A stretch of DNA of 64,000 nt from a virus. This document shows, piece by piece, positions 1 through 64,000 of the stretch (position 1 is its first letter; each line of letters begins with the position of its first letter). Location: the IMG/VR virus record IMGVR_UViG_3300012930_000003, positions 1 through 64,000 of that record. The stretch is one strand, 5' to 3'. Both the position numbers and the translations under genes were made by a program. The notes beneath the pieces are model-generated. The model did no database searches. It saw only the letters and a list, made by a program, of their open reading frames with translations, and was not told the DNA's origin.

Positions 1-51
1 GGTCTACAGGGGACGCCTGCCGCGTCGTCGCAATTTGGAGGTGCCAAGTGA
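1..51 (+). CDS. 3' end of an upstream gene (partial)
   Basis: An open frame runs from the first base to a TGA at 49-51 and encodes 16 residues (GLQGTPAASSQFGGAK). Its stop overlaps the GTG start of the next gene as GTGA, the junction type used throughout this genome, so it is probably the tail of a real gene cut by the window edge. Nothing can be said about its function. Confidence 0.4.
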   Translation, partial: GLQGTPAASSQFGGAK

Positions 52-272
52 AAACAATCACGATGATGGAACTTCGTAAGTCGCCGGGAGAATATGCCTT
101 CCGTGTACGTGCCGATGGGGAGACATTCGTCATCACCTATCAGGGCAAACCTTGCTTCAAGATGGTCCCAATCGACGACACGATAATTGTGCGGTCCGAT
201 GGGACAATCAAGGGGCAAAAACCCCTCACCATGGGAATCAATCTTGGCGGCGAATACGGAGCGTTTCAATGA
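48..272 (+). CDS. small Phd/YefM antitoxin-like protein
   Basis: 74 residues from a GTG start with GGAGG at 37-41. The stretch MMELRKSPGEYAFRVRADGE followed by a short beta-strand pattern (VITYQGKPCFKMVPID) resembles the N-terminal fold of Phd/YefM antitoxins, in which an 'xELRxxxGEYxxRV' helix precedes strands and a small loop. Such proteins bind DNA and neutralise a toxin. No Doc, RelE or other toxin-like partner is recognisable next door, so a solitary regulator or a purely structural resemblance is possible. The stop overlaps the next start (ATGA). Confidence 0.7.
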   Translation: MKTITMMELRKSPGEYAFRVRADGETFVITYQGKPCFKMVPIDDTIIVRSDGTIKGQKPLTMGINLGGEYGAFQ

Positions 273-580
273 ACCCGGAACTCATCATCAGCGCCGTTGG
301 CGGCGTTATCAGCCTCATCAACACCGTTCTGCCGCTGATCCACAAGGGCAGTGCTGGAAGCACCGCAATGGGAACGGTGGTCGATACCATCATCAAGCTT
401 GAGCCGCTGGTGACGGATCAGGTCGGCACGCTCTACACCGGCATCAAGAACATCATTGCATCGGTCAGCGCGCATCCGGCCACGACTGCGGATCAGATGG
501 CGGCGCTTCGTGCGTTTGACAAACAAGTCGACGACGCATGGGCAGCGGTCGAGGGCCAACTGGACCCGGACGCGGCATGA
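269..580 (+). CDS. small alpha-helical phage protein, lysis-region
   Basis: 103 residues. The ATG at 269 overlaps the preceding stop (ATGA) and is preferred over the in-frame ATG at 152, which would lie inside the neighbouring gene. The N-terminus (ELIISAVGGVISLINTVLPL) is a hydrophobic helix; the rest is helical with an acidic C-terminus. It sits among membrane proteins next to the endolysin end of the map, so a role in lysis or as a membrane-associated virion component is possible but unproven. Confidence 0.75.
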   Translation: MNPELIISAVGGVISLINTVLPLIHKGSAGSTAMGTVVDTIIKLEPLVTDQVGTLYTGIKNIIASVSAHPATTADQMAALRAFDKQVDDAWAAVEGQLDPDAA

Positions 581-999
581 CCACGCGCGCCATCACCCAT
601 TATCTGGATGGACGCCAGCAGGAATGGGCGCTCAGTGTCGCGCTGGTTCTGGTTGGCGTCGCCATCCTCGTATGGCCCAAGGTGGCGCATGGTAGTATTT
701 TGGCCGTTCTGGTCGGGTCGATTGGCCCGATATTGACTGCGCTTCTATTCGTCATGACGGGACTAGCCGGCATGGCTGCGCTGATTGCCAATGGCAACTC
801 TCTCCGGCTTGGCCCTCACATCCGCTCAATTACCGCGATAGTCCGCATGGTAATTTGGGCATCGTTCACCCTTTCAATGGCCCGCGTATCGATCGAGCAA
901 GGCTTCCCGTCCCCGATGGTGTTTTTCTTCGGCGTGTTCACGATAGCGGAAGCGTACACACCATATCGGGCAGTTCTCGATGTCAGACTCGATAGCTAA
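577..999 (+). CDS. polytopic membrane protein, candidate holin
   Basis: 140 residues; the ATG at 577 overlaps the previous stop. Four hydrophobic segments can be seen at about residues 17-35, 42-65, 85-105 and 110-128, separated by short charged loops. Size and topology fit a phage holin-type or inner-membrane protein, and the cluster lies in the late rightward region. No family signature was recognised, so holin is an inference from topology and position. Confidence 0.75.
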   Translation: MTTRAITHYLDGRQQEWALSVALVLVGVAILVWPKVAHGSILAVLVGSIGPILTALLFVMTGLAGMAALIANGNSLRLGPHIRSITAIVRMVIWASFTLSMARVSIEQGFPSPMVFFFGVFTIAEAYTPYRAVLDVRLDS

Positions 1000-1321
1000 C
1001 GCGTCGAACGCTCTGGCTACGTGGCCCGTCTGGAACGCTCTGTTTCTGGTCGTTGTGGCAATGGCGGGGATTTATATGAGGTATCTTGGGCGGAAGGATC
1101 AGAAATCCGGCATCGGCGGGGTTGAAGTGCCGATGTATCTGATCGTCCATGACGTGGCCAAGGCCGTTGGGGTGATTGAGGATGAGGCCCGCAAGCAAAC
1201 TGTGTTTCTGGCCGAAATAGCGAAGAGCAGCGCTGCCATCAATCATAGCCAGGTACGAACGCATCAACTGATCGAGGACATGCGGAACGTATCCGAGCTC
1301 CACCCTAGGGATGATAGGTGA
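980..1321 (+). CDS. single-span membrane protein, spanin/holin-like
   Basis: 113 residues, overlapping the preceding gene by 20 nt. One hydrophobic segment (about residues 18-35) follows a short N-terminus, and a soluble helical domain of about 75 residues follows it. This N-in/C-out single-span layout resembles inner-membrane spanins or accessory lysis proteins. No Cys-lipobox partner gene was found nearby, so the assignment stays tentative. Confidence 0.7.
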   Translation: MSDSIANASNALATWPVWNALFLVVVAMAGIYMRYLGRKDQKSGIGGVEVPMYLIVHDVAKAVGVIEDEARKQTVFLAEIAKSSAAINHSQVRTHQLIEDMRNVSELHPRDDR

Positions 1322-1670
1322 TGCCGACATTCCTGCGCGGTTGCTGATGTCAGGAACCGTCGAATGGGCAGTCCTGATTTTTCTCGGGGGGATTGCGGCC
1401 GGTTCAATGACGCTTGCTTGGGCGGCTCGTGGGATATTGGCGCGTTTCGAATCAAAATACGACGCCTCGCTGGCGGCACTATCTCGGGATGTGCAGGACC
1501 GGAACTTCCTCGTCAAATACGATCTGGCGATTGCGCGGCTTGAGAAGGATTTAGAACATGACAAAAATAATCTGAAACATCATGCGGTCATGTCTGGGGA
1601 AATGCACGACGATCTACTGAAGGTTCAATTTGAACTCGCCCGGCTTGGGAAGTTGGTTAATGGCAAGTAG
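1311..1670 (+). CDS. single-span membrane protein with coiled coil
   Basis: 119 residues from ATG 1311, overlapping the previous gene by 11 nt. A transmembrane helix (about residues 20-40) is followed by a long heptad-rich region to the C-terminus. Like its neighbour it has the shape of an i-spanin (Rz-like): membrane anchor plus periplasmic coiled coil. It is the last rightward gene before the convergent leftward operon; no clear terminator hairpin is visible in the 21 bp between them. Confidence 0.7.
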   Translation: MIGDADIPARLLMSGTVEWAVLIFLGGIAAGSMTLAWAARGILARFESKYDASLAALSRDVQDRNFLVKYDLAIARLEKDLEHDKNNLKHHAVMSGEMHDDLLKVQFELARLGKLVNGK

Positions 1671-1691
1671 GGTTACTGATGAAATGAGTGG

Positions 1692-1889
1692 TCATTGGCC
1701 AGCATCGCTAGGGTGTGGTGCGTCGAACAAAGCTTTGTCATACGCTAAAAGCTTGCAACTCGCGCACTTTTTGTTTTCTTTACTGACCAAAGTTGGCGTA
1801 CCGCAATCCTCGCAAAATGATCGCCACTTCGCGTTTTTGCTGGCCGCTATCTGTCGCGCGGATAGCGTTGATTTATTATTCCCTTTCAT
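1692..1889 (-). CDS. small zinc-ribbon-like protein
   Basis: 65 residues, using the second ATG because GGAGAG lies about 7 nt upstream of it. Two CxxC knuckles (CEDC and CASC) separated by 12 residues suggest a single structural zinc site. It is the promoter-distal end of the leftward operon. Function unknown. Confidence 0.65.
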   Translation of the reverse strand: MKGNNKSTLSARQIAASKNAKWRSFCEDCGTPTLVSKENKKCASCKLLAYDKALFDAPHPSDAGQ

Positions 1890-1910
1890 GGCGGCTCTCT
1901 CCATGTTCGC

Positions 1911-2135
1911 TTAGGATCGCTGGCGCCGCGCCCGGAACAGCACGCGAAACGGCCAAGGCAAATCAACCATCTTGAATCGTCCGTCCCGCTTCTGCTCAGT
2001 CTCGACAAAGGTCTTGAATTCCATTTCGTGCACTAAGCCGCAATCGCAGCACTTCATCAGGTAGCCCTTCATGACCGGGGCTTGCCAGTCGCACCATCCG
2101 CCGCGGCGCTCAATCATCTTTTTGAATCGGGCCAT
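1911..2135 (-). CDS. conserved small phage protein
   Basis: 74 residues. It contains GGWCDWQAPVMKGYLMKCCD followed by CGLVHEMEF; this 'W..PV..GY...CCDCGLVH.MEF' pattern recurs in small accessory proteins of phages of GC-rich proteobacteria. The CCxC and nearby His may bind zinc. Function unknown. Confidence 0.75.
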   Translation of the reverse strand: MARFKKMIERRGGWCDWQAPVMKGYLMKCCDCGLVHEMEFKTFVETEQKRDGRFKMVDLPWPFRVLFRARRQRS

Positions 2136-2147
2136 GTTGCTGCCTGT

Positions 2148-2351
2148 TTAGGACTGGCGATGCTCAAGATGGACGACGGCCGCCATCCCCTTCGCCGTAA
2201 TGAATAGGTCGGGCATTTCGGTCGGCCCACGGTTGACAACAAGCCCGGCCTTAAGTGCATCGCCATAACCGCAGCATCTGGCGGCACAGGTGCTCAGCGA
2301 GCCGGTTTTGCGGTTGTAGCTTGCCAGCCACTCCAATTGCTCTCGGGTCAT
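2148..2351 (-). CDS. small unknown protein
   Basis: 67 residues starting at ATG 2351 (MTREQLEWLASYNRK), chosen over upstream ATGs because it avoids overlap with the preceding gene and has GGGGAT in front. It has a possible short helical bundle with three cysteines (CAARCC). No family recognised. Confidence 0.6.
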   Translation of the reverse strand: MTREQLEWLASYNRKTGSLSTCAARCCGYGDALKAGLVVNRGPTEMPDLFITAKGMAAVVHLEHRQS

Positions 2352-2382
2352 GGTTGATCCCCTGCTCAACATCGAAAGACCC

Positions 2383-2631
2383 CTAGACGTCCCCGCCCAT
2401 CGGGCAGCCGCCACGCATTACGGGCGCTGCGCATTGACCGCCGTTCTTGAACACCCGCTTGCAAGAGGGGCATTTGGAGAGGCTGGCCGATGATGGTGTT
2501 TCCCGATAAATCCCGCACATCATGCATCGCTGATTCTGACCGTCCGTCTCAGGCCATATTTTCCAGTCGTGCGGACAACTGAGCCCCTTGAGCACTGCCG
2601 CATCCAGTTGTCGGCGAAATGCATCGCTCAT
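2383..2631 (-). CDS. small cysteine-rich protein, likely zinc-binding
   Basis: 82 residues with three Cys groups: RCMMCGIY, KCPSCKRVF and GGQCAAP. The start overlaps the stop of the upstream gene by 4 nt (ATGA). The knuckle spacing suggests one or two structural zinc sites. Function unknown. Confidence 0.65.
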   Translation of the reverse strand: MSDAFRRQLDAAVLKGLSCPHDWKIWPETDGQNQRCMMCGIYRETPSSASLSKCPSCKRVFKNGGQCAAPVMRGGCPMGGDV

Positions 2632-2804
2632 TGTCGCATCTCCTGATCCACAACCATCCAGACAAGGGCGCCATCAGCCGCGTCATCGTCAGGGTCCAAG
2701 CCGCGTCGCTTGCATTCCTCCCGGGCTTCAATCTCGCGCTCTTGCTCCGGCGTGATGTCATAGTGGCCGCTGTCAATTAGGTGGTCGCCGTAAGTAATAC
2801 CCAT
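2628..2804 (-). CDS. 58-residue acidic protein
   Basis: An ATG at 2804 opens a 58-codon frame ending at 2628, where the stop overlaps the start of the next gene (ATGA). The product is acidic (ITPEQEREIEAREECKRRG, then DPDDDAADGALVW) and looks like a normal protein. Coding tightly fills the gap between its neighbours. Function unknown. Confidence 0.6.
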   Translation of the reverse strand: MGITYGDHLIDSGHYDITPEQEREIEAREECKRRGLDPDDDAADGALVWMVVDQEMRQ

Positions 2805-2845
2805 TTTAGCTCCTTTCTGTCCCCCGATCTTCGGTCAAAGGATCG

Positions 2846-3070
2846 TTAGAGTACCTTGTCGAGGCTGGCCAAGATCGCCAGCCACTTCTCTTTGTCATCG
2901 TATTCCGAAGTCACCTCGCCAGCCGCAGTCGTATACTGAATCGTGAACTTGGCTTGCCGCTCCTGCACCCACGACTGCACCGCGTAGACTGGCCGTTGCA
3001 AATGCAGATGCAAGATGCCGCCGAAGCGTATCTTGATGCATTCGTAGCTGACAGATACTTCCGGTGCCAT
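2846..3070 (-). CDS. small beta-rich protein
   Basis: 74 residues with alternating strand-like segments (EVSVSYECIKIRFGGI, AKFTIQYTTAAGEV) and a C-terminal helix. No family recognised. It lies between short genes of the same operon. Confidence 0.65.
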   Translation of the reverse strand: MAPEVSVSYECIKIRFGGILHLHLQRPVYAVQSWVQERQAKFTIQYTTAAGEVTSEYDDKEKWLAILASLDKVL

Positions 3071-3077
3071 GGCCTAC

Positions 3078-3212
3078 CTAATTATCGTGGTTCAATCTTA
3101 GTGTTTCTTCATAGATGTGTTGCTGCGAGCGGGTTGCGGCCTCTTCTGCGATCCGTTTGGCATCTTCTTCGGATACCCACGGATAGCGATCTATAATTTG
3201 CTCGGCGGTCAT
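3078..3212 (-). CDS. 44-residue helical protein
   Basis: MTAEQIIDRYPWVSEEDAKR begins at ATG 3212; the upstream part of the open frame has no protein-like character and overlaps the preceding gene. The short helix-turn pattern may be a protein-interaction module. Function unknown. Confidence 0.5.
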   Translation of the reverse strand: MTAEQIIDRYPWVSEEDAKRIAEEAATRSQQHIYEETLRLNHDN

Positions 3213-3231
3213 AGGGTCCCTCGGTGTTCGG

Positions 3232-3498
3232 TCAGGATCGCTTTGCTCTGGCGATATATTTCTTGATGGCAGAAAGGACTGGCGCGTGCTGCCCGTCGTG
3301 GTCAGCATCCAACGTGTAGTAAATGCACGATCCAAAGTGCCCATTATATTCGACGTCTCGCACGCCCGGCAGTTTGTCGAGTTGAGCGAATAGATCGGTA
3401 CCGTCGATCAGTCTGGCCTTGTCCAATCGGACAATTGCGCGAAAATCATCAACGGGCAACTGAATGGCAAAGGACACGGCTGTTATTTCTGGGGTCAC
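3232..3498 (-). CDS. small unknown protein
   Basis: 88 residues, alpha/beta in pattern (FAIQLPVDDFRAIVRLDKAR; then a small hydrophobic core). The upstream ATG and codon use support it. No motif recognised. Confidence 0.65.
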   Translation of the reverse strand: MTPEITAVSFAIQLPVDDFRAIVRLDKARLIDGTDLFAQLDKLPGVRDVEYNGHFGSCIYYTLDADHDGQHAPVLSAIKKYIARAKRS

Positions 3499-3522
3499 TT
3501 GGGCTCTCCATTCGTCACAGCG

Positions 3523-3756
3523 TCACTCTTCTTCGCAAATATCGTTGAGTGCATCTTCAACGTCGGTCCCTTCGATGTTTTCGTAGGCGACCACGGCCAT
3601 ACTCCACATCGACTGTTCCTGCGGGTGGGTTGCCTGGTCAAAGCGGTAGCCGGGTTCCACCTGATAACCCATCATGCCGTAGAACACGCGGGCAAGGGCG
3701 TTCGCGTCGTCAACGATCTCGCGAGAGGTTCGGAAGGTTTCGGTTTCTACACTCAT
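3523..3756 (-). CDS. small acidic unknown protein
   Basis: 77 residues. MSVETETFRTSREIVDDANA leads into a helical region and a very acidic end (EDALNDICEEE). This composition is typical of phage DNA-mimic or adaptor proteins but gives no function. Confidence 0.65.
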   Translation of the reverse strand: MSVETETFRTSREIVDDANALARVFYGMMGYQVEPGYRFDQATHPQEQSMWSMAVVAYENIEGTDVEDALNDICEEE

Positions 3757-3772
3757 GGGGATTCCTCTATGT

Positions 3773-4000
3773 CTACTGATGATCGTGGTTGGTCATTACC
3801 CGATCAATCTGTTTCATTTGCCACTCCAGCAGTAGCCTCGGAGCTTGCAGTTCGTGGTCGCCCATCGGGTGAACAGACATGGCGTCGCATTCGATCAACT
3901 CAATCAGGTTATAGGCAAATTGCCGAGCGAGTTTTGGCATGGTTCGGATGGATCGGTGGAGATTGCGGGCGAGATCATCAAGGTCTGAGTTCATTGTCAT
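3773..4000 (-). CDS. small helical unknown protein
   Basis: 75 residues from ATG 4000, whose ATGA overlaps the stop of the upstream gene; a second in-frame ATG lies two codons later. Mostly helical, with HPMGDHELQAPRLLLEWQM in the C-terminal half. The longer open frame upstream is antisense-like and was dropped. Confidence 0.6.
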   Translation of the reverse strand: MTMNSDLDDLARNLHRSIRTMPKLARQFAYNLIELIECDAMSVHPMGDHELQAPRLLLEWQMKQIDRVMTNHDHQ

Positions 4001-4284
4001 TCCATCCGTTTTTGATATTTTGGCGATGGCTTGTCGCGCGGCGGCGGTGTGGAAATGATGGCCCCGGGCAATTGACCATCGCATGGCGCGCTGACCGTCG
4101 TTACCAGACCATCGCGGGTCATGACGTTGAACGTGCATTTCTCTGGCGTCAAGATTTGATCGGGGCGGTATTTGCCGCAGTCGTAGATTGGCACGCCGTC
4201 GACCATTGCGGTCGGGCGGCATTCGTATGCTGGGCCGATGGTCAAGTGCCCAGTGAGGGTGAGGATAAGGACGGCGGATTTCAT
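3997..4284 (-). CDS. secreted small protein with Sec signal
   Basis: 95 residues. The N-terminus MKSAVLILTLTGHLTIGPAY has a Lys plus a hydrophobic core and a plausible cleavage site near residue 20, so export is likely. The mature part has paired cysteines (YECRP, YDCGKY, KCTF, PCDG), consistent with periplasmic disulfides. A secreted protein in an early-type leftward operon could alter the host envelope, but this is inference. Confidence 0.65.
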   Translation of the reverse strand: MKSAVLILTLTGHLTIGPAYECRPTAMVDGVPIYDCGKYRPDQILTPEKCTFNVMTRDGLVTTVSAPCDGQLPGAIISTPPPRDKPSPKYQKRME

Positions 4285-4366
4285 TTTCGGACTTGCGTAT
4301 CGGTTCGGGTTGGTCGTAAGTTCCGGTTGCGGGGAATGTCGCCCCAGAACCCGCGCTTTGTAGTCC

Positions 4367-4915
4367 TCACCTTCGGCCCGAGCGGGAATCGCTCGGGCCG
4401 TTGGCGTTTCGATTTACCTGATGGTTCGGTCCGGCCCACGGTTCCGCGCGGAGATTGGCCAGAGTGCCGACCTTGCCTTCGATCCTCTGCAATATCCGGA
4501 ATATCGGCGCGTAGGCTTCCTCAAGGCGGATTGCGAGGATTTCACTGATGCCTGACCGGATCAGTTGTTCCTCGTATCTGATATTCGGTCGTGGCCCGAT
4601 TGAGAACAGCCGCCAGTCTGTCAGGGCTGTGGCGACGTGTTGCTGCCATTTTTCCCGCGCGGTCAACTTTATCTCCGAATCGAATTGATGACAGTGGCGA
4701 TATCGTCTGCGGTTTGCTGGGACCGCAGGCGGACGTTGGATAGAACCGAATTGCTGCCGGACGGTCTCATGCTGGCGGACCATCTCGGCCGCTTCTTCCA
4801 TCGGCATGAACTGGATGAGGCTGGCGCGGTAGACATCCTCGCTAAATTCACCATCGCGGTATCGCTGGGATAGCGCGTCGATGAGTTCCGCTATGTCGCG
4901 TTCGTGGTAGGCCAT
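4367..4915 (-). CDS. unknown protein; probably two genes or a frameshift
   Basis: The frame from ATG 4915 (TAATG overlap with the upstream stop) reads 182 residues to 4367. The first ~57 residues (AYHERDIAELIDALSQRYRD...) look natural, but the next ~30 (QRPPAVPANRRRYRHCHQFD) do not. In the +1 frame the same DNA gives SNVRLRSQQTADDIATVINS and stops at 4669-4671. Immediately after, GGAG precedes a TTG at 4666 that would start the natural-looking last third (TAREKWQQHVATALTDWRLF...). So the long frame may be gene A plus gene B with one extra base near 4740-4750. Function unknown for both. Confidence 0.5.
   Translation of the reverse strand: MAYHERDIAELIDALSQRYRDGEFSEDVYRASLIQFMPMEEAAEMVRQHETVRQQFGSIQRPPAVPANRRRYRHCHQFDSEIKLTAREKWQQHVATALTDWRLFSIGPRPNIRYEEQLIRSGISEILAIRLEEAYAPIFRILQRIEGKVGTLANLRAEPWAGPNHQVNRNANGPSDSRSGRR
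4374..4400. terminator. perfect 11-bp inverted repeat, hairpin
   Basis: CGGCCCGAGCG, a 5-nt loop (GGAAT) and CGCTCGGGCCG lie at the 3' end of the leftward gene ending at 4367. No T-run follows in the leftward direction, so it may be an mRNA 3' structure or attenuator rather than a full intrinsic terminator. Confidence 0.45.
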
Positions 4916-5079
4916 TATTTTCTGGTCTCCAGAAACCATGATGCCGTTATGTAATGAACAATTGGGATAATAGCCCAGACTGGAGTTCCAAAAAAATGCA
5001 ATGCTATTCCGACCGCAGAGGCCAGAAAGAGGGTGAACAGATAATCACACCATCCACATGGATATTCGCTGCCGGCCAT
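4915..5079 (-). CDS. 54-residue membrane protein
   Basis: ATG at 5079 follows GGGATGG and overlaps the upstream stop (TAATG); the stop at 4915-4917 again forms TAATG with the next start. The sequence has a short polar N-terminus (MAGSEYPCGWCDY), then two hydrophobic helices (FTLFLASAVGIALHFF and VWAIIPIVHYITASWF). Chained overlaps make it very likely to be translated. Function unknown. Confidence 0.65.
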   Translation of the reverse strand: MAGSEYPCGWCDYLFTLFLASAVGIALHFFGTPVWAIIPIVHYITASWFLETRK

Positions 5080-5645
5080 TACCATCCCGCCCATTTTGTG
5101 GTGCCGTCCAGCGCTATTTCTGCGTACTCCATCGGTCGTTGGCGCGGATGTGAATGATAGTCCGGACGGTCACTCCATGCTTGTTCGCCAGCCGTTGGGC
5201 CAAACCCGGCGGCGCCCGGGTCAAACCCCGCGCTTTCTGCAGCTTGTCGGCCATCTTGTAGACCTTGCGGATTTCGCGGACCTGGGCCAGCGTAAGTATT
5301 GGATTGATGGCGGAAGATAGGGCCGCCCGAGGCGAGTATGGGCGTTTGCTGAACGGCCGCTTCTTTGGCATAGAAATACCCTTCAAGGTAGGCGAGGCGC
5401 TTCTCGACCGATAGCCGATCAATCGTGGCGTTGGCATCGTCCAGTTCGGCGGCCATGGCGTGCATGGCGGTGAGTTGTCTCGGCATATCGGAGAGCCGGT
5501 GTTCCAGTTCCACGACCATCGCGTTTTTGCTGGAAATGTCGCTGACTAGTGCCATGATGCGCGCCTCCATCGTTGCCATCTGGCGGCGCTGCCAGCGGAT
5601 GGTCACGGCGGGCGATTCGTCGCGTGGGCGTCGGGGGAATGGCAT
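5079..5645 (-). CDS. coiled-coil protein with doubtful C-terminal half
   Basis: 188 residues from ATG 5645, which overlaps the exonuclease stop (TAATG). Residues 20-90 form a convincing coiled coil (MEARIMALVSDISSKNAMVV, ELEHRLSDMPRQLTAMHAMA). The C-terminal ~80 residues are Gly/Pro/Gln/His-rich and overlap another well-supported gene (5114-5371) in a different frame, so the true 3' end may differ. The last residues (EIALDGTTKWAGW) look natural and the stop is coupled to the next start. Function unknown. Confidence 0.5.
   Translation of the reverse strand: MPFPRRPRDESPAVTIRWQRRQMATMEARIMALVSDISSKNAMVVELEHRLSDMPRQLTAMHAMAAELDDANATIDRLSVEKRLAYLEGYFYAKEAAVQQTPILASGGPIFRHQSNTYAGPGPRNPQGLQDGRQAAESAGFDPGAAGFGPTAGEQAWSDRPDYHSHPRQRPMEYAEIALDGTTKWAGW
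5114..5371 (-). CDS. small helix-turn-helix protein
   Basis: 85 residues from ATG 5371 with AAGGG about 9 nt upstream. The basic N-terminus (MPKKRPFSKRPYS) is followed by LTLAQVREIRKVY and LAQRLANKHGVTVRTIIHI, ending in a Trp. This 'V..IR..Y...LA...GVS...I..I....W' layout is the HTH commonly attached to HNH homing endonucleases; the HNH gene at 11605-12153 carries the same type. Here it stands alone, so it may be a remnant or a small DNA-binding regulator. Confidence 0.6.
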   Translation of the reverse strand: MPKKRPFSKRPYSPRAALSSAINPILTLAQVREIRKVYKMADKLQKARGLTRAPPGLAQRLANKHGVTVRTIIHIRANDRWSTQK

Positions 5646-6304
5646 TATGCGCGGTCCTTCGCATAGTGAACGGCCGGAACGGGCATCGCGCCCATCTCCT
5701 TGAGCTTTCGCAACAGCGCCAAGCATGCATAGGCGTCGGCCTTAGCCGTGTGATCTCCGAACTCCTCCATGTGGAAGAAAACGCAAGATTCCGACAGCGA
5801 CGGCCACTTATATCCGCCGCGATTGCCCCGAGGCGGTATTTTGCAGATGTCAGTCAGCGCCCGCATGGTGCAGATGTTCGGCGCGCGCTCGAAACGGTCA
5901 TCCATGCCGGCGCGGCGGAGTTCGGCGCGGATTTGCTTCGCATCGTGCTGCGAGTTGTGACACGCCATGATGCGCCCGTTGTCGACGGCGCTGGAATATT
6001 CGTTGAGGGCCTCCGTGATCGGAACGCCGTGTTCGTTGAGAAATTCCGTCGTCAGGCCGTTGACCTTCGTTGCGCCCTCAGTCATTTCCCATCCGTCGGG
6101 CCGGATATAGACCGAGTATTCCTTCTCGACCTCCAAAGCCGCATTGACGAAAAGCATGGTCAGGGACGCCATGCGCGGCTGTCCGTCGGCATCGGCCGGT
6201 TCCTTGTAATTAAATAACCCTGTGCCCTCGGTGTCCGTCACAATGTAGCCGGGATGGGGTTCGGTGGCGGCGGTTTCTGTCTGAGTATCGTCCATGTCGC
6301 TCAT
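5645..6304 (-). CDS. DEDDh 3'-5' exonuclease (DnaQ-like)
   Basis: 219 residues from ATG 6304. Exonuclease motifs are in order: ExoI with D24 and E26 (IVTDTEGTG), ExoII with D121 (ACHNSQHDAKQI), and ExoIII with H185 and D190 (DHTAKADAYACL). These are the four acidic residues plus histidine of the DEDDh family, which removes nucleotides from 3' ends using two metal ions. No polymerase is attached. The gene follows the HerA-like ATPase in one operon, 16 nt away, with the RecT/Bet protein a few kb upstream, so end processing during recombination is a reasonable role; proofreading in trans or RNA trimming are alternatives. Confidence 0.9.
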   Translation of the reverse strand: MSDMDDTQTETAATEPHPGYIVTDTEGTGLFNYKEPADADGQPRMASLTMLFVNAALEVEKEYSVYIRPDGWEMTEGATKVNGLTTEFLNEHGVPITEALNEYSSAVDNGRIMACHNSQHDAKQIRAELRRAGMDDRFERAPNICTMRALTDICKIPPRGNRGGYKWPSLSESCVFFHMEEFGDHTAKADAYACLALLRKLKEMGAMPVPAVHYAKDRA

Positions 6305-6320
6305 TGTTGTCTCCTTGGGG

Positions 6321-8036
6321 TTAATCGAACAGATTGGCGGATGCGGTAGCGCCGCCGCCGGTAACGTGTACGAGTTCGCGGGCATTGAGGCGTTGCAGAT
6401 AGGCGTCGCGGCTGGATCGCTTGTATCCGGTGGCTTCGTCTATTGCGCCGCGTGGAACGTGGTCGGGGTATTGCTGGATGAGAATATCAAGCACCTTGCG
6501 CTCGCCTTCGGGCAGGGTCCGGAGGACGTGATCGCGGAGCGCGGCTCCAGTCGGCAGCGGATTGAAGTCGTCGCCAAGGGCCGCCACGCCTTCCGCGCTC
6601 GCCTCGATACGGTCACCGCGAGCGAATGATAGATACCCGCGTTCCTTGAGCCGCTGGATATAGGCGTCCCTGGATGACCGCTTATAGCCCGTGAGGACGG
6701 TAAGCTGCTGGCGGGTGACGCCGTTGGGGTGCTGCGCTGCGGCGATCAGGCAGGCGCGCTCGCCTTTGGGCAGAGCGGCTCCGTTGGCATCAGCTTTTGC
6801 GCCCTTGTAGATGTGCCGGACATGCGGTTGGCTGGTGATGTCGGTTCCCGTGCGGGCGTCGATCACGCGGCGGGCTGGCACCACGACATTGACGGGCTTG
6901 GGGCGCATCCCCTGAGCATCGTCAAAAGCCTTATCGGCGAGCCGCTGGGCCTCCTTGACGGCCGCCAGCGTGGCCGCCTCAAGTTCCCGCATGACGTCGA
7001 CGATGTGCTGGCGGCCGGCCGATATGCCCTCCTGATAGGCTTGGTTCCTGATGGTTTGACGTTCTTCCTCAGCCAATGGCGCGGGAACCGCTGGCTGGCG
7101 GGCCACATCTGCCCGTAGGCGCGTTATTTCAGCCCGGAGAGCCTTCAGGTCGTTCGCCTTGGCATCCGCCTCCAAGGCCGTCAGGCGACCCTTGAGGGCA
7201 TCCAGATTGACTGGGGCTAGCTCCGGCCCCTTGCCGTCGCCGATATCGGGGGCGCGGCTGCTATCGAACGTGGTCGGCAGCGGGAACCGGACATGGCGCA
7301 GCACGTCGTCCTGCGGCGACCATACCCATGCCTCGCCGGGTTTGAGCGACGGCAGTGATGCGATGATTTCCCGGCCCTTCTGGGGGTCGGCTTGATCTGC
7401 AATCCAATCGGCGATGGCCTTGCGGTCCTGCGGCGCCATCAGGCGCATGGCGACAAGGCTCTGCGCTTGCGTGAGGCTGTCCTTGTGCAGCTTGGCCGGT
7501 CGCTGCGATATCATGGCGATGCGCAGCCCACGGGACCGGCCCAGCGAAACCAGATTGTTGCCGGCGTGCAGCATCGCTGGCACCGCGCCTCCGACGGCCG
7601 CGCCAGCTTGCGGCATGAACAGATGGGCCTCGTCGATGACAAGGTGCATCGGTCCCTTGTTTTTCCGGCGGATAGCCTCGGCGAATTCGGTAAAGAACGA
7701 GGTCCGCTCCGAAACCGTCATCAGCGACATATCGAAGATGGCCGAATCGCTACTGGTCGCGAATGTCTCCGCCAGCACAACGGCATCCCGCGCGCGCAAC
7801 GGATAATCGGCATGGTCCCCGCCGAAAATGTAAATCGGGAAGCCTTTGCCTTTGCCGTCCGCTTTCAGTCGAAGTCCCCACCAAGCAGAAGTTGGGTCCA
7901 GAATGCAAACCCGGTGCCCAGCCGCCAATGCGGGCTCAACCAACCCGCGTTTTGCAGCACTTGTTTTTCCGGAACCCGTGGCCCCAAGAAACGCGATGTG
8001 TTTTCCGATGGCGCCGGCAGGTATTAAATCAGTCAT
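6321..8036 (-). CDS. HerA/DUF87-type ATPase with two winged helices
   Basis: 571 residues. Walker A is GATGSGKT (18-25), Walker B is HLVIDEAH (131-138), and GLRIAMISQRP (170-180) fits the sensor/arginine region of HerA-FtsK family ATPases, which form hexamers that pump or unwind DNA. A coiled-coil stretch (about 280-370) follows. The C-terminus holds two winged-helix repeats, both with the motif TGYKRSSRDAY (near 452 and 537), so it is a tandem duplication. The usual HerA partner NurA is absent; a DEDDh exonuclease gene is next. It overlaps the upstream HTH gene by 8 nt. Role in DNA-end resection is inferred from context. Confidence 0.88.
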   Translation of the reverse strand: MTDLIPAGAIGKHIAFLGATGSGKTSAAKRGLVEPALAAGHRVCILDPTSAWWGLRLKADGKGKGFPIYIFGGDHADYPLRARDAVVLAETFATSSDSAIFDMSLMTVSERTSFFTEFAEAIRRKNKGPMHLVIDEAHLFMPQAGAAVGGAVPAMLHAGNNLVSLGRSRGLRIAMISQRPAKLHKDSLTQAQSLVAMRLMAPQDRKAIADWIADQADPQKGREIIASLPSLKPGEAWVWSPQDDVLRHVRFPLPTTFDSSRAPDIGDGKGPELAPVNLDALKGRLTALEADAKANDLKALRAEITRLRADVARQPAVPAPLAEEERQTIRNQAYQEGISAGRQHIVDVMRELEAATLAAVKEAQRLADKAFDDAQGMRPKPVNVVVPARRVIDARTGTDITSQPHVRHIYKGAKADANGAALPKGERACLIAAAQHPNGVTRQQLTVLTGYKRSSRDAYIQRLKERGYLSFARGDRIEASAEGVAALGDDFNPLPTGAALRDHVLRTLPEGERKVLDILIQQYPDHVPRGAIDEATGYKRSSRDAYLQRLNARELVHVTGGGATASANLFD

Positions 8037-8253
8037 GGGCCCCTCTCACTTTCTGGTGGATAAGTCGCCAGACAGAGGACTGGCTGATGCCGTATAGCGC
8101 CGCAGCGTCGCGCTGTTTCGTCTTGCCGTCGGCCATTAACGATCTGAGGTCAGCTACCTGCCGGTCTGATAGTGTCGCGACGCGGGAGGATTGCGCCACG
8201 ATATCCACATACCTCACTTCGCTAATAAAATGGCTGGCATCGATGTGGATCAT
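8029..8253 (-). CDS. small helix-turn-helix protein
   Basis: 74 residues. LSDRQVADLRSLMADGKTKQ followed by RDAAALYGISQSSVWRLIHQ is a textbook HTH of the resolvase/HNH-associated type. It ends 8 nt inside the HerA-like gene and begins at an ATGA overlap with the DUF1367-like gene. Probably a DNA-binding accessory or regulator. Confidence 0.8.
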   Translation of the reverse strand: MIHIDASHFISEVRYVDIVAQSSRVATLSDRQVADLRSLMADGKTKQRDAAALYGISQSSVWRLIHQKVRGAHD

Positions 8254-8762
8254 TCTGGTTCCTCATAGGCTGATGCGGGAGGCGAGGGGCGGTCGTCCAG
8301 CGGAGGGCCATCGTTTGACGGCCATCCGGATTCGGTTCGGCGATTGCGGTCCTCGATTTCAGGCAACAGCGTTGTTGCGTCAAAGCCGAGTATTCGCGAC
8401 AAAACCCAGAGAGCCCGGTTTTTGAAACGCTTGAACGGTTCCTCCGCCATTGACGCGAAGTTGATGCTTTTCGGCAAAAATATCATGCGTCCATCAACCA
8501 AGCGAAGCGGCCTTACGTGATTTACGGCGACCTTAAGTGCGTCCAAGAGCGTGTCCTCATCGGGGTATTCGGGTAGATGGTCGGAAGCCAAGTGCAGAAT
8601 TGCAAAAAAATGGCGATGGTTTTTGGGACTTCTTGGCTTGCGCCAGTCCACGAGGATTTCCTTTCCCTCGGGGATGGCTTGCATCCATTCCTCGGCGACA
8701 AAATCGGCGGGGACGAGACAATTGCCCCGCCGAATAAACGCTTTGGCATCGAGGTCGGCCAT
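8250..8762 (-). CDS. DUF1367-like recombination-region protein
   Basis: 170 residues from ATG 8762. The core (EILVDWRKPRSPKNHRHFFA followed by ILHLASDHLPEYP) matches the DUF1367 pattern, where a basic 'RP+s..NH+.FFA.L.' segment precedes a helical domain; these proteins are found beside phage recombination genes such as recT and ninB-type genes. The C-terminus is Pro/Glu-rich and disordered. Biochemical function is not known. Confidence 0.75.
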   Translation of the reverse strand: MADLDAKAFIRRGNCLVPADFVAEEWMQAIPEGKEILVDWRKPRSPKNHRHFFAILHLASDHLPEYPDEDTLLDALKVAVNHVRPLRLVDGRMIFLPKSINFASMAEEPFKRFKNRALWVLSRILGFDATTLLPEIEDRNRRTESGWPSNDGPPLDDRPSPPASAYEEPE

Positions 8763-8763
8763 A

Positions 8764-10266
8764 TCAGTCCCCGCCGAGCCGCTTTTCGTGCTTGTTGAAG
8801 ATACCTTGGGCCGCGTCCGAATCCGGCGGGAATTCCAGTTTGGCGGCCAGCGGTTCGCAGACCTGATCCCAGACGCCTTGCAGCATATCGGGGTCGTCGA
8901 CGGCGGCGAGTTCGGTATCAATCAATTTTAGAATTGCCTCGGGGTCCGTCGGCGCGTCGGGTGCGTCGCCGTCCATATCGCCGGGCGCGTTCATATCGGC
9001 CGGCGGCGCGGCTTTCTTCGCGGCCTTTTTCTCTGCCTTTTCCTGTGCGTCCCGGAATGCCTGCATGACTTTCTCAATGGTTTTTTTGACATCACCGGCA
9101 ACCGAAGGCTTGCCACGGGCCAGCTTTCCGAGAGGTTCGTTATTGAGGTCGATCCATTTATACAAAACGGAGATATCCGGCGAAGTGCGGATGAGGTCCT
9201 GATACTTGGCGGCCCATGTGTCGTAGGTCTCGCCCGTGCCTGGGATTTTGTGCGGCTGCGGCCCCGGGTCGGACGGCCCATCGTCCTTTGGCGCGGGCGC
9301 GGCCGGTTTCGGTGCCGTGGTTCGCGGCGGGCCGGAACTGATCGGGTCGGCCTTGGTCTCCTTCGGCTGGCGCGGCGGCGGGGTGCCGTCGCGGGCTTCC
9401 TCGGGTTCGGTTGGGGCCGGTTCGGACTTCGGCGGGGCGATGGCGCGCGGCGGTCCCGCATCCTTGTTCCCGGTCGTGGCGGCATCGGTCACGGCTGGCA
9501 TGTCGACGCTGAGATCGTGTACGTTGCGTCCGATCATTTCCTCGGCGGTGAGCTCGTTGCCGATTTCCTCGGGGAACGCGCGGCGGAGCGCGGCGGCCTC
9601 GGCGCATTTCTCAAGCTGGCCTTCGGGCCGTTCCTGCCACATCTTATTCGGCAACTCGCTGGCGCCCTGCGTGGCGTAGGTCTCAAGCCACGCGACTTTC
9701 GGCCCGACGAACTTGCACCGCGATCCATCAACGATGCGATAGACCGTGATGCGGCACCATTCGGGGAATTCCATATCCACTGCCGCGTCTTTCCACTCGC
9801 CCTTTTCCTTCACCCGGCCCTTGAATGTCATGGTGATGGGTTCGCCGAACTGCGCTTCGTCGCAGCCGGCATATCCCTTCGTTCGGGATGCGGTGGTGCG
9901 CAACTCGCTGATGCCAGGCCAAACGGTTTCGACCATCGCGCCGCGACCGCTATCCCACATGGGCACGATGTGAACCGGCCGCTTCATGATATCAAGGCCG
10001 CGCGACTTGCAATAGGACAGCGCCATCACAATCGAGTCGGCGGTTTTGGCTGCCGGGAAGATAGCCTCAACGAGGACCTTCCACGTTCCCTTATCGAGGC
10101 CAAATCTCTCCTCGATCGCCGGGTGATACGGCAGGCGCGCGGGCTGGAAAATCGCGACCTCGCCTTTGCTGGTTGACTGATCGGCGACGGTATCGGTTCG
10201 TTCTGCGGTCTGTGTCTGCACGGCGTCGCCTTTCGGTTTGTTTTTGATTCCGGGTGGTCGGCCCAT
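8764..10266 (-). CDS. bet: RecT/Bet-family single-strand annealing protein
   Basis: 500 residues. After a basic start, residues 50-240 follow the phage Bet/RecT pattern: AAKTADSIVMALSYCKSRGL, DIMKRPVHIVPMW, VWPGISELRTTASRT, and GQLEKCAEAAALRRAFPEE. These proteins coat single-stranded DNA and anneal complementary strands during phage recombination and repair. The remaining ~250 residues are Pro/Ala/Lys-rich and include a longer tail than the ~260-residue lambda Bet; the tail could bind partners. The operon supplies a candidate exonuclease (5645-6304) and an SSB-tip protein (10279-10608). Confidence 0.92.
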   Translation of the reverse strand: MGRPPGIKNKPKGDAVQTQTAERTDTVADQSTSKGEVAIFQPARLPYHPAIEERFGLDKGTWKVLVEAIFPAAKTADSIVMALSYCKSRGLDIMKRPVHIVPMWDSGRGAMVETVWPGISELRTTASRTKGYAGCDEAQFGEPITMTFKGRVKEKGEWKDAAVDMEFPEWCRITVYRIVDGSRCKFVGPKVAWLETYATQGASELPNKMWQERPEGQLEKCAEAAALRRAFPEEIGNELTAEEMIGRNVHDLSVDMPAVTDAATTGNKDAGPPRAIAPPKSEPAPTEPEEARDGTPPPRQPKETKADPISSGPPRTTAPKPAAPAPKDDGPSDPGPQPHKIPGTGETYDTWAAKYQDLIRTSPDISVLYKWIDLNNEPLGKLARGKPSVAGDVKKTIEKVMQAFRDAQEKAEKKAAKKAAPPADMNAPGDMDGDAPDAPTDPEAILKLIDTELAAVDDPDMLQGVWDQVCEPLAAKLEFPPDSDAAQGIFNKHEKRLGGD

Positions 10267-10278
10267 TTTTAGCTCCTG

Positions 10279-10608
10279 TTAAAACGGCATATCATCGTCA
10301 TCGTCTGCCTTCGGACGATTGGCGGCAATCTGATTGCGGACGGCCTTGAGTTCCAAGTCCGCTTGCGCGACGGCCCCGCGCAACTGGTCGCGCTGGCGGT
10401 AAAGCTGGTTGACTTCCTCGCGGAGCGATTCGGGATCGGCGAGAACCGGCGACTTGCCGTCTACCTGCGACCGCACCCATACCGATAATTCGAGCAAGAT
10501 ATCTTCGGGAACGTCGCCGTCCAAGACGGATGCCTCAGCCTCTACGGCTTGGTGCGAGTAGCCGGGGCCGGTGACAAGCTTGCGGTAACGAACTGCGGTG
10601 ATAATCAT
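10279..10608 (-). CDS. small protein with SSB-like acidic C-terminal tip
   Basis: 109 residues from ATG 10608, which overlaps the upstream stop (ATGA). The N-terminal half (MIITAVRYRKLVTGPGYSHQ, AVEAEASVLDGDVPEDILLE) is beta-rich and typical of a small family located beside phage recT genes; a coiled coil follows. The last residues are KADDDDDMPF, nearly the DDDIPF tip with which bacterial SSB recruits recombination and replication enzymes. No OB fold is apparent. It may compete with or substitute for the SSB tip. Confidence 0.75.
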   Translation of the reverse strand: MIITAVRYRKLVTGPGYSHQAVEAEASVLDGDVPEDILLELSVWVRSQVDGKSPVLADPESLREEVNQLYRQRDQLRGAVAQADLELKAVRNQIAANRPKADDDDDMPF

Positions 10609-11612
10609 CTGACATCTGCCTTTTCTTCCACGGTTGCGCACGGTGTATCTATCCCTGCGTCTACGGCCTTCTGTGCAAGGTTCATAAAAAGATTGTAGAC
10701 CTCGGGCATCCCGCCGAATTGATGCCACGCTTTCAGCAGATCGATTTTGGTCACGACTTTCTTGGTGCGGACGCTCGCGGTTCGGCCGGACCCGCCCTTG
10801 ATCTGCGCGGACGGCGCTGGCGTATTCGCCATCGGCTTGGCCTGAACGGGCTTGGGAGGCTCCGGAGCGAGTTCGCCAGCCACAAGGGCCGCCGCAGCCG
10901 CTTTATCGAATTCATCGCGGGCGCGCTCATTGGCCTCGTCTGCGATACGTTGGGCCTCAATGGTGGCCTGCCGCAGGTTCTCCCGCTTTACGTCCTCCCA
11001 AGCCTCTTGCGCCTTCCGGATATCACTAGCCCCATCGGCGGCAGAATCCCGCAGCGGGAACCAAACCTCGCGGATGCGCTTCTGTTCGTCCAGCAGCGGC
11101 CGGTTCAAAGCCTCGTATGCCTTGGTGGCCTTGCCGCTTAGGCCGGTCAGAGCGCTGCGGAGGGTCTGAGCACGCGCGGCGGCTTCGTCGCTCTCGATGA
11201 CCTTGTAGGCATCCAGGCCAGCCCGTGCGGCTGCAATCTCGGCCTTGAGCGAGCCCGCAGGGTCCGTCTCGGGGTCGATCTCGGGGCCTTTGGCGGTCGC
11301 GGCGGCGCCAGCGTCGTTGTCCAGCCACGCGCCTGTGTCCATCCGGTGCCAGTATGCCTCCGACGTGATCGGAAATCTTGAAGCATACGGCCACGTCTCA
11401 AACATCCGCAGCGGGTCCTGCGGCTGGCGGCCGTTGATGTGGCACCTTTGCTCGCCCGTTTCGGCGTCCTTCCAGTAGGCGACGGGTTCGAATGTGCCGT
11501 CCTTTTTCTTCTGCCTATAGAATCCACTCTCGGGCGAATCCGCGCTGATCTGTCCGCGCGTTCCTTTAAGCGCGTTTTCCCACCACAAAAATTCACTTTC
11601 AACTTTAGACAT
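10605..11612 (-). CDS. unknown protein of the recT operon
   Basis: 335 residues. The N-terminus (EFLWWENALKGTRGQISADS) is followed by a compact domain (to ~95), a long helical region rich in Ala/Glu/Arg (~130-245), a Pro/Ala linker and a C-terminal segment. The helical region could form a coiled coil. It lies directly upstream of the SSB-tip and Bet genes with 4-nt overlaps, so a recombination or replication role is likely. Its first 20 residues recur at the start of the adjacent HNH gene. Confidence 0.8.
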   Translation of the reverse strand: MSKVESEFLWWENALKGTRGQISADSPESGFYRQKKKDGTFEPVAYWKDAETGEQRCHINGRQPQDPLRMFETWPYASRFPITSEAYWHRMDTGAWLDNDAGAAATAKGPEIDPETDPAGSLKAEIAAARAGLDAYKVIESDEAAARAQTLRSALTGLSGKATKAYEALNRPLLDEQKRIREVWFPLRDSAADGASDIRKAQEAWEDVKRENLRQATIEAQRIADEANERARDEFDKAAAAALVAGELAPEPPKPVQAKPMANTPAPSAQIKGGSGRTASVRTKKVVTKIDLLKAWHQFGGMPEVYNLFMNLAQKAVDAGIDTPCATVEEKADVR

Positions 11613-12153
11613 GGGTCCACTTCTCCCTGCGGACGATTAAAGAAATCATGCGTTGTGACACGCCAAATTCGGCGGCTAAATCAACCTGCCGAACTATCCC
11701 CGGCTTATACCGTGCGCGGATTTTAACCACTTCATCATCGGTCAATTTGGATGCTGGATTATCCTCGCCCTCCAAATAGGGAACCAGCCCCAATGCGTGA
11801 GCATGGCGAACATTCCGCACAGGGGTGCACCACTCCAAATTGGACGGGAGATTATTCGATTTAACGCCGTTCAGATGGTTTGTGTAGGGCATGTTTTCCG
11901 GGTTCGGAATGAACGTTTTGGCAATGACGCGGTGGACTTTGATGAACTTGCCGCGAACCCGTATTCGAAAATACCCCCTATCTAATTTTTGCGTGTAGAC
12001 CATTCCGTCTGCGCTCCGACGGATTCTACCCATCGTACTGGCATCAATCATCACGCCGTTATATTCGCCCGCGCATTGCCACTGTTCGTCGGCCGATATC
12101 TGGCCTCGGGTGCCGGCGAGGGCGGCGGTCCACCATGCATATTGGTCGGTCAA
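11605..12153 (-). CDS. HNH homing endonuclease with C-terminal HTH
   Basis: 182 residues. Residues 28-115 resemble the NUMOD4/HNH_3 arrangement: strands around GYFRIRVRGKFIKVHRVIAK, then NHLNGVKSNNLPSNLEWCT, the His-Asn core of the nuclease. The C-terminus (SKLTDDEVVKIRARYK...) is an HTH. Such free-standing genes spread by cutting alleles that lack them. Oddly, residues 5-22 (YAWWTAALAGTRGQISAD) copy the start of the next gene's product, so the gene appears to have arrived with a piece of its target gene fused in front. Confidence 0.88.
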   Translation of the reverse strand: MTDQYAWWTAALAGTRGQISADEQWQCAGEYNGVMIDASTMGRIRRSADGMVYTQKLDRGYFRIRVRGKFIKVHRVIAKTFIPNPENMPYTNHLNGVKSNNLPSNLEWCTPVRNVRHAHALGLVPYLEGEDNPASKLTDDEVVKIRARYKPGIVRQVDLAAEFGVSQRMISLIVRREKWTHV

Positions 12154-12464
12154 TATCGCGTCTCCTGCTTGGGATTGGTTTCATCTATCGGTGCGGGGTG
12201 TTTATTGAAAAATGGGTCATCGGCGCGCCAAGCGACGCTTCCATCCAGAGATGTTGCGTTGCCCGGATAGTCAAACATTTTGCGACATGCGGCGCTGTAT
12301 TGCTTCGCTGTGCAAACGGCATATTTATCGACATTGCAATATGCGACGTGTGCTGCGAAACGGTCGTGACTCCAAACCCGACAGAGTGGCGATGCGCCAA
12401 ATATGGCAGTCGCAATCGCGGCAATCGCCAACGCGCTGATACCAAGAGCGATAAGTTTACGCAC
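12150..12464 (-). CDS. secreted or anchored small protein
   Basis: 104 residues. The N-terminus (MRKLIALGISALAIAAIATA) is a signal peptide or anchor. The mature part has four cysteines (PLCRVW, AYCNVD, AVCTAK, AACRKM) spaced as if disulfide-bonded. ATGA overlap with the HNH gene downstream. Function unknown. Confidence 0.7.
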   Translation of the reverse strand: MRKLIALGISALAIAAIATAIFGASPLCRVWSHDRFAAHVAYCNVDKYAVCTAKQYSAACRKMFDYPGNATSLDGSVAWRADDPFFNKHPAPIDETNPKQETRY

Positions 12465-12861
12465 GGCTGAATTTCCTTTTCTGCGTCCCGAACCCTCGGG
12501 ATTGAATTTTGGCCCGCGCCTCTTTCGGCAAGCGCGGCCGGATGGTGGTGCGGGGTTTTCGCGCGTGGCCGCCGTCGCCTCCGTATTCGAGATAAAGCCG
12601 CGCCGCGATGTCGAACGGGTCCAGACTGTGGGTCTGCCAGAACTCCGATTCGTTCATGGAATGTTGTTCGTCGTGGTGAAATCGGCACATTGGAGTTGAG
12701 TGCTTGTCGTGGGGCTTCATGCCCTTGGCGAAAAGCCCGATGCGTATATGGCAGGGGTCTGTCATACCGACCGCGCCGCAGATGCAGCAAGGTTTGCCCT
12801 TGAGGAAGGTCAAAAACCCTCGGTCGTATAGACGTGGCTGTTTTGGGCGGACTTGGGGCAC
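12457..12861 (-). CDS. DUF968-like HNH-type nuclease
   Basis: 134 residues. C25 and C28 (PCCICG), C37-H38 (DPCHIR), and C59/H62/H63 (TPMCRFHHDEQHS) match the phage DUF968/HNH pattern, where two Cys pairs hold zinc and a His is catalytic. Members occur in phage recombination regions and are thought to cut branched or specific DNA. The C-terminus is basic. It sits upstream of the recT cluster. Confidence 0.82.
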   Translation of the reverse strand: MPQVRPKQPRLYDRGFLTFLKGKPCCICGAVGMTDPCHIRIGLFAKGMKPHDKHSTPMCRFHHDEQHSMNESEFWQTHSLDPFDIAARLYLEYGGDGGHARKPRTTIRPRLPKEARAKIQSRGFGTQKRKFSRA

Positions 12862-12864
12862 GGC

Positions 12865-13068
12865 CTAATTCCCCGGGAACGCCAGATAGTCCTGAGTTGG
12901 TTTATCGGGTCTCCTATTTGCAACCCATCCATCGGGACGCGGTTCGCAAAGAGCCTCGACGCCAATATGTCTCGCCTCCAGCAAGCACCACTCGCTGTAG
13001 CAACGATAAACCACTTGGAGGTCCTGCGGCTGACCCTGCAACACTAATATCAGTTCCTTGACGGTCAT
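12865..13068 (-). CDS. small conserved phage protein
   Basis: 67 residues starting MTVKELILVLQGQPQDLQVV, a pattern common in small phage proteins of about this size ('T..EL...L...pp...V'). Stop is followed 3 nt later by the next gene; start overlaps the upstream stop (ATGA). Function unknown. Confidence 0.7.
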   Translation of the reverse strand: MTVKELILVLQGQPQDLQVVYRCYSEWCLLEARHIGVEALCEPRPDGWVANRRPDKPTQDYLAFPGN

Positions 13069-13241
13069 TTCTTTTTCCTCGGTTTTCCGGTTTTCTTCGC
13101 CGCCTTCGCAACCGCTTTCACGAGGTCGCGTTTCATCGGCTTGGGGATCGGCGCCCGTTTGATGAGCGCCTGCGCGCGGTCGTATCGCGCCTCGCGTTGC
13201 TCGCGGAGTTTTGCCTCTCGGGGGCCAATTTCTCTCGTCAT
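13065..13241 (-). CDS. 58-residue very basic protein
   Basis: ATG 13241 to a TGA overlapping the next start. MTREIGPREAKLREQREARY is followed by a Lys/Arg/Pro-rich tail ending in KPRKKK. It is chained to both neighbours by ATGA overlaps. The charge suggests nucleic acid binding. Confidence 0.6.
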   Translation of the reverse strand: MTREIGPREAKLREQREARYDRAQALIKRAPIPKPMKRDLVKAVAKAAKKTGKPRKKK

Positions 13242-13531
13242 GGTCGCTCCGATGAAATCTTGAGCCAGATTTTCAGCGCCGCACTAGCTGCAGCTTCATG
13301 CGTCCGGAATACCTTGGCGCGGGCCGAATTGCCGCTGAGGATATATCCGTGTCCGACAACTTGAGCGGTGTATCCAGATGACCGCGAATTCATCGCAGTT
13401 TGGATTTTTCCGTTCTCAGTGATCTGGCAATAGTTGTTGATGCCGGTGCGATAGGATTTGAAAAGCACGCCTTCGACCGTGCGCCGACCGCTGCAAAGCT
13501 GATATCCCGGGTCAATGAGTGTCTTGCTCAT
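13238..13531 (-). CDS. small unknown protein
   Basis: 97 residues from ATG 13531 (MSKTLIDPGYQLCSGRRTVE), chosen for the ATGA junction with the upstream gene. Beta-rich pattern with a C-terminal helix. No family recognised. Confidence 0.6.
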   Translation of the reverse strand: MSKTLIDPGYQLCSGRRTVEGVLFKSYRTGINNYCQITENGKIQTAMNSRSSGYTAQVVGHGYILSGNSARAKVFRTHEAAASAALKIWLKISSERP

Positions 13532-13716
13532 GGCGTAATCACCCAAAATCCGAGGATGCAAATCAGGATGATGGCCCAAGCCCCGGCGTGGGCGATTTTC
13601 ATCCCCACATACGCCGCTGCATCAAGCGCGTTCGGCTCTCTGTCTATTCTGGGCAGTTCGTCGCTGAGAAGCCTGACCATTTCGTCGGGCCATGTGTCGG
13701 AGGGGTCGCGGTTCAT
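13528..13716 (-). CDS. small tail-anchored membrane protein
   Basis: 62 residues. A polar helical N-terminus (EMVRLLSDELPRIDREP) precedes one C-terminal membrane helix (AGAWAIILICILGFWVI). ATGA overlaps on both sides. Function unknown. Confidence 0.6.
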   Translation of the reverse strand: MNRDPSDTWPDEMVRLLSDELPRIDREPNALDAAAYVGMKIAHAGAWAIILICILGFWVITP

Positions 13717-13928
13717 TTCCTCATTTCCTTCATCATGTTTTCCCAAAAATCTTCGTTCTTGGCGTCAACGTCAGTGATTTTGAAAACGACTATTGTGTCG
13801 CCGTCGCGCCAAACGTCACCATGGGATTGCACCATTTGATGGATGGCGCTTGCCACGTTCCGTTCAAGATCAACGCGCCGATACTCTTCCTCGTCGCCGC
13901 CGTTGTGTAATACAATCCGGAATGGCAT
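13713..13928 (-). CDS. small unknown protein
   Basis: 71 residues from ATG 13928 (MPFRIVLHNGGDEEEYRRVD), a compact alpha/beta pattern with a charged end (NEDFWENMMKEMRK). The upstream extension of the frame is not protein-like. Confidence 0.65.
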   Translation of the reverse strand: MPFRIVLHNGGDEEEYRRVDLERNVASAIHQMVQSHGDVWRDGDTIVVFKITDVDAKNEDFWENMMKEMRK

Positions 13929-13932
13929 GGTT

Positions 13933-14145
13933 CTAATCCGGCATGCCCTGATACACGGCCTTTTCGGTGGTGTAGTCGTTGATGGTGTTGGCGAACGCCT
14001 GCGCGATGTACTCAGCAGCGGCGCGGTCGACGGCATGGAAAACCAGCGTGTCGATGCTGCGCGGCATATCCTCAAATCGAGTAAGGCGCACGTTGTAGAC
14101 GGCGGACTTGTCGGTGAGGATTTCCTTGTCGACGAATATTTTCAC
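13933..14145 (-). CDS. small unknown protein, GTG start
   Basis: 70 residues from GTG 14145, preceded by GGGAG 8 nt away and overlapping the upstream stop as GTGA. KIFVDKEILTDKSAVYNVRL leads into a helical half. Function unknown. Confidence 0.65.
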   Translation of the reverse strand: MKIFVDKEILTDKSAVYNVRLTRFEDMPRSIDTLVFHAVDRAAAEYIAQAFANTINDYTTEKAVYQGMPD

Positions 14146-14231
14146 AGAAACACTCCCATTGTGATGAGCCAAGCCACGGCGAGGGCCGCAGCGGCGATGC
14201 TGAAAGACTGGATGCGGGCGGCGGAGGTCAC
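14142..14231 (-). CDS. 29-residue membrane micropeptide
   Basis: GTG 14231 overlaps the upstream stop (GTGA) and its own stop overlaps the next GTG (GTGA). The product (TSAARIQSFSIAAAALAVAW then LITMGVFL) is one hydrophobic helix. The double coupling argues that it is translated despite its size. Confidence 0.45.
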   Translation of the reverse strand: MTSAARIQSFSIAAAALAVAWLITMGVFL

Positions 14232-14479
14232 GACATTTCACCCCATTTTGTATCGGGGATAAATCCGCATTTCTCTGCGAATGCGCGAGCCTGCTGCTTG
14301 GTACGAAATCCAGCCTTGTCGCAATTCTCGATCGCGCGGGCCGGATCAAATGGCGGGCTTTTGTCATCTATGGTGTATGGGGCTGTTTGCACATCATAGC
14401 CCTGAGCCCGACACCCGATAATCGAAACGTTGCAGGGCCAACAGTGCAATTTTCCGTCCGTGAATTCTTCGTCAGCCAT
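14228..14479 (-). CDS. first gene of leftward operon, unknown
   Basis: 83 residues, nearest to the divergent promoter region. Cys residues (HCWPCNVSIIGCRAQGYD, ENCDKAGF, EKCGF) may bind zinc, and the second half is helical. A purine-rich GGGAGA precedes the ATG. First position suggests early, high expression. Function unknown. Confidence 0.7.
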   Translation of the reverse strand: MADEEFTDGKLHCWPCNVSIIGCRAQGYDVQTAPYTIDDKSPPFDPARAIENCDKAGFRTKQQARAFAEKCGFIPDTKWGEMS

Positions 14480-14541
14480 TCTATTCTCCCGTTGGGCGAG
14501 GGCGCCGTGCCCTGTGAATGTGCCCCTATCAATAATCGCGT

Positions 14542-14554
14542 CGTTTCAGAAACG
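14542..14554. promoter_or_regulatory. operator-like palindrome in divergent region
   Basis: CGTTTC-A-GAAACG is a perfect 6+6 inverted repeat with one central base, placed between the start of the leftward operon (14479) and the rightward promoter. The nearby Cro-like gene (14895-15113) is a natural candidate for binding it. No second copy was looked for exhaustively. Confidence 0.45.
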
Positions 14555-14565
14555 CAATAGTTATT

Positions 14566-14594
14566 TTGACAATTTATCGGGGATGGTTTAGAAA
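14566..14594 (+). promoter_or_regulatory. rightward sigma70-type promoter
   Basis: TTGACA at 14566-14571, a 17-nt spacer and TAGAAA at 14589-14594 lie about 30 nt before the gene starting at 14626. The -35 is consensus; the -10 matches 4 of 6. It overlaps the flank of the palindrome, so repression is plausible. Confidence 0.55.
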
Positions 14595-14625
14595 TCGTTC
14601 CGGCCAGTCAAATGGAGACCCGACG

Positions 14626-14895
14626 ATGCCCCTCGTTAAATATACCGAAATGCCGCCTTACCAGCAGCATTGCGTCCGCGAGATTTACAACGATTGGAAG
14701 CCCGAGGAGTGGGCGGATTTTGCCTTCTGGGTCCGAAAGGACGGGCAGCTTGCCTCACGTCGGGCCGGTCGGCATCAGATGACGGATGATGCGGCGAATC
14801 GTCGGCTGAGAGAGATTGCTGGCGGTGCCGTCCGCACCAAGGGCGATTTGCGGGAATGGAAGCCCGGTCACTCATTCAGCTTCGTGCGGGACTAA
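14626..14895 (+). CDS. first gene of rightward operon, unknown
   Basis: 89 residues from ATG 14626 with GGAGA upstream. Composition is Arg/Trp-rich (EIYNDWKPEEWADFAFWVRK). It is the first gene behind the rightward promoter and its stop overlaps the Cro-like start (TAATG), so an early regulatory or host-interaction role is possible. Confidence 0.7.
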   Translation: MPLVKYTEMPPYQQHCVREIYNDWKPEEWADFAFWVRKDGQLASRRAGRHQMTDDAANRRLREIAGGAVRTKGDLREWKPGHSFSFVRD

Positions 14896-15113
14896 TGGCA
14901 AAGATCAAGACGATTGGGTATGAGAAAATCCTCAAGCAATTTTATGAGGATGGAAAGCGCCACGGGGCCAAAAGCCGACTGGGGAGGGCGTTGGGACAAA
15001 GCCGGGCGACCGTGGACGCATGGGAACGCCTCGGCATTCCCCTGAAATACGCCGAGCAGCTCAAAAAGCTGACCGGGCTCGAATTCGGCGATATATGGAA
15101 GGTCCCGTCATGA
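14895..15113 (+). CDS. Cro/YdaS-like transcription regulator
   Basis: 72 residues. KSRLGRALGQSRATVDAWER then LGIPLKYAEQLKKLTGLEFG is the Cro-type arrangement of a small HTH in which the recognition helix is followed by a conserved 'P..ya..le.lTg' helix. Such proteins bind operators between divergent promoters; the palindrome at 14542-14554 is a candidate site. It overlaps its neighbours on both sides. Confidence 0.8.
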   Translation: MAKIKTIGYEKILKQFYEDGKRHGAKSRLGRALGQSRATVDAWERLGIPLKYAEQLKKLTGLEFGDIWKVPS

Positions 15114-15310
15114 CCGTTCCTTTGACTGACGGACAATATGGCGCTCTGCTACATGGGTTGCGGCGTATCGCGAGCGGACGGAAAATCAACCAATGCGGAA
15201 ATAATCAGCGCATGTGCCGGGATGATCTTGTGACAGAGGCCCGCGAAATTTGCGATGCGGTAGGCATCAAATGGGATATGCCGATTGATACTGAGGCAAA
15301 ACAACCATGA
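15110..15310 (+). CDS. small unknown protein
   Basis: 66 residues, ATGA overlap with the Cro-like gene. MTVPLTDGQYGALLHGLRRI suggests a helical start. Cysteines are scattered rather than paired. Function unknown. Confidence 0.6.
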   Translation: MTVPLTDGQYGALLHGLRRIASGRKINQCGNNQRMCRDDLVTEAREICDAVGIKWDMPIDTEAKQP

Positions 15311-15528
15311 ACCGGGTCTGGTTTTACTGCGAGGGCGAGGTCGTGCCATCCGGGGTATTCGAGGCGGTCGTGGCCCTGCGCGGGGCTCCGGGCGGGGATG
15401 GATCGCAATGCCGTTTCCCAATCGGAGATATCCGCGCGCTGGATTTCCGGTTTTGTGATAAAGACGCCGCCTCCGGGAGCGTCTATTGTTCGGAGTGCTC
15501 CAAAATCTCGTATCAACCGAAAGGATAA
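15307..15528 (+). CDS. GcrA-like cysteine module protein
   Basis: 73 residues. The C-terminal half reads SQCRFPIGDIRALDFRFCDK, then GSVYCSECSKISYQPKG. This mirrors the conserved C-terminus of the alphaproteobacterial cell-cycle regulator GcrA ('C.wPiGdp...dF.FCg.....pYC..H...aYqp'), with C35, C50, C61 and C64 at matching spacing. The N-terminal GcrA DNA-binding helices are absent, so this is a stand-alone C-terminal module. In GcrA that part contacts RNA polymerase sigma factor and the phage protein could do the same; this is inference. Confidence 0.75.
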   Translation: MNRVWFYCEGEVVPSGVFEAVVALRGAPGGDGSQCRFPIGDIRALDFRFCDKDAASGSVYCSECSKISYQPKG

Positions 15529-15531
15529 CTC

Positions 15532-16329
15532 GTGGCCAATAAACCAGCCAAAACCGACAATATCGTTGATCCCGCGCTCAAGAAATCGTTCATCGAAATG
15601 CGTGACCATTTTGACACGCTGGACCAGCGCGCAAAGTCGGCCGCCGGCAAACGTCGCCAGTATTCCAAGGAAATCAAGAGTGCTGGCTTTTCGGTGCAGC
15701 AGATCAAAATCTCGCTGTTGCTGCAAACCCCCGAGGGCGAGGCCGAGTTCAAGGCCGAGATGGCAAACAGATTGCTTGCCGCTGCCTATTCGGACGCCGA
15801 CATCGGCGACCAGCTTTCGTTGTTCCTCGATGGCGACCGGACGCCGGCCGTCGATCGGGCCTACAAGGAGGGCCAGTCCTGCGCCATGCGGAATGAGGCC
15901 ATGACCTGCAAATATGCGCCCGAAACGGAACAATATGCCGGTTTCGTTCAGGGATATCAGGACGAGCAGGGCCGCCAGGTCAAGGCCGGGATCGGCAAGT
16001 TGGACGCCAAGAAAACGGACAAATCAACAAAAGCGAAGAAATCTGGCAAAAACTCAACAGCCAAGGGAACCGGCAAGCGCGGCCGGCCCGCGAAGGCCAA
16101 GACGCCTGACCTTCTGGAAGCCGCTGGCGTGCCCGCTGAGCGCGTTCTGATCAAGAAGGCGGATAAGGACGCCAAGGCGGCGAAAGCGGCCCCACGGCCT
16201 GACGCTGGCCCGCCGCGCAAGCCTTCGGCCCAGCCCGTGACCCGGGCGACGCTGGCGGCGGCCAAGGCCAAGGCGACCGAGGAAGCCGAGTCGTACTTCA
16301 CGAAGGCCCAAACCGAGGGCAACGCCTAA
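15532..16329 (+). CDS. DNA-associated protein with RMF-like and AT-hook segments
   Basis: 265 residues from GTG 15532. Residues 14-80 are helical (KKSFIEMRDHFDTLDQRAKS...). Residues 108-146 (DRAYKEGQSCAMRNEAMTCK, YAPETEQYAGFVQGYQDEQ) resemble the ribosome-modulation-factor pattern 'aY..G..A......npY......y..f..Gw.d', as seen in some rhizobial proteins. The tail is Lys/Ala-rich with KRGRP at 182-186, an AT-hook core. The combination suggests nucleic acid binding, chromosomal or ribosomal. No exact family is claimed. Confidence 0.75.
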   Translation: MANKPAKTDNIVDPALKKSFIEMRDHFDTLDQRAKSAAGKRRQYSKEIKSAGFSVQQIKISLLLQTPEGEAEFKAEMANRLLAAAYSDADIGDQLSLFLDGDRTPAVDRAYKEGQSCAMRNEAMTCKYAPETEQYAGFVQGYQDEQGRQVKAGIGKLDAKKTDKSTKAKKSGKNSTAKGTGKRGRPAKAKTPDLLEAAGVPAERVLIKKADKDAKAAKAAPRPDAGPPRKPSAQPVTRATLAAAKAKATEEAESYFTKAQTEGNA

Positions 16330-16417
16330 TAACCGTGGGGCACCATGGCCCCATGGCGCAGTGGTCCGAATTGACGGGCCTCAAACTGTCGGGGCGACTG
16401 TAAGCGCCCGCTGCGGG

Positions 16418-16443
16418 ACGGCCTCGGGTAAAACCGGGGCCGT
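16418..16443 (+). terminator. terminator-like hairpin
   Basis: ACGGCCTCGG, loop GTAAAA, CCGGGGCCGT form a 10-bp stem with one T-G pair in the 155-nt gap after the gene ending at 16329. Only a weak T-rich run (TTCGCTT) follows, so termination may be partial. A second small hairpin (GGGG...CCCC near 16337-16352) lies upstream. Confidence 0.5.
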
Positions 16444-16484
16444 TCGCTTAAGTAGAAGCCTCATTTCCGACCGGAGAAATTAAC

Positions 16485-16664
16485 ATGCCGCGATACGATA
16501 TCAGGATGCGCGTCACTTACGAGGAAACTTGGAGCGTTGAGGCCGCAAGCGAGGCTGAGGCGCGCAAACTGGCCGAAGATTGCGACGAGTCGGTTGATAC
16601 CGAGGACGGCGGCAACGAAGTCGTTGATTGGGAAATCGTTTCGCTCAAGCCTGCCGCTGAGTAA
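16485..16664 (+). CDS. 59-residue acidic protein
   Basis: ATG 16485 is preceded by CCGGAGAAATTAAC. The product MPRYDIRMRVTYEETWSVEA continues through an Ala/Glu-rich helix and an acidic loop to a closing strand (EVVDWEIVSL). The beta-alpha-beta look is typical of a conserved small phage family ('y.V.veV..tw.veAaseeEA...A'). Function unknown. Confidence 0.7.
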   Translation: MPRYDIRMRVTYEETWSVEAASEAEARKLAEDCDESVDTEDGGNEVVDWEIVSLKPAAE

Positions 16665-16669
16665 GGAAA

Positions 16670-16855
16670 ATGCCCGAATATCGACGCCCGATGGTCCCCG
16701 GCAAGGGCGCAAACCGCAATCCCAAAATCCGGCTGATGCGCGGGGCCAAAACAGCCGCCGAATATAAATTCGGCGTCGGCGGGTTGCTGAAAACTCCGGG
16801 CCGGTCGCAAAAGCCGATTACGCTCCCGCCGACGCCGTGGGATAAACCGAAGTGA
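16670..16855 (+). CDS. 61-residue basic protein
   Basis: Basic and Pro/Gly-rich (MPEYRRPMVPGKGANRNPKI). Its stop overlaps the GTG start of the resolvase gene. Possibly a nucleic acid-binding peptide; no family recognised. Confidence 0.6.
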   Translation: MPEYRRPMVPGKGANRNPKIRLMRGAKTAAEYKFGVGGLLKTPGRSQKPITLPPTPWDKPK

Positions 16856-17370
16856 GAATAGCCGCATTCGATCCCGGAATTAACGGCAGCGCCGCGCTTC
16901 TGGTCCGTGGCGGCGACTTCGATCCCGCGCCAAGGTTCTTCGATATGGTCGACTTGGCAACCATTCCGGATGGCGAGAAGCGCCAGCTTGACGCCGGGTT
17001 CATCTGCGACCTGATGGAAAAATGGCTGCCTGACGTGGTGGTGATCGAGAACGTCCAGCCCATGCCATCGATACCTGGGCCAGACGGCGCTAGGAGGTCC
17101 ATGGGCGCGGCGAGCTCGTTCCGGTTCGGATTGGCCTGTGGGATGATTCGCGGCGTCGTGGCGGTCTACACAACGCCTGTGGTGATGGTTCATCCGCAAA
17201 GCTGGAAGCGACATTTCGGCCTCAAAGGGCCGGATAAAAAGCAGGGCGTGGCGCTGATAAAGGAAATGCACCCGTCATCGGCGGCGTTTATCACCCTCGT
17301 GAAGCACCACGGACGCGCCGACGCCGGTTTGATGGCGGCTTGGTATGCTGAAAAGAGAGGAATGCTCTAA
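16852..17370 (+). CDS. RuvC-like Holliday-junction resolvase
   Basis: 172 residues from GTG 16852. RNase H-fold motifs: D7 in IAAFDPGINGSAAL, E66 in VVVIENVQ, and the C-terminal HHGRADAGLMAAWYA with D157. This is the acidic set of RuvC-type resolvases, which cut four-way junctions so that replicated DNA can be packaged. Its length agrees with RuvC (about 170). It overlaps the methyltransferase gene by one base. Confidence 0.88.
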   Translation: MRIAAFDPGINGSAALLVRGGDFDPAPRFFDMVDLATIPDGEKRQLDAGFICDLMEKWLPDVVVIENVQPMPSIPGPDGARRSMGAASSFRFGLACGMIRGVVAVYTTPVVMVHPQSWKRHFGLKGPDKKQGVALIKEMHPSSAAFITLVKHHGRADAGLMAAWYAEKRGML

Positions 17371-17957
17371 TGGGCGAATTGGCATCCGGAGCTGGCGATA
17401 AACGCCACGCGCTCAAAGTCCGTCGCGACGATCTTTACCAGACGCCGCCTGAGGCCGTGCGGGCGCTGATCCGCGCTGAGGACATTCCTTCCGTGGTGTG
17501 GGAACCCGCATGCGGACCGGGTTCAATCGTTCGGGAATTAAGGGCGACGAGTCGAATTGTTTACGCGACGGATTTGGTTGACTACGACTCACCCGATCAG
17601 GATGAATCTGGTTGGGATTTTTTAATGGAAAAGCAACTGCCTATCAGAGTTGAGGCCATCGTAACAAATCCGCCATTCAAGCTCGCCTGCCAGTTTGCGA
17701 CTCACGCCCTTACGCTCTGTCCGAAGGTCGTCATGCTGATGCGGCTCGCGTTTCTTGAGAGCGAAGGGCGCTCGGCTATTCTGGATGGGGGAAACTTGGC
17801 TAGGGTGCACGTTTTCCGCAATCGGCTTCCGATGATGCATCGTGAAGGATGGGAGGGGCCGAAGTCGACCAATACGATGGCATTCGCTTGGTTTGTCTGG
17901 GATAAAAACCACGTTGGTCCGACCGAATTGCACCGTATCTCGTGGCAAAAATCTTAA
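17370..17957 (+). CDS. SAM-dependent adenine DNA methyltransferase
   Basis: 195 residues. Motif I is WEPACGPGSIV (44-54) and motif IV is TNPPFKLA with NPPF at 100-103, the catalytic signature of N6-adenine methyltransferases. A leading DLYQTPPEAVRALI segment matches small phage MTases of this type. No target-recognition domain is obvious, so specificity cannot be read. It could protect phage DNA from restriction or alter promoters that depend on methylation. Confidence 0.88.
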   Translation: MGELASGAGDKRHALKVRRDDLYQTPPEAVRALIRAEDIPSVVWEPACGPGSIVRELRATSRIVYATDLVDYDSPDQDESGWDFLMEKQLPIRVEAIVTNPPFKLACQFATHALTLCPKVVMLMRLAFLESEGRSAILDGGNLARVHVFRNRLPMMHREGWEGPKSTNTMAFAWFVWDKNHVGPTELHRISWQKS

Positions 17958-18009
17958 GTCATACCAGCGGCTGCGGTTGACTCCTTAACCGACTCGCCGT
18001 TACAAATGC

Positions 18010-18043
18010 AAATGGCCTCCGCGCGGTGCGCAAAAGGCCATTT
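18010..18043 (+). terminator. terminator-like hairpin after methyltransferase
   Basis: AAATGGCCT at 18010-18018 pairs perfectly with AGGCCATTT at 18035-18043 across a 16-nt GC-rich loop. It follows the methyltransferase by about 50 nt and is trailed by TTTACTT. Intrinsic termination or a transcription boundary before the replication genes is likely. Confidence 0.6.
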
Positions 18044-18089
18044 ACTTATCCGATAGGCTGTGGCGGCTGGTCGGACAGAGATTTGATTT

Positions 18090-18104
18090 AGGCAATTCTT
18101 GCCT
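18090..18104. promoter_or_regulatory. inverted repeat upstream of replication genes
   Basis: AGGCAA-TTC-TTGCCT is a perfect 6+6 palindrome in the 210-bp intergenic region before the replication initiator. It could be an operator or replication-related site. No iterons were seen around it; no convincing -35/-10 pair was identified in this gap. Confidence 0.4.
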
Positions 18105-18168
18105 TCTGGTCAACCCCTGCCCTTCGATTTTGCCATCGCCGATTGGTTCCTAAAATCGGGGAATCCGC

Positions 18169-18825
18169 ATGGCTACGCCGACATTCAGCGTCAAAGATTT
18201 CGATAAATTCCAGCACTACAAAGACCGCGCTCCGCCGTGGATAAAATTATATAATTCAACGTTGGATAGTTACGAATTTGCACTCTTGAATGATGCCGCT
18301 CGGTTTCATTTACTCGCTATCATGTTGCTAGCGAGTCGTTCCGGAAACAAAATACCATACGACTCGGTGTGGGTTTCCAGCCGGATAAACAGCACTGAGC
18401 CGGTTCAATTGGATGTGTTGGTCGACGCTGGTTTTCTTGAGTTAAATCAACCGCTACAGCAATTGGGGCATGATGCTAGCAAGATGCAAGCAAAACGCTT
18501 GTCTAGAGGAGAGGAGAGGAGAGAAGAGGGAGAGACAGAAAAGAAAGATGGCGCTACTGCGCCAATTATAAATTTATTTCCAAAACCAGAGGCACCAGCC
18601 TCACAAGAAAAATCATATTTTGATCGCTCGGTAGAAATACTCGGGCCGAAGGGGCGGGGATTGGCGGCAAAATTACTCCAATCGAAAAAGAAGGTAATTG
18701 CGGAGGCGCGTGCCGCGATCGAGGTCGCGTCGACCAAATCTGATCCTGCTGAGTACATCGGTGGAGTAATTCGCCGGGGCGGCGCTGAAACATCGACATG
18801 GGTTCATGGGGACGATTTCGGATGA
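18169..18825 (+). CDS. replication initiator/replisome organiser-like protein
   Basis: 218 residues. The N-terminal ~90 residues (FQHYKDRAPPWIKLYNSTLD, LLNDAARFHLLAIMLLASRS, PVQLDVLVDAGFLEL) follow the winged-helix domain of phage replisome organisers. A charged linker (EERREEGETEKKDG) and a C-terminal helical domain complete it. The next gene is a primase-helicase, with ATGA overlap, as expected for an initiator-loader pair. Codon use is more AT-rich than its surroundings, hinting at recent acquisition. Confidence 0.78.
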   Translation: MATPTFSVKDFDKFQHYKDRAPPWIKLYNSTLDSYEFALLNDAARFHLLAIMLLASRSGNKIPYDSVWVSSRINSTEPVQLDVLVDAGFLELNQPLQQLGHDASKMQAKRLSRGEERREEGETEKKDGATAPIINLFPKPEAPASQEKSYFDRSVEILGPKGRGLAAKLLQSKKKVIAEARAAIEVASTKSDPAEYIGGVIRRGGAETSTWVHGDDFG

Positions 18826-19115
18826 CGATAACCGAGCAGCTTGAGCGGCAAGGCATCCGGCCGCGCGACAAAATCGGAAGTCAGATGCTGACGTGTCCGC
18901 AGTGCAGCCATCTCCGCAGAAAGAAAACCCTCAAATGCCTATCGGTGAAAATTGATGCTCAAGCGGCTCTCTGGAACTGTTTCCATTGCGGATGGCACGG
19001 GGCAGCCTTCGCGGATCAAGGCAAAGGCCATGGCGTGGCTCCAAGAGGAGCGCGGTCTCAGCCCGGAGACTTTGGCGCAGCTCGACGTCGCCGACGGAAT
19101 AACGTTTTTTCCTGA
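18822..19115 (+). CDS. primase zinc-finger domain, 5' part of split gene
   Basis: The ATG at 18822 (ATGA overlap) begins TITEQLERQGIRPRDKIGSQ, and the frame encodes a T7 gp4-type zinc ribbon: MLTCPQCSHL with CxxC and WNCFHCGWHG with CxxC. After residue ~62 the frame turns into low-quality sequence and stops at 19115. The natural continuation lies in the +1 frame. Removing one G from GGGG at 18999-19002 gives HCGWHGQPSRIKAKAMAWLQ, joining the helicase frame seamlessly. So this is most likely the 5' third of the primase-helicase gene. Confidence 0.75.
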   Translation: MTITEQLERQGIRPRDKIGSQMLTCPQCSHLRRKKTLKCLSVKIDAQAALWNCFHCGWHGAAFADQGKGHGVAPRGARSQPGDFGAARRRRRNNVFS

Positions 19116-20463
19116 TATCCAGAAAAAATGCCCTGCGATATTTTTTGGGTATGCGGAGGGATGGAAGGCGCGGGCGTGGCCTGAAAAGGCGTTCGTTTCC
19201 GGGAAAGGGTTTGTCCGCTCATTCTGGAACCTTGAGCGGGTGCTGTTCGCCGAGTCGGAGACGGTTTTCATCGTTGAGGGCGAACTTGATGCCTGCGCCA
19301 TGGTTGAGGCCGGTATCCATGCAACGCAGGTTCTGGCAGCGCACGGGGCCAAGGACAAGCCGAGCGTCGGCGACCCGAAGGAAATGGCTGGATACGCCTA
19401 TGTCGACGCCGCGCTTGAGGCTGGGCTGTCAAAGGTCAAGAAATTCGTATGGTGCGGCGATAGCGACGGCGCTGGCCGGGTTTTGCGGGAGGATATGGTC
19501 AAACTTCTCGGCGCAGCTCGGTTTTGCTTCATCAACTGGCCAGAGGGGATCAAAGACGCCAACGAGATGCTGCTCAAGGATGGCCCGGAGGCTCTACGGG
19601 AGCTTGTTTCGGATGGGTCGCTGCCTTGGCCGGTCAACGGCATATACCGCCTCAGTGAGCTTCCTGAGCCCGCCCCGATGGTGTTGTGGGAACCGGGCTT
19701 TCCCGAGTGGGAGGGCAAGGTCAAACTGGCGCCGCGGACTTTGAGCGTCGTTACAGGCCATCCTGGGCATGGAAAAACTGCCCTGTGGAATCAACTTTGG
19801 TTCAACGTCGTGCGCCGATATGAAATCCCGTTTTGCGGCGCGTCGTTCGAAACGAGGCCTAAGCCCCACGTCCGCCGGCAATTGCGGACGCTGATAAGCG
19901 GCAAGATGGAATTTTCGATGAGCGATGACGAACGGGCCGATGCTGATCGGTGGATAAACCAGCATTACCTCTTTTTGGTGCATCCTGATTCGCGGCCTAA
20001 CCTCGAATGGTTCCTCGATATGGCTGAGGTCGCTGTGGTGCGGCACGGTGCCCGCATCGTGCAGATTGACCCTTGGAACCGGCTTGAAGGGTCGCGGGCC
20101 AGCAACGAGACTGAAACCGATTATATCGGGCGGTGTCTGCGGACGCTGCACCAATTCGCAACTGACATGAATTGCCATGTTCAAGTACTGGCGCATCCGT
20201 CCAAGATGGAAAGCCAGCGGCGCGGCCAGCCTCCGCAGTTGGAAGATATTTCCGGCTCCAAGAATTGGGATAACATGGTGGATCAGGGTTTCGTGGTGCA
20301 TCGGCCGAAGTTGTACGAAAAGGGCGAGATGAAAACCGAAGCCAGCTTTTACCACCGCAAGGCCAGGTTCGATGAGCTCGGGCACCCCTGCAAACTCAAC
20401 CTCAATTGGGATAAATTCAAAGGCCGGTATGTTTCGGTCGATTACGACATGATGGGGGACTAG
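18952..20463 (+). CDS. T7 gp4-like primase-helicase, main body
   Basis: Read without its zinc finger the frame gives 503 residues (TTG/ATG near 18952; a T7 gp4B-like internal ATG at 19030 is possible). The TOPRIM region includes VFIVEGELDACAMVEAG and VWCGDSDGAG. The RecA-type helicase follows: Walker A GHPGHGKT, Walker B-like IVQIDPWNRLEG, and the DnaB-type LAHPSK and GSKNWDNMVDQG motifs. It would unwind DNA and lay primers at the fork. The apparent frameshift at 18999-19002 separates it from its zinc finger; either a sequence error, a pseudogene or programmed +1 shifting. Confidence 0.88.
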   Translation: MMLKRLSGTVSIADGTGQPSRIKAKAMAWLQEERGLSPETLAQLDVADGITFFPDIQKKCPAIFFGYAEGWKARAWPEKAFVSGKGFVRSFWNLERVLFAESETVFIVEGELDACAMVEAGIHATQVLAAHGAKDKPSVGDPKEMAGYAYVDAALEAGLSKVKKFVWCGDSDGAGRVLREDMVKLLGAARFCFINWPEGIKDANEMLLKDGPEALRELVSDGSLPWPVNGIYRLSELPEPAPMVLWEPGFPEWEGKVKLAPRTLSVVTGHPGHGKTALWNQLWFNVVRRYEIPFCGASFETRPKPHVRRQLRTLISGKMEFSMSDDERADADRWINQHYLFLVHPDSRPNLEWFLDMAEVAVVRHGARIVQIDPWNRLEGSRASNETETDYIGRCLRTLHQFATDMNCHVQVLAHPSKMESQRRGQPPQLEDISGSKNWDNMVDQGFVVHRPKLYEKGEMKTEASFYHRKARFDELGHPCKLNLNWDKFKGRYVSVDYDMMGD

Positions 20464-20494
20464 CGATGGACTGCAAAATGCCGGAGGCGTACCT

Positions 20495-20950
20495 GTGAAG
20501 CCAACCGATTTACCCGAATATAGCGTCTGGACGACGATGAAGACGCGATGCAACAACTCTAATGCATGGAATTTCAAATACTACGGCGGGCGCGGCATCA
20601 GGGTCTGCGAGCGATGGGAAACGTTCGAGAATTTCTATGCGGACATGGGGCCGCGCCCATCCCCAAAGCACGAATTGGAGCGGTTCAAAAACGATATTGG
20701 GTATGAGCCAGGAAATTGCGGTTGGGACACCCATAAAAACCAAACCCGCAATCGGGGCAACAAGGTCACGGTGGATTTTCGAGGCCAGACTATGCTCTTG
20801 ATCGAGGCTTGCGAATTGATGGGGGTGAAAATTGGTCCTGTATACGTTCGGCTGAGGCTGGGGTGGAGTTTGGAGGATGCCCTATCTATCCCGCTTCGGG
20901 CTAAAGTTCCGAATGGGTGCGGACTTCGGGGTAAAAATAAGCAAAAATAA
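20495..20950 (+). CDS. homing-type (HNH-like) protein, GGRGI family
   Basis: 151 residues from GTG 20495 with GGAGG upstream. KYYGGRGIRVCERWETFENF, YADMGPRP and YEPGNCGWDTHKNQTRNRG are the core of a family of free-standing HNH-like mobile genes. The C-terminus (MLLIEACELMGVKIGPVYVR, LRLGWSLEDALSIPLR) is a HTH-like module shared with 63312-63992. It lacks the N-terminal zinc segment of its two relatives here. It sits directly after the primase-helicase. Confidence 0.78.
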   Translation: MKPTDLPEYSVWTTMKTRCNNSNAWNFKYYGGRGIRVCERWETFENFYADMGPRPSPKHELERFKNDIGYEPGNCGWDTHKNQTRNRGNKVTVDFRGQTMLLIEACELMGVKIGPVYVRLRLGWSLEDALSIPLRAKVPNGCGLRGKNKQK

Positions 20951-20952
20951 AT

Positions 20953-20982
20953 TTGACGGCGGTTGAGGAATGTGCTTATTCT
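20953..20982 (+). promoter_or_regulatory. candidate sigma70 promoter
   Basis: TTGACG at 20953-20958, an 18-nt spacer and TATTCT at 20977-20982 lie about 50 nt before the gene at 21031, in a gap free of genes. Matches are 5/6 and 4/6. It would drive the regulator cluster. Confidence 0.45.
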
Positions 20983-21030
20983 AATCCCATCGCACAGAGG
21001 CACGGCGCCTCAGCCCTTCGGGAGATGCAA

Positions 21031-21264
21031 ATGACCAACCCAGCCAACACCCTCGTAAACGCAGACGGAACCATCAACACCCGTTCCGTGATGCAGATGG
21101 CCCATGCCATCGCTGCCCGCGCCAATCGCGAATACAAGGAATTTGCGGCGCGGCAGGTGCGCCATGCGCAGCCGGCCATCAGCTACGCGTGGCACTTCGC
21201 CGACGCTCTGCGGGCGGCTTGGGCGCGGGTTGTGGCGATGAAAATCAACATGGGGTTTGCGTGA
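21031..21264 (+). CDS. small helical unknown protein
   Basis: 77 residues; ATG 21031 follows GGGAGATG. Strongly helical and Ala/Arg-rich (MQMAHAIAARANREYKEFAA). Its stop overlaps the next start (TGATG). A nucleic acid-binding role is only suggested by charge. Confidence 0.65.
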   Translation: MTNPANTLVNADGTINTRSVMQMAHAIAARANREYKEFAARQVRHAQPAISYAWHFADALRAAWARVVAMKINMGFA

Positions 21265-21458
21265 TGGCCGATTACGTCACACTACTCGGGGCCGAACAGG
21301 TTCAATCCGCCGCCAGCACAATGATCAGCGCGGCCAGCGAAATGAACCGCGCCGCAGCCAACATTGACGGTGCCTTTGAGCGCCATCAGCGGTTCATGGA
21401 AGAATGGCTCAACCGCTTTGAGCAAATTCTGGCGGACAATTCATCGGGTGCGCTATGA
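21264..21458 (+). CDS. small amphipathic-helix protein
   Basis: 64 residues. MADYVTLLGAEQVQSAASTM continues in a single long amphipathic helix to the end. It is overlapped on both sides. Function unknown. Confidence 0.65.
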   Translation: MADYVTLLGAEQVQSAASTMISAASEMNRAAANIDGAFERHQRFMEEWLNRFEQILADNSSGAL

Positions 21459-21634
21459 TCGTCCGTCCGGATATTGTTGTCTCGCACGACGCGGAAGCCG
21501 CATTCTGGGGTGTGATGGACCTCTCATGGAACGCGACCTTTGGCGACTACGACCTTGACTGTTTGGTGGGTCAGGGCCGCACTCCGCTGGACGCGATTGT
21601 CGATTTGCTGGATCAGGCGGAGGTGAGCGAATGA
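21455..21634 (+). CDS. 59-residue acidic protein
   Basis: ATG 21455 overlaps the preceding stop (ATGA), and its own stop overlaps the XRE gene start. MIVRPDIVVSHDAEAAFWGV and a Leu/Asp-rich end (PLDAIVDLLDQAEVSE) look natural. Function unknown. Confidence 0.6.
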   Translation: MIVRPDIVVSHDAEAAFWGVMDLSWNATFGDYDLDCLVGQGRTPLDAIVDLLDQAEVSE

Positions 21635-21999
21635 GGGGCGATCAGGCGGAAAAGGACCGAGATATTGCGATCGGTCAGCGGCTGACGGCGATGCGCCGAG
21701 CGGCTGGGGTTTCCCAAGAAAAACTTGGTGAGGCCCTTGGTGTTACATTCCAGCAAGTACAGAAGTATGAGAGGGGCAAGAACCGGCTTGGCGTGCGGCA
21801 ACTGGAAACGGTAACATCCACTCTGGCATGTTCGACGGCAGATATCGTTGGCCCTATGGCGCCGGCCAATCCGGAAACTCAAGCCGTGATGACGTTCATG
21901 GTGCAGCGCGAAGGGTTCGAGATTGCGAGCGCCTATATGGCGATGTCGACGACGCGCCGTGTGGTTATCTTGGGTCTGATACGGGACTTGGCACAATGA
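21631..21999 (+). CDS. XRE-family HTH repressor-like protein
   Basis: 122 residues. IGQRLTAMRRAAGVSQEKLG, EALGVTFQQVQKYERGKNRL is a canonical XRE/lambda-repressor HTH (about residues 14-68), of the form common in alphaproteobacteria and their phages. The C-terminal half (VMTFMVQREGFEIASAYMAM...) is a small helical effector domain. No LexA-like protease residues were noticed. It may repress a phage or host promoter. Confidence 0.87.
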   Translation: MRGDQAEKDRDIAIGQRLTAMRRAAGVSQEKLGEALGVTFQQVQKYERGKNRLGVRQLETVTSTLACSTADIVGPMAPANPETQAVMTFMVQREGFEIASAYMAMSTTRRVVILGLIRDLAQ

Positions 22000-22187
22000 G
22001 CGCCGAATCCGTCGCCCAAATCGTCGCTGGCAAGACATCCCTCAAGGAACTCGCCGCCGCCCGCGCGCTCGGGTACGACACGATAGACGCGCTGATTTCG
22101 TCATGGCGAACGCTGGACGCGGTTTACGCGCTCGCCCATTCCGAACATCGTCCCGCCGTCTGGCCAAGAGGTTCTGAACCCAGATGA
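21996..22187 (+). CDS. small helical protein
   Basis: 63 residues, ATGA overlap with the XRE gene. MSAESVAQIVAGKTSLKELA followed by ARALGYDTIDALISSW looks like a short HTH-like helical hairpin. Function unknown. Confidence 0.6.
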   Translation: MSAESVAQIVAGKTSLKELAAARALGYDTIDALISSWRTLDAVYALAHSEHRPAVWPRGSEPR

Positions 22188-22396
22188 AATCTCAACACCA
22201 GCAAATGCGAGATGCCATCAACAACGTTGAACTAGCCCTGAATGGACTGGAGATCGATAGCGTCGTGCGTCTGTTCGAAACCGCCGATGATTCTGTGATG
22301 GTGAAATTGCCGCTTGGCGCTCTACGGCAGCTTGCCAGATGCTATCCAGCGCTCAACCGGATCATCAATGATCCAGCATTTGAGAGGCCATCTTGA
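22184..22396 (+). CDS. small unknown protein
   Basis: 70 residues; ATGA overlap. A helical protein (QQMRDAINNVELALNGLEID) with a Leu-rich second half. Function unknown. Confidence 0.6.
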   Translation: MKSQHQQMRDAINNVELALNGLEIDSVVRLFETADDSVMVKLPLGALRQLARCYPALNRIINDPAFERPS

Positions 22397-22659
22397 GCCC
22401 CCAGGAATTATCCGACGCCCGCCAGAAATTCGGCATGGCCAAAAAGGACTTCGGGCTTCTGCTCGGGTACACGGGTGAGCTCCGCAACATCTACATGACC
22501 GTGGCCCGGATGGAGGCCGGAACTCGGCCAATCTCGCCGATGGTCGAACGTCTTGTCCGCATGATGGTCTGGTTCAAGGCCGATTACGGCTACCTGCCCG
22601 ATCTCGACAACGGCCGGCGCGAGCCGATGGAAATTCCGGAGGCGTTTAGCAATGAGTAA
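22393..22659 (+). CDS. small XRE-like DNA-binding protein, TTG start
   Basis: 88 residues from TTG 22393, overlapping the previous stop by 4 nt. LSDARQKFGMAKKDFGLLLG followed by TVARMEAGTRPISPMVERLV is a Cro/C1-type HTH, with the 'W/M-E.G.r.p' end of the recognition segment. Likely a regulator. Confidence 0.7.
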   Translation: MSPQELSDARQKFGMAKKDFGLLLGYTGELRNIYMTVARMEAGTRPISPMVERLVRMMVWFKADYGYLPDLDNGRREPMEIPEAFSNE

Positions 22660-23035
22660 AATAAAAAAGGATTGGGGTTATCGGGCCGCATGGTGCTTGC
22701 TGGCAATTATCGCAGCGGCAATTCTCGCCAGACCGATGATCGGGGCATCACCACCATCGCGGCTTCATCTTGCCGCAGCGGTATTGCACCCCACGAACAA
22801 GGAACTTATTTCAGAACTTGATACTGCATGCTTCTCTGGCTATTGGCTGCACTACGGTCTCAACATCGACATTGATACGCGGCGTATCTGTCACAACCTA
22901 GATTCCCTGATGGGGAAAAACTACATGGTTGATTGGGAAAACGAGCCGATCGGTATCTACCGCAACGATAAATCCCGCGATTTCATTCTCAATCACGATG
23001 AATGGATTCAGGAGCAGCGTAGGTGCATACCGTGA
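22652..23035 (+). CDS. membrane-anchored periplasmic protein
   Basis: 127 residues. Basic N-terminus, then a membrane helix (AAWCLLAIIAAAILARPMIG), then a soluble part with four cysteines (TACFSGYW, RICHNLD, RRCIP). The helix may be a signal anchor. Function unknown. Confidence 0.65.
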   Translation: MSKIKKDWGYRAAWCLLAIIAAAILARPMIGASPPSRLHLAAAVLHPTNKELISELDTACFSGYWLHYGLNIDIDTRRICHNLDSLMGKNYMVDWENEPIGIYRNDKSRDFILNHDEWIQEQRRCIP

Positions 23036-23373
23036 GAGCACCAAACCCATCCCCAGACCGCGCCATGGAAATACTCCGCGAAGTCGCCGCAGCGCGCGGG
23101 CTGACTGTTGCCCGTATTGTCGGAGCGTGCCAGCGACGTGAAACCACCGCAGCCCGGAAGGCTTTCTGCATCTTGGCGGCGCAGCATGACATCCGGACCA
23201 AGGATGTCGCCAATATTCTATCCTGCGATCGGTCGACGGTGAACTATCACCAGTCCGATTTCGCAAAAGAGAACAAGAGGCGCACCCGATCCGCGCTGGC
23301 GCTGAAGGCCAGAACTTCGCATATCAATGCATGGTGTAAGCTACTCCGCGCCGTCGAAATGGCAGAACACTGA
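23023..23373 (+). CDS. DnaA domain IV-like DNA-binding protein
   Basis: 116 residues from GTG 23023; GTG 23032, which makes a GTGA overlap, is the alternative. EILREVAAARGLTVARIVGA, RKAFCILAAQHDI and TKDVANILSCDRSTVNYHQS trace the DnaA C-terminal HTH, where the last segment corresponds to the DNA-contact loop 'f...dHsTVl.a'. The AAA+ part of DnaA is absent. It could recognise DnaA boxes, influencing replication of host or phage. Confidence 0.75.
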   Translation: MHTVRAPNPSPDRAMEILREVAAARGLTVARIVGACQRRETTAARKAFCILAAQHDIRTKDVANILSCDRSTVNYHQSDFAKENKRRTRSALALKARTSHINAWCKLLRAVEMAEH

Positions 23374-23386
23374 CAACGGATGGTAT

Positions 23387-23491
23387 ATGATGATCCCGAA
23401 AACCCTGCACGGCTGGTGCGTGCTGGCGGCATTTCTAACATGCATGTTCGGGCCGTTCTTATGGCGGCTTGTCGCGGCCGCTCGATGCTGA
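23387..23491 (+). CDS. 34-residue membrane peptide
   Basis: ATG 23387 (or 23390). MMIPKTLHGWCVLAAFLTCM then FGPFLWRLVAAARC is one hydrophobic helix with a positively charged end. Weak Shine-Dalgarno. Small single-span peptides recur in this genome. Confidence 0.4.
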   Translation: MMIPKTLHGWCVLAAFLTCMFGPFLWRLVAAARC

Positions 23492-23544
23492 AGGGGAATA
23501 GCGCCAACGCGCTGAAATGTCTCAACAACTGAGGGGATTTATCA

Positions 23545-23880
23545 ATGGATACCAAGTTGAAATTGAAGTGGATCAGGGCGCTTCGCAGCGGCCAGTACCA
23601 GCGCGGGAAGGAGGCCCTCGCCGACTGCGATGGAAATAAGTTCTGCTGTCTCGGCGTTCTGGCGGACATCCAAGGCTGCACATGGAAAGAAGATCGCTAC
23701 GGCCTTGGGCTTGTACCGATAACGCAATCTGGCCGCGCCATCGTGTCTACTACCAACAAAATGCTGCCGCCGAAGCATGCTGGCGGCCTAGGCACCGATT
23801 TTCAGAAAAAACTAGCTGAAATGAACGACGAAGGAAAATCGTTCAGGTGGATCGCCGACTACATCGAGAAGAACCTGTGA
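23545..23880 (+). CDS. conserved phage hypothetical protein
   Basis: 111 residues. The pattern W.raLrSG.Yqqgk..L (WIRALRSGQYQRGKEALADC) followed by KFCCLGVLADI and a C-terminal FRWIADYIEKNL is typical of a widespread small phage family of unknown function. GTGA overlap with the next gene. Confidence 0.82.
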   Translation: MDTKLKLKWIRALRSGQYQRGKEALADCDGNKFCCLGVLADIQGCTWKEDRYGLGLVPITQSGRAIVSTTNKMLPPKHAGGLGTDFQKKLAEMNDEGKSFRWIADYIEKNL

Positions 23881-24083
23881 CCGGGCCGTCACGGTGTCAG
23901 CCCAGCACAGAGCTGGCCCCAGGTCTCAAGAAGGCAATGGAGATTGTTGCCGAGATGCGCCAATCCGAGGCCGGATTGTTCGACGCCAAACATTCCGGCC
24001 AGCGCGGCTGTGACCGTGCAGATGCGCTTTACGACGCCTACGTGGCCATCCGCGCCGCCCTCCAATCCGAGAAAACGCCATGA
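23877..24083 (+). CDS. small unknown protein, GTG start
   Basis: 68 residues from GTG 23877 (GTGA overlap). The latter part is a helix (KKAMEIVAEMRQSEAGLFDA, ALYDAYVAIRAALQSE). The N-terminal 20 residues are less clear and a later start is possible. Confidence 0.55.
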   Translation: MTGPSRCQPSTELAPGLKKAMEIVAEMRQSEAGLFDAKHSGQRGCDRADALYDAYVAIRAALQSEKTP

Positions 24084-24304
24084 GCAAGCCATCGATTCCG
24101 GCTGGCAAGGAATGTTGCGGACACCCCGTTCACGAAGGCGACCCGGAATGCTTCGAAACCGTATGCTGCGAAAACTTCGTGACGGCATGCGGTCATGATG
24201 ATGTTGAAGAGATTAACGACCCGCGCAAGCCATGGGGTTTTGAAGCGTGGTCTTGCAAGAAATGCGGCGCGAAGTTTTACATCCCGAGAGGTGAGGCCAT
24301 CTGA
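24080..24304 (+). CDS. small zinc-binding protein
   Basis: 74 residues with Cys/His pairs: KECCGHPVHEGDPECFETVC, ENFVTACGHDD and SCKKCGAKFYIP. Two zinc sites are plausible. ATGA overlaps on the left, TGATG on the right. Function unknown. Confidence 0.65.
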   Translation: MSKPSIPAGKECCGHPVHEGDPECFETVCCENFVTACGHDDVEEINDPRKPWGFEAWSCKKCGAKFYIPRGEAI

Positions 24305-25077
24305 TGTCTGATTTTGATCCCACCCCCAGCGCACAGACGGTGACGGCGGACGAGTGGCGCAAGCGAATGCCGCGCTATGTGTCTACGGCTGCGCGCGAGA
24401 TCGCCGCCGAAATCATGAACGATATCGCTGATGAGCAGCCCGATGGGGGCCACTATGCGTTGGCGCAGTGGATTGACGCATTCACATCCTCCCTCGCCGC
24501 CGCTGATGCGCGGGGGAAGAGACTGGAGGCACCCTTTCGCAACGTCGATGATCTCGATTGGAGAAATCTTCTTTCGTTCATCGCTTGGACCCCGGATCAG
24601 TTCTGGGAATACGTCGGCGGCCTGGTTGGAGAGTTCGAAGCCGGCCAGATGCGCGACATGCTGGCGGCAAAGGGGCTGGCGGTCACATCCCCTTCTAATG
24701 CGAGAGGTTTAGTTTTAATGCCGCGTGAGGCTACTGCCGAGATGGTTTCTGCCGCCATGGGCGAAATCCCCGAGGACGAGTGCGAGTTTGAACACATCGA
24801 GGCGGCCTATCGGGCAATGGTACTGGCGATCCCATCGACCCACCAATCAACCCCATGGGACGTCCATCACAATCGGTCTTACGAGCCGGTAGAGACGCGG
24901 GCGAAAGAGATTTACGACTTCTTTGAATTCAAGGATGTCGGAGAAAAACCGGCATGGGTGCCCGGCGGGAACAGCCTTATGCAGGACGAAGCCCGTATCT
25001 GTGCGCGCAAGCAGCTTCGTGACGCTGGGCACGCGCCCGCTATGTCTCCGGCGCAGGGAAAGGCCGGGGCGCAATGA
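24304..25077 (+). CDS. unknown 257-residue protein
   Basis: Two parts: an N-terminal helical domain (EWRKRMPRYVSTAAREIAAE..., to ~125) and a second domain with MPREATAEMVSAAMGEIPED, a motif 'mPre.t.emv.A' that recurs in phage proteins of unknown role. The C-terminus includes a helix (ARICARKQLRDAGHAP). Not recognised further. Confidence 0.75.
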   Translation: MSDFDPTPSAQTVTADEWRKRMPRYVSTAAREIAAEIMNDIADEQPDGGHYALAQWIDAFTSSLAAADARGKRLEAPFRNVDDLDWRNLLSFIAWTPDQFWEYVGGLVGEFEAGQMRDMLAAKGLAVTSPSNARGLVLMPREATAEMVSAAMGEIPEDECEFEHIEAAYRAMVLAIPSTHQSTPWDVHHNRSYEPVETRAKEIYDFFEFKDVGEKPAWVPGGNSLMQDEARICARKQLRDAGHAPAMSPAQGKAGAQ

Positions 25078-25196
25078 CGCAGGTATCACGAAATGTTACA
25101 CTACAGCCGCAGGCACTTCTTGAATGTGACGTGAGCAATCGGCGATTGAATTCACGATGTTTCCCGCGTCAAGACATTTCTGAAAATGAAAGTTAG
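25074..25196 (+). CDS. 40-residue possible peptide
   Basis: An ATGA overlap opens a 40-codon frame ending in TAG at 25194-25196. Composition (MTQVSRNVTLQPQALLECDV...) is unremarkable and the gap downstream contains a promoter, so it may be leader or chance. Confidence 0.3.
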   Translation: MTQVSRNVTLQPQALLECDVSNRRLNSRCFPRQDISENES

Positions 25197-25261
25197 CCCT
25201 GTGCCGCAAGGACATCACAGACTCGAAACAGACCAAAGTACGAATTTGGCGAAAGTCGATT

Positions 25262-25294
25262 TGCTATACTACTCCCACGCGCTCAGGAGGCGCG
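25262..25294 (+). promoter_or_regulatory. extended -10 promoter with downstream hairpin
   Basis: TGCTATACT at 25262-25270 is an extended -10 (TGnTATACT); no good -35 precedes it. The hairpin CGCGC-TCAGGAG-GCGCG (25278-25294) follows immediately. It would drive the gene at 25322 and those behind it, including the cytosine methyltransferase. Confidence 0.5.
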
Positions 25295-25321
25295 GGCTGT
25301 TTGACATTGTGGAGAATGACT

Positions 25322-25486
25322 ATGAACGAACAAGGCACACCCACGCGCATGGAAACGATCAAGGCGAAGTACGACGCATGCGAGATGGGATACGACGAGG
25401 CGCTCGCCAGATTGGAGGCGCTTGGGATGTGGGCGCACGACGCCGACAACTACCTCATCCCGATCCGGAAGCGGGCCAGGAGCTAA
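25322..25486 (+). CDS. 54-residue helical protein
   Basis: ATG 25322 follows TGGAGAATGACT. MNEQGTPTRMETIKAKYDAC leads into EMGYDEALARLEALGMWAHD. First gene behind the extended -10 promoter. Function unknown. Confidence 0.65.
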   Translation: MNEQGTPTRMETIKAKYDACEMGYDEALARLEALGMWAHDADNYLIPIRKRARS

Positions 25487-25492
25487 ACGGCA

Positions 25493-25687
25493 ATGGCCAT
25501 GCAGAAGCCGAGGGTGGGCGGTCGCGCAAAGGCGACCGTCCCCGGAGAGAAGATCGAATATGGCACGATCATCGAAGTGAGTCCGAGCGGCAGGCGATAT
25601 CAAGTAGAATGGGATCAGCCGGACGAATGCGGCCAGACGATATCAATGCACGAACTGAGCCCGGCCTCATACGTGCGGCCGGTCTGA
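25493..25687 (+). CDS. small SH3-like beta protein
   Basis: 64 residues. GGRAKATVPGEKIEYGTIIE then VSPSGRRYQVEWDQPDECGQ has the strand spacing of a small KOW/SH3-like barrel ('G.I..v...g..y.V.wD.p'). Function unknown. Confidence 0.65.
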   Translation: MAMQKPRVGGRAKATVPGEKIEYGTIIEVSPSGRRYQVEWDQPDECGQTISMHELSPASYVRPV

Positions 25688-25694
25688 CAGGCAA

Positions 25695-25720
25695 CCCCGC
25701 GCTCTACCCAGGGCGCGGGG
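25695..25720 (+). terminator. strong intergenic hairpin
   Basis: CCCCGCGC at 25695-25702 pairs perfectly with GCGCGGGG at 25713-25720 across a 10-nt loop, just after the gene ending at 25687. No T-run follows, so it may reduce rather than stop transcription, or fold near the methyltransferase start. Confidence 0.4.
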
Positions 25721-25751
25721 CACTCGCTGTGCTGCCTTCGCAGGACCGAGC

Positions 25752-26423
25752 ATGACTAGGCCCGTCGCGCTTGACCTTTTCTGTTGTGCCGGCGGCGTAG
25801 CCGAGGGGCTGCACCGCGCAGGCTATCAGGTTGTAGGCGTCGATATCCGACCGATGCCGCGATATCCATTCCCGTTCATCCAAGCCGACGCCTTATCGCT
25901 GTCGTTCTCGCGGTTCGATCTGGTTTGGGCCTCACCCCCCTGCCAGCGGTTCTCTGACCTCGCCAAGCGCAACGGCAACGCCGAAGACTGGCCGGACCTG
26001 ATCGAGCCCACCAGAGCGAAATTGATCGCGTCGGGCGGCCTGTACACGATCGAGAACGTCGAGGCCGCCCCGCTGGTCCCGACCGTGACGCTATGCGGGA
26101 CGATGTTCCCCGGCTTGCGGGTTCTGCGACACCGGATGTTTGAGGCCAACTTCCCGATCGTGCAGCCGCCGCACGGTAAGCATCCGAAGGTCCACACCTT
26201 CGACAAGCGGAAGTCTCACTTCGGCAAAACCGACGAGAACCGCGATTTCGTCCAGGTGACCGGCGGCGGCAACTGCACGCTAGCCGCGGCGAGTAGCGCC
26301 ATGGGCATCGGCTGGATGACGAAAGCCGAGATCAACGAAGCAATCCCGCCGGCTTATTCGGAACACATCGGCCGCGCTGCACTCGCCGCATCTCGCGTTC
26401 AGCTTCGCGAGGCCGCCGAATGA
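25752..26423 (+). CDS. C5-cytosine DNA methyltransferase, small
   Basis: 223 residues. Motif I-like LDLFCCAGGVAEGLHRAGY, motif IV ASPPCQRFSDL with Cys64 as catalytic nucleophile, motif VI TIENVEAAP, and LRHRMFE near the expected arginine motif. It is far shorter than typical Dcm enzymes (about 330-480), with little room for a target-recognition domain. Such short forms occur in phages. It transfers methyl groups to cytosine C5; the target cannot be read from the sequence. Confidence 0.88.
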   Translation: MTRPVALDLFCCAGGVAEGLHRAGYQVVGVDIRPMPRYPFPFIQADALSLSFSRFDLVWASPPCQRFSDLAKRNGNAEDWPDLIEPTRAKLIASGGLYTIENVEAAPLVPTVTLCGTMFPGLRVLRHRMFEANFPIVQPPHGKHPKVHTFDKRKSHFGKTDENRDFVQVTGGGNCTLAAASSAMGIGWMTKAEINEAIPPAYSEHIGRAALAASRVQLREAAE

Positions 26424-26578
26424 CGCAACAATGCGAACGACGCGAGAGCGGCAACGGCGAGTGGACGTGCGACCGTTGCGAAGCTCTTTGGTTTGGCGAG
26501 TTAGCCAAGACGGACTGGCGCCCGTCAACATGCCCCGGCTACTCGGTGTCGCGCCCGCACCGCGAGGGCAAGTCATGA
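26420..26578 (+). CDS. 52-residue zinc-knuckle protein
   Basis: ATG 26420 overlaps the methyltransferase stop; TGA overlaps the next ATG. GNGEWTCDRCEALWFGELAK contains a CxxC, and later there is TCPGY. Coupling on both sides supports translation. Function unknown. Confidence 0.55.
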   Translation: MTQQCERRESGNGEWTCDRCEALWFGELAKTDWRPSTCPGYSVSRPHREGKS

Positions 26579-27123
26579 GTGCCGTCATTTCAAATTGCGG
26601 CCTCTACCGTTATCGGCTTGACCGAATGCTTCGCGACGACCACGGGCCGACCGTCGCATTCGTCATGGTCAACCCATCGACTGCGGACGCAACACAGGAC
26701 GATGCAACAATCCGAAAATGCATCGGATTCGCCAAGCTCTACAGTGCCGTGCGACTGATCGTCGGGAACAAATTCGCATACCGCGCAACCGACGTGAAGG
26801 AACTCAGAAATGCGGCTGATCCTGTTGGGCCGGAAAACGATGGGCATCTGCGCTCAATATTGTCCGAAGCCGATCTGGTGTTCGTGGCCTGGGGCTCGTT
26901 AGCGAAGCTCCCAGAGACGCTGCGCGGGCGCTGGAAGGATATCGTCCGGATCGCTGACGATATCGCCCGCAGCGAGCCCATTGACCTTCTCTCGCTCGGC
27001 AAGTGCAGCGACGGCCACCCCCGCCACCCCCTGATGACCGGATACGACACGCCGGGCCTGCGATGGCCCGTGCCGTGGTTCGCAGGACGCCAGCTATGTC
27101 CACAGGAGACCGCCAGTGAGTGA
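26575..27123 (+). CDS. DUF1643 family protein
   Basis: 182 residues from ATG 26575. RYRLDRMLRDDHGPTVAFVM, VNPSTADATQDDATIRKCIG, FAKLYSAVRLIVGNKFAYRA and FVAWGSLAKLP, with a final 'GHPRHPL', follow the DUF1643 pattern. This family is common in phages and accessory DNA, with an unknown nucleic acid-related function. It sits next to the cytosine methyltransferase. Confidence 0.88.
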   Translation: MSAVISNCGLYRYRLDRMLRDDHGPTVAFVMVNPSTADATQDDATIRKCIGFAKLYSAVRLIVGNKFAYRATDVKELRNAADPVGPENDGHLRSILSEADLVFVAWGSLAKLPETLRGRWKDIVRIADDIARSEPIDLLSLGKCSDGHPRHPLMTGYDTPGLRWPVPWFAGRQLCPQETASE

Positions 27124-27325
27124 CCACTCCATGAAAGCCATTTCAACCGCTGACAAGATAGTTTCGTTGGCCGAGGATGGCCTTCGCGACCTTGACCGGA
27201 CGATTGCCTCATGGCCGGCAGAATTTCGCGCAATCATCTGGATTGCGGTCGCCGACATAGCGCAGCGGCGGCTCCATGCGGCTCGCAATGATGTGGGACA
27301 ACCGAGCAAGCCCCATGGCAATTGA
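27116..27325 (+). CDS. small unknown protein
   Basis: 69 residues from GTG 27116, overlapping DUF1643 by 8 nt. It has a helical pattern (DKIVSLAEDGLRDLDRTIAS). A TTGACA lies at 27322-27327, at its stop, without a good -10. Function unknown. Confidence 0.6.
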   Translation: MSDHSMKAISTADKIVSLAEDGLRDLDRTIASWPAEFRAIIWIAVADIAQRRLHAARNDVGQPSKPHGN

Positions 27326-27394
27326 CATCCCTAAATCTATGCGGCCAAAAACTTAGCAAAATACACCAACCATATGTTAGAGTGAGAGAAATTC

Positions 27395-27595
27395 ATGGAC
27401 GAAGATAAAGCAAAGACTGCCCTCGCCGCGATTAAGGCAAGAGAGGCCGAAGCCCGCGCCGCAATCGAGCGAGGGGAGGCCGAAATTGAGATTGGCCAGT
27501 TCGCCATGCCGCAACTCGGACTGTCGGTCGCGGTCGCCGATCGGTTCGGCCGGATATGGCGGGTCGATGGAACTAAACTGGTGATGGTCAGATGA
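27395..27595 (+). CDS. small unknown protein
   Basis: 66 residues, helix (TALAAIKAREAEARAAIERG) then a short beta hairpin (SVAVADRFGRIWRVDG). ATGA overlap with the next gene. Function unknown. Confidence 0.65.
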   Translation: MDEDKAKTALAAIKAREAEARAAIERGEAEIEIGQFAMPQLGLSVAVADRFGRIWRVDGTKLVMVR

Positions 27596-28035
27596 GGAAA
27601 GTTTTGCCAGAGAAGTTGGAACTTGGGCGTCTGCGATCAGGGCCGATGGCCAGCGATTCCCGATGGGGAGCCTACGGCGCGTTCTTCGTTCAAGGGCCGT
27701 GCGGCGAGGAACTCAAGATAGTTGCCAGTGGCGCTGATGCTGACGATGGTGTGAGCCGAGGGTGGGAGCACGTTTCCGTTTCGACGCGCCGACGCCCACC
27801 TAATTGGCAGGAAATGTGCTTCGTAAAGGACTTGTTCTGGGAGGAAGAGGAATGTGCCATCCAATTCCACCCGCCGCGCTCGGAATACGTCAACAATCAC
27901 CCGCATTGTCTGCATCTCTGGGGCCGCGCAGACGGCGCAATTCCCACGCCTCCGAGTATTCTGGTAGGCAGGAAGGATATGGGCGAATTGACGGAGGCTT
28001 CGGCTCGCCTGCTGCGCAAAGAAATGGGTTTATGA
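27592..28035 (+). CDS. DUF7694-like conserved phage protein
   Basis: 147 residues. The order RGWEHVSVSTRRRPPNWQEM, CFVKDLFWEEEECAIQFHPP and YVNNHPHCLHLW is a signature of a widely distributed phage/prophage protein ('GWEHvSvs...PtWeEM..vK.lFW..ee.v.Q.HPp...Yvn..p.cLHLW'). Function unknown. Confidence 0.85.
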   Translation: MRKVLPEKLELGRLRSGPMASDSRWGAYGAFFVQGPCGEELKIVASGADADDGVSRGWEHVSVSTRRRPPNWQEMCFVKDLFWEEEECAIQFHPPRSEYVNNHPHCLHLWGRADGAIPTPPSILVGRKDMGELTEASARLLRKEMGL

Positions 28036-28130
28036 ACCCCAACCTATCCCGCTCAATCGCTCTGGCGATATTCCTGACGGCCATGCTCGTGCCGGCGGCG
28101 TGCCTGATGCTGCTGGCGGTGCAGCCGTGA
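28032..28130 (+). CDS. 32-residue membrane peptide
   Basis: ATG 28032 overlaps the previous stop (ATGA). MNPNLSRSIALAIFLTAMLV followed by PAACLMLLAVQP is one hydrophobic helix. Function unknown. Confidence 0.45.
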   Translation: MNPNLSRSIALAIFLTAMLVPAACLMLLAVQP

Positions 28131-28139
28131 GAGGTTCAA

Positions 28140-28733
28140 ATGGGTAATCGATACGGGCGGAAACAGAAGCGGGCGCATCGGGAGATGATTGCCGATTTGG
28201 CGTGCGTTAGCCGCAGTCTCCAAACAAGGCTGGATGGCGCCCGCAACGACTATCGGCGCGAGCGCGCCAAGGTCTCGCGCCTTGAGGATATATTCCAGAA
28301 TTGGGACCGCGAAATCAGGTCGTTGCTAGGCCCATATTCCTCATTTTCGATTAACGACGCCACATATCGGGTAGACCATCCTGACCAGATCAGGCGAATG
28401 CCGATTTTGCCGCCAGTCTCTGGCTTCATTAATTTTGACAGTGATATCGGTATCGAAAGCATCGCTTATTACGTCGAGACGATATTTGGGTTTATCGTCG
28501 GCCTGAGCGAGCCTGATCTGGTGACGTTGCGTCGGCATATTGCGATGCGCGTGATGGTGGGTTCCGAGCGACAGGGCGATTCGAGCTACTACGCTTTCAG
28601 CGAAAGCATGTGGCACGCGCTCAAAACCGATCGGCCAGAGGCGCGCACGCGCATGGCATATCGGATTGCATCTGATTTGGTCGAAGTGCTTGCGCGCGGG
28701 GCTGAGAAAAAGAGGGCCAATGCCGGGAAGTAA
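28140..28733 (+). CDS. unknown protein before terminase
   Basis: 197 residues. Basic helical N-terminus with heptads (KQKRAHREMIADLACVSRSL), a middle beta region and a C-terminal helical part. It overlaps the small-terminase start by 14 nt. No family recognised. Confidence 0.7.
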   Translation: MGNRYGRKQKRAHREMIADLACVSRSLQTRLDGARNDYRRERAKVSRLEDIFQNWDREIRSLLGPYSSFSINDATYRVDHPDQIRRMPILPPVSGFINFDSDIGIESIAYYVETIFGFIVGLSEPDLVTLRRHIAMRVMVGSERQGDSSYYAFSESMWHALKTDRPEARTRMAYRIASDLVEVLARGAEKKRANAGK

Positions 28734-29328
28734 GAAGGGCGAGCGCAGGGGCGGCGCCAAGCCGGGACGGGTCCGCAAATCCAAACCGCCCTCCGGTGCC
28801 ACCCCTATTGTCAAGCGCATCGGCAATTATAAGGGAAGGACTGTAGGACAGGCGAATAAGTCCAAGTTCGATCCGCAGATTGGGGTCATCCTCAATCGGG
28901 ACAATTCTCCGCTGGAAAAAGAGCGGGAACTGGAAATGTATTTCCTCATTGTTGGCAAGAGGATGCGCCTGCCCAAAGAGGTCATGCTCGACGCAATGCG
29001 ATATCTGGAAGAGACCGGAATAGAATGGGCCGAAGTCGTCCGGGAAAATATGAAGGCGCTAGCCGATAGCGAAACCGTAGAGGCGCGGGCCGTATTCGAG
29101 CGGGCCATTGAGTTCGCCGAGGTTCGGGTGAGGGAATATATCCTGCTGGCGGTTGATGTGGCCTACAAAGCCGCCCAATACGTCCATCCTCGGTTGGCGG
29201 CCGTTATCACCAATCCCGGCTCTGGCGAATCGCCACTGAACGCCATTGCGGCTCTATTCCGGGACCTTGACGAGGCAGGCAAACCTGCGCGTTACATCGA
29301 CCATGACGCGGGAGACATCGCGAAGTAG
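28720..29328 (+). CDS. putative terminase small subunit
   Basis: 202 residues from ATG 28720 with AGAGGG upstream. The start PGSKKGERRGGAKPGRVRKS is typical of phage small terminases (a Gly/Lys-rich DNA-binding arm). The body is helical (LEKERELEMYFLIVGKRMRL ...). In packaging it would recognise phage DNA and load the large subunit at 32285-33847. Position and N-terminus support it, but no domain was proven. Confidence 0.7.
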   Translation: MPGSKKGERRGGAKPGRVRKSKPPSGATPIVKRIGNYKGRTVGQANKSKFDPQIGVILNRDNSPLEKERELEMYFLIVGKRMRLPKEVMLDAMRYLEETGIEWAEVVRENMKALADSETVEARAVFERAIEFAEVRVREYILLAVDVAYKAAQYVHPRLAAVITNPGSGESPLNAIAALFRDLDEAGKPARYIDHDAGDIAK

Positions 29329-29420
29329 GCACAGGAACGTTTCCGCCACATATATGTTTAACGGCTACCCGCATCGTGCTAATAGGCTGAAATTCAACCC
29401 TTTCCGGAGCGAGGAAATAA

Positions 29421-30032
29421 GTGGTCCGCAGGACAGATGCCGAGAAGAGGGATCGGGTTGCAGTTTGGGCTCGCGAATATAGGGCCCGACGAAAAAACGA
29501 TCCTGTCAGGCTTGAAAAAATGCGTGCGCAGGAAAAGAAATATAAGAAGACGATGAGGGACAAGATAAACGCCAGAAGGCGGGCGTATTTCGCCACCGAT
29601 AATGGGAAATCAAATCGCCGCGACCATATGAGAAGTTTCCTTCTGAGCCATCCCGATTACTTATTCAATCGAAATTTAGTTAAAAAATTTGGGATTACCG
29701 CTGCTCAATATGTAGAGATGGCGGACGCCCAAAATTGGGTTTGCGCGATATGCAAGAAGCCGGAACGCGCCATACGGAAAGGTCAGGTAATGAGGCTCGC
29801 CGTTGACCATCATCATGAGACCGGAGTTGTTCGCGCCCTTTTATGCTCTCATTGCAATCGGGGGATTGGGTTCTTTGACGGTGATCCATCCGTGATGATG
29901 GCCGCTGTAAAATATCTTGATGGTCACGGACTATTTGCGAAAGAAAATAGACCTCGCAGCAAAACATCGCTACCTAATGGATCGGCGTCAAATATCGGGA
30001 CTGTAGTCCTTCATACCAAACCGGGAGAATGA
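29421..30032 (+). CDS. endonuclease VII-like (T4 gp49 family) nuclease
   Basis: 203 residues from GTG 29421. A basic coiled N-terminus precedes the nuclease: NWVCAICKKPER (C108, C111), LAVDHHHETG (D129, H130, H131) and LLCSHCNRGIGFF (C142, C145, N146). This is the endonuclease VII pattern, with zinc held by the Cys pairs and an HNH-like site. T4 gp49 trims branched DNA at packaging; phage relatives also act as homing nucleases. The gene is more AT-rich than its neighbours and splits the terminase region. Confidence 0.9.
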   Translation: MVRRTDAEKRDRVAVWAREYRARRKNDPVRLEKMRAQEKKYKKTMRDKINARRRAYFATDNGKSNRRDHMRSFLLSHPDYLFNRNLVKKFGITAAQYVEMADAQNWVCAICKKPERAIRKGQVMRLAVDHHHETGVVRALLCSHCNRGIGFFDGDPSVMMAAVKYLDGHGLFAKENRPRSKTSLPNGSASNIGTVVLHTKPGE

Positions 30033-30033
30033 A

Positions 30034-30753
30034 ATGTCCATTTCGCCAGAAGTCGCTAAAGCAGTTGATGAAATCCGGAAGGACCGGGATTTGATTGCGT
30101 CGATGCGGAAGGCGGACGATCTGCGTGATCAGCAGCTTGCCGACCTCAAGGCGCAGGTAGCCGCGCATCCGACGCTTTCCGACGAGGACAAGAAGGCGCT
30201 GACTGATGCGGTGAGCGACGCGCAGGACCTTAACCATTCGCTGGAAGGGCCGGTGGTCGCCAATACGCAGACCACAGCGCCTATTGCGGCCGCGCCGCCA
30301 GCTGCCCCGAGCGTTCCACTGATGCCGACCTCGGCCTTTGATCCGAATCCGCATTCGACCGATCTTGCGGAGGGTTCGGGCCAGCCTCCGCAGTCCAAGG
30401 CGATCGCGACGGCGGGCGGGTTCGTTGTTTCGGGCGGGGGTACGACGCAGCGCGCGCCGGAGCCTGTTGTGGAACCTGCCGCTGAGGCCGCGCCGGAGGC
30501 TCTGCCGGCGGCCGCCGCCGAACCTGCGGCATCTGAGCCAGCGGTTTCGACTGACGCGCCAGCGGCCATCCCTGAGCCATCGCCGGGGCAGTTGCCGTTC
30601 ACCACGCCAGCCGGTCAGGATGCCGCTGCGGTTCCGACGCCAACCCCCGATGCTGCGCCAGCGCCTATTCCGCCCGCTCCTGACCCGGTATCGGCGCCGA
30701 CGCCCGGACCGGCGACATTCACGCCTCCGCCGCCGAGTAATCCGGCCGTCTGA
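30034..30753 (+). CDS. coiled-coil protein with Pro/Ala-rich tail
   Basis: 239 residues: residues 1-70 helical (RKDRDLIASMRKADDLRDQQ...), then about 165 residues of low-complexity Pro/Ala/Ser. The tail is probably disordered. It ends at an intrinsic terminator. Possibly a packaging or scaffold-like factor; not recognised. Confidence 0.7.
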   Translation: MSISPEVAKAVDEIRKDRDLIASMRKADDLRDQQLADLKAQVAAHPTLSDEDKKALTDAVSDAQDLNHSLEGPVVANTQTTAPIAAAPPAAPSVPLMPTSAFDPNPHSTDLAEGSGQPPQSKAIATAGGFVVSGGGTTQRAPEPVVEPAAEAAPEALPAAAAEPAASEPAVSTDAPAAIPEPSPGQLPFTTPAGQDAAAVPTPTPDAAPAPIPPAPDPVSAPTPGPATFTPPPPSNPAV

Positions 30754-30782
30754 GAAAATAGGACCCGACATGGATATCAAAG

Positions 30783-30806
30783 CCCGGCCCTCATCGGCCG
30801 GGTTTT
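30783..30806 (+). terminator. rho-independent terminator
   Basis: CCCGGCC, loop CTCATC, GGCCGGG, then TTTT and further T-rich sequence. The 7-bp GC stem directly before the T-run is a classical intrinsic terminator. It separates the DNA-processing region from the genes that follow. Confidence 0.8.
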
Positions 30807-30843
30807 CGTTTGCGCAAAACATAAATTGACAATAAGGTATTGG

Positions 30844-31140
30844 ATGACCCTCAGAGACCCGCCCATGTACAGCAAATACTTGAAGTGCGATGAATGCGAA
30901 TGCGTTCTTGATCGCAGGGCCAAGAATGATTTTGGCGGATGTAATAGAAATACGGATGGGCGTGGTACATTTGCCCCGGGCGAATGGCCGGAATTACTTG
31001 CGTACGCGACATTGATGGGGTGGGATATCGGCCACGAACGGCATATATGCCCGAAGCATAGATCGCTGACAAATGCCCAACGTCCTCCGCAAACCTCTCA
31101 GGAAGCCGCCCCAGCTATTAGTCCTACCGGAGCGGGATAA
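30844..31140 (+). CDS. small zinc-binding protein
   Basis: 98 residues from ATG 30844 with AAGG upstream. KYLKCDECECVLDRRAKNDF and HICPKH supply four metal ligands. TTG 30826 and ATG 30865 are alternative starts. The last 23 residues overlap the next gene. Function unknown. Confidence 0.6.
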   Translation: MTLRDPPMYSKYLKCDECECVLDRRAKNDFGGCNRNTDGRGTFAPGEWPELLAYATLMGWDIGHERHICPKHRSLTNAQRPPQTSQEAAPAISPTGAG

Positions 31141-31429
31141 GGTCGAATGCGCGCTCCGGACCGCCTGCTCGGGGCCGCTGGCCGTCGTGGCGCTCGAATT
31201 GGAGCGGAACGAGAGTTTCCACCACGGCGCGGTCCTCGAATTAGTCATTGTGGTTAGGTTTCCGCCGCCGGACGAGGCCAAGCGGCTGACGCTGCGCCAT
31301 GTGATGCCGGGCGGTGAGCCAAACCTGCGGGAGTTGATGTCGGGAGCGGAAGCGGCCGGGCAATCCATCGCCATGCGGTTTCGGCGGTATAGCGGATGGG
31401 CGCGGCCTGTGGTATCGTATGACTTCTGA
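31073..31429 (+). CDS. unknown protein
   Basis: 118 residues. Alternating hydrophobic strands (GPLAVVALELERNESFHHGA, VLELVIVVRFPPP) suggest a beta fold. It overlaps the preceding gene by 68 nt, longer than usual here, so a later start is possible. Function unknown. Confidence 0.6.
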   Translation: MPNVLRKPLRKPPQLLVLPERDKVECALRTACSGPLAVVALELERNESFHHGAVLELVIVVRFPPPDEAKRLTLRHVMPGGEPNLRELMSGAEAAGQSIAMRFRRYSGWARPVVSYDF

Positions 31430-31440
31430 CGGATGGTGCA

Positions 31441-31632
31441 ATGAAAAAGCCCAAATACGCTTTGGCGATTGAGTTACGGCGGCTTAATCCGGAATTAGAT
31501 GTGAAATTCAAGGCTCTACCAGATAAGCTAAAATGGCAGTGGCTGGAATTCGCCACGAACAATCGGGCCGTTGCCAGTCTCCGCGAAGCGTGGCGGCTCG
31601 TCATGCAACATGAGGGGTCGATCAATGGCTAA
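31441..31632 (+). CDS. small unknown protein
   Basis: 63 residues, basic and helical (LAIELRRLNPELDVKFKALP). Overlaps the next gene by 8 nt. Function unknown. Confidence 0.65.
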   Translation: MKKPKYALAIELRRLNPELDVKFKALPDKLKWQWLEFATNNRAVASLREAWRLVMQHEGSING

Positions 31633-31981
31633 TTGTCGAATTTTCGGATATTCGGGCATTGTCCAGCTTGAGCAGCGCTTGCTCAAATTCGCCAGCTCGG
31701 AATCCGTATTTTGCCGGCAGGAACCATATCTTTGGAGCCAAAAGCTCGCTCTCAACGGCGCAACGCCGGTTCCGAGCGCGGTCCAAGCCAACGATACCGC
31801 AACGATGGTCGTAATCGAGGTCGACGACAACGTGGCCATTCGGTACGAAATCAACTTCAACGGCCCGACGGCGACCACCGCGCGGGCGGCCGGAACGCTA
31901 TCCCCGAAACTGCAGGGCGAGAACGTATTCCAGTGGGTCACGGGCGCCACGATATCGGTGGTCGACGCATCGGCGGTCTAA
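31625..31981 (+). CDS. beta-rich virion-type protein
   Basis: 118 residues from ATG 31625. ATMVVIEVDDNVAIRYEINF, then a Thr/Ala-rich end with strands (ENVFQWVTGATISVVDASAV), suggest a beta sandwich as in small decoration or fibre proteins. No family assigned. Confidence 0.65.
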   Translation: MANCRIFGYSGIVQLEQRLLKFASSESVFCRQEPYLWSQKLALNGATPVPSAVQANDTATMVVIEVDDNVAIRYEINFNGPTATTARAAGTLSPKLQGENVFQWVTGATISVVDASAV

Positions 31982-31996
31982 GTAGGGAAGCGATAA

Positions 31997-32281
31997 ATGA
32001 CATTGAAAGAATTGACCGAAATTACAGAGCATGTCCGCTGGCTGGTCCTGATGCGATGGACCGATTCCGATATTCTGGATCATGTCGTCATCAAATTACC
32101 AGCCCCAATATTCGATATTGTGAGCGCTGATCTGAAGGCTGACACGATCAATAAGTTTCGGCCGGATGAACACCACCTTGGCGGAACCGGCAACCACTTT
32201 ATGTTCAACGGCATCAAGTTCGAGAGGGTCGACGGGCATTATTGGTCCGTGAGCGCCTTCGACAAGGTGACTGCGGCTTAA
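31997..32281 (+). CDS. small unknown protein
   Basis: 94 residues; an N-terminal helix (LTEITEHVRWLVLMRWTDSD) followed by strands (FMFNGIKFERVDGHYWSVSA). Directly upstream of the large terminase by 3 nt. Function unknown. Confidence 0.65.
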   Translation: MTLKELTEITEHVRWLVLMRWTDSDILDHVVIKLPAPIFDIVSADLKADTINKFRPDEHHLGGTGNHFMFNGIKFERVDGHYWSVSAFDKVTAA

Positions 32282-32284
32282 CCA

Positions 32285-33847
32285 ATGAGCGACGCATCCG
32301 CTCTTGAGACCATCCGCCAAACGCCGGAATACCAGGCGAGCAAGAAGCAACTCGGAAACCGACATTGGCGCCTTAACAATTTATATTGGATTAAAAATGC
32401 TGACGGCGTGGCCGTGCCGTTTAGGCTCAATTTCGCGCAACAGCATTATTCTGGGCGGGAGTGGTTTCGAGATACTATTCTGAAAAGCCGCAAGCTCGGG
32501 TTTTCTTCGTTTATCGGCATTCGGATGCTGGATACGTGCCTTTTCGCATCCAATAGCACGGGCGGCATCATTGACCAGACTTTGGATGACGCCAAGGCGA
32601 AGCTTGCAATCGCTAAATTCGCCTATGAGCGGATGCCACGATCCCTCCGTGAAGGGATGCCTCTGAACGTCGACAATCAAGAAGAGCTAAAATGGCAGAA
32701 CGGCTCTAAGATTGTCGCCGGCACGTCCTACCGCGGCGATACCCCGCAAATGCTGCACGTGTCGGAGTTCGGTCCGATATCAGCCAAAAGTCCACTTATC
32801 GCGAAGGAAATCAAAACGGGGTCGATGGAATCGGTTCCGATCAACGGCAAGATTTGGGTTGAGAGCACCGCCAAGGGCACATCCGGGGAATTCTATGATC
32901 TCGTGAATGCTGGCCAGCAATTGCAGGCGAGTGGGCAGGCGCTGACGCAGCGTGATTTTCGCCTCCACTTCTACAATTGGACTATGAACCCGGCCAACCG
33001 CCTGCCGATCAACCTTGTGCACATCCCGGCAGACATGCGGGAGTATTTCGAGGAACTGCGGACAAAGCACGGCATCGTAACGGACGGCCAACAGCAGGCT
33101 TGGTACGTCAAGACGCGCGAATTCCTGGGTCCTGACGATATGAAATCAGAGCACCCATCAACGCCGGGGGAATGCTTCTTTGCGTCGCTGGAAGGCGCAT
33201 ACTTCAAGAACGAAATGAACGCCGCAAGGAAGGATAAGCGGATCGGTTTGCCTGTGCCGTACGACAATACGAGGCCGGTTCACACGGGGCTTGATCTCGG
33301 GATGGATGGCGCAATGGCAATCATATTTTTCCAGACCGACGGCGTTCGGCACAGGTTCATAGATTTTGCCAGGGGCGAGAGCGCTGGCCTATCCGACTTC
33401 ATTCGGATCGTGAAAGAAAAGGCAACCACGCGGAATTGGATATACGGTCGCCACTATTCTCCACATGATATCGAGGTCCGAGATTGGAGTAATATGAGCG
33501 GGGTCACAGCCAAAACCCGCAAGGAGGTTGCGGCCGAATACGGAATAGATTTTACGGTTGTCGGTCGCGTGTCCGATAAATCCGATTCCATCGAATCGGC
33601 TCGGCGGCTAATCGCGACAAGCTATTTCTGTTCCGAGTATGCGGAAGGTCTTGTCGAGTCCCTGGATTCGTACAGTCGCATGTGGAACAAAACCACATCA
33701 CAGTGGATGGCAACTCCGGCGAAAAACGGCTATGACCATGCGGCCGATGCGTTCCAGCAAATTTCCATGGGATTGCAGCCCGACCGCGTTCTAAGGCGTG
33801 ATATGATCGACGGCGGAAAGAAAAAGGGGAGCCACTGGAGTGCGTAA
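32285..33847 (+). CDS. terL: terminase large subunit
   Basis: 520 residues. Walker A variant KSRKLGFSS at 67-75, Walker B MLHVSEFG at 156-163 with acidic E161, and a TESTAKG-like coupling segment (VESTAKGTSGEFYDL). The RNase H-like nuclease begins at GLDLGMDGAMAIIFFQ with D337 and ends near YDHAADAFQQ. The ATPase pumps DNA into the prohead through the portal (39661-42045), and the nuclease cuts the concatemer. The length fits the family. It overlaps the next homing-type gene by 8 nt. Confidence 0.95.
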   Translation: MSDASALETIRQTPEYQASKKQLGNRHWRLNNLYWIKNADGVAVPFRLNFAQQHYSGREWFRDTILKSRKLGFSSFIGIRMLDTCLFASNSTGGIIDQTLDDAKAKLAIAKFAYERMPRSLREGMPLNVDNQEELKWQNGSKIVAGTSYRGDTPQMLHVSEFGPISAKSPLIAKEIKTGSMESVPINGKIWVESTAKGTSGEFYDLVNAGQQLQASGQALTQRDFRLHFYNWTMNPANRLPINLVHIPADMREYFEELRTKHGIVTDGQQQAWYVKTREFLGPDDMKSEHPSTPGECFFASLEGAYFKNEMNAARKDKRIGLPVPYDNTRPVHTGLDLGMDGAMAIIFFQTDGVRHRFIDFARGESAGLSDFIRIVKEKATTRNWIYGRHYSPHDIEVRDWSNMSGVTAKTRKEVAAEYGIDFTVVGRVSDKSDSIESARRLIATSYFCSEYAEGLVESLDSYSRMWNKTTSQWMATPAKNGYDHAADAFQQISMGLQPDRVLRRDMIDGGKKKGSHWSA

Positions 33848-34391
33848 GATCGGAACGAGCAACGCGATTGATTTGGCGGGAATGAGGTTCGTGCGCCTTT
33901 CCGTTATTCGACGCGGCCCGAACAACAAACACAGCCAAACCACATGGCTCTGTCGCTGCGACTGCGGCACCGAGAGAGTATTCGCTGGCCGGGATTTGCG
34001 TGATGGCGATACCAAATCTTGCGGCTGTTTAGATGTGGAATTGCGGGCTACCCGCAATGTGACGCACGGCCACGCTCGCGTCGGCAAACTCTCCCCTGAA
34101 TATCGGACATGGCGCAATATCCATGGGCGATGCAACGATCTTTCGGATGGTCGGTATGGTGGCCGTGGAATCGCGGTCTGCGAACGCTGGGGTGTCTTTG
34201 AAAATTTCCTAGCTGACATGGGCGACAAACCATCGCCCCGCCACTCTATCGATCGATATCCAGACAATAACGGCAACTACGCGCCAGATAACTGTCGGTG
34301 GGCGACTGCAAAGCAACAGGCGGCCAATCGACGCCCACGGCGCGATCATGTGGCGTCCCGCAATCCGATCGATGCACATGAACCGCGCTGA
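33840..34391 (+). CDS. homing-type (HNH-like) protein, GGRGI family
   Basis: 183 residues from GTG 33840. Zinc ribbon-like WLCRCDCGTERVFAGRDLRD then TKSCGCLD, followed by GRYGGRGIAVCERWGVFENF, LADMGDKPSPRHSIDR, and NYAPDNCRWATAKQQAANRR. This is the fuller form of the family also seen at 20495-20950 and 63312-63992. The gene sits on the terminase 3' end, a favoured landing site for homing genes. Confidence 0.82.
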   Translation: MRKIGTSNAIDLAGMRFVRLSVIRRGPNNKHSQTTWLCRCDCGTERVFAGRDLRDGDTKSCGCLDVELRATRNVTHGHARVGKLSPEYRTWRNIHGRCNDLSDGRYGGRGIAVCERWGVFENFLADMGDKPSPRHSIDRYPDNNGNYAPDNCRWATAKQQAANRRPRRDHVASRNPIDAHEPR

Positions 34392-34584
34392 CCGCCGCCG
34401 CGCCGCCCGTGAGGCTGGCATCGACTTCGCGGCGCAACAGCGTGCGGAGCGGGATACGGCTAGGCTGGAAGCGGCCTGCCTGAAACTATCGCCGATTACC
34501 GCTCGGAAGATTTTAGCCGAATGGGCGGCCAAGCCGGGCCGGTCTCAGGCCGATGTGGACGCAATGAACGGGGCATCCAAATGA
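34378..34584 (+). CDS. small basic protein
   Basis: 68 residues from ATG 34378 (34372 also possible). MNRADRRRAAREAGIDFAAQ is a common beginning of small phage proteins near terminase and portal genes. Helical throughout. Function unknown. Confidence 0.6.
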   Translation: MNRADRRRAAREAGIDFAAQQRAERDTARLEAACLKLSPITARKILAEWAAKPGRSQADVDAMNGASK

Positions 34585-34811
34585 CCGGATGGAAGCTGGC
34601 TTTGCACCTTTGGATTTATCGACGGTCGGGCTGGTATCGTTGGGGCTGGGGATGGTGGATAACGTTCGGGCTTGCTCGTCTTCAAGGCTACAGCAGATTT
34701 GATGCGATATTGTCGATCGTGGCGCACGAGCGATTGGGGACGAAGATGTATTATTACCCGAAATGGAAACGGGAGCAGATGCCAGTGAATATCCGGAGGA
34801 CTGCGGAATGA
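34581..34811 (+). CDS. Trp-rich membrane protein
   Basis: 76 residues, ATGA overlap. MTGWKLALHLWIYRRSGWYR followed by WGWGWWITFGLARL suggests membrane association. Function unknown. Confidence 0.6.
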   Translation: MTGWKLALHLWIYRRSGWYRWGWGWWITFGLARLQGYSRFDAILSIVAHERLGTKMYYYPKWKREQMPVNIRRTAE

Positions 34812-35056
34812 CGATGGAAGATGCGATGGCGGCCCGAACTAGGGCGCAGATGGAACTGCATTGGCACCTGACGCGCGCTGCGGCCTTCGTGATCGAAGAT
34901 CGAGTTCTCGGCCCTCTTTTTGAACAGGAGATGCTTTTGGCAGAGCGCGCTCGGGCAGATTGGCATGTGGCGCAGGATGAATTCGCTCAAGCATTCAACG
35001 TCTACCACAACGGCATGATTGCGAAGTCTCCGGACGGCGACAAATGGGTAGCGTGA
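34808..35056 (+). CDS. small helical protein
   Basis: 82 residues, ATGA overlap. One helix-rich domain (ARTRAQMELHWHLTRAAAFV, LLAERARADWHVAQDEFAQA). Function unknown. Confidence 0.65.
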   Translation: MTMEDAMAARTRAQMELHWHLTRAAAFVIEDRVLGPLFEQEMLLAERARADWHVAQDEFAQAFNVYHNGMIAKSPDGDKWVA

Positions 35057-35319
35057 ACATCCGCAAAATCTTCAAGGCCAACTGCGGCCCCGGCGCGGTG
35101 TATCTCAGTTCCGAGATGCAACAGCGGGGCGAATACAATACCGTCGCGATCCAATTCGAGATGGTTCCGGAAGGGCGCAAGTTCACCCTCGACGGGGTCA
35201 TCCATGAAGGCGACGCGGATGCTGAGCTTGAGCGGGCGGTGCTGAAAATAGCGGCAATCGCCAAGAATATCCGGGCGCATATTGACCCTGACAGGCCGGT
35301 GGTGATGAATGGAGCTTAG
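35044..35319 (+). CDS. small alpha/beta protein
   Basis: 91 residues from ATG 35044; GTG 35053, giving the common GTGA overlap, is equally likely. FEMVPEGRKFTLDGVIHEGD and a C-terminal helix. Function unknown. Confidence 0.6.
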   Translation: MGSVNIRKIFKANCGPGAVYLSSEMQQRGEYNTVAIQFEMVPEGRKFTLDGVIHEGDADAELERAVLKIAAIAKNIRAHIDPDRPVVMNGA

Positions 35320-35647
35320 TCGACGTAATTTCCTGCGTGGGACAGCGGCGTGCGCGGTCGCTGCTGCGGTGCCGTTACCCGTATTGGCAGAAACCATCCC
35401 GCCGATATTTGATGGATATATCGGAACTTATAACGGCGTCATTATTCGTCAGGTCGAGAACCTTTATTGGGTGGATGTGCCCGGCACAGACATGGCGCTT
35501 CGCGGGTCGATGTCCGCTATTTCGCGGTGGGGTCGAGTTTTTGAGAAGAAAATGGCCGGGGTTTGCATTGACCCCGAGGATCGTCCATTGGACGGGTGGG
35601 AATACATCACGTCGCCAAACTATCGAGGGGAAGATGGGAATACGTGA
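35309..35647 (+). CDS. Tat-exported small protein
   Basis: 112 residues. ELSRRNFLRGTAACAVAAAV is a textbook twin-arginine signal (S-R-R-x-F-L-R), followed by AxA cleavage (PVLAETIP). The mature ~85 residues carry strands and two Trp (YNGVIIRQVENLYWVDVPG). Folded export of a phage protein is uncommon. It overlaps neighbours on both sides. The mature function is unknown; a surface or periplasmic action on the host is inferred. Confidence 0.78.
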   Translation: MELSRRNFLRGTAACAVAAAVPLPVLAETIPPIFDGYIGTYNGVIIRQVENLYWVDVPGTDMALRGSMSAISRWGRVFEKKMAGVCIDPEDRPLDGWEYITSPNYRGEDGNT

Positions 35648-35873
35648 ACTCGCCGCCGCGTTCAACGAGGTTTCCAGCCCCGATGCGACCTGCGTCAAGG
35701 CGCTGCTGGACTATAAGCGCGCCAGCGGAACGGAATGGCAATTGATCGTTTTCTCTGGTAACTACGCTGACGGCTCGCCGTTCGTTATTCAGTCGGAGCC
35801 TCAGCGTCCCGAAAGCAATCTTATTCTTGCATCACGGGAAACCGCTCGTAGTCTTTTGGCTCAAAAAGGATGA
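35634..35873 (+). CDS. small unknown protein
   Basis: 79 residues from ATG 35634. ELAAAFNEVSSPDATCVKAL, then strands (EWQLIVFSGNYADGSPFVIQ). Function unknown. Confidence 0.6.
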   Translation: MGIRELAAAFNEVSSPDATCVKALLDYKRASGTEWQLIVFSGNYADGSPFVIQSEPQRPESNLILASRETARSLLAQKG

Positions 35874-35877
35874 TGCG

Positions 35878-36189
35878 ATGGGCGTGGCACCAGACCAACA
35901 ACAGAATATCCAGACGATTACGCGCAATTTCACTCTTGCGGCTGGGGTCGCGGCCCAGATAGTGCCTGCGAACAACGGTCGAAGATTTCTGCTGATCCAG
36001 AATACCGGGATCAATCCGATGTCGATCAAGGAGGATGCTGCTCCGGTTGCGGCCGGCGGAATGAGTTTTGACCCCGCCTCCTCTGCTGGCGGCCAAGGCG
36101 GGAGCTGGAATCCAACCGAAGTTGTGCCGACTAATGCCTATTGGGCGATATCCACCGTGGGGACGACCGTCATCACGATGGAGGGCTAG
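35878..36189 (+). CDS. small virion beta protein, decoration-like
   Basis: 103 residues from ATG 35878. TRNFTLAAGVAAQIVPANNG, RRFLLIQNTGINPMSIKEDA and a final strand (VGTTVITMEG) follow the pattern 'R..l.iqNtG..p..i' of small phage head or fibre proteins. Similar small beta proteins appear at 37459, 46753 and 50795. Confidence 0.7.
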   Translation: MGVAPDQQQNIQTITRNFTLAAGVAAQIVPANNGRRFLLIQNTGINPMSIKEDAAPVAAGGMSFDPASSAGGQGGSWNPTEVVPTNAYWAISTVGTTVITMEG

Positions 36190-36192
36190 GCC

Positions 36193-37404
36193 GTGGTCAT
36201 CCGTCCGGCCGGGCCGGGACCGATCGGGATATCCTCGGTGCATCGGCCTGGGCCTCGCGGCGTTGCGGATGCATTGCCGAGTGCTCTGCTCTGGGGATTG
36301 GGTCCGCTGATTGGCCTATCGATCTTCAAGGCGGCACTGGCCCGGGTTCGGGCTGGGACTGGGCGCGGAAAAATCGTCGTCATTGGCGATTCGACCAGCA
36401 TGGGTGCTGCGGCCGGAACGAGCGGAACATCCAATCTAAACGGCGCGGCGCAGAAATCGTGGCCGCAGGGATTACACCGCTTCAACAGCGCGCCGAATTA
36501 TCTCTCGTCAAATTCGTGGTGGGGTACGCAGGGGTATGACAGCGCTGCTGGTATCACACTGACCAACTATGACACCCGATTGGCGCAGGGCGCGAATTGG
36601 AATCCGAACCTGACCTCGCTTGGCGGCAAGGTCATCCGCTACGCTTCTGGTGCAGCCAATAATTTCTCGTTCACCCCAACCTTTGCTTTCGATACGTTCA
36701 TCCCGTATTTTCTGAAAAATAACGGCAATGGAACCTGTACGGCGAATGTCGATGGCGGATCGTCGTTGGGGACAATCAACACCAATTCCGGCGGCGCGCT
36801 GGTATGGGCGAACCAGACCTTTACGACCACGAAAGCCATCCACCAAATCAATCTGGTTCCGAACAACGATGCTCAAATGTTTTTCGGTGGCATCCTTTGC
36901 TATGACAGCACGGTTCCTGCGATCGACGTTATCCAAACCGCCGTTTATGGCTCAATCGCATCCACATTCACGCCTGCCGTCAACGTCTACGATGCGATCA
37001 ACACGCTGAAATTCATCGCGCCGGACCTGACCATCATCGATTTGACCATCAATGACAGCAACAACGGGACCGCGTTGGCGACCTATTCCGCCAATCTGCA
37101 AACCATCATCACGGCGGCGAAGGTGAGCGGCGACGTGCTGCTGATGGTTGGTCCTCCGAGCAATACGACGCAGGCCACGGACGGCACGCTGGACACTTAT
37201 ATCGCCGTTCTGAATACGCTCTGCGCGACCAATAAGTGCTCGCTGGTGAATATGAAAGCGCTTTGGGGCAGCTACGCCAATATCCAGCCGACGTTCCCTT
37301 ATCTCGATACGCTGCATCCGCTGGCGGCTGGCCATCAGGGTCCGCCGGCAAACGGATATCCGGACCTCGGGACGGCGGTGGCTAATTTGCTGGCTCGCGC
37401 TTAG
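36193..37404 (+). CDS. SGNH/GDSL hydrolase, likely surface-glycan esterase
   Basis: 403 residues from GTG 36193. Block I is IVVIGDSTSMGAA with Ser67 as nucleophile; block III is TINDSNN; block V is YLDTLHPLAAGHQ with the D-x-x-H dyad. SGNH hydrolases remove acyl groups from carbohydrates or lipids. In phages they are found in tail or spike proteins that deacetylate capsule or O-antigen. There is no signal peptide. It precedes two signal-bearing fibre-like genes, so a receptor-modifying role is likely. Confidence 0.88.
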   Translation: MVIRPAGPGPIGISSVHRPGPRGVADALPSALLWGLGPLIGLSIFKAALARVRAGTGRGKIVVIGDSTSMGAAAGTSGTSNLNGAAQKSWPQGLHRFNSAPNYLSSNSWWGTQGYDSAAGITLTNYDTRLAQGANWNPNLTSLGGKVIRYASGAANNFSFTPTFAFDTFIPYFLKNNGNGTCTANVDGGSSLGTINTNSGGALVWANQTFTTTKAIHQINLVPNNDAQMFFGGILCYDSTVPAIDVIQTAVYGSIASTFTPAVNVYDAINTLKFIAPDLTIIDLTINDSNNGTALATYSANLQTIITAAKVSGDVLLMVGPPSNTTQATDGTLDTYIAVLNTLCATNKCSLVNMKALWGSYANIQPTFPYLDTLHPLAAGHQGPPANGYPDLGTAVANLLARA

Positions 37405-37458
37405 ATTTTGTCAAATCGTGGTATATGCCTTGAAACCGAACGGCTGGAGATGACCAAA

Positions 37459-37824
37459 ATGCGGAAAATTATATCGTGGGTTATTGCCGCGCTCGTTTGG
37501 TGGGGGGCGGCTGGCGCGGCGATGGCGACGGACTGCTCTGGGACAATCACATCGGGCGGGACGGCGCAGGCCATAACCGGCATCAACGGCAACGTTCGCG
37601 GCCTGATGCTTATGAACAACTCCGCAAATCTCATGTGCGTGTCGTTCAATGGATCGGCGGCGACCATTGCGGGCACGAACTGCGGCGCTGGGTCATGGAC
37701 ATTGGGGCCGGGAACAGCAACTGTTGCTGGGCAGTCGTTCTCGACGCCAGTCAATATCACGATCAGCACGGCCTCGATTATCTCGTCGACCACGGGCGAT
37801 CGGTTTTCATGCGAGCGTCAGTGA
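37459..37824 (+). CDS. small beta protein with Sec signal
   Basis: 121 residues from ATG 37459 (GGAGA spacing favours it over ATG 37450). KIISWVIAALVWWGAAGAAM is a Sec signal with cleavage at AMA. The mature part is Gly/Thr/Ser-rich beta (CSGTITSGGTAQAITG, GLMLMNNSANLMCVSFNGSA) with paired cysteines, resembling fibre or decoration proteins. Its stop overlaps the glycine-rich gene (TGATG). Presence of a signal on such a protein is unexpected. Confidence 0.72.
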   Translation: MRKIISWVIAALVWWGAAGAAMATDCSGTITSGGTAQAITGINGNVRGLMLMNNSANLMCVSFNGSAATIAGTNCGAGSWTLGPGTATVAGQSFSTPVNITISTASIISSTTGDRFSCERQ

Positions 37825-38846
37825 TGCGCAAGTCGCTTGCCCTTTTCCTCGTCTGCTGGGCATCGATTGCGGAGGCGCAGTTTGGCGGGTCGATTGGGCT
37901 GCCTGGATTTAAAGGCCTCGGAGGCCCGGGCTTTGGCGGGGGCGGCGCTGTTGCTGCATCCTGTACACCGGGTTCGCAGGTATTTTTATCCTCTGGGACT
38001 TTTAACCCCGGCGCTTGCACTACAGCTACCTTCTCAGCCATCGGTGAAGGTGGCAACGGTGCTGCCGGGAATACATCATCACTCTCTGGCGGCGCGGGTG
38101 GGTCAGGTGCGTATTGTTCGGCCTCTGTAAGTGTCACGCCCAACGTTGATATAAGCATTGTTATTGGAACGGGCGGGACGGGAACCAATACAACCGTCAC
38201 TGGCAAGAATATCGTTGCCGGCGCTGGAGCCAATGCAAGTAACGGAACAGGTGGGGCTAATGGATCGTCTGCCGCTTGTACCGCCGCTGCTGCTACAGCT
38301 AGAAACGGCATCAATGGAAGGAATTCAACAGTAAGTCGCCCTACTCCGGGAGGCAGTGGCGCCGCAGGTCCAAGTACATCGGGTTTTGCGGGGGGGTCTC
38401 CTTTTACTGGCGGTGCAACTGGCGGCACGGGGGGCGGCGGTGCAGGGACTAGTGGTTCAGCTGGTGTTGCTACATCGACCATTAATGGTGGTAATGGCGG
38501 TAACGGTGCCAATGGTACGGGTGCTGGGGTTGGCGGTATTGGCGATGGCACTGCGGGTGGTAATGGAACCTCTCCAGGGGCGGGTGGTGGTGGTGCAGCG
38601 GGGTCGATTATCGCAACTGCGGCAGTTGGTGGAAATGGGGCTGCGGGCACAGACGTTGACGGGTCTACGATCGGTGCGGGCGGCGGTGGTGGGGGTGGTG
38701 GGTCAGAAGACACAGGATTAAATGGCGGCGGTGGGGGTAATGGCGGGACCTGCGGAGGAGGAGGCGGCGGCGGGGGCCGTGGGATTGTAGCGGGTGGCAA
38801 TGGCGGTGCTGGCGCTCCCGGTTGCGTTCTCGTGACGTATCCCTGA
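37824..38846 (+). CDS. glycine-rich adhesin-like tail protein with Sec signal
   Basis: 340 residues from ATG 37824. KSLALFLVCWASIAEAQ is a Sec signal with AEA cleavage. A short Cys-containing domain (AASCTPGSQVFLSSGTFNPG) precedes about 210 residues of Gly-rich repeats, and the protein ends with CVLVTYP. Glycine-rich arrays ending in 'vlV.Y' are seen in phage fibre tips, where they can fold as polyglycine-II bundles that bind receptors. Long open antisense frames here are composition artefacts. Confidence 0.8.
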   Translation: MRKSLALFLVCWASIAEAQFGGSIGLPGFKGLGGPGFGGGGAVAASCTPGSQVFLSSGTFNPGACTTATFSAIGEGGNGAAGNTSSLSGGAGGSGAYCSASVSVTPNVDISIVIGTGGTGTNTTVTGKNIVAGAGANASNGTGGANGSSAACTAAAATARNGINGRNSTVSRPTPGGSGAAGPSTSGFAGGSPFTGGATGGTGGGGAGTSGSAGVATSTINGGNGGNGANGTGAGVGGIGDGTAGGNGTSPGAGGGGAAGSIIATAAVGGNGAAGTDVDGSTIGAGGGGGGGGSEDTGLNGGGGGNGGTCGGGGGGGGRGIVAGGNGGAGAPGCVLVTYP

Positions 38847-38926
38847 TGCGCGGCGCCATCGCCATGAACTTCGCGCTTTGGGCCATGATTGTGATAGCGT
38901 TCGGCAAGTGGTATTCGATAATTTAA
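38846..38926 (+). CDS. 26-residue membrane peptide
   Basis: ATG 38846 overlaps the glycine-rich gene stop (TGATG). MRGAIAMNFALWAMIVIAFG, then KWYSII, is one hydrophobic helix. Function unknown. Confidence 0.4.
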   Translation: MRGAIAMNFALWAMIVIAFGKWYSII

Positions 38927-38943
38927 TTACAACGGAGCATCAA

Positions 38944-39507
38944 ATGGGCGGTCATCTTCTCGCATCGGTAAATCCGGAAGCTGCGGACCTTATCCAGCCA
39001 GCCGCACCGCGCCCTCGCCTGCCGGGCGTCGGCCAAACCGTCGTGTACCATATGCGTCGCGGCCACGGTCGGAACGGTCGGACCTCGTTTCCGGCGCTCG
39101 TACAGGGTCACGGCGAGCGCGATACGCTGATGCTGACGGTCATCATCGACGCTGGGGATATGGTCGACGAGCAATTCGTTGAGATGATCGGCCCCGGCAA
39201 GGATGATGGGCATTGCTGGGAATGGCCGGAGGGCGTGCGGCCGCTGGCGGAGCGGCTTGATGAGCCGGCCGGGCTGCGGTCACTAGTGAACGAACTGGAT
39301 GAGCAAATGGGCAGGATGCATCAATGCGTCCTCGGCGAATTTGAGGCACCGAAAGTCTCGATCATCCACATCATGCAGGATTTCGAGTCGCGTCTGCGTG
39401 CGGTGAAGGCCGAAAACGACGAGTTGCGGGCCAATCTTTTGTCTGCGGCCGATGTGCTGCCAGCGCCGCGTAACGGCAAAACCAAGGCGCGCGGGAAGAA
39501 GAAATGA
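38944..39507 (+). CDS. unknown 187-residue protein
   Basis: ATG 38944 follows GGAGCATCAA. A beta-rich first half with VGQTVVYHMRRGHGRNGRTS (SH3-like?) and a C-terminal coiled coil (FESRLRAVKAENDELRANLL) with a basic end (TKARGKKK). Upstream of the portal; possible head-assembly factor. Function not recognised. Confidence 0.75.
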   Translation: MGGHLLASVNPEAADLIQPAAPRPRLPGVGQTVVYHMRRGHGRNGRTSFPALVQGHGERDTLMLTVIIDAGDMVDEQFVEMIGPGKDDGHCWEWPEGVRPLAERLDEPAGLRSLVNELDEQMGRMHQCVLGEFEAPKVSIIHIMQDFESRLRAVKAENDELRANLLSAADVLPAPRNGKTKARGKKK

Positions 39508-39659
39508 GCGACGCCCGGCCGTTTGTTTTACGCAGGCGTCGCGAATCAATCACGGCCGAAGAGGTAATCAAGAAATTGCAGGAATTGGGCGGCGATCCGG
39601 TAACGGTCAACAAGATCGAGATAGCTATCGCAGCAATCCAAGATGGGAATGGTCGGTAA
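39504..39659 (+). CDS. 51-residue helical protein
   Basis: ATG 39504 overlaps the preceding stop. MSDARPFVLRRRRESITAEE then VIKKLQELGGDPVTVNKIEI is natural-looking. It ends one base before the portal start. Function unknown. Confidence 0.6.
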   Translation: MSDARPFVLRRRRESITAEEVIKKLQELGGDPVTVNKIEIAIAAIQDGNGR

Positions 39660-39660
39660 A

Positions 39661-42045
39661 ATGGCTGCTCGCGGTGAAATATTGGATGACGTCGAATATC
39701 GGGACATGACCGATAAAGGCGACGATTATTTCACGGCCCAAGGCAAATCCATCGACAAAGACGCGGATGACTGGAATTCCGAGAGTTCGGCGACCGACGC
39801 CGACGATATCCAGGCCCGTCCGGTTTCCCTGCTCGGCCCGCGCGACAAGTTCATGATCCTGCAGCGGTGGTGGTATTCGGACGCGGACCAATCGGCCAAT
39901 TGGCGCTCGCAGGCCACGGATGACCTCGGTTTCGTCGCTGGCGAGCAACTGACCGATGAGGACAAAGCCATTCTTGACGCTGCGAACCGCCCTCACGTCG
40001 TTTTCAACCGGGTGCTGACGATCATCAAGGCCATCGCCGGCATGGAAATCAACGGCCGGCATGAAATCGTGTTTCTGCCTGAGGAAAACGACGACACGAT
40101 GGTTTCGGAAATCCTGTCGGGAACATCGAAATGGATGGGCCAGAAGTGCGACGGTGAGGACGAGCAGTCGGAGGCTTTCCAGAAGTGCGCCATTACCGGC
40201 ATCGGCGTGACGGAATCCCGCTGGACCTATGAGTATGGGGCCAAGGGGAAATACGTCGAGGAGGAATTCGACTGCCGGGAGTTCTTCTGGGACCGGACGG
40301 CGAAGAAAAAGAACCTTGTTGACGCCCGGCGCATGGCTCGGGTTCGGCGGATGCCGCTTTCGGATGCCATGCAGATGTTTCCCGGCAAGTCGCGCCGTGC
40401 TCTTGATGCGTCGTGGGCGGACGCCGGGATTTATTACGATAGCGGGCCGCGATCGATCGAGGAAAAGCGCATTCGCGACGGCAAGAACTCATACCTCGAT
40501 TGGGACGATACGAACGAAGTCACCATCGTCTGTATGCAGTGGTGGGAGCGTGAGCCGTATTACATGGTTGCCGACGAGCAATCGCAGGAAATGGTCGAGA
40601 TGTCGCCGAAGGAATTTCGGACGCTGGACCGTATGCGCAGGTTGGCTGGCCAGCCGCGCCTTGACGGTGTGAAGATGACCAAGCGGGCCTATAAGCAGGC
40701 GTTCCTTGGGAATGAATATCTCGGGGGCGGCAAGGCGCCGCTGGGCCAGCAATTTAGCTGGGGCGTCATTACCGGCGAGTGGGATGCGAAAAAGCGGATG
40801 TGGTTCGGCCTGACGCGCGTGGTCCGCGACCCGCAGATGTGGGCCAACAAGTTCATGGCGCAGGTCATGCACATCATGAATTCGACGGCCAAGGGCGGTA
40901 TCCTGGCGGAGCGGGACGCCTTTGACGACGAGTTGGAGGCCGAGGAAGGCTATGCGATGGCGGACACCATCACATGGCTCAAGAACGGCGCGCTGAGCCA
41001 AGGCAAAAACCCCAAGATTATGCCCAAGCCCGGCCAAGGCGACGCCTCGGCCTATGTGGCGCTCCTGCAATACGCCGTGACGGCCATTCCGCAGGTTACG
41101 GGGGTCAATTTCGAACTGCTCGGCCAGCAGGACATGCAGAACCCGGGCGTTGTCGAGGCGATGCGCAAGCAGGCCGGCATGACGGTGCTGGCGACGCTGT
41201 TCGATGCTTTGCGGCGGTATCGGAAGATAATCGGCCGGATGCGGCTGGACGTGATCCAGCGGCGCATGAGCGACGGGCGGATTATCCGGATTGTCGGGCC
41301 GCAATATACCGGCGCGGTGCGGCTGGCGAAGGATGTCACGGCCGGCGAGTACGATGTGACCGTTGACGACGCGCCGACGTCGCCGAACCAGAAAGAGGCG
41401 AACTGGCTGATTATTTCGTCGCTTATCCCGGTGTTCAAAGATCAATTGATGCAACAGCCCGAATTGCTGGCGATGATCCTCGAATACTCGCCGCTTCCTG
41501 CTCCGTTGGTGGCTGCGTTCAAGCGGATTGCGCTCGCTCCGCCCGATCCAGCGAAGGCTGCGGAGCAGCAGAAGGCCAAGGAATTGATGGTCGCGAAGGT
41601 TCTGGCTGAGATCAGCAAGGACGATTCGATTGCGAACATGAATAACGCCAAGGCCGGGGCGCAGCAGGGCACGGCGGCCTACGATCTGGCGATTGCGCAG
41701 AATATGCAGCACGACAATGCGTTGCAGCGTGGGAAACTGTTAATTGACGCCAAGAAGGGCGATGCCGAGGTCGGCTTGATCCACGCCAAGGCGGCGCGGG
41801 AGGCGGCCGGCATTCACCACGACACGGCGTCAAGCGCGGTGGATATCCTCAACGCCCGAACCAAGCATATCGAGGCGACGGACAAGATGCACACAAACCG
41901 CGTCGGGGCGCTGAGTGACCATATGGCGGCGACGGCTGGGGTGCACCACGATTTGGCTGCGGCGTTCCAGAAGCGGGTTGCGGGGATGGTCGCGGCGCGG
42001 ACGCCGATTGTTGATCCGAACAAGCAGAAGGCATCAAATGGCTAA
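39661..42045 (+). CDS. portal protein, P22 gp1-like
   Basis: 794 residues from ATG 39661 (39643 is an alternative). MILQRWWYSDADQSANWRSQ, FNRVLTIIKAIAGMEINGRH, and AFQKCAITGIGVTESRWTYE follow the P22-type portal pattern; FDCREFFWDRTAKKKNLVDA is the wing region. The C-terminal ~200 residues are helical (barrel-like, Ala/His/Lys-rich). P22 gp1 is 725 residues, so this is slightly longer. Twelve copies form the DNA channel and the docking site for terminase and the short tail. Confidence 0.92.
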   Translation: MAARGEILDDVEYRDMTDKGDDYFTAQGKSIDKDADDWNSESSATDADDIQARPVSLLGPRDKFMILQRWWYSDADQSANWRSQATDDLGFVAGEQLTDEDKAILDAANRPHVVFNRVLTIIKAIAGMEINGRHEIVFLPEENDDTMVSEILSGTSKWMGQKCDGEDEQSEAFQKCAITGIGVTESRWTYEYGAKGKYVEEEFDCREFFWDRTAKKKNLVDARRMARVRRMPLSDAMQMFPGKSRRALDASWADAGIYYDSGPRSIEEKRIRDGKNSYLDWDDTNEVTIVCMQWWEREPYYMVADEQSQEMVEMSPKEFRTLDRMRRLAGQPRLDGVKMTKRAYKQAFLGNEYLGGGKAPLGQQFSWGVITGEWDAKKRMWFGLTRVVRDPQMWANKFMAQVMHIMNSTAKGGILAERDAFDDELEAEEGYAMADTITWLKNGALSQGKNPKIMPKPGQGDASAYVALLQYAVTAIPQVTGVNFELLGQQDMQNPGVVEAMRKQAGMTVLATLFDALRRYRKIIGRMRLDVIQRRMSDGRIIRIVGPQYTGAVRLAKDVTAGEYDVTVDDAPTSPNQKEANWLIISSLIPVFKDQLMQQPELLAMILEYSPLPAPLVAAFKRIALAPPDPAKAAEQQKAKELMVAKVLAEISKDDSIANMNNAKAGAQQGTAAYDLAIAQNMQHDNALQRGKLLIDAKKGDAEVGLIHAKAAREAAGIHHDTASSAVDILNARTKHIEATDKMHTNRVGALSDHMAATAGVHHDLAAAFQKRVAGMVAARTPIVDPNKQKASNG

Positions 42046-42199
42046 TATTCCTGACGACGTTTTGGAGAAAGTGGCATCGGCGCTGACGGCGGCCGTTGGC
42101 ATTACGATGGTTCACGCCAAGGAAATGAACAAGAAAATGCTTGATGCGTCCATCGCGTTGGACGATGCCATCAATGCGGAAGATGCCGACGACGAATGA
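42038..42199 (+). CDS. 53-residue helical protein
   Basis: ATG 42038 within the last codons of the portal; stop overlaps the next start. MANIPDDVLEKVASALTAAV and an acidic tail. Function unknown. Confidence 0.6.
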   Translation: MANIPDDVLEKVASALTAAVGITMVHAKEMNKKMLDASIALDDAINAEDADDE

Positions 42200-42576
42200 T
42201 CCGTTCCCACTCCGCACTACTCCGCCACGCGCAGGATTTCTTCGCCGCCGAACTAGTCGGCCTATACCGCTGGGACCGAGTGACGATTGCCGAGCCGGAG
42301 CGGATGCCTGCCATCCCGTCGAATGCCGAATACCGCGACCGTCGGCGGATGATGGAAGAACGCGAGGGGCGGGGGAAATACCTCGAACAGGTCCGGATAT
42401 TGTTCAAGCCGTGGGAAATTCTGGTTTACTCGTCGATGGAGCGTCCTCCGCTTGGCGAGGTTTTGCTGCGGGACTTCGACAGCACGCAAACGCTGGTTGA
42501 GGGACCGCTCGACTCGGCCACTTGGTCGAAAATCGGAAATTGGATAAGATCGCATCAACAGAGGATTGCATCATGA
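42196..42576 (+). CDS. unknown protein
   Basis: 126 residues, ATGA overlaps on both sides. Central basic helix (EYRDRRRMMEEREGRGKYLE) followed by strands (ILFKPWEILVYSSMERPPLG). Function unknown. Confidence 0.7.
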   Translation: MIRSHSALLRHAQDFFAAELVGLYRWDRVTIAEPERMPAIPSNAEYRDRRRMMEEREGRGKYLEQVRILFKPWEILVYSSMERPPLGEVLLRDFDSTQTLVEGPLDSATWSKIGNWIRSHQQRIAS

Positions 42577-43097
42577 GGAAACCGATTTTATGTCTCGACT
42601 TTGACGGCGTGCTGCACAGTTATTCGAGCGGATGGAAAGGCGCTGATGTGATCCCCGATCCGCCGACCGATGGCATGGCCGCTTTTCTGGATAAGGCGGT
42701 TGATTTTTTCGATGTGCAGATATTCAGCAGCCGCACGCATCAGCCCGGCGGCGTCGACGCCATGAAGCGATTTATTTGGGACGCCCTCGCTCATCATTTT
42801 GACTGCCCGTTCGCTGGCGATCCTCGCGGCTTTGATCGTGCACTTGCTGTGCGCGACGCCATTTCATACCCAACCGAGAAGCCTGCGGCCATGGTATCTA
42901 TCGACGACCGGGCGCTCTGCTTTACCGGCAATTGGGCCGATTTCGATCCGCAACGCCTTTTGGAGTTTCAGCCATGGAACAAGTCAAAGTCACTTGGTTC
43001 GACCATCAACGTGAGCCGCAGTGCGACCCTAATCCGGCGTATCCAGACGGCATTGATGTTGATCTTCGCGCCAAGTCGGGCGCGCGGGGCTGCGTAA
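42573..43097 (+). CDS. HAD-superfamily phosphatase-like protein
   Basis: 174 residues from ATG 42573. Motif I is LCLDFDGVLHS with two Asp (nucleophile and acid), motif II lies near VQIFSSRTHQPGG, and MVSIDDRALCFTG supplies the terminal acidic pair. Phage HAD proteins of this type end at about residue 135, 'FqPWNK', and here FQPWNK is present but the frame runs on for ~35 codons over the next gene. Substrate unknown; nucleotide or polynucleotide phosphatases are the usual guess. Confidence 0.82.
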   Translation: MRKPILCLDFDGVLHSYSSGWKGADVIPDPPTDGMAAFLDKAVDFFDVQIFSSRTHQPGGVDAMKRFIWDALAHHFDCPFAGDPRGFDRALAVRDAISYPTEKPAAMVSIDDRALCFTGNWADFDPQRLLEFQPWNKSKSLGSTINVSRSATLIRRIQTALMLIFAPSRARGAA

Positions 43098-43234
43098 CTG
43101 ATCTGCCATATCCGGCCCCGCGTTGCGGCATATATCTCGTTGTCTGCGAAAAATGCGGGTATTCTGCCGCGATCACGACTGCGGGCCGTGTTGATGATCC
43201 GAAAAAGGTCACGCTGCCCTGCAAGCTGAATTAG
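42974..43234 (+). CDS. small conserved zinc-type phage protein
   Basis: 86 residues. KVTWFDHQREPQCDPNPAYP, then LVVCEKCGYSAAITTAGRVD and VTLPCKLN, is a pattern repeated in phage proteins next to portal/scaffold genes. A zinc site from CxxC plus other Cys is likely. It overlaps the HAD 3' end by 124 nt. Confidence 0.7.
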   Translation: MEQVKVTWFDHQREPQCDPNPAYPDGIDVDLRAKSGARGCVTDLPYPAPRCGIYLVVCEKCGYSAAITTAGRVDDPKKVTLPCKLN

Positions 43235-43254
43235 CACCGAAGGAACCGCATCAA

Positions 43255-44502
43255 ATGGTTAACCCCGAGAAACTCCCCGATACCGATCAAGGCGCGTCGT
43301 CCGGCCCGGCCCCGATTGACGGGCTGACGGCAGAGGAGCAGGCGCAGCTTGACGCCATGCAGGCAGGCGAGGGCGGCACGCCGGAGGGCGGGAATGTTGA
43401 CCCGTCCGGCGACGAGCCGATTGATCCGGACCCGGATGCGGAGCCTGAGGACGATCTCGGTGACGCGGAACCTGCCGAGGGCGACGCAGTTCCGGGTGAG
43501 CGCGAACCTGCCGCCGCTGATGGTGCCCAGCGCAAGCCCAAGACGATCAGCTACGGCCGGCACCAAAAGGAACTCGCCAAGGCAGAGAAGGTGCGGGCGG
43601 ACCTGCAGGCCCAACTCGACGGGTCACGCGGGGAGACGAAGAAGGAGCGCGAGGAACGGCTGCGGCTGGACGAACGCACGAAGATGCTGCTTGAGGCCAT
43701 CCAAGCCAAGCCCGCGCCATCGGCCGTCGCTGCGGAACCTGCCGACCCGGAACCGAACGCCGATGAGGACCCGATTGGGCACACCCAATGGGAAAACCGC
43801 CAGTTCCGGAAGGAACTCGACGAGATCAAGGGTGGCCAGAAGAAGCAGCAAGAGGTTTCGGCGGCGGAAACCGAGGAGCGGCAGGTGATGCAGGACCTAG
43901 ACGCCGATATCGGCCGCGCGGTGGCGGCGGACCCGACGTTCACCGACGCCTTTGTGCATCTGCGGGAGACTAGGTTCACGGAACTCGGGCATATCTTCGC
44001 GAACATCGATATCAACGACCCGCAACAGTGCGCGCAGTTGACGCCGAAGGAACAGGCGGAACTATCGCAGAATATCCAGCGCACGTTTATGAACGAGCAG
44101 CTTTTGGTCGCTCGGCAGGCTATCGGCGCCGGCCGTTCCCCTGCGGCGGTGATTGCCAATCTGGCCAAGGCGCGGGGGTTTAAGCCCAAGGCGGCCGACG
44201 CTGGCGACGGCGGGGCCGCTGAGGCGGCTGCGGCTGCCCGCGGCGGGAATGGCGCGGCCAAGCCCAGCAACGGCTCTGCGTCCCCTGCGGCTGGCGGGAA
44301 AGCACCTTCCGTGAAGGACCAACTGAACGCGGTGCGGGACAATCTGGAAGCCTCGCGGTCGCTTTCGGACGCTGGCGGATCGCCTGGGGCCAATATGACG
44401 CCGCAGCGGATCGCGGATATGTCGCCGGAGGAATTCGAGCGGTACTATGACAGCATCCCCAAGGACCAGTTTGACCGGATGATGGGAAAGGTGCCGCAGT
44501 GA
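43255..44502 (+). CDS. putative scaffolding protein
   Basis: 415 residues between portal and coat, the standard scaffold position. Acidic, disordered N-terminus (Asp/Glu/Pro-rich to ~90), coiled-coil (KAEKVRADLQAQLDGSRGET...), a central helical region and a C-terminal FERYYDSIPKDQFDRMMGKV. Scaffolds assemble the prohead and leave or are cut. The helical acidic design fits; no exact family can be named. Confidence 0.75.
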   Translation: MVNPEKLPDTDQGASSGPAPIDGLTAEEQAQLDAMQAGEGGTPEGGNVDPSGDEPIDPDPDAEPEDDLGDAEPAEGDAVPGEREPAAADGAQRKPKTISYGRHQKELAKAEKVRADLQAQLDGSRGETKKEREERLRLDERTKMLLEAIQAKPAPSAVAAEPADPEPNADEDPIGHTQWENRQFRKELDEIKGGQKKQQEVSAAETEERQVMQDLDADIGRAVAADPTFTDAFVHLRETRFTELGHIFANIDINDPQQCAQLTPKEQAELSQNIQRTFMNEQLLVARQAIGAGRSPAAVIANLAKARGFKPKAADAGDGGAAEAAAAARGGNGAAKPSNGSASPAAGGKAPSVKDQLNAVRDNLEASRSLSDAGGSPGANMTPQRIADMSPEEFERYYDSIPKDQFDRMMGKVPQ

Positions 44503-44759
44503 CCGTCGACTGGGAATTGCTCGGATATTGCCTCGCCATGGTCGGGGCGGTGGTGGCTATGCTTTGGCTGCGTCCTCGGTGGGACACGGGCGGCGGCGCG
44601 CTGATGATATTCGCGCTGGGGATTATCGGCGCTCCGATTTGGACAGTGTTGCTGGCCCTCATCTGTCTATGGGGGCTGATTTACATGACCGCCACGCTCG
44701 CATGGTATATTTTCGTCGCGCCGTTTATCTGGCTGTATCGCCATCGGCGGGCGGCGTGA
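44499..44759 (+). CDS. small membrane protein
   Basis: 86 residues from GTG 44499. Two to three hydrophobic helices (LLGYCLAMVGAVVAMLWL, ALMIFALGIIGAPIWTVLLA, and ICLWGLIYMTATLAWYIFVA). Its place between scaffold and coat genes is odd for a membrane protein. Function unknown. Confidence 0.65.
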   Translation: MTVDWELLGYCLAMVGAVVAMLWLRPRWDTGGGALMIFALGIIGAPIWTVLLALICLWGLIYMTATLAWYIFVAPFIWLYRHRRAA

Positions 44760-44899
44760 TCGAATACATCGCCATTAAGGTCACCAAGGCCATTCTCATC
44801 ACATTCGGAATCCTGATCGGCGTTCCCTACGTTCTGGCGCTGATCGGGCTGGCGAGGGTCGCGGACCGCGCTGGGCGGCGGCGATATCGGAGAGTTTAA
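44756..44899 (+). CDS. 47-residue membrane protein
   Basis: GTG 44756 overlaps the preceding stop (GTGA). MIEYIAIKVTKAILITFGIL then IGVPYVLALIGLARV is one long or two short helices with a basic end (DRAGRRRYRRV). Function unknown. Confidence 0.55.
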   Translation: MIEYIAIKVTKAILITFGILIGVPYVLALIGLARVADRAGRRRYRRV

Positions 44900-44924
44900 C
44901 CGCACCGGACGGCTCCAACCTTGG

Positions 44925-44949
44925 CGGCCTCAGAAACGGGGCCGTTTTT
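44925..44949 (+). terminator. rho-independent terminator before coat gene
   Basis: CGGCCTC, loop AGAAAC, GGGGCCG, then TTTTTCTTT. A 7-bp stem (one T-G pair) with a good T-run ends the transcripts from the portal-scaffold region. Confidence 0.8.
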
Positions 44950-44958
44950 CTTTGGGCG

Positions 44959-44987
44959 TTGACGAAACAATATTACACGGCTATATC
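44959..44987 (+). promoter_or_regulatory. strong sigma70 promoter for the coat gene
   Basis: TTGACG at 44959-44964, a 17-nt spacer and TATATC at 44982-44987. Matches are 5/6 and 4/6 with ideal spacing. It starts 10 nt after the terminator and leaves a leader of about 170 nt before the coat ATG. Confidence 0.7.
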
Positions 44988-45074
44988 TGCGGCCGGGTCG
45001 AGTATGGAGACCAACGGACAGCTTTGCTGATCCCGAAAAAATACACGGTGAGAACCGGCACCCAAACTAGGCAC

Positions 45075-45096
45075 AAGGCCACCGCTTCGGGGCCTT
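45075..45096 (+). promoter_or_regulatory. leader hairpin 1 of the coat transcript
   Basis: AAGGCC (45075-45080) pairs with GGCCTT (45091-45096) over a 10-nt loop (ACCGCTTCGG). Lies in the untranslated leader of the coat gene; no T-run, so probably an mRNA structure. Confidence 0.45.
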
Positions 45097-45126
45097 AACC
45101 GATGCACCTCCACAAAATTTGAGCTT

Positions 45127-45143
45127 GGCCGCAGCGTGCGGCC
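45127..45143 (+). promoter_or_regulatory. leader hairpin 2, near coat start
   Basis: GGCCGCA-GCG-TGCGGCC, a perfect 7-bp stem with 3-nt loop ending 21 nt before the coat ATG. It may stabilise the mRNA or modulate initiation. Confidence 0.5.
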
Positions 45144-45164
45144 GTCCCAAATGCAAGGTGCGCT

Positions 45165-46280
45165 ATGTCAACGACCAATTTCCCGCAAAATGACGCCCTT
45201 GCGGTAAAACTCTGGGCGCGGGTTCTGGAAACGGAAGCCCTCAAATACACCGCCATTCGGCCACTCATCGGCAGCGACGAAAATTCCATCATCCATCTGC
45301 AGAACGCCTTGAGCAAAGGCCCGGGCGATCAAATCACCTACGCCATCGTCATGCAGCTTGCGCAGGCTGGTTTCACCGAAAACCAACTGGCCGAGGGCAA
45401 CGGCGAGGCGCTAACGACCTATTCCGACGCTCTGGTCATCAACGAACTGATGGGCGTGGTCGGCGTCAAGTCCCGCCGGACCATCGACCAGCAGCGCGTG
45501 CCGTGGGACCTCCGCGACGTGGCCAAGGGCCGACTCCGCGACTGGTACGCCAAGCGGTATTCGGTCGAGTTCTTCAATCAGGTGTGCGGCTACACGCCTC
45601 AGGGCGATGCCCGATACACTGGCCTGAATGGCGTCACGGCGCCGTCGGCAACGCGCATTATTCGCCAGTCCGGCCGCGCGTCGGACGATCTTCTTACCTC
45701 GGCGGACACGTTCACCCTCGGCCTGATTGACGCGGCGAAGGAGGCGGCTATTACGGCTTCCCCGATGCTTCGGCCGATCCAGTACAAGGGCACGTCGATG
45801 CGGGAGGGCGGGCGTTCTGACTTCAACAACGCCCTTGAGGACATGTTCTGCATGTACCTCCATCCGTATCAGGTTACGGCGATGCGCCGGAACACGTCGA
45901 CCGGCCAATGGCAGGACTTGCAGAAGGCGGCCTATATGGGCCTGCGCCAGACCGGCAACCCGATCTTCTCGGGCGCGATCGGCATTTACAACGGCGTCAT
46001 TCTGCGCCAGGCGTTCGATGTCACCAATGGCGTCTCGGCGGCTGGCGCCGACGTGTCGACGGTCAAGCGGGCCGTGCTGCTCGGTGCGCAGGCTGCCATG
46101 ATGGGCTTTGGCCAGGACAACGGCCCCACCAAGATCACTTGGAACGAGGAACTTTTCGACCACAAACGGCGGTTGGAGATTTCCGCGCTCACCATCCACG
46201 GGATGAAAAAGACCCGGTACAATGCGGTGGACTACGGAACGATCGTCGTTTCGACCTACGCCGCTGCGTCAACGTTCTAA
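45165..46280 (+). CDS. major coat protein, N4-gp56 family
   Basis: 371 residues from ATG 45165 with AAGGTG upstream. The order NDALAVKLWARVLETEALKY, GPGDQITYAIVMQLAQAGFT, LAEGNGEALTTYSDALVINE and VPWDLRDVAKGRLRDWYAKR is the N4-gp56-type coat pattern; the rest is an HK97-like alpha/beta fold by family knowledge. Hundreds of copies form the head. Its own promoter explains high expression. Confidence 0.93.
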   Translation: MSTTNFPQNDALAVKLWARVLETEALKYTAIRPLIGSDENSIIHLQNALSKGPGDQITYAIVMQLAQAGFTENQLAEGNGEALTTYSDALVINELMGVVGVKSRRTIDQQRVPWDLRDVAKGRLRDWYAKRYSVEFFNQVCGYTPQGDARYTGLNGVTAPSATRIIRQSGRASDDLLTSADTFTLGLIDAAKEAAITASPMLRPIQYKGTSMREGGRSDFNNALEDMFCMYLHPYQVTAMRRNTSTGQWQDLQKAAYMGLRQTGNPIFSGAIGIYNGVILRQAFDVTNGVSAAGADVSTVKRAVLLGAQAAMMGFGQDNGPTKITWNEELFDHKRRLEISALTIHGMKKTRYNAVDYGTIVVSTYAAASTF

Positions 46281-46292
46281 GGGAGCAGCACA

Positions 46293-46712
46293 ATGACCAC
46301 CGGAGTCCTCGGAGTTGCTGCGCGGCAGGACCCGCGCCAAGTCGTCAACACGCTGAAGAAGACGTTCAACTTCAACGACGCGGGCATTGCGACGGGTATC
46401 CCGTTCGACAATTACCTACCTCAGAACGCCTTCATCGAGAACGTGCTCGTCGAAATCGTCGCCGTGTTCAATGCTGGTACTACCAACGTCGTCACGGTCG
46501 GCACGGTCGCCGCCGCCTACAACAATATCGTGAACGCGGGCGATCTGAACGAGGCCGTGACGGGCGTGACGCAGGTTACGCGCTCGTTCGGGCGGTCGCT
46601 CACCGCATCCGGCGACGTGCTACCGTTCGTGATGTACACCCAGACCGGCACCCCCGCGACCACGGGGCAGGGCATCTGCGTCATCTTCTATGAGGGCGGC
46701 TGGCTGTCGTAA
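46293..46712 (+). CDS. small head protein, decoration-like
   Basis: 139 residues right after the coat gene. Beta-rich throughout (NTLKKTFNFNDAGIATGIPF, NVVTVGTVAAAYNN, FVMYTQTGTPATTGQGICVI). Proteins at this position in related phages decorate or stabilise the capsid; here this is inferred from position and composition. Confidence 0.75.
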   Translation: MTTGVLGVAARQDPRQVVNTLKKTFNFNDAGIATGIPFDNYLPQNAFIENVLVEIVAVFNAGTTNVVTVGTVAAAYNNIVNAGDLNEAVTGVTQVTRSFGRSLTASGDVLPFVMYTQTGTPATTGQGICVIFYEGGWLS

Positions 46713-46752
46713 ACCGCGCGGTCATATCTCTTATCGCACAACGGAGAATACG

Positions 46753-47094
46753 ATGCCTTTTACCCAAATTATCGACGGACTGCAGACCAACCAAGAGACA
46801 GGTTCTACGGCCGCGAACCTGTCGTCAGGTCTGACCTCGATCATCTCATCGACGGCGGCGCAGGCTTATGCTCTGCCGGCGCCGTTCCCCGGCCTGATGA
46901 AGACGATCGTCAAGACTTCATCGTCGACTGCGGTGCAGACGGTTTCGGCCACGGCTGGCGGCAGTACGTCCACCATCGGTCTCACCGGGGTTACGCTGAC
47001 ATTCAGCGCGGCGGATCAGTCCGTGATTCTGATGGGCGTGGCGGCGAACAAGTGGCAAATTGTTTCCAATGTGGGGTCGGTTACGGTATCCTGA
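46753..47094 (+). CDS. small beta-type virion protein
   Basis: 113 residues from ATG 46753. Ser/Thr/Ala-rich strands (TAVQTVSATAGGSTSTIGLT, GVTLTFSAADQSVILMG). Similar in design to 35878 and 50795. Possibly a head protrusion or fibre piece. Confidence 0.7.
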   Translation: MPFTQIIDGLQTNQETGSTAANLSSGLTSIISSTAAQAYALPAPFPGLMKTIVKTSSSTAVQTVSATAGGSTSTIGLTGVTLTFSAADQSVILMGVAANKWQIVSNVGSVTVS

Positions 47095-47098
47095 GTGA

Positions 47099-47797
47099 AT
47101 GGGAAGCACGAAAAAGATCGCGGTACTTGGGACCGCCACAAGCACTTTAGAGTTCGCCCCGGTCAACGATCCGTCGTGGGAGATTTGGGCGTGCTCACCT
47201 TGGATGCAGGGAAAGTTGCATCCTCGGTCGGATGGTGTCGGAGGGTTCGACCAGTTCTTTGAAATCCATCACTTGGCGCAATTTGCGCCATCAGAGGTGA
47301 CGGAATTCATTCCATGGATGGGGAAGTGCGGAAAGCCGGTTCACGTATTCCACGACCTGGGAATTCCAAATCAGGTTTTCTATCCGAGGGAGAAGATTGA
47401 AGCCCAGCACGGTCCCGCATTCCTGACATCGACCATTGCATGGATGCTCGCACTCGCGATTGACGAGAGGCCGGCCCAGATTGGAATCTGGGGGGTCGAT
47501 ATGGCGGAGGGAACAGAATACGCATGCCAGAAACAGGGGTGCTTGCACTTCATGGCTTTGGCGAAGTTGCTGGGAATTGATATCGCGTTGCCGTCCGGAA
47601 GTGAGTTGCTTAATGTGCGCGCACCTTACCCTGATCGTTATGCCACCGACATCGCCGTCAGATTGAAGAAAATGATCGATAAGGCGAGTGCGGAATTGGT
47701 TGAGATCGAAAAGGGCTGCAGATTGGTTGACGAGGCAAGGGCCACAAAGCGCGGCGAGTTGGAAGCTTTGAATTCAATATATCGGACCATGGTTTAA
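47099..47797 (+). CDS. Rossmann-like conserved podophage protein
   Basis: 232 residues. A nucleotide-binding type start (KKIAVLGTATSTLEFAPVND), then FEIHHLAQF, VFHDLGIPNQVFYPREKIEA, GPAFLTSTIAWMLALAIDER, IGIWGVDMAEGTEYACQKQG and FMALAKLLGIDIALPSGSEL. This set recurs near N4-gp56 coat genes in podophages and in other phages. The fold suggests a sugar- or nucleotide-linked enzyme, but no catalytic role is known to me. Confidence 0.8.
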   Translation: MGSTKKIAVLGTATSTLEFAPVNDPSWEIWACSPWMQGKLHPRSDGVGGFDQFFEIHHLAQFAPSEVTEFIPWMGKCGKPVHVFHDLGIPNQVFYPREKIEAQHGPAFLTSTIAWMLALAIDERPAQIGIWGVDMAEGTEYACQKQGCLHFMALAKLLGIDIALPSGSELLNVRAPYPDRYATDIAVRLKKMIDKASAELVEIEKGCRLVDEARATKRGELEALNSIYRTMV

Positions 47798-47810
47798 GGG
47801 GAATACGCAT

Positions 47811-48305
47811 ATGCTGAAACGCCTCCTGCCGTCCATCATCTTCGCGCTGGGCCTGATCGGTGCGGCGTATGCCGTGAATATCACCGGCACCAATACCGCG
47901 AACGAAAACTCCGTCGTGAAGATGGGTTACGAGCGGCTTTCGGTGACGGACGCGATCACGGCCTTTGCTGGGGGAGGGCAGACCAGCGCGGTCCTGCTGG
48001 ATTCGGGATACAATCGGGTCACCACCGTCGCGTCCGGAAACGATAGCGTCAAACTGCCGTCCTGCCATACCGGGGCGATCAGCGCCGGCCAATTGCCTGC
48101 GGGGCAGATTTCCGGCAATACGATTGGGTTGATCGTATGGGTCACCAACGCCGCTGCATCGAACTCGATGAACGTCTATCCGCAGACGGGCGAGTCGATC
48201 AACGCCATCGCCGCGAACAGCCCATACGCGATGGCGGCAAACAAAACCTCGGCTTTCATCTGCTCGCCGGCCGGAACGATTTGGTATTCGCTGCTTGGAT
48301 CATAG
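47811..48305 (+). CDS. virion-type protein with Sec signal
   Basis: 164 residues. MLKRLLPSIIFALGLIGAAY is a Sec signal, cleavable after AYA. The mature part is beta-rich with a repeated style (TSAVLLDSGYNRVTTVASGN, GLIVWVTNAAASNSMNVYPQ), and ends in WYSLLGS. Similar beta proteins without signals decorate tails or heads of other phages. The signal is the odd part. Confidence 0.75.
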   Translation: MLKRLLPSIIFALGLIGAAYAVNITGTNTANENSVVKMGYERLSVTDAITAFAGGGQTSAVLLDSGYNRVTTVASGNDSVKLPSCHTGAISAGQLPAGQISGNTIGLIVWVTNAAASNSMNVYPQTGESINAIAANSPYAMAANKTSAFICSPAGTIWYSLLGS

Positions 48306-48319
48306 TATGGTGGTGATGA

Positions 48320-49027
48320 ATGGCCACCGGGAAATCTGCAACGGATATGATCGCGCGCATCGCGAGCGAACTCGGGCAGCGGTCTGATCTCGCCCCCGGC
48401 GGGGCTTATCCTACCGTCATCACGAACGCGATTTCTGATGCAGTCGGAATCTACCAGAAAGAGCGGTTTCGGTTCAACGAACTGCAGCCAATTTCCCCAT
48501 TCACATTGAACACGGTGCAGGGCCAGACCGTTTATGGCGTGGCGGCAGATGCTCGCATTCCGACGCTATACAAAATCGACTATATCAATTATCTGCTCGG
48601 TACTACGACGGAGCGGATGGACCGTGTTTTCCCCGAGGATGTTTATTTGGCGTTGCAGAACGGCACGGAAGCCGGGCCACCTCAAGAGTGGGCTTGGGAT
48701 GGTCAGTCCATCGTCATCTATCCACGGCCGCCATCGACTTCGTATCTGTTGACCATCGGCGGATACCTGGCTCTTGATGGCCCAGATTTGACGACGCAAC
48801 CCGGGCGCGATGTCACCACAAATCCATGGATGAACGATGCGGAGCGGCTGATCCGGTCGCGCGCCAAATATGAGATTGCGCTCAATTTCACCCGCAATGA
48901 CAAGATGGTGGCGGCGATGGCTCCTGACTTTGGCAGTGGGGGCGCGACGGAGCGCGCGTTCAATGAGTTGATAGGCGAGGCTAACAAAATCCGTGGCACA
49001 TCCCGCATTCGTCCAATGCCATTCTGA
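48320..49027 (+). CDS. head-tail adaptor protein
   Basis: 235 residues. ATDMIARIASELGQRSDLAP, ITNAISDAVGIYQKERFRFN and MDRVFPEDVYLALQNG, then WAWDGQSIVIYPRPPSTSYL, are the features of the podophage adaptor family that docks below the portal. It corresponds to P22 gp4 in function by position. Confidence 0.8.
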   Translation: MATGKSATDMIARIASELGQRSDLAPGGAYPTVITNAISDAVGIYQKERFRFNELQPISPFTLNTVQGQTVYGVAADARIPTLYKIDYINYLLGTTTERMDRVFPEDVYLALQNGTEAGPPQEWAWDGQSIVIYPRPPSTSYLLTIGGYLALDGPDLTTQPGRDVTTNPWMNDAERLIRSRAKYEIALNFTRNDKMVAAMAPDFGSGGATERAFNELIGEANKIRGTSRIRPMPF

Positions 49028-49037
49028 GGGGCCATAG

Positions 49038-50795
49038 ATGCCCATCATCCCATTTCCCGCTTATCGGCCGGACCTCACGGACCTCGGGACCGAAAGTTCG
49101 GTTCTGATCTCTGGCGTCCTTCCTCGCGGGGATGGCTTTGGGCCGTTCAAATCGTTCATTGGCTTTACTCAGGCGCTGCCGGCCAATTGCAGGGGTTTTT
49201 TCTTCGCCCGGCGGAGCGATGGATCGATCGCGGTTTTCGCCAGCACGTCCACGCGGCTTTACCTGCTGGACAATTCCAGTTTCGCATGGACCGATGTTAG
49301 TAAGGGCGGCATCGCATACGGCGCGCTGCCTTCCGACAAGAATTGGAAATTCGCGCAGTTCAATGACTTTGTTTTGGCGGTTCAGGTCAATACGGTGCCG
49401 CAGAAATTCGTACTGAGTTCGGGGTCCGCGTTTGTCGATCTCGGCGGGTCGCCTCCGCAGGCGGGGCAGATTGCCATCGTCAACGGGTTCGTGATGCTGA
49501 CGGAGTTGCTTTCCAATTCGCGGCGCGCGCATTGGTGTGATCTGTTTGCGCCGGAGACATGGACGGCCGGCGTGGGGCTGGCAGATTTTCAGGACTTTCC
49601 GGACGGCGGCGTTTGCCATGCGATATCTGGTGGCGATGCATACGGGGTAATTTTTCAGGATGAGGCAATTCGGAGCCTGACCTATGCGCCGGGGTCGGCG
49701 GCTGTGTTCCAGATTGCGCGGATATCGACACAGGATACGCTCTTTGCGGAATATTCGGTCATCAACGCTGGGACGCGGACCTTCTTTCTATCGGCGCAAG
49801 GGTTCAAGGTCATCGTATCGGGCGGTGAGCCTGTGGCGATCGGAAAAGAGCAAGTCGATACGTTCTTTTTCGAGGATGTTGACCGCAACAGCCTGCAACT
49901 CGTCATCGGGGTCGCGGACCCGGCTGGGACGCGGGTGGGATGGGCCTATAAATCGCAACAAGGCAGCGCTGGGCTATTCGACAAAATCCTGTGGTTTGAT
50001 TGGTCGATCAAGGACCGGCCGTGGTCGATTGTGCCGATGTCGGGGCAGTATATCGGGTATCTCGCCAAGCCTGGGTTGACGCTTGAGGCTTTGGACACGA
50101 TCGCGCCTGGGACGATTGCGATAACGAACGTGACCAATGCGGGCGGGTTCTGCGTTTTGACGGTCGCGAGCATTGCGCGGGTATCCGGGCCGGCTCCGCC
50201 GGACGGCGCTCCGACCGAAACGCAGTTGCAGGTTAACGACCGGATTGCGGTCAGCGGCGTGACCGGCACGGGCGGCCTTCCTGCAGCGATCAACGTGGGG
50301 AACATCAAGATTACGGCTATCGCAGGGACCGGGCCGTTTACCCTGACGACAAACGTTGCTTTTGTCGGGGCCTATACCAGCGGCGGACTGATTGCTGGAT
50401 CGATTGATGCGCTGCCGTTCTCGCTGGATAGCATTTCGGCGGCAGCTGTTGCCGCGCTAGCAGCTGTTGGCCCCACATCCATTCTCGGGTTTTTCACCGG
50501 CCCCAATATCGAGGCCATTCTTGAGACGCCAGAGCAGGATTTGGGGGCATGGATATTCCTTGACGGAATCATGCCGTACACAGATTCGGCGGAAGCGATG
50601 GGGTCGATTGGCTATCGGAACACGGCTCAGGGGGCGGTGAGTTACACGGCGGAGACGGCGATCAACGGTCGCGGCGATTGTCCAGTGAATATCGAGGCGC
50701 AATTTATGAAGGCTCGACTGCGTATCCCGGCTGGATCGACGTGGCGGTACGCTCGGGGCATCCGGCCGAATGCGCAGCAAGCCGGGGATAGCTGA
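49038..50795 (+). CDS. tail hub, P22 gp10-like
   Basis: 585 residues. The first ~340 have repeated blade-like strands (LPANCRGFFFARRSDGSIAV, FAQFNDFVLAVQ, AIVNGFVMLTELLSNSRRAH, AYGVIFQDEAIRSLTY, AYKSQQGSAGLFDKILWFDW) as in beta-propeller hubs such as P22 gp10. Residues 350-450 form an inserted Gly/Thr-rich beta domain. Located directly after the adaptor. It would close the tail tube after packaging and anchor spikes. Confidence 0.78.
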   Translation: MPIIPFPAYRPDLTDLGTESSVLISGVLPRGDGFGPFKSFIGFTQALPANCRGFFFARRSDGSIAVFASTSTRLYLLDNSSFAWTDVSKGGIAYGALPSDKNWKFAQFNDFVLAVQVNTVPQKFVLSSGSAFVDLGGSPPQAGQIAIVNGFVMLTELLSNSRRAHWCDLFAPETWTAGVGLADFQDFPDGGVCHAISGGDAYGVIFQDEAIRSLTYAPGSAAVFQIARISTQDTLFAEYSVINAGTRTFFLSAQGFKVIVSGGEPVAIGKEQVDTFFFEDVDRNSLQLVIGVADPAGTRVGWAYKSQQGSAGLFDKILWFDWSIKDRPWSIVPMSGQYIGYLAKPGLTLEALDTIAPGTIAITNVTNAGGFCVLTVASIARVSGPAPPDGAPTETQLQVNDRIAVSGVTGTGGLPAAINVGNIKITAIAGTGPFTLTTNVAFVGAYTSGGLIAGSIDALPFSLDSISAAAVAALAAVGPTSILGFFTGPNIEAILETPEQDLGAWIFLDGIMPYTDSAEAMGSIGYRNTAQGAVSYTAETAINGRGDCPVNIEAQFMKARLRIPAGSTWRYARGIRPNAQQAGDS

Positions 50796-51100
50796 TGGCT
50801 ATTCAACTTCAGCCACAGGAAAAATCCATCGTTCGCATCGTGCAGGCGATCATCGAACTTGTGCAGGGGCGACAGAACAGTATCGGGGATGTTACTTTAA
50901 CCGTTGGTCCGACTTCGACGGTCGTTTCGTTCGTGAATTGCTCATCGGATTGCAGGGTATTTTTGCAGCCGCAGAACGCGGCGGCGGTTGCGGCGCAGGC
51001 AACTGTTGCTAAAGCGGATACGCTTAAAGGGTCATTCACCATCCGGCATAACGTAGTTGGCGCTGGGACAATTCTATCTTTCCTCTGCATCGGGGGTTGA
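50795..51100 (+). CDS. small beta virion protein
   Basis: 101 residues, overlapping the hub stop (TGATG). VTLTVGPTSTVVSFVNCSSD, CRVFLQPQNAAAVAAQATVA and FTIRHNVVGAGTILSFLCIG match a small podophage structural family ('F.I.Hann....d..f.f...G'). Probably a tail or head accessory. Confidence 0.78.
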   Translation: MAIQLQPQEKSIVRIVQAIIELVQGRQNSIGDVTLTVGPTSTVVSFVNCSSDCRVFLQPQNAAAVAAQATVAKADTLKGSFTIRHNVVGAGTILSFLCIGG

Positions 51101-51102
51101 CC

Positions 51103-51516
51103 ATGGAAACGATGACGGTTGCATGCGTCGAACCTCAGATGGCCGGCAGGCTTTGGCCGAAAGTTCGCGATTTGATCGATGTTGGCTATGCGGCTGGCGG
51201 CGACTTCATGCCGGAAGATATGCTTGAGCAAATCCGCTACGGGAAAATCCTGATCTGGATCGCGATCGACGAGGACAGCGGGCATATTCACGCGGCGATG
51301 ACAACCGAACTCGTGGCGATGCGATGTGGCCTCGTATGTTGGATGGGGCAATGCGGCGGCGATCGGCTACAGGATTGGTCTGGCTTTCACGTCAAGATCG
51401 AAGAATATGCGCGCGACGAGGGCTGTGTTAAGATCGTCTTGCGAGGCCGTCGGGCTTGGGAGCGCGTCCTCGATGGGTTCAAAGTTCGCACGGTGCAATT
51501 GGAAAAAGTCTTATGA
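51103..51516 (+). CDS. GNAT-like acetyltransferase fold protein
   Basis: 137 residues from ATG 51103 (TTG 51097 is an alternative). LWPKVRDLIDVGYAAGGDFM, GKILIWIAIDEDSGHIHAAM and IEEYARDEGCVKIVLRGRRA, WERVLDGFK follow a degenerate GNAT pattern found in podophage structural operons. The acetyl-CoA loop is not clear, so activity is uncertain. Confidence 0.75.
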   Translation: METMTVACVEPQMAGRLWPKVRDLIDVGYAAGGDFMPEDMLEQIRYGKILIWIAIDEDSGHIHAAMTTELVAMRCGLVCWMGQCGGDRLQDWSGFHVKIEEYARDEGCVKIVLRGRRAWERVLDGFKVRTVQLEKVL

Positions 51517-51689
51517 CTTGGTGGATTTGGTCATTGATTGGAATTTACGTCATCGGTTTCGTGGCGGTATTCCTATTCAATATGGCGATAGGTCCGATCA
51601 CGCCGGGGCTGTGTTTGTTGCGCGCGGCTGTATGGCCGTGGTTTATTTTGACTGGCCAGCCTCGCGGCGCGCCAATGATGATGGATTGA
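51513..51689 (+). CDS. 58-residue membrane protein
   Basis: ATG 51513 (ATGA overlap). MTWWIWSLIGIYVIGFVAVF begins one membrane helix, with a second less certain. Function unknown. Confidence 0.6.
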   Translation: MTWWIWSLIGIYVIGFVAVFLFNMAIGPITPGLCLLRAAVWPWFILTGQPRGAPMMMD

Positions 51690-51696
51690 GGCTGCG

Positions 51697-52836
51697 ATGA
51701 CCGATAGCACCAAAACCACCAATCAATCGCAAACGAGCCAGACCTCACCGTGGGCACCGACGCAAGGATTGCTCGGTAACCTGATCAATTCGTACGGCGA
51801 TCAGAGCACGGCGGTTACGGGCGGGCAGTCGGCGGCGCTTTCCAATCTGTCGGGGGCAACGTCGAACCTGCCGAATTTCGGCGCGGCGGGCACGGGGGCG
51901 ATTTCCAATCTGTTCAACACGAACAATTCCGGCCAAGTCGGGATGCTCAATACTGCCTATGACACACTGAGGGGCAATTTGGGTGCGACGGCGAGCGGGG
52001 CAAATCTCAATCCATATTCGACGCCGGGGTTTGGCGACGCGCTCGGCACGGCGATGGACGATATCACCAACCGGACGAAGGGCGTTTACGCGGCATCCGG
52101 CCGTGACCCGTCGGGCGCGGGATCGTTTGCGCAGTCGCTCGGCCGTGGTCTGACGCAAGGTATCTCGCCGCTGATCCAGAGTCAGTTCAATCAGAACTAC
52201 TCGAACATGGCTGCGGCAAACCGCGATCTATTCTCGGGCGCGGGGTCGACGGCATCTGGCATCAACAATCTGAACCAGCAGCAGTTGAGCAACGGCATCA
52301 CTGGCATCGGGGCGGCGAGCGCAATCCCGAGCCTCTATACGTCGCCTGCGATGGCGCAGCTTGGCGCGGCGAATGCTCAATATGCACAGCCATACCAGAA
52401 CCTCGCTCAATTGTTGCAGCCGTCGGCGGCTATTGCTGGCTTGGGAAGCCAATCGAGCGGCACGGGAACCAGCACGCAAACTTCGCAGCCGTCTCTCATG
52501 GATTCGATTATGGGCGGATTTAAGCTGGCCGGCACTGGGGCGAGCGCGGCGGGGTCTGCGGCTGCGGCATGGCCTGCGTTGCTGGCGCTATCCGATGTCC
52601 GCGCGAAAGAGAACATTGCGCACGTCGGCAAATTGCATGATGGCCAGAACGTCTATTCGTTCAACATGAAGGGGTCGAAAACTCCGCAGGTTGGCCTGCT
52701 TGCGCAGGAAGTCCAGCAACACGTCCCGGATGCCGTGCATGAGCATCCGTCCGGTCTCAAGATGGTGGACTATTCGCGAGCTACCCATAAGGCTCGCGCC
52801 ATGGGTGGCGGTGTCGGCGCATTGAGGGCTGCGTAA
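51697..52836 (+). CDS. tail protein with C-terminal S74 chaperone domain
   Basis: 379 residues. Residues 1-290 are Asn/Gln/Ser/Ala/Gly-rich with many 'NLFN' type helices. The C-terminus (LSDVRAKENIAHVGKLHDGQ, NVYSFNMKGSKTPQVGLLAQ, EVQQHVPDAV) is the S74 (intramolecular chaperone, endosialidase-type) domain; its conserved Ser-Asp sits at the start (near 297). S74 domains trimerise fibres and then cut themselves off. Here it lies on a non-fibre-like protein before the ejection proteins. Confidence 0.85.
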   Translation: MTDSTKTTNQSQTSQTSPWAPTQGLLGNLINSYGDQSTAVTGGQSAALSNLSGATSNLPNFGAAGTGAISNLFNTNNSGQVGMLNTAYDTLRGNLGATASGANLNPYSTPGFGDALGTAMDDITNRTKGVYAASGRDPSGAGSFAQSLGRGLTQGISPLIQSQFNQNYSNMAAANRDLFSGAGSTASGINNLNQQQLSNGITGIGAASAIPSLYTSPAMAQLGAANAQYAQPYQNLAQLLQPSAAIAGLGSQSSGTGTSTQTSQPSLMDSIMGGFKLAGTGASAAGSAAAAWPALLALSDVRAKENIAHVGKLHDGQNVYSFNMKGSKTPQVGLLAQEVQQHVPDAVHEHPSGLKMVDYSRATHKARAMGGGVGALRAA

Positions 52837-54719
52837 TGGCCGAAAACTGGATGACGGACCTGTTGGCAAACCTACAAGGCGGTGGCGCGCCTACCGCGTT
52901 TGGTCCTGCCGCGTCGCCGTTCCCGGATATTCCGCAACCTCCGTTCGGCGTTCCGGACATGAACAGCGCTGGCATTCAACTGGCGATGAACCAAGCGCCA
53001 GAGGGAACCGGCGTTCCCGGCCCGGCTGGGATGGCTCCGCCAGTGACCGGCGGGAGCGCTCCGTTCGGTATTCCCCCGTCCGTGCAGTTGGCTGCAAAAC
53101 TCGCGGCACCTCCCCAGACGCCGCCTGAGCCGCCCGGAGGACCACTTCCGCCCGGTGCGGTGCCTCTGCCCAAGCCGCGCCCAGAGGAAGCGCCAGCGGC
53201 CACGCCAACCGATATCAGCGCCCAATCCAGAGTGCCCGCCGCCGCGCCCATGGGGCTGGCTCCGCCTGCGCCTAACGAACCATCATTCCTGCAGAAAACT
53301 GGAACATTTGCGAAAGCCATTGCCCCAGCATTACTCGGCGTCGGTGCCGCGTTGCAGGGTGACCAAGGCCACTTGGCCGCGACGATGGCTGCGCAGCGTG
53401 ATGCTTTGGCAATGCAGGCCGAAAATCAGGACCTAACATCGCGGGCGCTTTTGAAGGCGGGCGCTTCTGCCTCCGACGTGGCTGCGGCGGTGAAAAACCC
53501 AGATTTGCTCAAGGCTCTGGTCGGGAAATATTATGCCAAGGACGATGGCATCAAGTTTGAAAAGGTGAAGGATGCCAACGGCAACGAGGTTGGGATTTGG
53601 GTCGATCCTAAAAAGCGGACTGTGGAGTCGGCAAATATCCCAGGCATTGGGGACAAGACCGAAGGCCAGAACCTGACGGCGAACGCCCTGCGGAAGGCTG
53701 GCGCGCCGGATGAACTCGTGGCCGCCGCCGTGAAAAATCCAGAAGTGCTGAAAGCTGCGATTGCCCAATACCTCGGCAAGGACAAATTCAAGGTCGTGCA
53801 GATTGGCGAGAATGATCGAGGCAAAAAGACGTTCCAGCTTATGAACGAGCAAGACGGGACCTTTAAGCCGATTCCGGGCGGCGAAGTGGCTGCGGATAAC
53901 GCTACGGAAGCGGCGGCCGCAGCGGGCATCACGGGGGCAAAATTCCTGGAGACGGTTCCGAATGCGCAGGATCGGTCACTTATCAAGCAGTTGACCCAAT
54001 ACGATCTCGACCCTGGGAAGCTGTCGGCCAAGGGCGGTAATCGTGAACGGTTGCTGGCGCTTGCCGAGCAGTATGATCCGGATTTCAAGGCCGCGCTCTA
54101 CGCGCCGCGTGCGGCGGTGTTAAAGGAATTCACGAGCGGCGGCGCGAATTCCCCGGCGTCGATCATCACCAACGGCAACACCGCAATTCAGCATTTGGGG
54201 CGGATGAGCGAGTTGGCTGATAAACTTGGAGGGGTCAACAGGGCTGGTATCCTGAATGCCCCGATTAATTGGGCAAACATCACGATTGAGGAATTGAAAA
54301 ACAACCCGGATTTGGCTCGGTTCAAGGGCGCGCAGGATCGGTTTGTGGAAGAGGCCACGAAATTCTATCGCGGCGTTGGCGGCAACAAGGCCGATATCGA
54401 CCGCGCGCTGCATATCCTGACGGCGGCGCAGTCCCCCGAGGCTCGGCAGGCGGCCATTCAAGAGCAGGCCGAATTGATGCAGTCCAAGGTCAACGCCTTG
54501 CAGGACAGATTCAAAAGCGGGATGGGTCCTAGCGGATGGAAAAAGGCGCTTTCGGAGGCAGGGACGGAATTCTCGATCGTGCAGCAGCATAGCGCTGAGG
54601 AATTAGACAAAATCCGCAAGCGCGCGGCTGGTGAAAAGGTTGCGCCTTCGGCTTCCGCGCCTATTGCTCCCGTTACCAAGGGAACCACGTCCAGCGGTAT
54701 CACTTGGAGCATTCACTGA
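52836..54719 (+). CDS. large internal or ejection-type virion protein
   Basis: 627 residues from ATG 52836 (TAATG overlap). Residues 1-140 are Pro/Ala-rich, then a small membrane-like helix (AIAPALLGVGAALQG), followed by a long helical region to the C-terminus that includes two similar segments (SRALLKAGASASDVAAAVKN and NALRKAGAPDELVAAAVKNP). Its location and composition match proteins that leave the virion with the DNA in P22-like and N4-like phages. Function inferred. Confidence 0.75.
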   Translation: MAENWMTDLLANLQGGGAPTAFGPAASPFPDIPQPPFGVPDMNSAGIQLAMNQAPEGTGVPGPAGMAPPVTGGSAPFGIPPSVQLAAKLAAPPQTPPEPPGGPLPPGAVPLPKPRPEEAPAATPTDISAQSRVPAAAPMGLAPPAPNEPSFLQKTGTFAKAIAPALLGVGAALQGDQGHLAATMAAQRDALAMQAENQDLTSRALLKAGASASDVAAAVKNPDLLKALVGKYYAKDDGIKFEKVKDANGNEVGIWVDPKKRTVESANIPGIGDKTEGQNLTANALRKAGAPDELVAAAVKNPEVLKAAIAQYLGKDKFKVVQIGENDRGKKTFQLMNEQDGTFKPIPGGEVAADNATEAAAAAGITGAKFLETVPNAQDRSLIKQLTQYDLDPGKLSAKGGNRERLLALAEQYDPDFKAALYAPRAAVLKEFTSGGANSPASIITNGNTAIQHLGRMSELADKLGGVNRAGILNAPINWANITIEELKNNPDLARFKGAQDRFVEEATKFYRGVGGNKADIDRALHILTAAQSPEARQAAIQEQAELMQSKVNALQDRFKSGMGPSGWKKALSEAGTEFSIVQQHSAEELDKIRKRAAGEKVAPSASAPIAPVTKGTTSSGITWSIH

Positions 54720-57442
54720 TGGCGACGCTCACCATCGGCGATAAATCGGTTTCGGTCGGCGACGACTTTTTGAAGTTGACGCCGGAACAGCAGAACGCGA
54801 CCGTTGAGGAAATATCGAAGTCGATCGGGGCTGCGCCGACCGAACCCGTGACGGCTAATAAAGTTGCGCGGTCGGCGGCAACTGGGGTTCCGATTGTCGG
54901 CGGCGTGCTGAACCAACTGGATGCCGCGACCAATGCGGCGCTGGCGCCGGTTCTCAATCCGCTATTCGCCGAAAAGGACCAATTGAAGGGCGCGACCTTC
55001 GCCGAGCGCCGGGCCGAGTCGCTGCGCCAGCAAAACGCGATGGATGAGAAGTTCGCAGCGGCGCATCCCGTGGTGGATACGGCCGCCAAGATCACGGGCG
55101 GTGTCGCTGGAACCATCCCGGCCATGATGGCGGCGCCGGCCGCATTCGGCCTGACCGGAACCTTGCCGCAGATGGTTGCCCGTGGGGCGGTATCGAACGC
55201 GGCGTTGGGCGGTGCTGATGCGCTGGTGCGCGGGGAGGACCCGACGACGGCGGCCACGGTCGGCGGGGTGGTAGGTGCTGCGGCGCCGCTGGCGGGTCGC
55301 GCGGTCGGCAAGTTGGCCCAATCATACCGGGACTTCCGCAGCCCGCCGCCGGTGGTCGCGCAGAACGTCGAACGGGTCGCTGGCGTTGATGTGCCGCTGA
55401 CCACGGGGCAAGCCACGGCTGACCCCGCCGTACAGGCTGAGGAGGAGATTATGCGACGGGGCGCGCGGGGCGCGTCGGCTGAGGACGTGGCCCGGCAGGC
55501 AGACCAGCAAGCGCAGGCGGCCGTTGCGGAGGCTTCCGGAAACATCACCAAGTCCCTTGACCCGACAGGCGCATCGGCGCGCACCGCCCCGCAGGCGGCC
55601 GGGCAGGTCGTTCAATCCGAATTGGCGCAGCAAGAGGCGGCGCGAACGGCTGCCGCTGCTGCGCAGGTCTCGCAGGTCGGCGCTGAGGGCGAAAGCCTGG
55701 CGCGCGGGCTTGGGGGTGGCGCGGCTCCGGTCTCTCCGTTTGATGCGGCTGAGAGTACTGGGGCCGCAGTCGCCGCAAGGGCGGCAGAGGCAAAGGCGGC
55801 AACGAAAGAGGCTTACAAGGCGCGGGATGCCGTTGAGGGCGTTTGGAATCCCGAATTCGCGGGCGGGCTGGCGGCGGATGTTCGCAAGCGCATTGCGTCT
55901 GGCGATGCCAGCGAGCGCATTCATGTTGATCCGGTTAACGAATCGATCGCATCCAAAGCCCTCAAAACTATCGACAATACCGTTGGGAACGGCGGCTTAT
56001 TCCGGAACGATGCCGCCCCGCGCGCGAGTGCTGAGGAATTGGCGAGGTCGGCTGCGGCCAAGGAACTTTCCGATACGATGATTGCGCAGGGCATCAACCC
56101 TGAGAAGGCTCTAAAGGCGGCTGCGGACGCCCATGGTATTCCGGTGGAAGCGGTCGGGGCGGCTGAAAAGCCTCCCGCGATTGATCTGCGGGCGATGGAT
56201 GATGCCCGCAAGCAACTCGGGACAATGTACCGTGACGCAAAGGAAAAAGGGATAGCGTCTGGCGACAAGTCCGATTGGCGCGCAATGGGCCGCATCCTTC
56301 ACGAATTCGACAACGCCATTTCGGATGGTCTCAAGAGTGGCCAGTTTTCCGGCGACGCCAAATTGGCGAAGGAATTGCAGGACGCGGCGCGCAAATCTCA
56401 CTCCGAATATAAGGAAACGTATTCGGCCAAGCCGGGCGATGAGATTGGACGGGCGATCGAGAAAATCCTCGGTCAATATTCCGACACTGCGGCCACGCCT
56501 GAGCAAATTCAGGCATTGTCCTATGGTCCGAAGTCAAATCCGGGCAGCGGCAACGCGGTGAAGGTCGCCGGCCGGTTGCAGAAAATACTGAGCCCGGAGG
56601 AATATGGGCAGTGGAAGTCTGGGTTGTTCAAATACGTTGACGATGCAGAGCTTTCGCCGGCCAAACGCTCCGCTCGGATTGATAATTTCCTGCAAACGAG
56701 TTTGGCGAAGGGTGCTTTGACGGCCGATGATCGGTCGGCCATGTCCACATACGCTCGGAACCTGCGTGCGACGGAACCTGCAGGCCGCCCTGCGAACGAT
56801 CTCGAAAAGGCCATCGCGCGCATTGCAGGGACTGACGGTCATCTGCCGGCCGCGCCGAGCGAAGTGACGGACATGCTCTATTCCCGCACCGGAAAGGGCG
56901 ACAAGGGCATTTCGCAACGACTGGCCGCCCATCTCAAGCAGAACTTGACGCTGGAAAGCTGGACGGCTGTTCGGCAGGGCATGTGGGAAAAACTGACCAA
57001 TGCTGGCGAGGGAAAAGTCCCGTTCGAGGCGCAGGCTTTGTCACAGCGGCTGCATGAGTTCCTGAACGAGAGCGGCAAGGGGCTGTCCTCGATTCTGTTC
57101 ACCAAGGCGGAACGGGACGAGATGGCCAAGTTGGCTGCGGTCTATCGGCGCATGACGCCGCTGAAGGGCACCACCAATCCCTCGGGAAGCGCGACCATCG
57201 GTGCCAAGATCGCGCATAAGGCGATGAACAATCTCGGCGCCATGCTCGGGTTCGGAGCTCACGGCGTCACCGGGGCAATCGTCGGCCACGGGGTACAGAA
57301 GGCCGCTGGTGCGATCAAGGATGCCCGGGCGGCAAAGGAGGCAACGCAACTATTTTTCGGTCCCCAGGCCAAGCGCGCGGCTATTACGAGCCGAATTCCG
57401 GCTCTGGTCGCGCCGGCTGCGGTTGCGGGGGCGCGGCGGTAG
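54719..57442 (+). CDS. large ejection-type virion protein
   Basis: 907 residues from ATG 54719 (TGATG overlap). The N-terminus contains TLTIGDKSVSVGDDFLKLTP and a hydrophobic region (VAGTIPAMMAAPAAFGLTGT), then long Ala/Arg-rich helical stretches and a C-terminal hydrophobic segment (AMLGFGAHGVTGAIVGHGVQ). Such proteins are thought to form a channel across the envelope during DNA entry. No enzymatic motif was seen. Confidence 0.78.
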   Translation: MATLTIGDKSVSVGDDFLKLTPEQQNATVEEISKSIGAAPTEPVTANKVARSAATGVPIVGGVLNQLDAATNAALAPVLNPLFAEKDQLKGATFAERRAESLRQQNAMDEKFAAAHPVVDTAAKITGGVAGTIPAMMAAPAAFGLTGTLPQMVARGAVSNAALGGADALVRGEDPTTAATVGGVVGAAAPLAGRAVGKLAQSYRDFRSPPPVVAQNVERVAGVDVPLTTGQATADPAVQAEEEIMRRGARGASAEDVARQADQQAQAAVAEASGNITKSLDPTGASARTAPQAAGQVVQSELAQQEAARTAAAAAQVSQVGAEGESLARGLGGGAAPVSPFDAAESTGAAVAARAAEAKAATKEAYKARDAVEGVWNPEFAGGLAADVRKRIASGDASERIHVDPVNESIASKALKTIDNTVGNGGLFRNDAAPRASAEELARSAAAKELSDTMIAQGINPEKALKAAADAHGIPVEAVGAAEKPPAIDLRAMDDARKQLGTMYRDAKEKGIASGDKSDWRAMGRILHEFDNAISDGLKSGQFSGDAKLAKELQDAARKSHSEYKETYSAKPGDEIGRAIEKILGQYSDTAATPEQIQALSYGPKSNPGSGNAVKVAGRLQKILSPEEYGQWKSGLFKYVDDAELSPAKRSARIDNFLQTSLAKGALTADDRSAMSTYARNLRATEPAGRPANDLEKAIARIAGTDGHLPAAPSEVTDMLYSRTGKGDKGISQRLAAHLKQNLTLESWTAVRQGMWEKLTNAGEGKVPFEAQALSQRLHEFLNESGKGLSSILFTKAERDEMAKLAAVYRRMTPLKGTTNPSGSATIGAKIAHKAMNNLGAMLGFGAHGVTGAIVGHGVQKAAGAIKDARAAKEATQLFFGPQAKRAAITSRIPALVAPAAVAGARR

Positions 57443-57575
57443 GCTCAATGTGGCGTGCGATGGCGTACAAGATGAGGATCATGGTAAGACCGGCCATCGG
57501 GCCGCCGAAGTGAACAAGGCCGATGGCGGCGGATTTCAAGGCGAGTAGCAGGACTAAAAGCAGGAATATGAGCAT
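57384..57575 (-). CDS. possible leftward membrane protein
   Basis: 63 residues on the opposite strand. MLIFLLLVLLLALKSAAIGL then FGGPMAGLTMILILYAIARH make two helices, and a Pro/Glu tail ends it. It fills the gap between 57442 and 57568 where no rightward gene is visible, but overlaps the end of the ejection protein gene by 59 nt and lacks a clear ribosome site. Confidence 0.4.
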   Translation of the reverse strand: MLIFLLLVLLLALKSAAIGLVHFGGPMAGLTMILILYAIARHIEPTAAPPQPQPARPEPEFGS

Positions 57576-58083
57576 GTCCGCAGTTAAGCGCCGGAAACTT
57601 CCCAGTCAAGATCGGCTAAAGCATCTTTTTGATTACGATCAAGGGACTGGGTTTTTGATTCGGAGGGTAAATGTCAGCAATCAAAAGGCTGGGGAAAGGG
57701 CTGGTAATTTTTGCGCAAAAAGTGGCTATCGGGCCATATCTATTGACGGAGGCCAGTACAGAGAAGCCAACGTTATATGGGCGTGGATGACAGGGGTTGA
57801 TCCTTCGGGCATTGTCGATCATCGGGATTTGGTTCGAGATAACAATGCATGGGTCAATTTGAGGCTTGGCACTCAATCACAAAACGTCGCCAATAGCCCA
57901 GTTCGAACAACCAATATTCTTGGCGTGAAAGGTGTGAGCAAAAAGCGCGGAAGGTTTAGGGTGCAAATTACAGTAGACGGAGAGAACCATCATCTCGGCA
58001 CTTTTGATACGGTTGAGGAAGCGTCATCGGTGCGCATGGCTAGGGCGAAAGAACTGTTCGGCGAATTCGCGAGGCTCGCATGA
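57568..58083 (+). CDS. HNH homing endonuclease with AP2 domain
   Basis: 171 residues from ATG 57568 (AGGA upstream). SQDRLKHLFDYDQGTGFLIR, GIVDHRDLVRDNNAWVNLRL, and GTQSQNVANSPV form the HNH core (D-H ... N). The C-terminal GVKGVSKKRGRFRVQITVDG, HHLGTFDTVEEA is an AP2-type DNA-binding domain. The gene is visibly AT-richer than its neighbours and overlaps the lysozyme start (ATGA). A mobile insertion. Confidence 0.9.
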   Translation: MSMSAVKRRKLPSQDRLKHLFDYDQGTGFLIRRVNVSNQKAGERAGNFCAKSGYRAISIDGGQYREANVIWAWMTGVDPSGIVDHRDLVRDNNAWVNLRLGTQSQNVANSPVRTTNILGVKGVSKKRGRFRVQITVDGENHHLGTFDTVEEASSVRMARAKELFGEFARLA

Positions 58084-58787
58084 ATGGGTTGGAGACAGTT
58101 CGGGCTCTTATCGACAAGGGATACACGCCTGCGCAGGCGGCGGCTCTTGCTGGTCACGTCATGCAGGAAAGTGGGTTCGATCCATCGAATGTCAACAAAG
58201 GTGAGGATGCGCACGGGCTTGTGCAATGGCGCGGCGACCGCTGGCAAGGTTTGCAGGATTTCGCCAAAGCGCAAGGGAAATCTCCGACCGATCCCTTGGT
58301 GCAGATGGATTTCATCGGCCACGAAATGAGAGGCCCTGAGGCAAAGGCTGGCGCAGGGTTCATGGCGGCTCCCGACGTTGCGAGCGCCAGTGCGGCTCTC
58401 AAGCCCTATATTCGATATGCCGACCCAGGTGGTGCACAGACTGCCCTGCGGACGAATAACGCGGTCGGACTGCTGGCCCAATATAACGGCGGCGCGCCAA
58501 CTGCGCCGGTCGATCCGACCAATCCCGCCGATCCGACGCAATCTGTGGCCGCACCCGCCGCGCCGCTATCCATCGCGCCAGACGCGGCAACGCCCGTGGG
58601 CTCGCTGGCGTCGTCGCTGCAGTCGTTGGGCGGCAGTTTGGGCGGCGGCACTTCGGGCCAACCGGCGCAGCAACCGGCCGCGCCTGACTTCCTCGCGCCG
58701 CAGCAAATCGCCATGCCGCAGGCAAATACCGGACAATCGCAACAAATCGCCGCCGCCTTGGCCAAGATGTACGGAATCGGAGCATGA
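58080..58787 (+). CDS. tail lysozyme-like protein
   Basis: 235 residues. TVRALIDKGYTPAQAAALAG, HVMQESGFDPSNVNKGEDAH, GLVQWRGDRWQGLQDFAKAQ is the phage tail-lysozyme pattern, with E30 as catalytic Glu. It would open peptidoglycan at infection. The last ~90 residues are Pro/Ala/Gln-rich, ending KMYGIGA. ATGA overlap with the HNH gene upstream and the collar gene downstream. Confidence 0.88.
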   Translation: MNGLETVRALIDKGYTPAQAAALAGHVMQESGFDPSNVNKGEDAHGLVQWRGDRWQGLQDFAKAQGKSPTDPLVQMDFIGHEMRGPEAKAGAGFMAAPDVASASAALKPYIRYADPGGAQTALRTNNAVGLLAQYNGGAPTAPVDPTNPADPTQSVAAPAAPLSIAPDAATPVGSLASSLQSLGGSLGGGTSGQPAQQPAAPDFLAPQQIAMPQANTGQSQQIAAALAKMYGIGA

Positions 58788-59905
58788 AGATGAAATTGAT
58801 GCGCGGACGGCTGGTTGAATTTCTGATCCTGCTGATGGTGGCTATTGGCGCTGGGCCTGCTGGCGCGGCTCTGTGGCAATGGTCGACTACGGCTGGCCTC
58901 AACGGCAACAGTGACCCAACTATCAATTTTGCGGAAGGCCAAGCCCCATCATCGCTGAATGATAGTGCGCGTGCCCTCATGGCGGCGGTCGCAGTCAACA
59001 TCAAGGACACCAATGGCCAAATCACATCTGGCGGCACAATTGCGGCGCTCACCCTAACGACGAATACCGTTTTCCCGAGCGCATCCGCCTTGGTTGGGCA
59101 GGCGATCACCTTCATTGCCGGCACAGGCAACGGTGCGGGTGCAACGCTCAATATCGACGGGACCGGCGCGCTTGCGATCTTTATCGATGGTGTCAACGGG
59201 GCCGTGCCCGCGAATACCATCACGGCAGGCGGCATCTACACCGTGACGAACACGGGCGGCCTTTATCGGCTGCATTCCGTCTACAACAACCCCTATAATA
59301 CGGCGCTCGGAAGTATTCTTTGGTCAACGCTTTCGACCGCGCCAAATGCGAACTTCGTTCTTGCAAACGGGCAGTGCCTCTCGACGACGACCTATTCGGT
59401 CTACTGGGTTGCGCTCGGGTCTCCGGCTAGCGGGGCGTGCGCTGGCGGGTTTTTTCAAATCATTGACTTGCGCGGTCGCGTTGTCGCCGGATTGGATACG
59501 CTCGCCGGAACTGGCGCGGCGGGACGCCTCACGTCGTCTGCGACGGGTTGCGGCACGGCAATGACGACGGTTGGAGCGGTCTGCGCGAACGGCCTTGAGG
59601 GCTACTCTCTCACTGCCGCGCAAATTCCATCGATCACAGCGGCAAACGCCAGCGTTTCTCTCAGTGTGAGCACCACCACAAACAACTGGGTTGCGGGCAA
59701 TACGTCGGATAGCACTGCGGTCAGCGCGGGTGGGGCTGGAACGGCATATACGGTTTCAACGGCCGTTGGCCCTGTCGTTTCCAAGCAGCCGGCATCTGGT
59801 AGCGCGACGGGCTCCGTATCGGTGACATCCAACAATACCAGCGGCGCCGTGCATCCTGAGGTGCAGCCGACGATCGGTCTCGTTCCTTTCTTGCGGGTGA
59901 TTTGA
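58784..59905 (+). CDS. tail-collar domain protein with N-terminal signal
   Basis: 373 residues. The start VEFLILLMVAIGAGPAGAAL is a signal or anchor. Residues ~180-250 (FVLANGQCLSTTTYSVYWVA, GFFQIIDLRGRVVAGLDTLA) fit the phage tail-collar domain, and a Ser/Thr-rich C-terminal beta region ends in PEVQPTIGLVPFLRVI, the typical 'P.....fiIR.' end of collar fibres. The signal is unusual for such a protein. Confidence 0.82.
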   Translation: MKMKLMRGRLVEFLILLMVAIGAGPAGAALWQWSTTAGLNGNSDPTINFAEGQAPSSLNDSARALMAAVAVNIKDTNGQITSGGTIAALTLTTNTVFPSASALVGQAITFIAGTGNGAGATLNIDGTGALAIFIDGVNGAVPANTITAGGIYTVTNTGGLYRLHSVYNNPYNTALGSILWSTLSTAPNANFVLANGQCLSTTTYSVYWVALGSPASGACAGGFFQIIDLRGRVVAGLDTLAGTGAAGRLTSSATGCGTAMTTVGAVCANGLEGYSLTAAQIPSITAANASVSLSVSTTTNNWVAGNTSDSTAVSAGGAGTAYTVSTAVGPVVSKQPASGSATGSVSVTSNNTSGAVHPEVQPTIGLVPFLRVI

Positions 59906-60327
59906 TGCTGGTTCAAACCAATCTACGGGTGCACCCAACGGCGGCGGCTCGGAACATTTACTATGAGGCTGCGGCTCCGATCACGGCCAACAATGTGCAG
60001 GATGCGATTGAGCAGGCTGCGGCCAGCGGCGGGGCGTCGATAACGCCGACGAACATTGCCATCGGGCAGTCGCCCTACACGGTGCTGGCGGCCGATCGGT
60101 ATATCCGGGTGGATACATCCGGTGGCAACGTCACCATTAATATGATGCCGTCAGCCGCTCGCAATGGCCTTGATGTTGAAATCAAGAAGGTCACCGCAGA
60201 TGCTAATTCGGCTTCCGCCGTCCGTAATGGTGGAGAGGACATCGACGGCATCGTGTCATATCCAATCGATTCGCCGCTGCTTGCGGTGAGGTTCATGCCG
60301 AGGGCAAATGGCTATGATGTTGTTTAG
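59905..60327 (+). CDS. small fibre-associated beta protein
   Basis: 140 residues (TGATG overlap). NIYYEAAAPITANNVQDAIE is the phage-fibre 'yy.aaapitatnvqdAi' motif that joins units. Then YTVLAADRYIRVDTSGGNVT and a beta domain. It overlaps the spike gene by 20 nt. Probably a spike adaptor. Confidence 0.75.
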   Translation: MLVQTNLRVHPTAAARNIYYEAAAPITANNVQDAIEQAAASGGASITPTNIAIGQSPYTVLAADRYIRVDTSGGNVTINMMPSAARNGLDVEIKKVTADANSASAVRNGGEDIDGIVSYPIDSPLLAVRFMPRANGYDVV

Positions 60328-63181
60328 GAAACTTCGCTCGTCATTGTCTGCACTCGCAACGTCCCTCGCCGTTGCGGGTATGATGCTATCGCCTGTGCTT
60401 GCTCAACAGGGTATCCAATTCCCGACAGGAACCATCTACGGCAACGACACGGCGTCAACGCGATCTGGCAAGACAGCCACGATGTCGTCGATGTTCGACC
60501 GCGCCTATTGTTCGACGGTCGGCTATGTGATTGCCCGCACCATCGGAACTTGGACGTGCTCGCAGAATATCCCGGTCAAGGCGTCCTATTACGGCGCCAT
60601 CTGCGACAGCGCGACGACGACATTTGCAGCGAAACTGCAAGATGCCGTAACGGCTGCGCAGAACGCTGGCGGCCTTCCGGTTGAATTGCCGCCGCCTGCC
60701 ACCGTCGGCGCGAAATGCATTCACACAACCAGCGTGTGGACGAACATCTGGGCTGGCGCTGGCGTCTTGGCCGCGCCTGGAATGGACATCCGTGGCGTCG
60801 ACCGTGATGTGACCGTGCTCGATACCCGCGTGGTCGGGTATGCGTTCGCGACCAATCCGGATTGGCAGTCGGCTTATAAATCGCTCTACCTTTCGACGGT
60901 CGGGGCTGGCGGCGTTCTGGCGTCTGGAACCTACTACGTCCAGATTACAATGACCGACCCGTCCGCCAACGAGGTATTGGTGACATCGGCAGAGCCGTTC
61001 ACCGTCCCCGCTACGGGTCGGGTGACATTGCCGCTGCAATCGGTCCATACCGGATACTGCTACAACATCTATATTTCCGCTTCTAGCCTGATGACATCCT
61101 CAAGTTACGGGAAGATCAGTGGCTCCGATGCAATCTGCTTGGGCGGAAACCAGAGCGTCAATCTGACCGATTTTGGCACGGCTCATGCGGTTCCGACCAA
61201 TAAGGTCGCGGTCTGGCAGCAAGCCAATTTCGAGAAATTCTCGATCACAAATCCCACCGCAGTAGCGGGGGCAAACTGCCTGAGTATTTTCAAGGTCGCG
61301 TATACGACCGTCGACAAGTTCTATTGCTCCAGCGTCGTCGATGGCATCGATATTCTGACCTATTTCGGCGATGCCGATGGCAGTTTCAACGTCAAGATTA
61401 CCCAATCTAAATTCAACGGCGTGAGCGGATGGGGCATTAACGGCGCTGGCGCGGCGGCGGGCCTGTCCTACCTCTTTGTGGAAAACGTAATCTGCAATCT
61501 CTGCGGAACGCTGCCGGCGAACTATTTCCCGCCATCCCTTTATGGCTCTGGATTTGGAATCAGCACGATCTCGCGCGCCAGCCCGAACGTGATGACGACG
61601 ACGGCTCCGCATACGCTGCAGACCAATGACGAGATTTACATTACCGGCGTCTTTGGCAGCATGACGCAGCTTGTGAACGGCTGGTATCGCGTCAACGTGA
61701 CTGGGGCATCGACACTCAACCTTGAGGATTTGGTTACCGGAACGATCATCGATACCTCAGGGTTCACGCCATATACGACTGGCGGCGCATTCGCGCTGGC
61801 ATGGCGTCCTCCGACACAGACGACGGGATCGGGAGGGTTTGCATGGGGCGGCCTTTCCGCAACCTTCAAGCATTCCGGGTGCACACAGGCAAACGGCACA
61901 TGCTTCTACGCTACCGAGGTTGTCGGGTCGAACAATCTGAAACTGGATAATTTCACGGCCGAAAATACGCTCGGCAAGGGGTATTACATCGGGTCTCTGG
62001 CCGGCGGTGAATTCTCCGGCATCGAGGTATTGAGCGCGGTGGCCTATGGCCAGACCCATGCCGGGATGCAACTCGGCACCGGCTTTGCCGCCGGCGGGGT
62101 TTCAAACGTCACCGTATCCAGCGCCAAGGTACGGTCGGATGTGACGATTGCCATTGGGTTCGAGCAATTCCGAAACACGAACAATCCCACGGCGTTCACC
62201 GATTCAAACCGCGTCCGGAACGTCACTTGGACAACGTACGACCTTGCGGCAACGCAAGAGCGGTTTCGGGCATTTACTTTTGATCCGATCCCGGGCCAAG
62301 TTCAGCTTTCGATATCGGCGGTCAATACCGCACAGCTTATCCCCGTTGGATATGGCGGCTGCCTCCCGATTCATCTCAAGGCAACGGGTGAATGGGTTTG
62401 CGTTCGTGTCCCGAGCGCGGGTGTCACTCAAGCCGGCATTGGCGGGCTTTCGGCGACCACCACTTATCAACTCTACGCCTACAACTCGGCTGCGACCAAT
62501 GCGCCATATGCCATTTCGATGGAGGTAAGCGCTACTGGCGTGGCTCTTGATGCCGCTGGATATTATGTGAAATCCAGCGATAGCACGCGGACTTTCGTCG
62601 GGCAGGCGAGGACCGATGGCAGCGGAAATTTCCAGACATCTGGAACGCAGAGCACTCTTTTCCCGATCCAGTCCACCGTTCCGATTGTAACGACCGCTGG
62701 TGCGGTGTCATGTCCGACATGTGCGGTGACTGGCACCACTATTACCGGAGCATATGGCATCACCGGAGGCGGCGATCTTTCGGCCAACCGAACGTTGGGC
62801 GTCAACCTCACTACGGCCGCCAACTCCATCGGCGGCAACGTCGCCATGAACAATACGGCGAACTATTTCGATGGTCCCAGCATGGCGCAGGGCACCACTG
62901 GGACATGGTGGGCTTCCGGTACGGTTACTGTCACAGATACTGCGGCGACCGCGAATATCGTTTGCAAGCTTTGGGACGGGACAACCGTAATCGATAGCGG
63001 TTCTCTGACCACGGCCACGATTGGCCAAAACGCGACTATGACGCTATCGGGAACGCTGGCCAGTCCGGCCGCGAACATGCGCATGTCGTGCCGGGATATT
63101 TCGGCAACCACTGGTCTGATTTTGAGTGGGGCGAGCGGCAACACCAAAGACAGCACAATCACAGGCGTTAGAATTCAATAA
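60308..63181 (+). CDS. large beta-helix tailspike with Sec signal
   Basis: 957 residues. The N-terminus has FRKLRSSLSALATSLAVAGM then MLSPVLAQQ, a clear Sec signal. Residues ~85-300 resemble the start of a pectate-lyase-like spike (AKLQDAVTAAQNAGGLPVEL; VDRDVTVLDTRVVGYAF). The middle is a right-handed beta-helix by pattern (SFNVKITQSKFNGVSGWGIN, GLSYLFVENVICNLCG), and the C-terminal ~180 residues are beta-rich. No glycosidase residues can be assigned. It probably binds or cuts host surface polysaccharide. The signal peptide is unexpected. Confidence 0.85.
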   Translation: MAMMLFRKLRSSLSALATSLAVAGMMLSPVLAQQGIQFPTGTIYGNDTASTRSGKTATMSSMFDRAYCSTVGYVIARTIGTWTCSQNIPVKASYYGAICDSATTTFAAKLQDAVTAAQNAGGLPVELPPPATVGAKCIHTTSVWTNIWAGAGVLAAPGMDIRGVDRDVTVLDTRVVGYAFATNPDWQSAYKSLYLSTVGAGGVLASGTYYVQITMTDPSANEVLVTSAEPFTVPATGRVTLPLQSVHTGYCYNIYISASSLMTSSSYGKISGSDAICLGGNQSVNLTDFGTAHAVPTNKVAVWQQANFEKFSITNPTAVAGANCLSIFKVAYTTVDKFYCSSVVDGIDILTYFGDADGSFNVKITQSKFNGVSGWGINGAGAAAGLSYLFVENVICNLCGTLPANYFPPSLYGSGFGISTISRASPNVMTTTAPHTLQTNDEIYITGVFGSMTQLVNGWYRVNVTGASTLNLEDLVTGTIIDTSGFTPYTTGGAFALAWRPPTQTTGSGGFAWGGLSATFKHSGCTQANGTCFYATEVVGSNNLKLDNFTAENTLGKGYYIGSLAGGEFSGIEVLSAVAYGQTHAGMQLGTGFAAGGVSNVTVSSAKVRSDVTIAIGFEQFRNTNNPTAFTDSNRVRNVTWTTYDLAATQERFRAFTFDPIPGQVQLSISAVNTAQLIPVGYGGCLPIHLKATGEWVCVRVPSAGVTQAGIGGLSATTTYQLYAYNSAATNAPYAISMEVSATGVALDAAGYYVKSSDSTRTFVGQARTDGSGNFQTSGTQSTLFPIQSTVPIVTTAGAVSCPTCAVTGTTITGAYGITGGGDLSANRTLGVNLTTAANSIGGNVAMNNTANYFDGPSMAQGTTGTWWASGTVTVTDTAATANIVCKLWDGTTVIDSGSLTTATIGQNATMTLSGTLASPAANMRMSCRDISATTGLILSGASGNTKDSTITGVRIQ

Positions 63182-63193
63182 AGGGGTTGCATC

Positions 63194-63322
63194 ATGCCAA
63201 TCGACCGAAAGTTATTTTTTGCAGGCATTCGCCAAAGTCCATTTCCGGGGAAATTGACATCGGGCCAGGTCTCCGGAACGTCGGCCATTCTGGACGAGTG
63301 GGAGCGGCGCAATGCGCGGTAA
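63194..63322 (+). pseudogene. N-terminal fragment of an endolysin-type gene
   Basis: ATG 63194 with AAAGGGG upstream encodes 42 residues: PIDRKLFFAGIRQSPFPGKL, TSGQVSGTSAILDEWERRNA. This is the well-known start of a phage peptidoglycan hydrolase family ('FF..vR.s.F.GkLsqsQv.GinaILdeWe'). The frame stops at TAA 63320-63322, inside the beginning of a homing-type gene, so the gene is cut after its first 42 codons. The rest, if present, lies outside the window. Confidence 0.7.
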
Positions 63323-63992
63323 ACGCAGCGAGGAATGGGTTGGCGTCAGGCTCGGAAAACTCATTATCACCGAATTCTTGGGTCTGACTTCGTTCGGTCG
63401 CGGCCAGTCTGCATATTTCAAATTCAAGTGCGATTGCGGCAATGAGTTTGTAGCACAGAAGTCCAATGTGATTGGAAAAAAGAAAGATTGCGGATGCTCT
63501 GAAACTAAATCAGTTGGAACCTCGCCACGCGGGTTTACTCACCATCCGTTGAGCAAAATATGGCGCGCACTCATTTCCAGATGCTATCTAGATACCGATG
63601 GCAGTTACCCCGACTACGGCGCGCGAGGCATTTCTGTCTGCGGTCGTTGGATTGATGGCGAGAACGGCCTAACTGGTTTCGAGTGTTTTGTTGACGACAT
63701 GGGGATGCGTCCAAAGGGTAATTACACCGTCGAACGCATTGAAGTGAACGGAAATTATGAGCCGTCCAATTGCAAATGGCTGCATAAATCTGGGCAGTCA
63801 AAGAACCGACGCAACGTTCCTATGATAACAATCGATGGCCGGACAATGTGCATACCAGATTGGTGCCGAGAGACTGGCGTCGGCTATTGGGTCGCTGTCC
63901 ATCGCATCAAAAGGAAGGGGTGGCCGCCATCGGTCGCCGTTACAATCCCGAACGGAATACATTCGTTCGCGCCAACCGGAGAGCATCAATGA
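63312..63992 (+). CDS. homing-type (HNH-like) protein, GGRGI family
   Basis: 226 residues from ATG 63312, overlapping the endolysin fragment by 11 nt. Zinc segment FKFKCDCGNEFVAQKSNVIG, KKKDCGC; core DYGARGISVCGRWIDGENGL, FVDDMGMRPKGNYTVER, NYEPSNCKWLHKSGQSKNRR; C-terminal HTH-like ITIDGRTMCIPDWCRETGVG, AVHRIKRKGWPPSVAVTIP. The most complete of the three members seen here. AT-richer than its surroundings. Confidence 0.85.
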   Translation: MRGKRSEEWVGVRLGKLIITEFLGLTSFGRGQSAYFKFKCDCGNEFVAQKSNVIGKKKDCGCSETKSVGTSPRGFTHHPLSKIWRALISRCYLDTDGSYPDYGARGISVCGRWIDGENGLTGFECFVDDMGMRPKGNYTVERIEVNGNYEPSNCKWLHKSGQSKNRRNVPMITIDGRTMCIPDWCRETGVGYWVAVHRIKRKGWPPSVAVTIPNGIHSFAPTGEHQ

Positions 63993-64000
63993 CTATTTGG
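63989..64000 (+). CDS. 5' end of the next gene (partial)
   Basis: ATG 63989 overlaps the preceding stop (ATGA) and encodes MTIW before the window ends. Too short to identify. Joined to base 1 the frame stays open to 51, but this does not prove that the ends meet. Confidence 0.4.

Follow-up and report, generated by a model that had tools for sequence, protein, structure and literature searches.

Virion proteins of tailed phages are, in the textbook view, assembled wholly in the cytoplasm, and export signals at the N-termini of fibre- and spike-like proteins in a phage genome raise the question whether such signals are genuine and what they would mean for the virion. The stretch analysed, here called the window, comprised 64,000 of the 65,245 bases of IMG/VR virus record IMGVR_UViG_3300012930_000003. 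A 7.1-kb record identical to the window covered both its end and its start, and the genome is therefore circular or permuted. The window encodes a P22-like portal, a Phage_capsid_3 capsid protein, a terminase, a gp10-like protein and ejection-type proteins; the pairing of P22_portal with Phage_capsid_3 and a virion module starting with the portal are those of P22-like short-tailed phages. Small proteins with hydrophobic segments stand in a row at 269-1670, possibly a lysis cassette, and the two of them that were tested gave no Pfam match. The phage presumably lyses its host cell.

Relatives were collected by searches with the portal, the collar fibre and the 47811 product, complemented by a wider collar search, and whole records were taken. 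The group numbered 17 phage records including the window, the identical fragment not being counted (window, G001-G006, G008-G010, G012-G019), and was classed as podovirus-like soil phages. Capsid identity to the window ranged from 54 to 98%. Record G005 has no capsid gene and probably represents, with G001 from the same sample, one of two halves of a single genome. The capsid gene of G018 (8431-10632; L309) is interrupted, lying in three pieces with inserts of about 0.3-0.8 kb and one stop; introns, insertions or decay are possible causes. A query of 397 Hyphomicrobiales genomes with the capsid protein and one spike-type protein returned only capsid cousins of 21-50%, and no convincing signal-bearing gene was seen in the short regions surrounding five of the nearest ones.

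Signals were scored on predicted starts with a rule of our own, based on a basic charge of the n-region, a hydrophobic uncharged core and small residues at positions -3 and -1. All six N-termini named in the preliminary description were present at their coordinates and passed the rule (Table 1), five with Sec/signal peptidase I-like architecture and the one at 35309 with a Tat signal. Sequences resembling ribosome-binding sites lie upstream of 37459, 47811, 58784 and 60308, and the starts at 37824 and 35309 overlap the preceding gene. The view that six signals exceed chance was borne out: only 11 of 997 internal methionine positions passed the rule, and among 100 virion-region coding sequences of the cultured phages Paracoccus KLEP18-1, Rhizobium RHph_Y1_10, Ochrobactrum POI1126, Microcystis Mae-JY35 and Burkholderia BcepIL02 four passed under a lax rule, none convincingly (two membrane-protein-like products outside the structural run and two fibre N-termini that were borderline and lacked a clear Sec shape). 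A chance origin was rejected on these backgrounds and on the recurrence of signals in relatives.

Table 1. Features of the window, with signals and predicted signal peptidase cuts.
Feature	Position	Strand	Signal	Predicted cut	Remarks
112-aa ORF with Tat signal	35309..35647	+	35309-35389		Pfam TAT_signal; not fibre-like
Small protein, family B	37459..37824	+	37459-37527	after MRKIISWVIAALVWWGAAGAAMA, before TDC	four mature cysteines
Glycine-rich fibre-like protein, family C	37824..38846	+	37824-37877	after MRKSLALFLVCWASIAEA, before QF	six mature cysteines
P22-like portal protein	39643..42045	+			profile match
Major capsid protein (Phage_capsid_3)	45165..46280	+			defines phage group
Signal-less cysteine-free protein	46753..47094	+			window only; approximate position of family H of relatives
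Small beta-rich virion-type protein, family D	47811..48305	+	47811-47873	after MLKRLLPSIIFALGLIGAAYA, before VN	mature VNITGTN
Lysozyme/tail-type protein	58080..58787	+			precedes collar fibre
Tail collar fibre, family E	58784..59905	+	58784-58867	after MKMKLMRGRLVEFLILLMVAIGAGPAGA, before ALW	mature from ALWQWSTTA
Signal-less protein between collar fibre and spike	59905..60327	+			position conserved
Large spike-like protein, family F	60308..63181	+	60308-60403	after MAMMLFRKLRSSLSALATSLAVAGMMLSPVLA, before QQG	18 mature cysteines

The description of the six products as tail-, fibre- or spike-like held for the five virion-module proteins and failed for 35309. This ORF starts with MELSRRNFLRG, which contains an SRRxFLK-like motif followed by a mild hydrophobic core, and was matched by Pfam TAT_signal at 29.8 bits (cutoff 22.7). 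Over 58 residues its mature part weakly resembles the major capsid protein (39.7%; E about 1e-4, from a small database), and a capsid-like stretch, PIF.G.IG.YNGVI.RQ, was seen there. The ORF occurs only in the window genome and was absent from all group relatives; it stands apart from the fibre proteins.

Export signals on virion-module genes are a trait of the group. The 16 relatives show them again, both on homologous virion-module genes and on unrelated ones, some of which have no similarity to genes of the window. Signal-bearing family B homologues were found in G001, G006, G008 and G009, and the family C homologue of G001 (21956-22993) has a signal and six cysteines; both families lie near a GDSL-type protein. 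In several relatives the collar cassette is followed by a signal-bearing counterpart of the family F spike, and family H, encoded in relatives beside the capsid-side family D gene, is signal-bearing with 2 or 4 cysteines. Record G009 carries a run of seven signal-bearing fibre-type genes with one gap of about 0.6 kb (33747-43840; L279, L280). Two genes of this run exceed 960 residues.

Mature cysteines were counted over all families after false signals (cytosolic enzymes, membrane proteins, lipoproteins) had been removed by hand from the automatic families. The 81 signal-bearing proteins comprised 68 with even, 3 with odd and 10 with zero cysteines, a count that includes related proteins, so that p-values over sequences overstate independence, and in which hand curation had reduced the odd cases from 10 to 3. 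The cut site of family 11 was re-set by hand. By family, 24 of the 27 with cysteines were even throughout, compared with an even count in 58% of the signal-less proteins that have at least two cysteines (p = 5e-4). The density of mature cysteines was 1.93 per 100 aa in signal-bearing versus 0.85 in signal-less proteins. Exceptions to parity were the family F spike of G012, with 9 cysteines, and a spike-like protein of G014 with a Tat signal, with 13. The latter (28297-29562; L291:9297-10559) also gave a sub-threshold pectate-lyase-like match. An even number of cysteines is generally taken as a sign of an oxidised, exported protein; the preference is well documented in E. coli and was also observed in B. 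pseudomallei (PMC7678975). The coupling of even mature cysteines to a signal found here is that of disulfide-type exported proteins.

The collar fibre, family E, allowed the closest comparison of signal-bearing and signal-less forms. Across the group the cassette order is lysozyme, collar fibre, the 59905 protein and spike, and each of the 16 group records with a collar-fibre gene has just one, in the same cassette whether signalled or not. By alignment, the 58784 product is clearly homologous over the whole protein to collar fibres and is therefore taken to work like one; its four cysteines are at residues 198, 219, 256 and 267. In a set of 136 non-redundant homologues, 121 had no signal and 15 had one, two of the latter (L041, L114) being assigned by eye because of an unusual cut site. 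Signal-bearing forms contained 2, 4 or 6 mature cysteines, always even (mean 4.0), whereas signal-less forms averaged 1.3, with an even count in 29 of the 92 having any. Fisher tests of signal against cysteines gave p = 3e-7 and 5e-12, values that overstate the case, since the sequences are related and few independent events are involved. All signal-bearing rows of the tree belong to a single clade of 19 rows (98% SH-aLRT), in which four signal-less rows, with 2, 0, 0 and 1 cysteines, are interspersed; the tree forces at least two (2-3) changes of signal state, and contrasts within the clade agree in direction with the whole set. In the alignment, four cysteines flank the collar segment of signal-bearing forms, while signal-less forms have ordinary collar sequence, from which the collar segment of the former is judged to be remodelled around the cysteines. 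Pfam Collar (PF07484) was matched by the signal-less homologues L031, G003 and L033 and was not detected in the two signal-bearing forms tested, those of the window and G006.

The predicted cut of family E coincides with or lies near the start of its signal-less homologues. Their methionine precedes an anchor tryptophan by 4 residues in 57 rows, by 5 in 40 and by 6 in 17, and most signal-bearing forms can, as judged by eye, be cut 4 residues before it (GA/AIW, KA/AFW, QA/AMW, with the slash marking the cut); the automatic choice agreed with the eye in 5 of 14 and in the others fell on an A-x-A located a few residues further upstream. Cleavage would thus restore nearly the N-terminus of the cytoplasmic fibre.

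Family D genes adjoin the capsid genes in the group. Positions -3 and -1 are A-x-A in 13 of 13 copies while the signal sequence drifts, the residue at -2 is free (Y, R, H, M, Q, L or F), and most mature proteins would start with VN[IL][TS]GT. The cysteine pair of the 47811 product, residues 85 and 151, was found among 80 viral loci in 7 of 9 signal-bearing (one, L228, a doubtful signal call; another, L207, without cysteine) versus 0 of 71 signal-less copies, many of which have the second cysteine only. A structure model of moderate confidence (pLDDT 72) matched best the phage tailspike 24qj in the PDB (E 9e-4), followed by TSP4, a baseplate cup and a capsid spike, so that on the model family D has a fold of phage-spike/baseplate type. 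A more distant homologue on another viral contig (L267:2821-3339) has both signal and cysteine pair, and the trait may thus extend beyond the group. Siblings G014 (MVNPISGT...) and G017 encode family D proteins without signal and first cysteine, and their collar fibres have signals; G003, G018 and G019 encode signal-less collar fibres, and G003 and G019 retain signals on D-type proteins. The mixture of states within group members indicates that the switch is made separately for each gene in a single type of virion.

Homologues starting downstream of the hydrophobic segment had been proposed as grounds against the signals. Distant ones and some from siblings do start there, as would be expected if the true proteins began downstream and the hydrophobic stretch were an untranslated artefact of start-codon choice or chance. 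These homologues also have no cysteine set, which indicates that the signal was added in particular lineages rather than being the product of a misassigned start codon; moreover, the mature N-terminus of 58784 has no start codon, a ribosome-binding-like sequence precedes most signal starts, the signal architecture is conserved across relatives, and signal and cysteines are tightly coupled. We consider an artefact extremely improbable. Almost as improbable is a further proposal, that the N-termini remain uncleaved in the virion, serving as membrane anchors or as anchors at the tail tip. Hydrophobic helices could aid membrane contact, but the conserved small residues at -3 and -1 with a free -2, as in the 13 A-x-A copies of the 47811 family, a predicted cut that falls where signal-less homologues begin or close to it, and paired cysteines that make sense only in an oxidising compartment all disfavour retention. 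The reading of the signals as cleavable was, by contrast, strengthened by the preserved -3/-1 residues, the group-wide recurrence and the cysteine coupling, which make export very likely.

Export of the fibre and spike proteins and their disulfide bonding in the periplasm are highly probable on the strong sequence evidence, and it is somewhat more probable than not that they join the virion. They could instead act outside it, as shed decoys, receptor shields, superinfection blockers or free polysaccharide-degrading spikes. The export evidence fits such roles equally well, several of the proteins are large and spike-like, and as late-module products they would be plentiful at lysis. The virion of the signalled phages would, however, then have to do without a collar fibre that is single copy and has signal-less siblings in the same cassette, and the fold of family D is of phage-spike/baseplate type; a non-virion role is accordingly rated as unlikely, though far from negligible. 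The single copy and the shared cassette fit better with a virion fibre of altered maturation than with a separate secreted effector.

The explanation judged best as a whole, with somewhat better than even prospects, is that the proteins are exported, trimmed, oxidised in the periplasm and then attached to heads when the membrane is opened or the cell lyses. Late genes would yield preproteins with Sec, in places Tat, signals on fibre, spike and small virion-type proteins; Sec would export them and signal peptidase trim them, and the coupled cysteines suggest oxidation by Dsb in the periplasm. The folded proteins may wait there until lysis or holin-made lesions give them access to DNA-filled heads, to which they could attach through the same N-terminal docking part as cytoplasmic fibres. 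A two-compartment virion is given an even chance: heads and ejection proteins would be made in the cytoplasm, the periplasm would supply receptor-binding fibres, spikes and decorations with disulfide bonds, and the two would be joined only when lysis opens the membrane.

If this is true, how much receptor-binding protein is available is set by the Sec and Dsb machinery of the host, the timing of lysis is part of assembly, and fibres may be toughened by disulfides against soil conditions. A signal together with an even cysteine count, for which homologues lacking the signal serve as internal control, can be used as a simple sequence test on any phage set, and caution is advised with pipelines that discard signal-bearing genes from virion catalogues. 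Open-licence papers searched for signal peptides or periplasm in connection with tail fibres or virion proteins held no such report, which is weak evidence.

Among known systems, the PF07484 collar fibres of Hyphomicrobiales prophages and phages (e.g. WAX24428 of Bradyrhizobium phage ppBeUSDA76-2) share with the 58784 product the layout and the N-terminal domain (W.WSTTA..ADP.INWAEG..PS.VNDSARAMMA), but differ in having methionine at or near our predicted cut, no signal and no four-cysteine set. Searched against cultured phages, the 58784 product found signal-less fibres only, and the 60308 product, the 47811 product and two spike-type queries found no match. The nearest cultured relative by major capsid protein, Rhizobium phage RHph_Y1_10 (51% identity), has a relative of the collar fibre, but that protein is signal-less and the virion-region coding sequences are without convincing Sec signals. 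In filamentous phages, the periplasmic domains of G3p contain disulfides. According to PMC8310372, the G3p of M13/fd is made as a preprotein whose signal sequence is Sec-dependent. Filamentous phages are assembled at the membrane and extruded, whereas the present group has a P22-like portal and terminase and is presumably lytic. By the criterion of PMC7678975, signal and even cysteines are shared with the DsbA substrates of Gram-negative bacteria; those are envelope and secreted proteins of the host, whereas here the proteins belong to the virion module of a phage.
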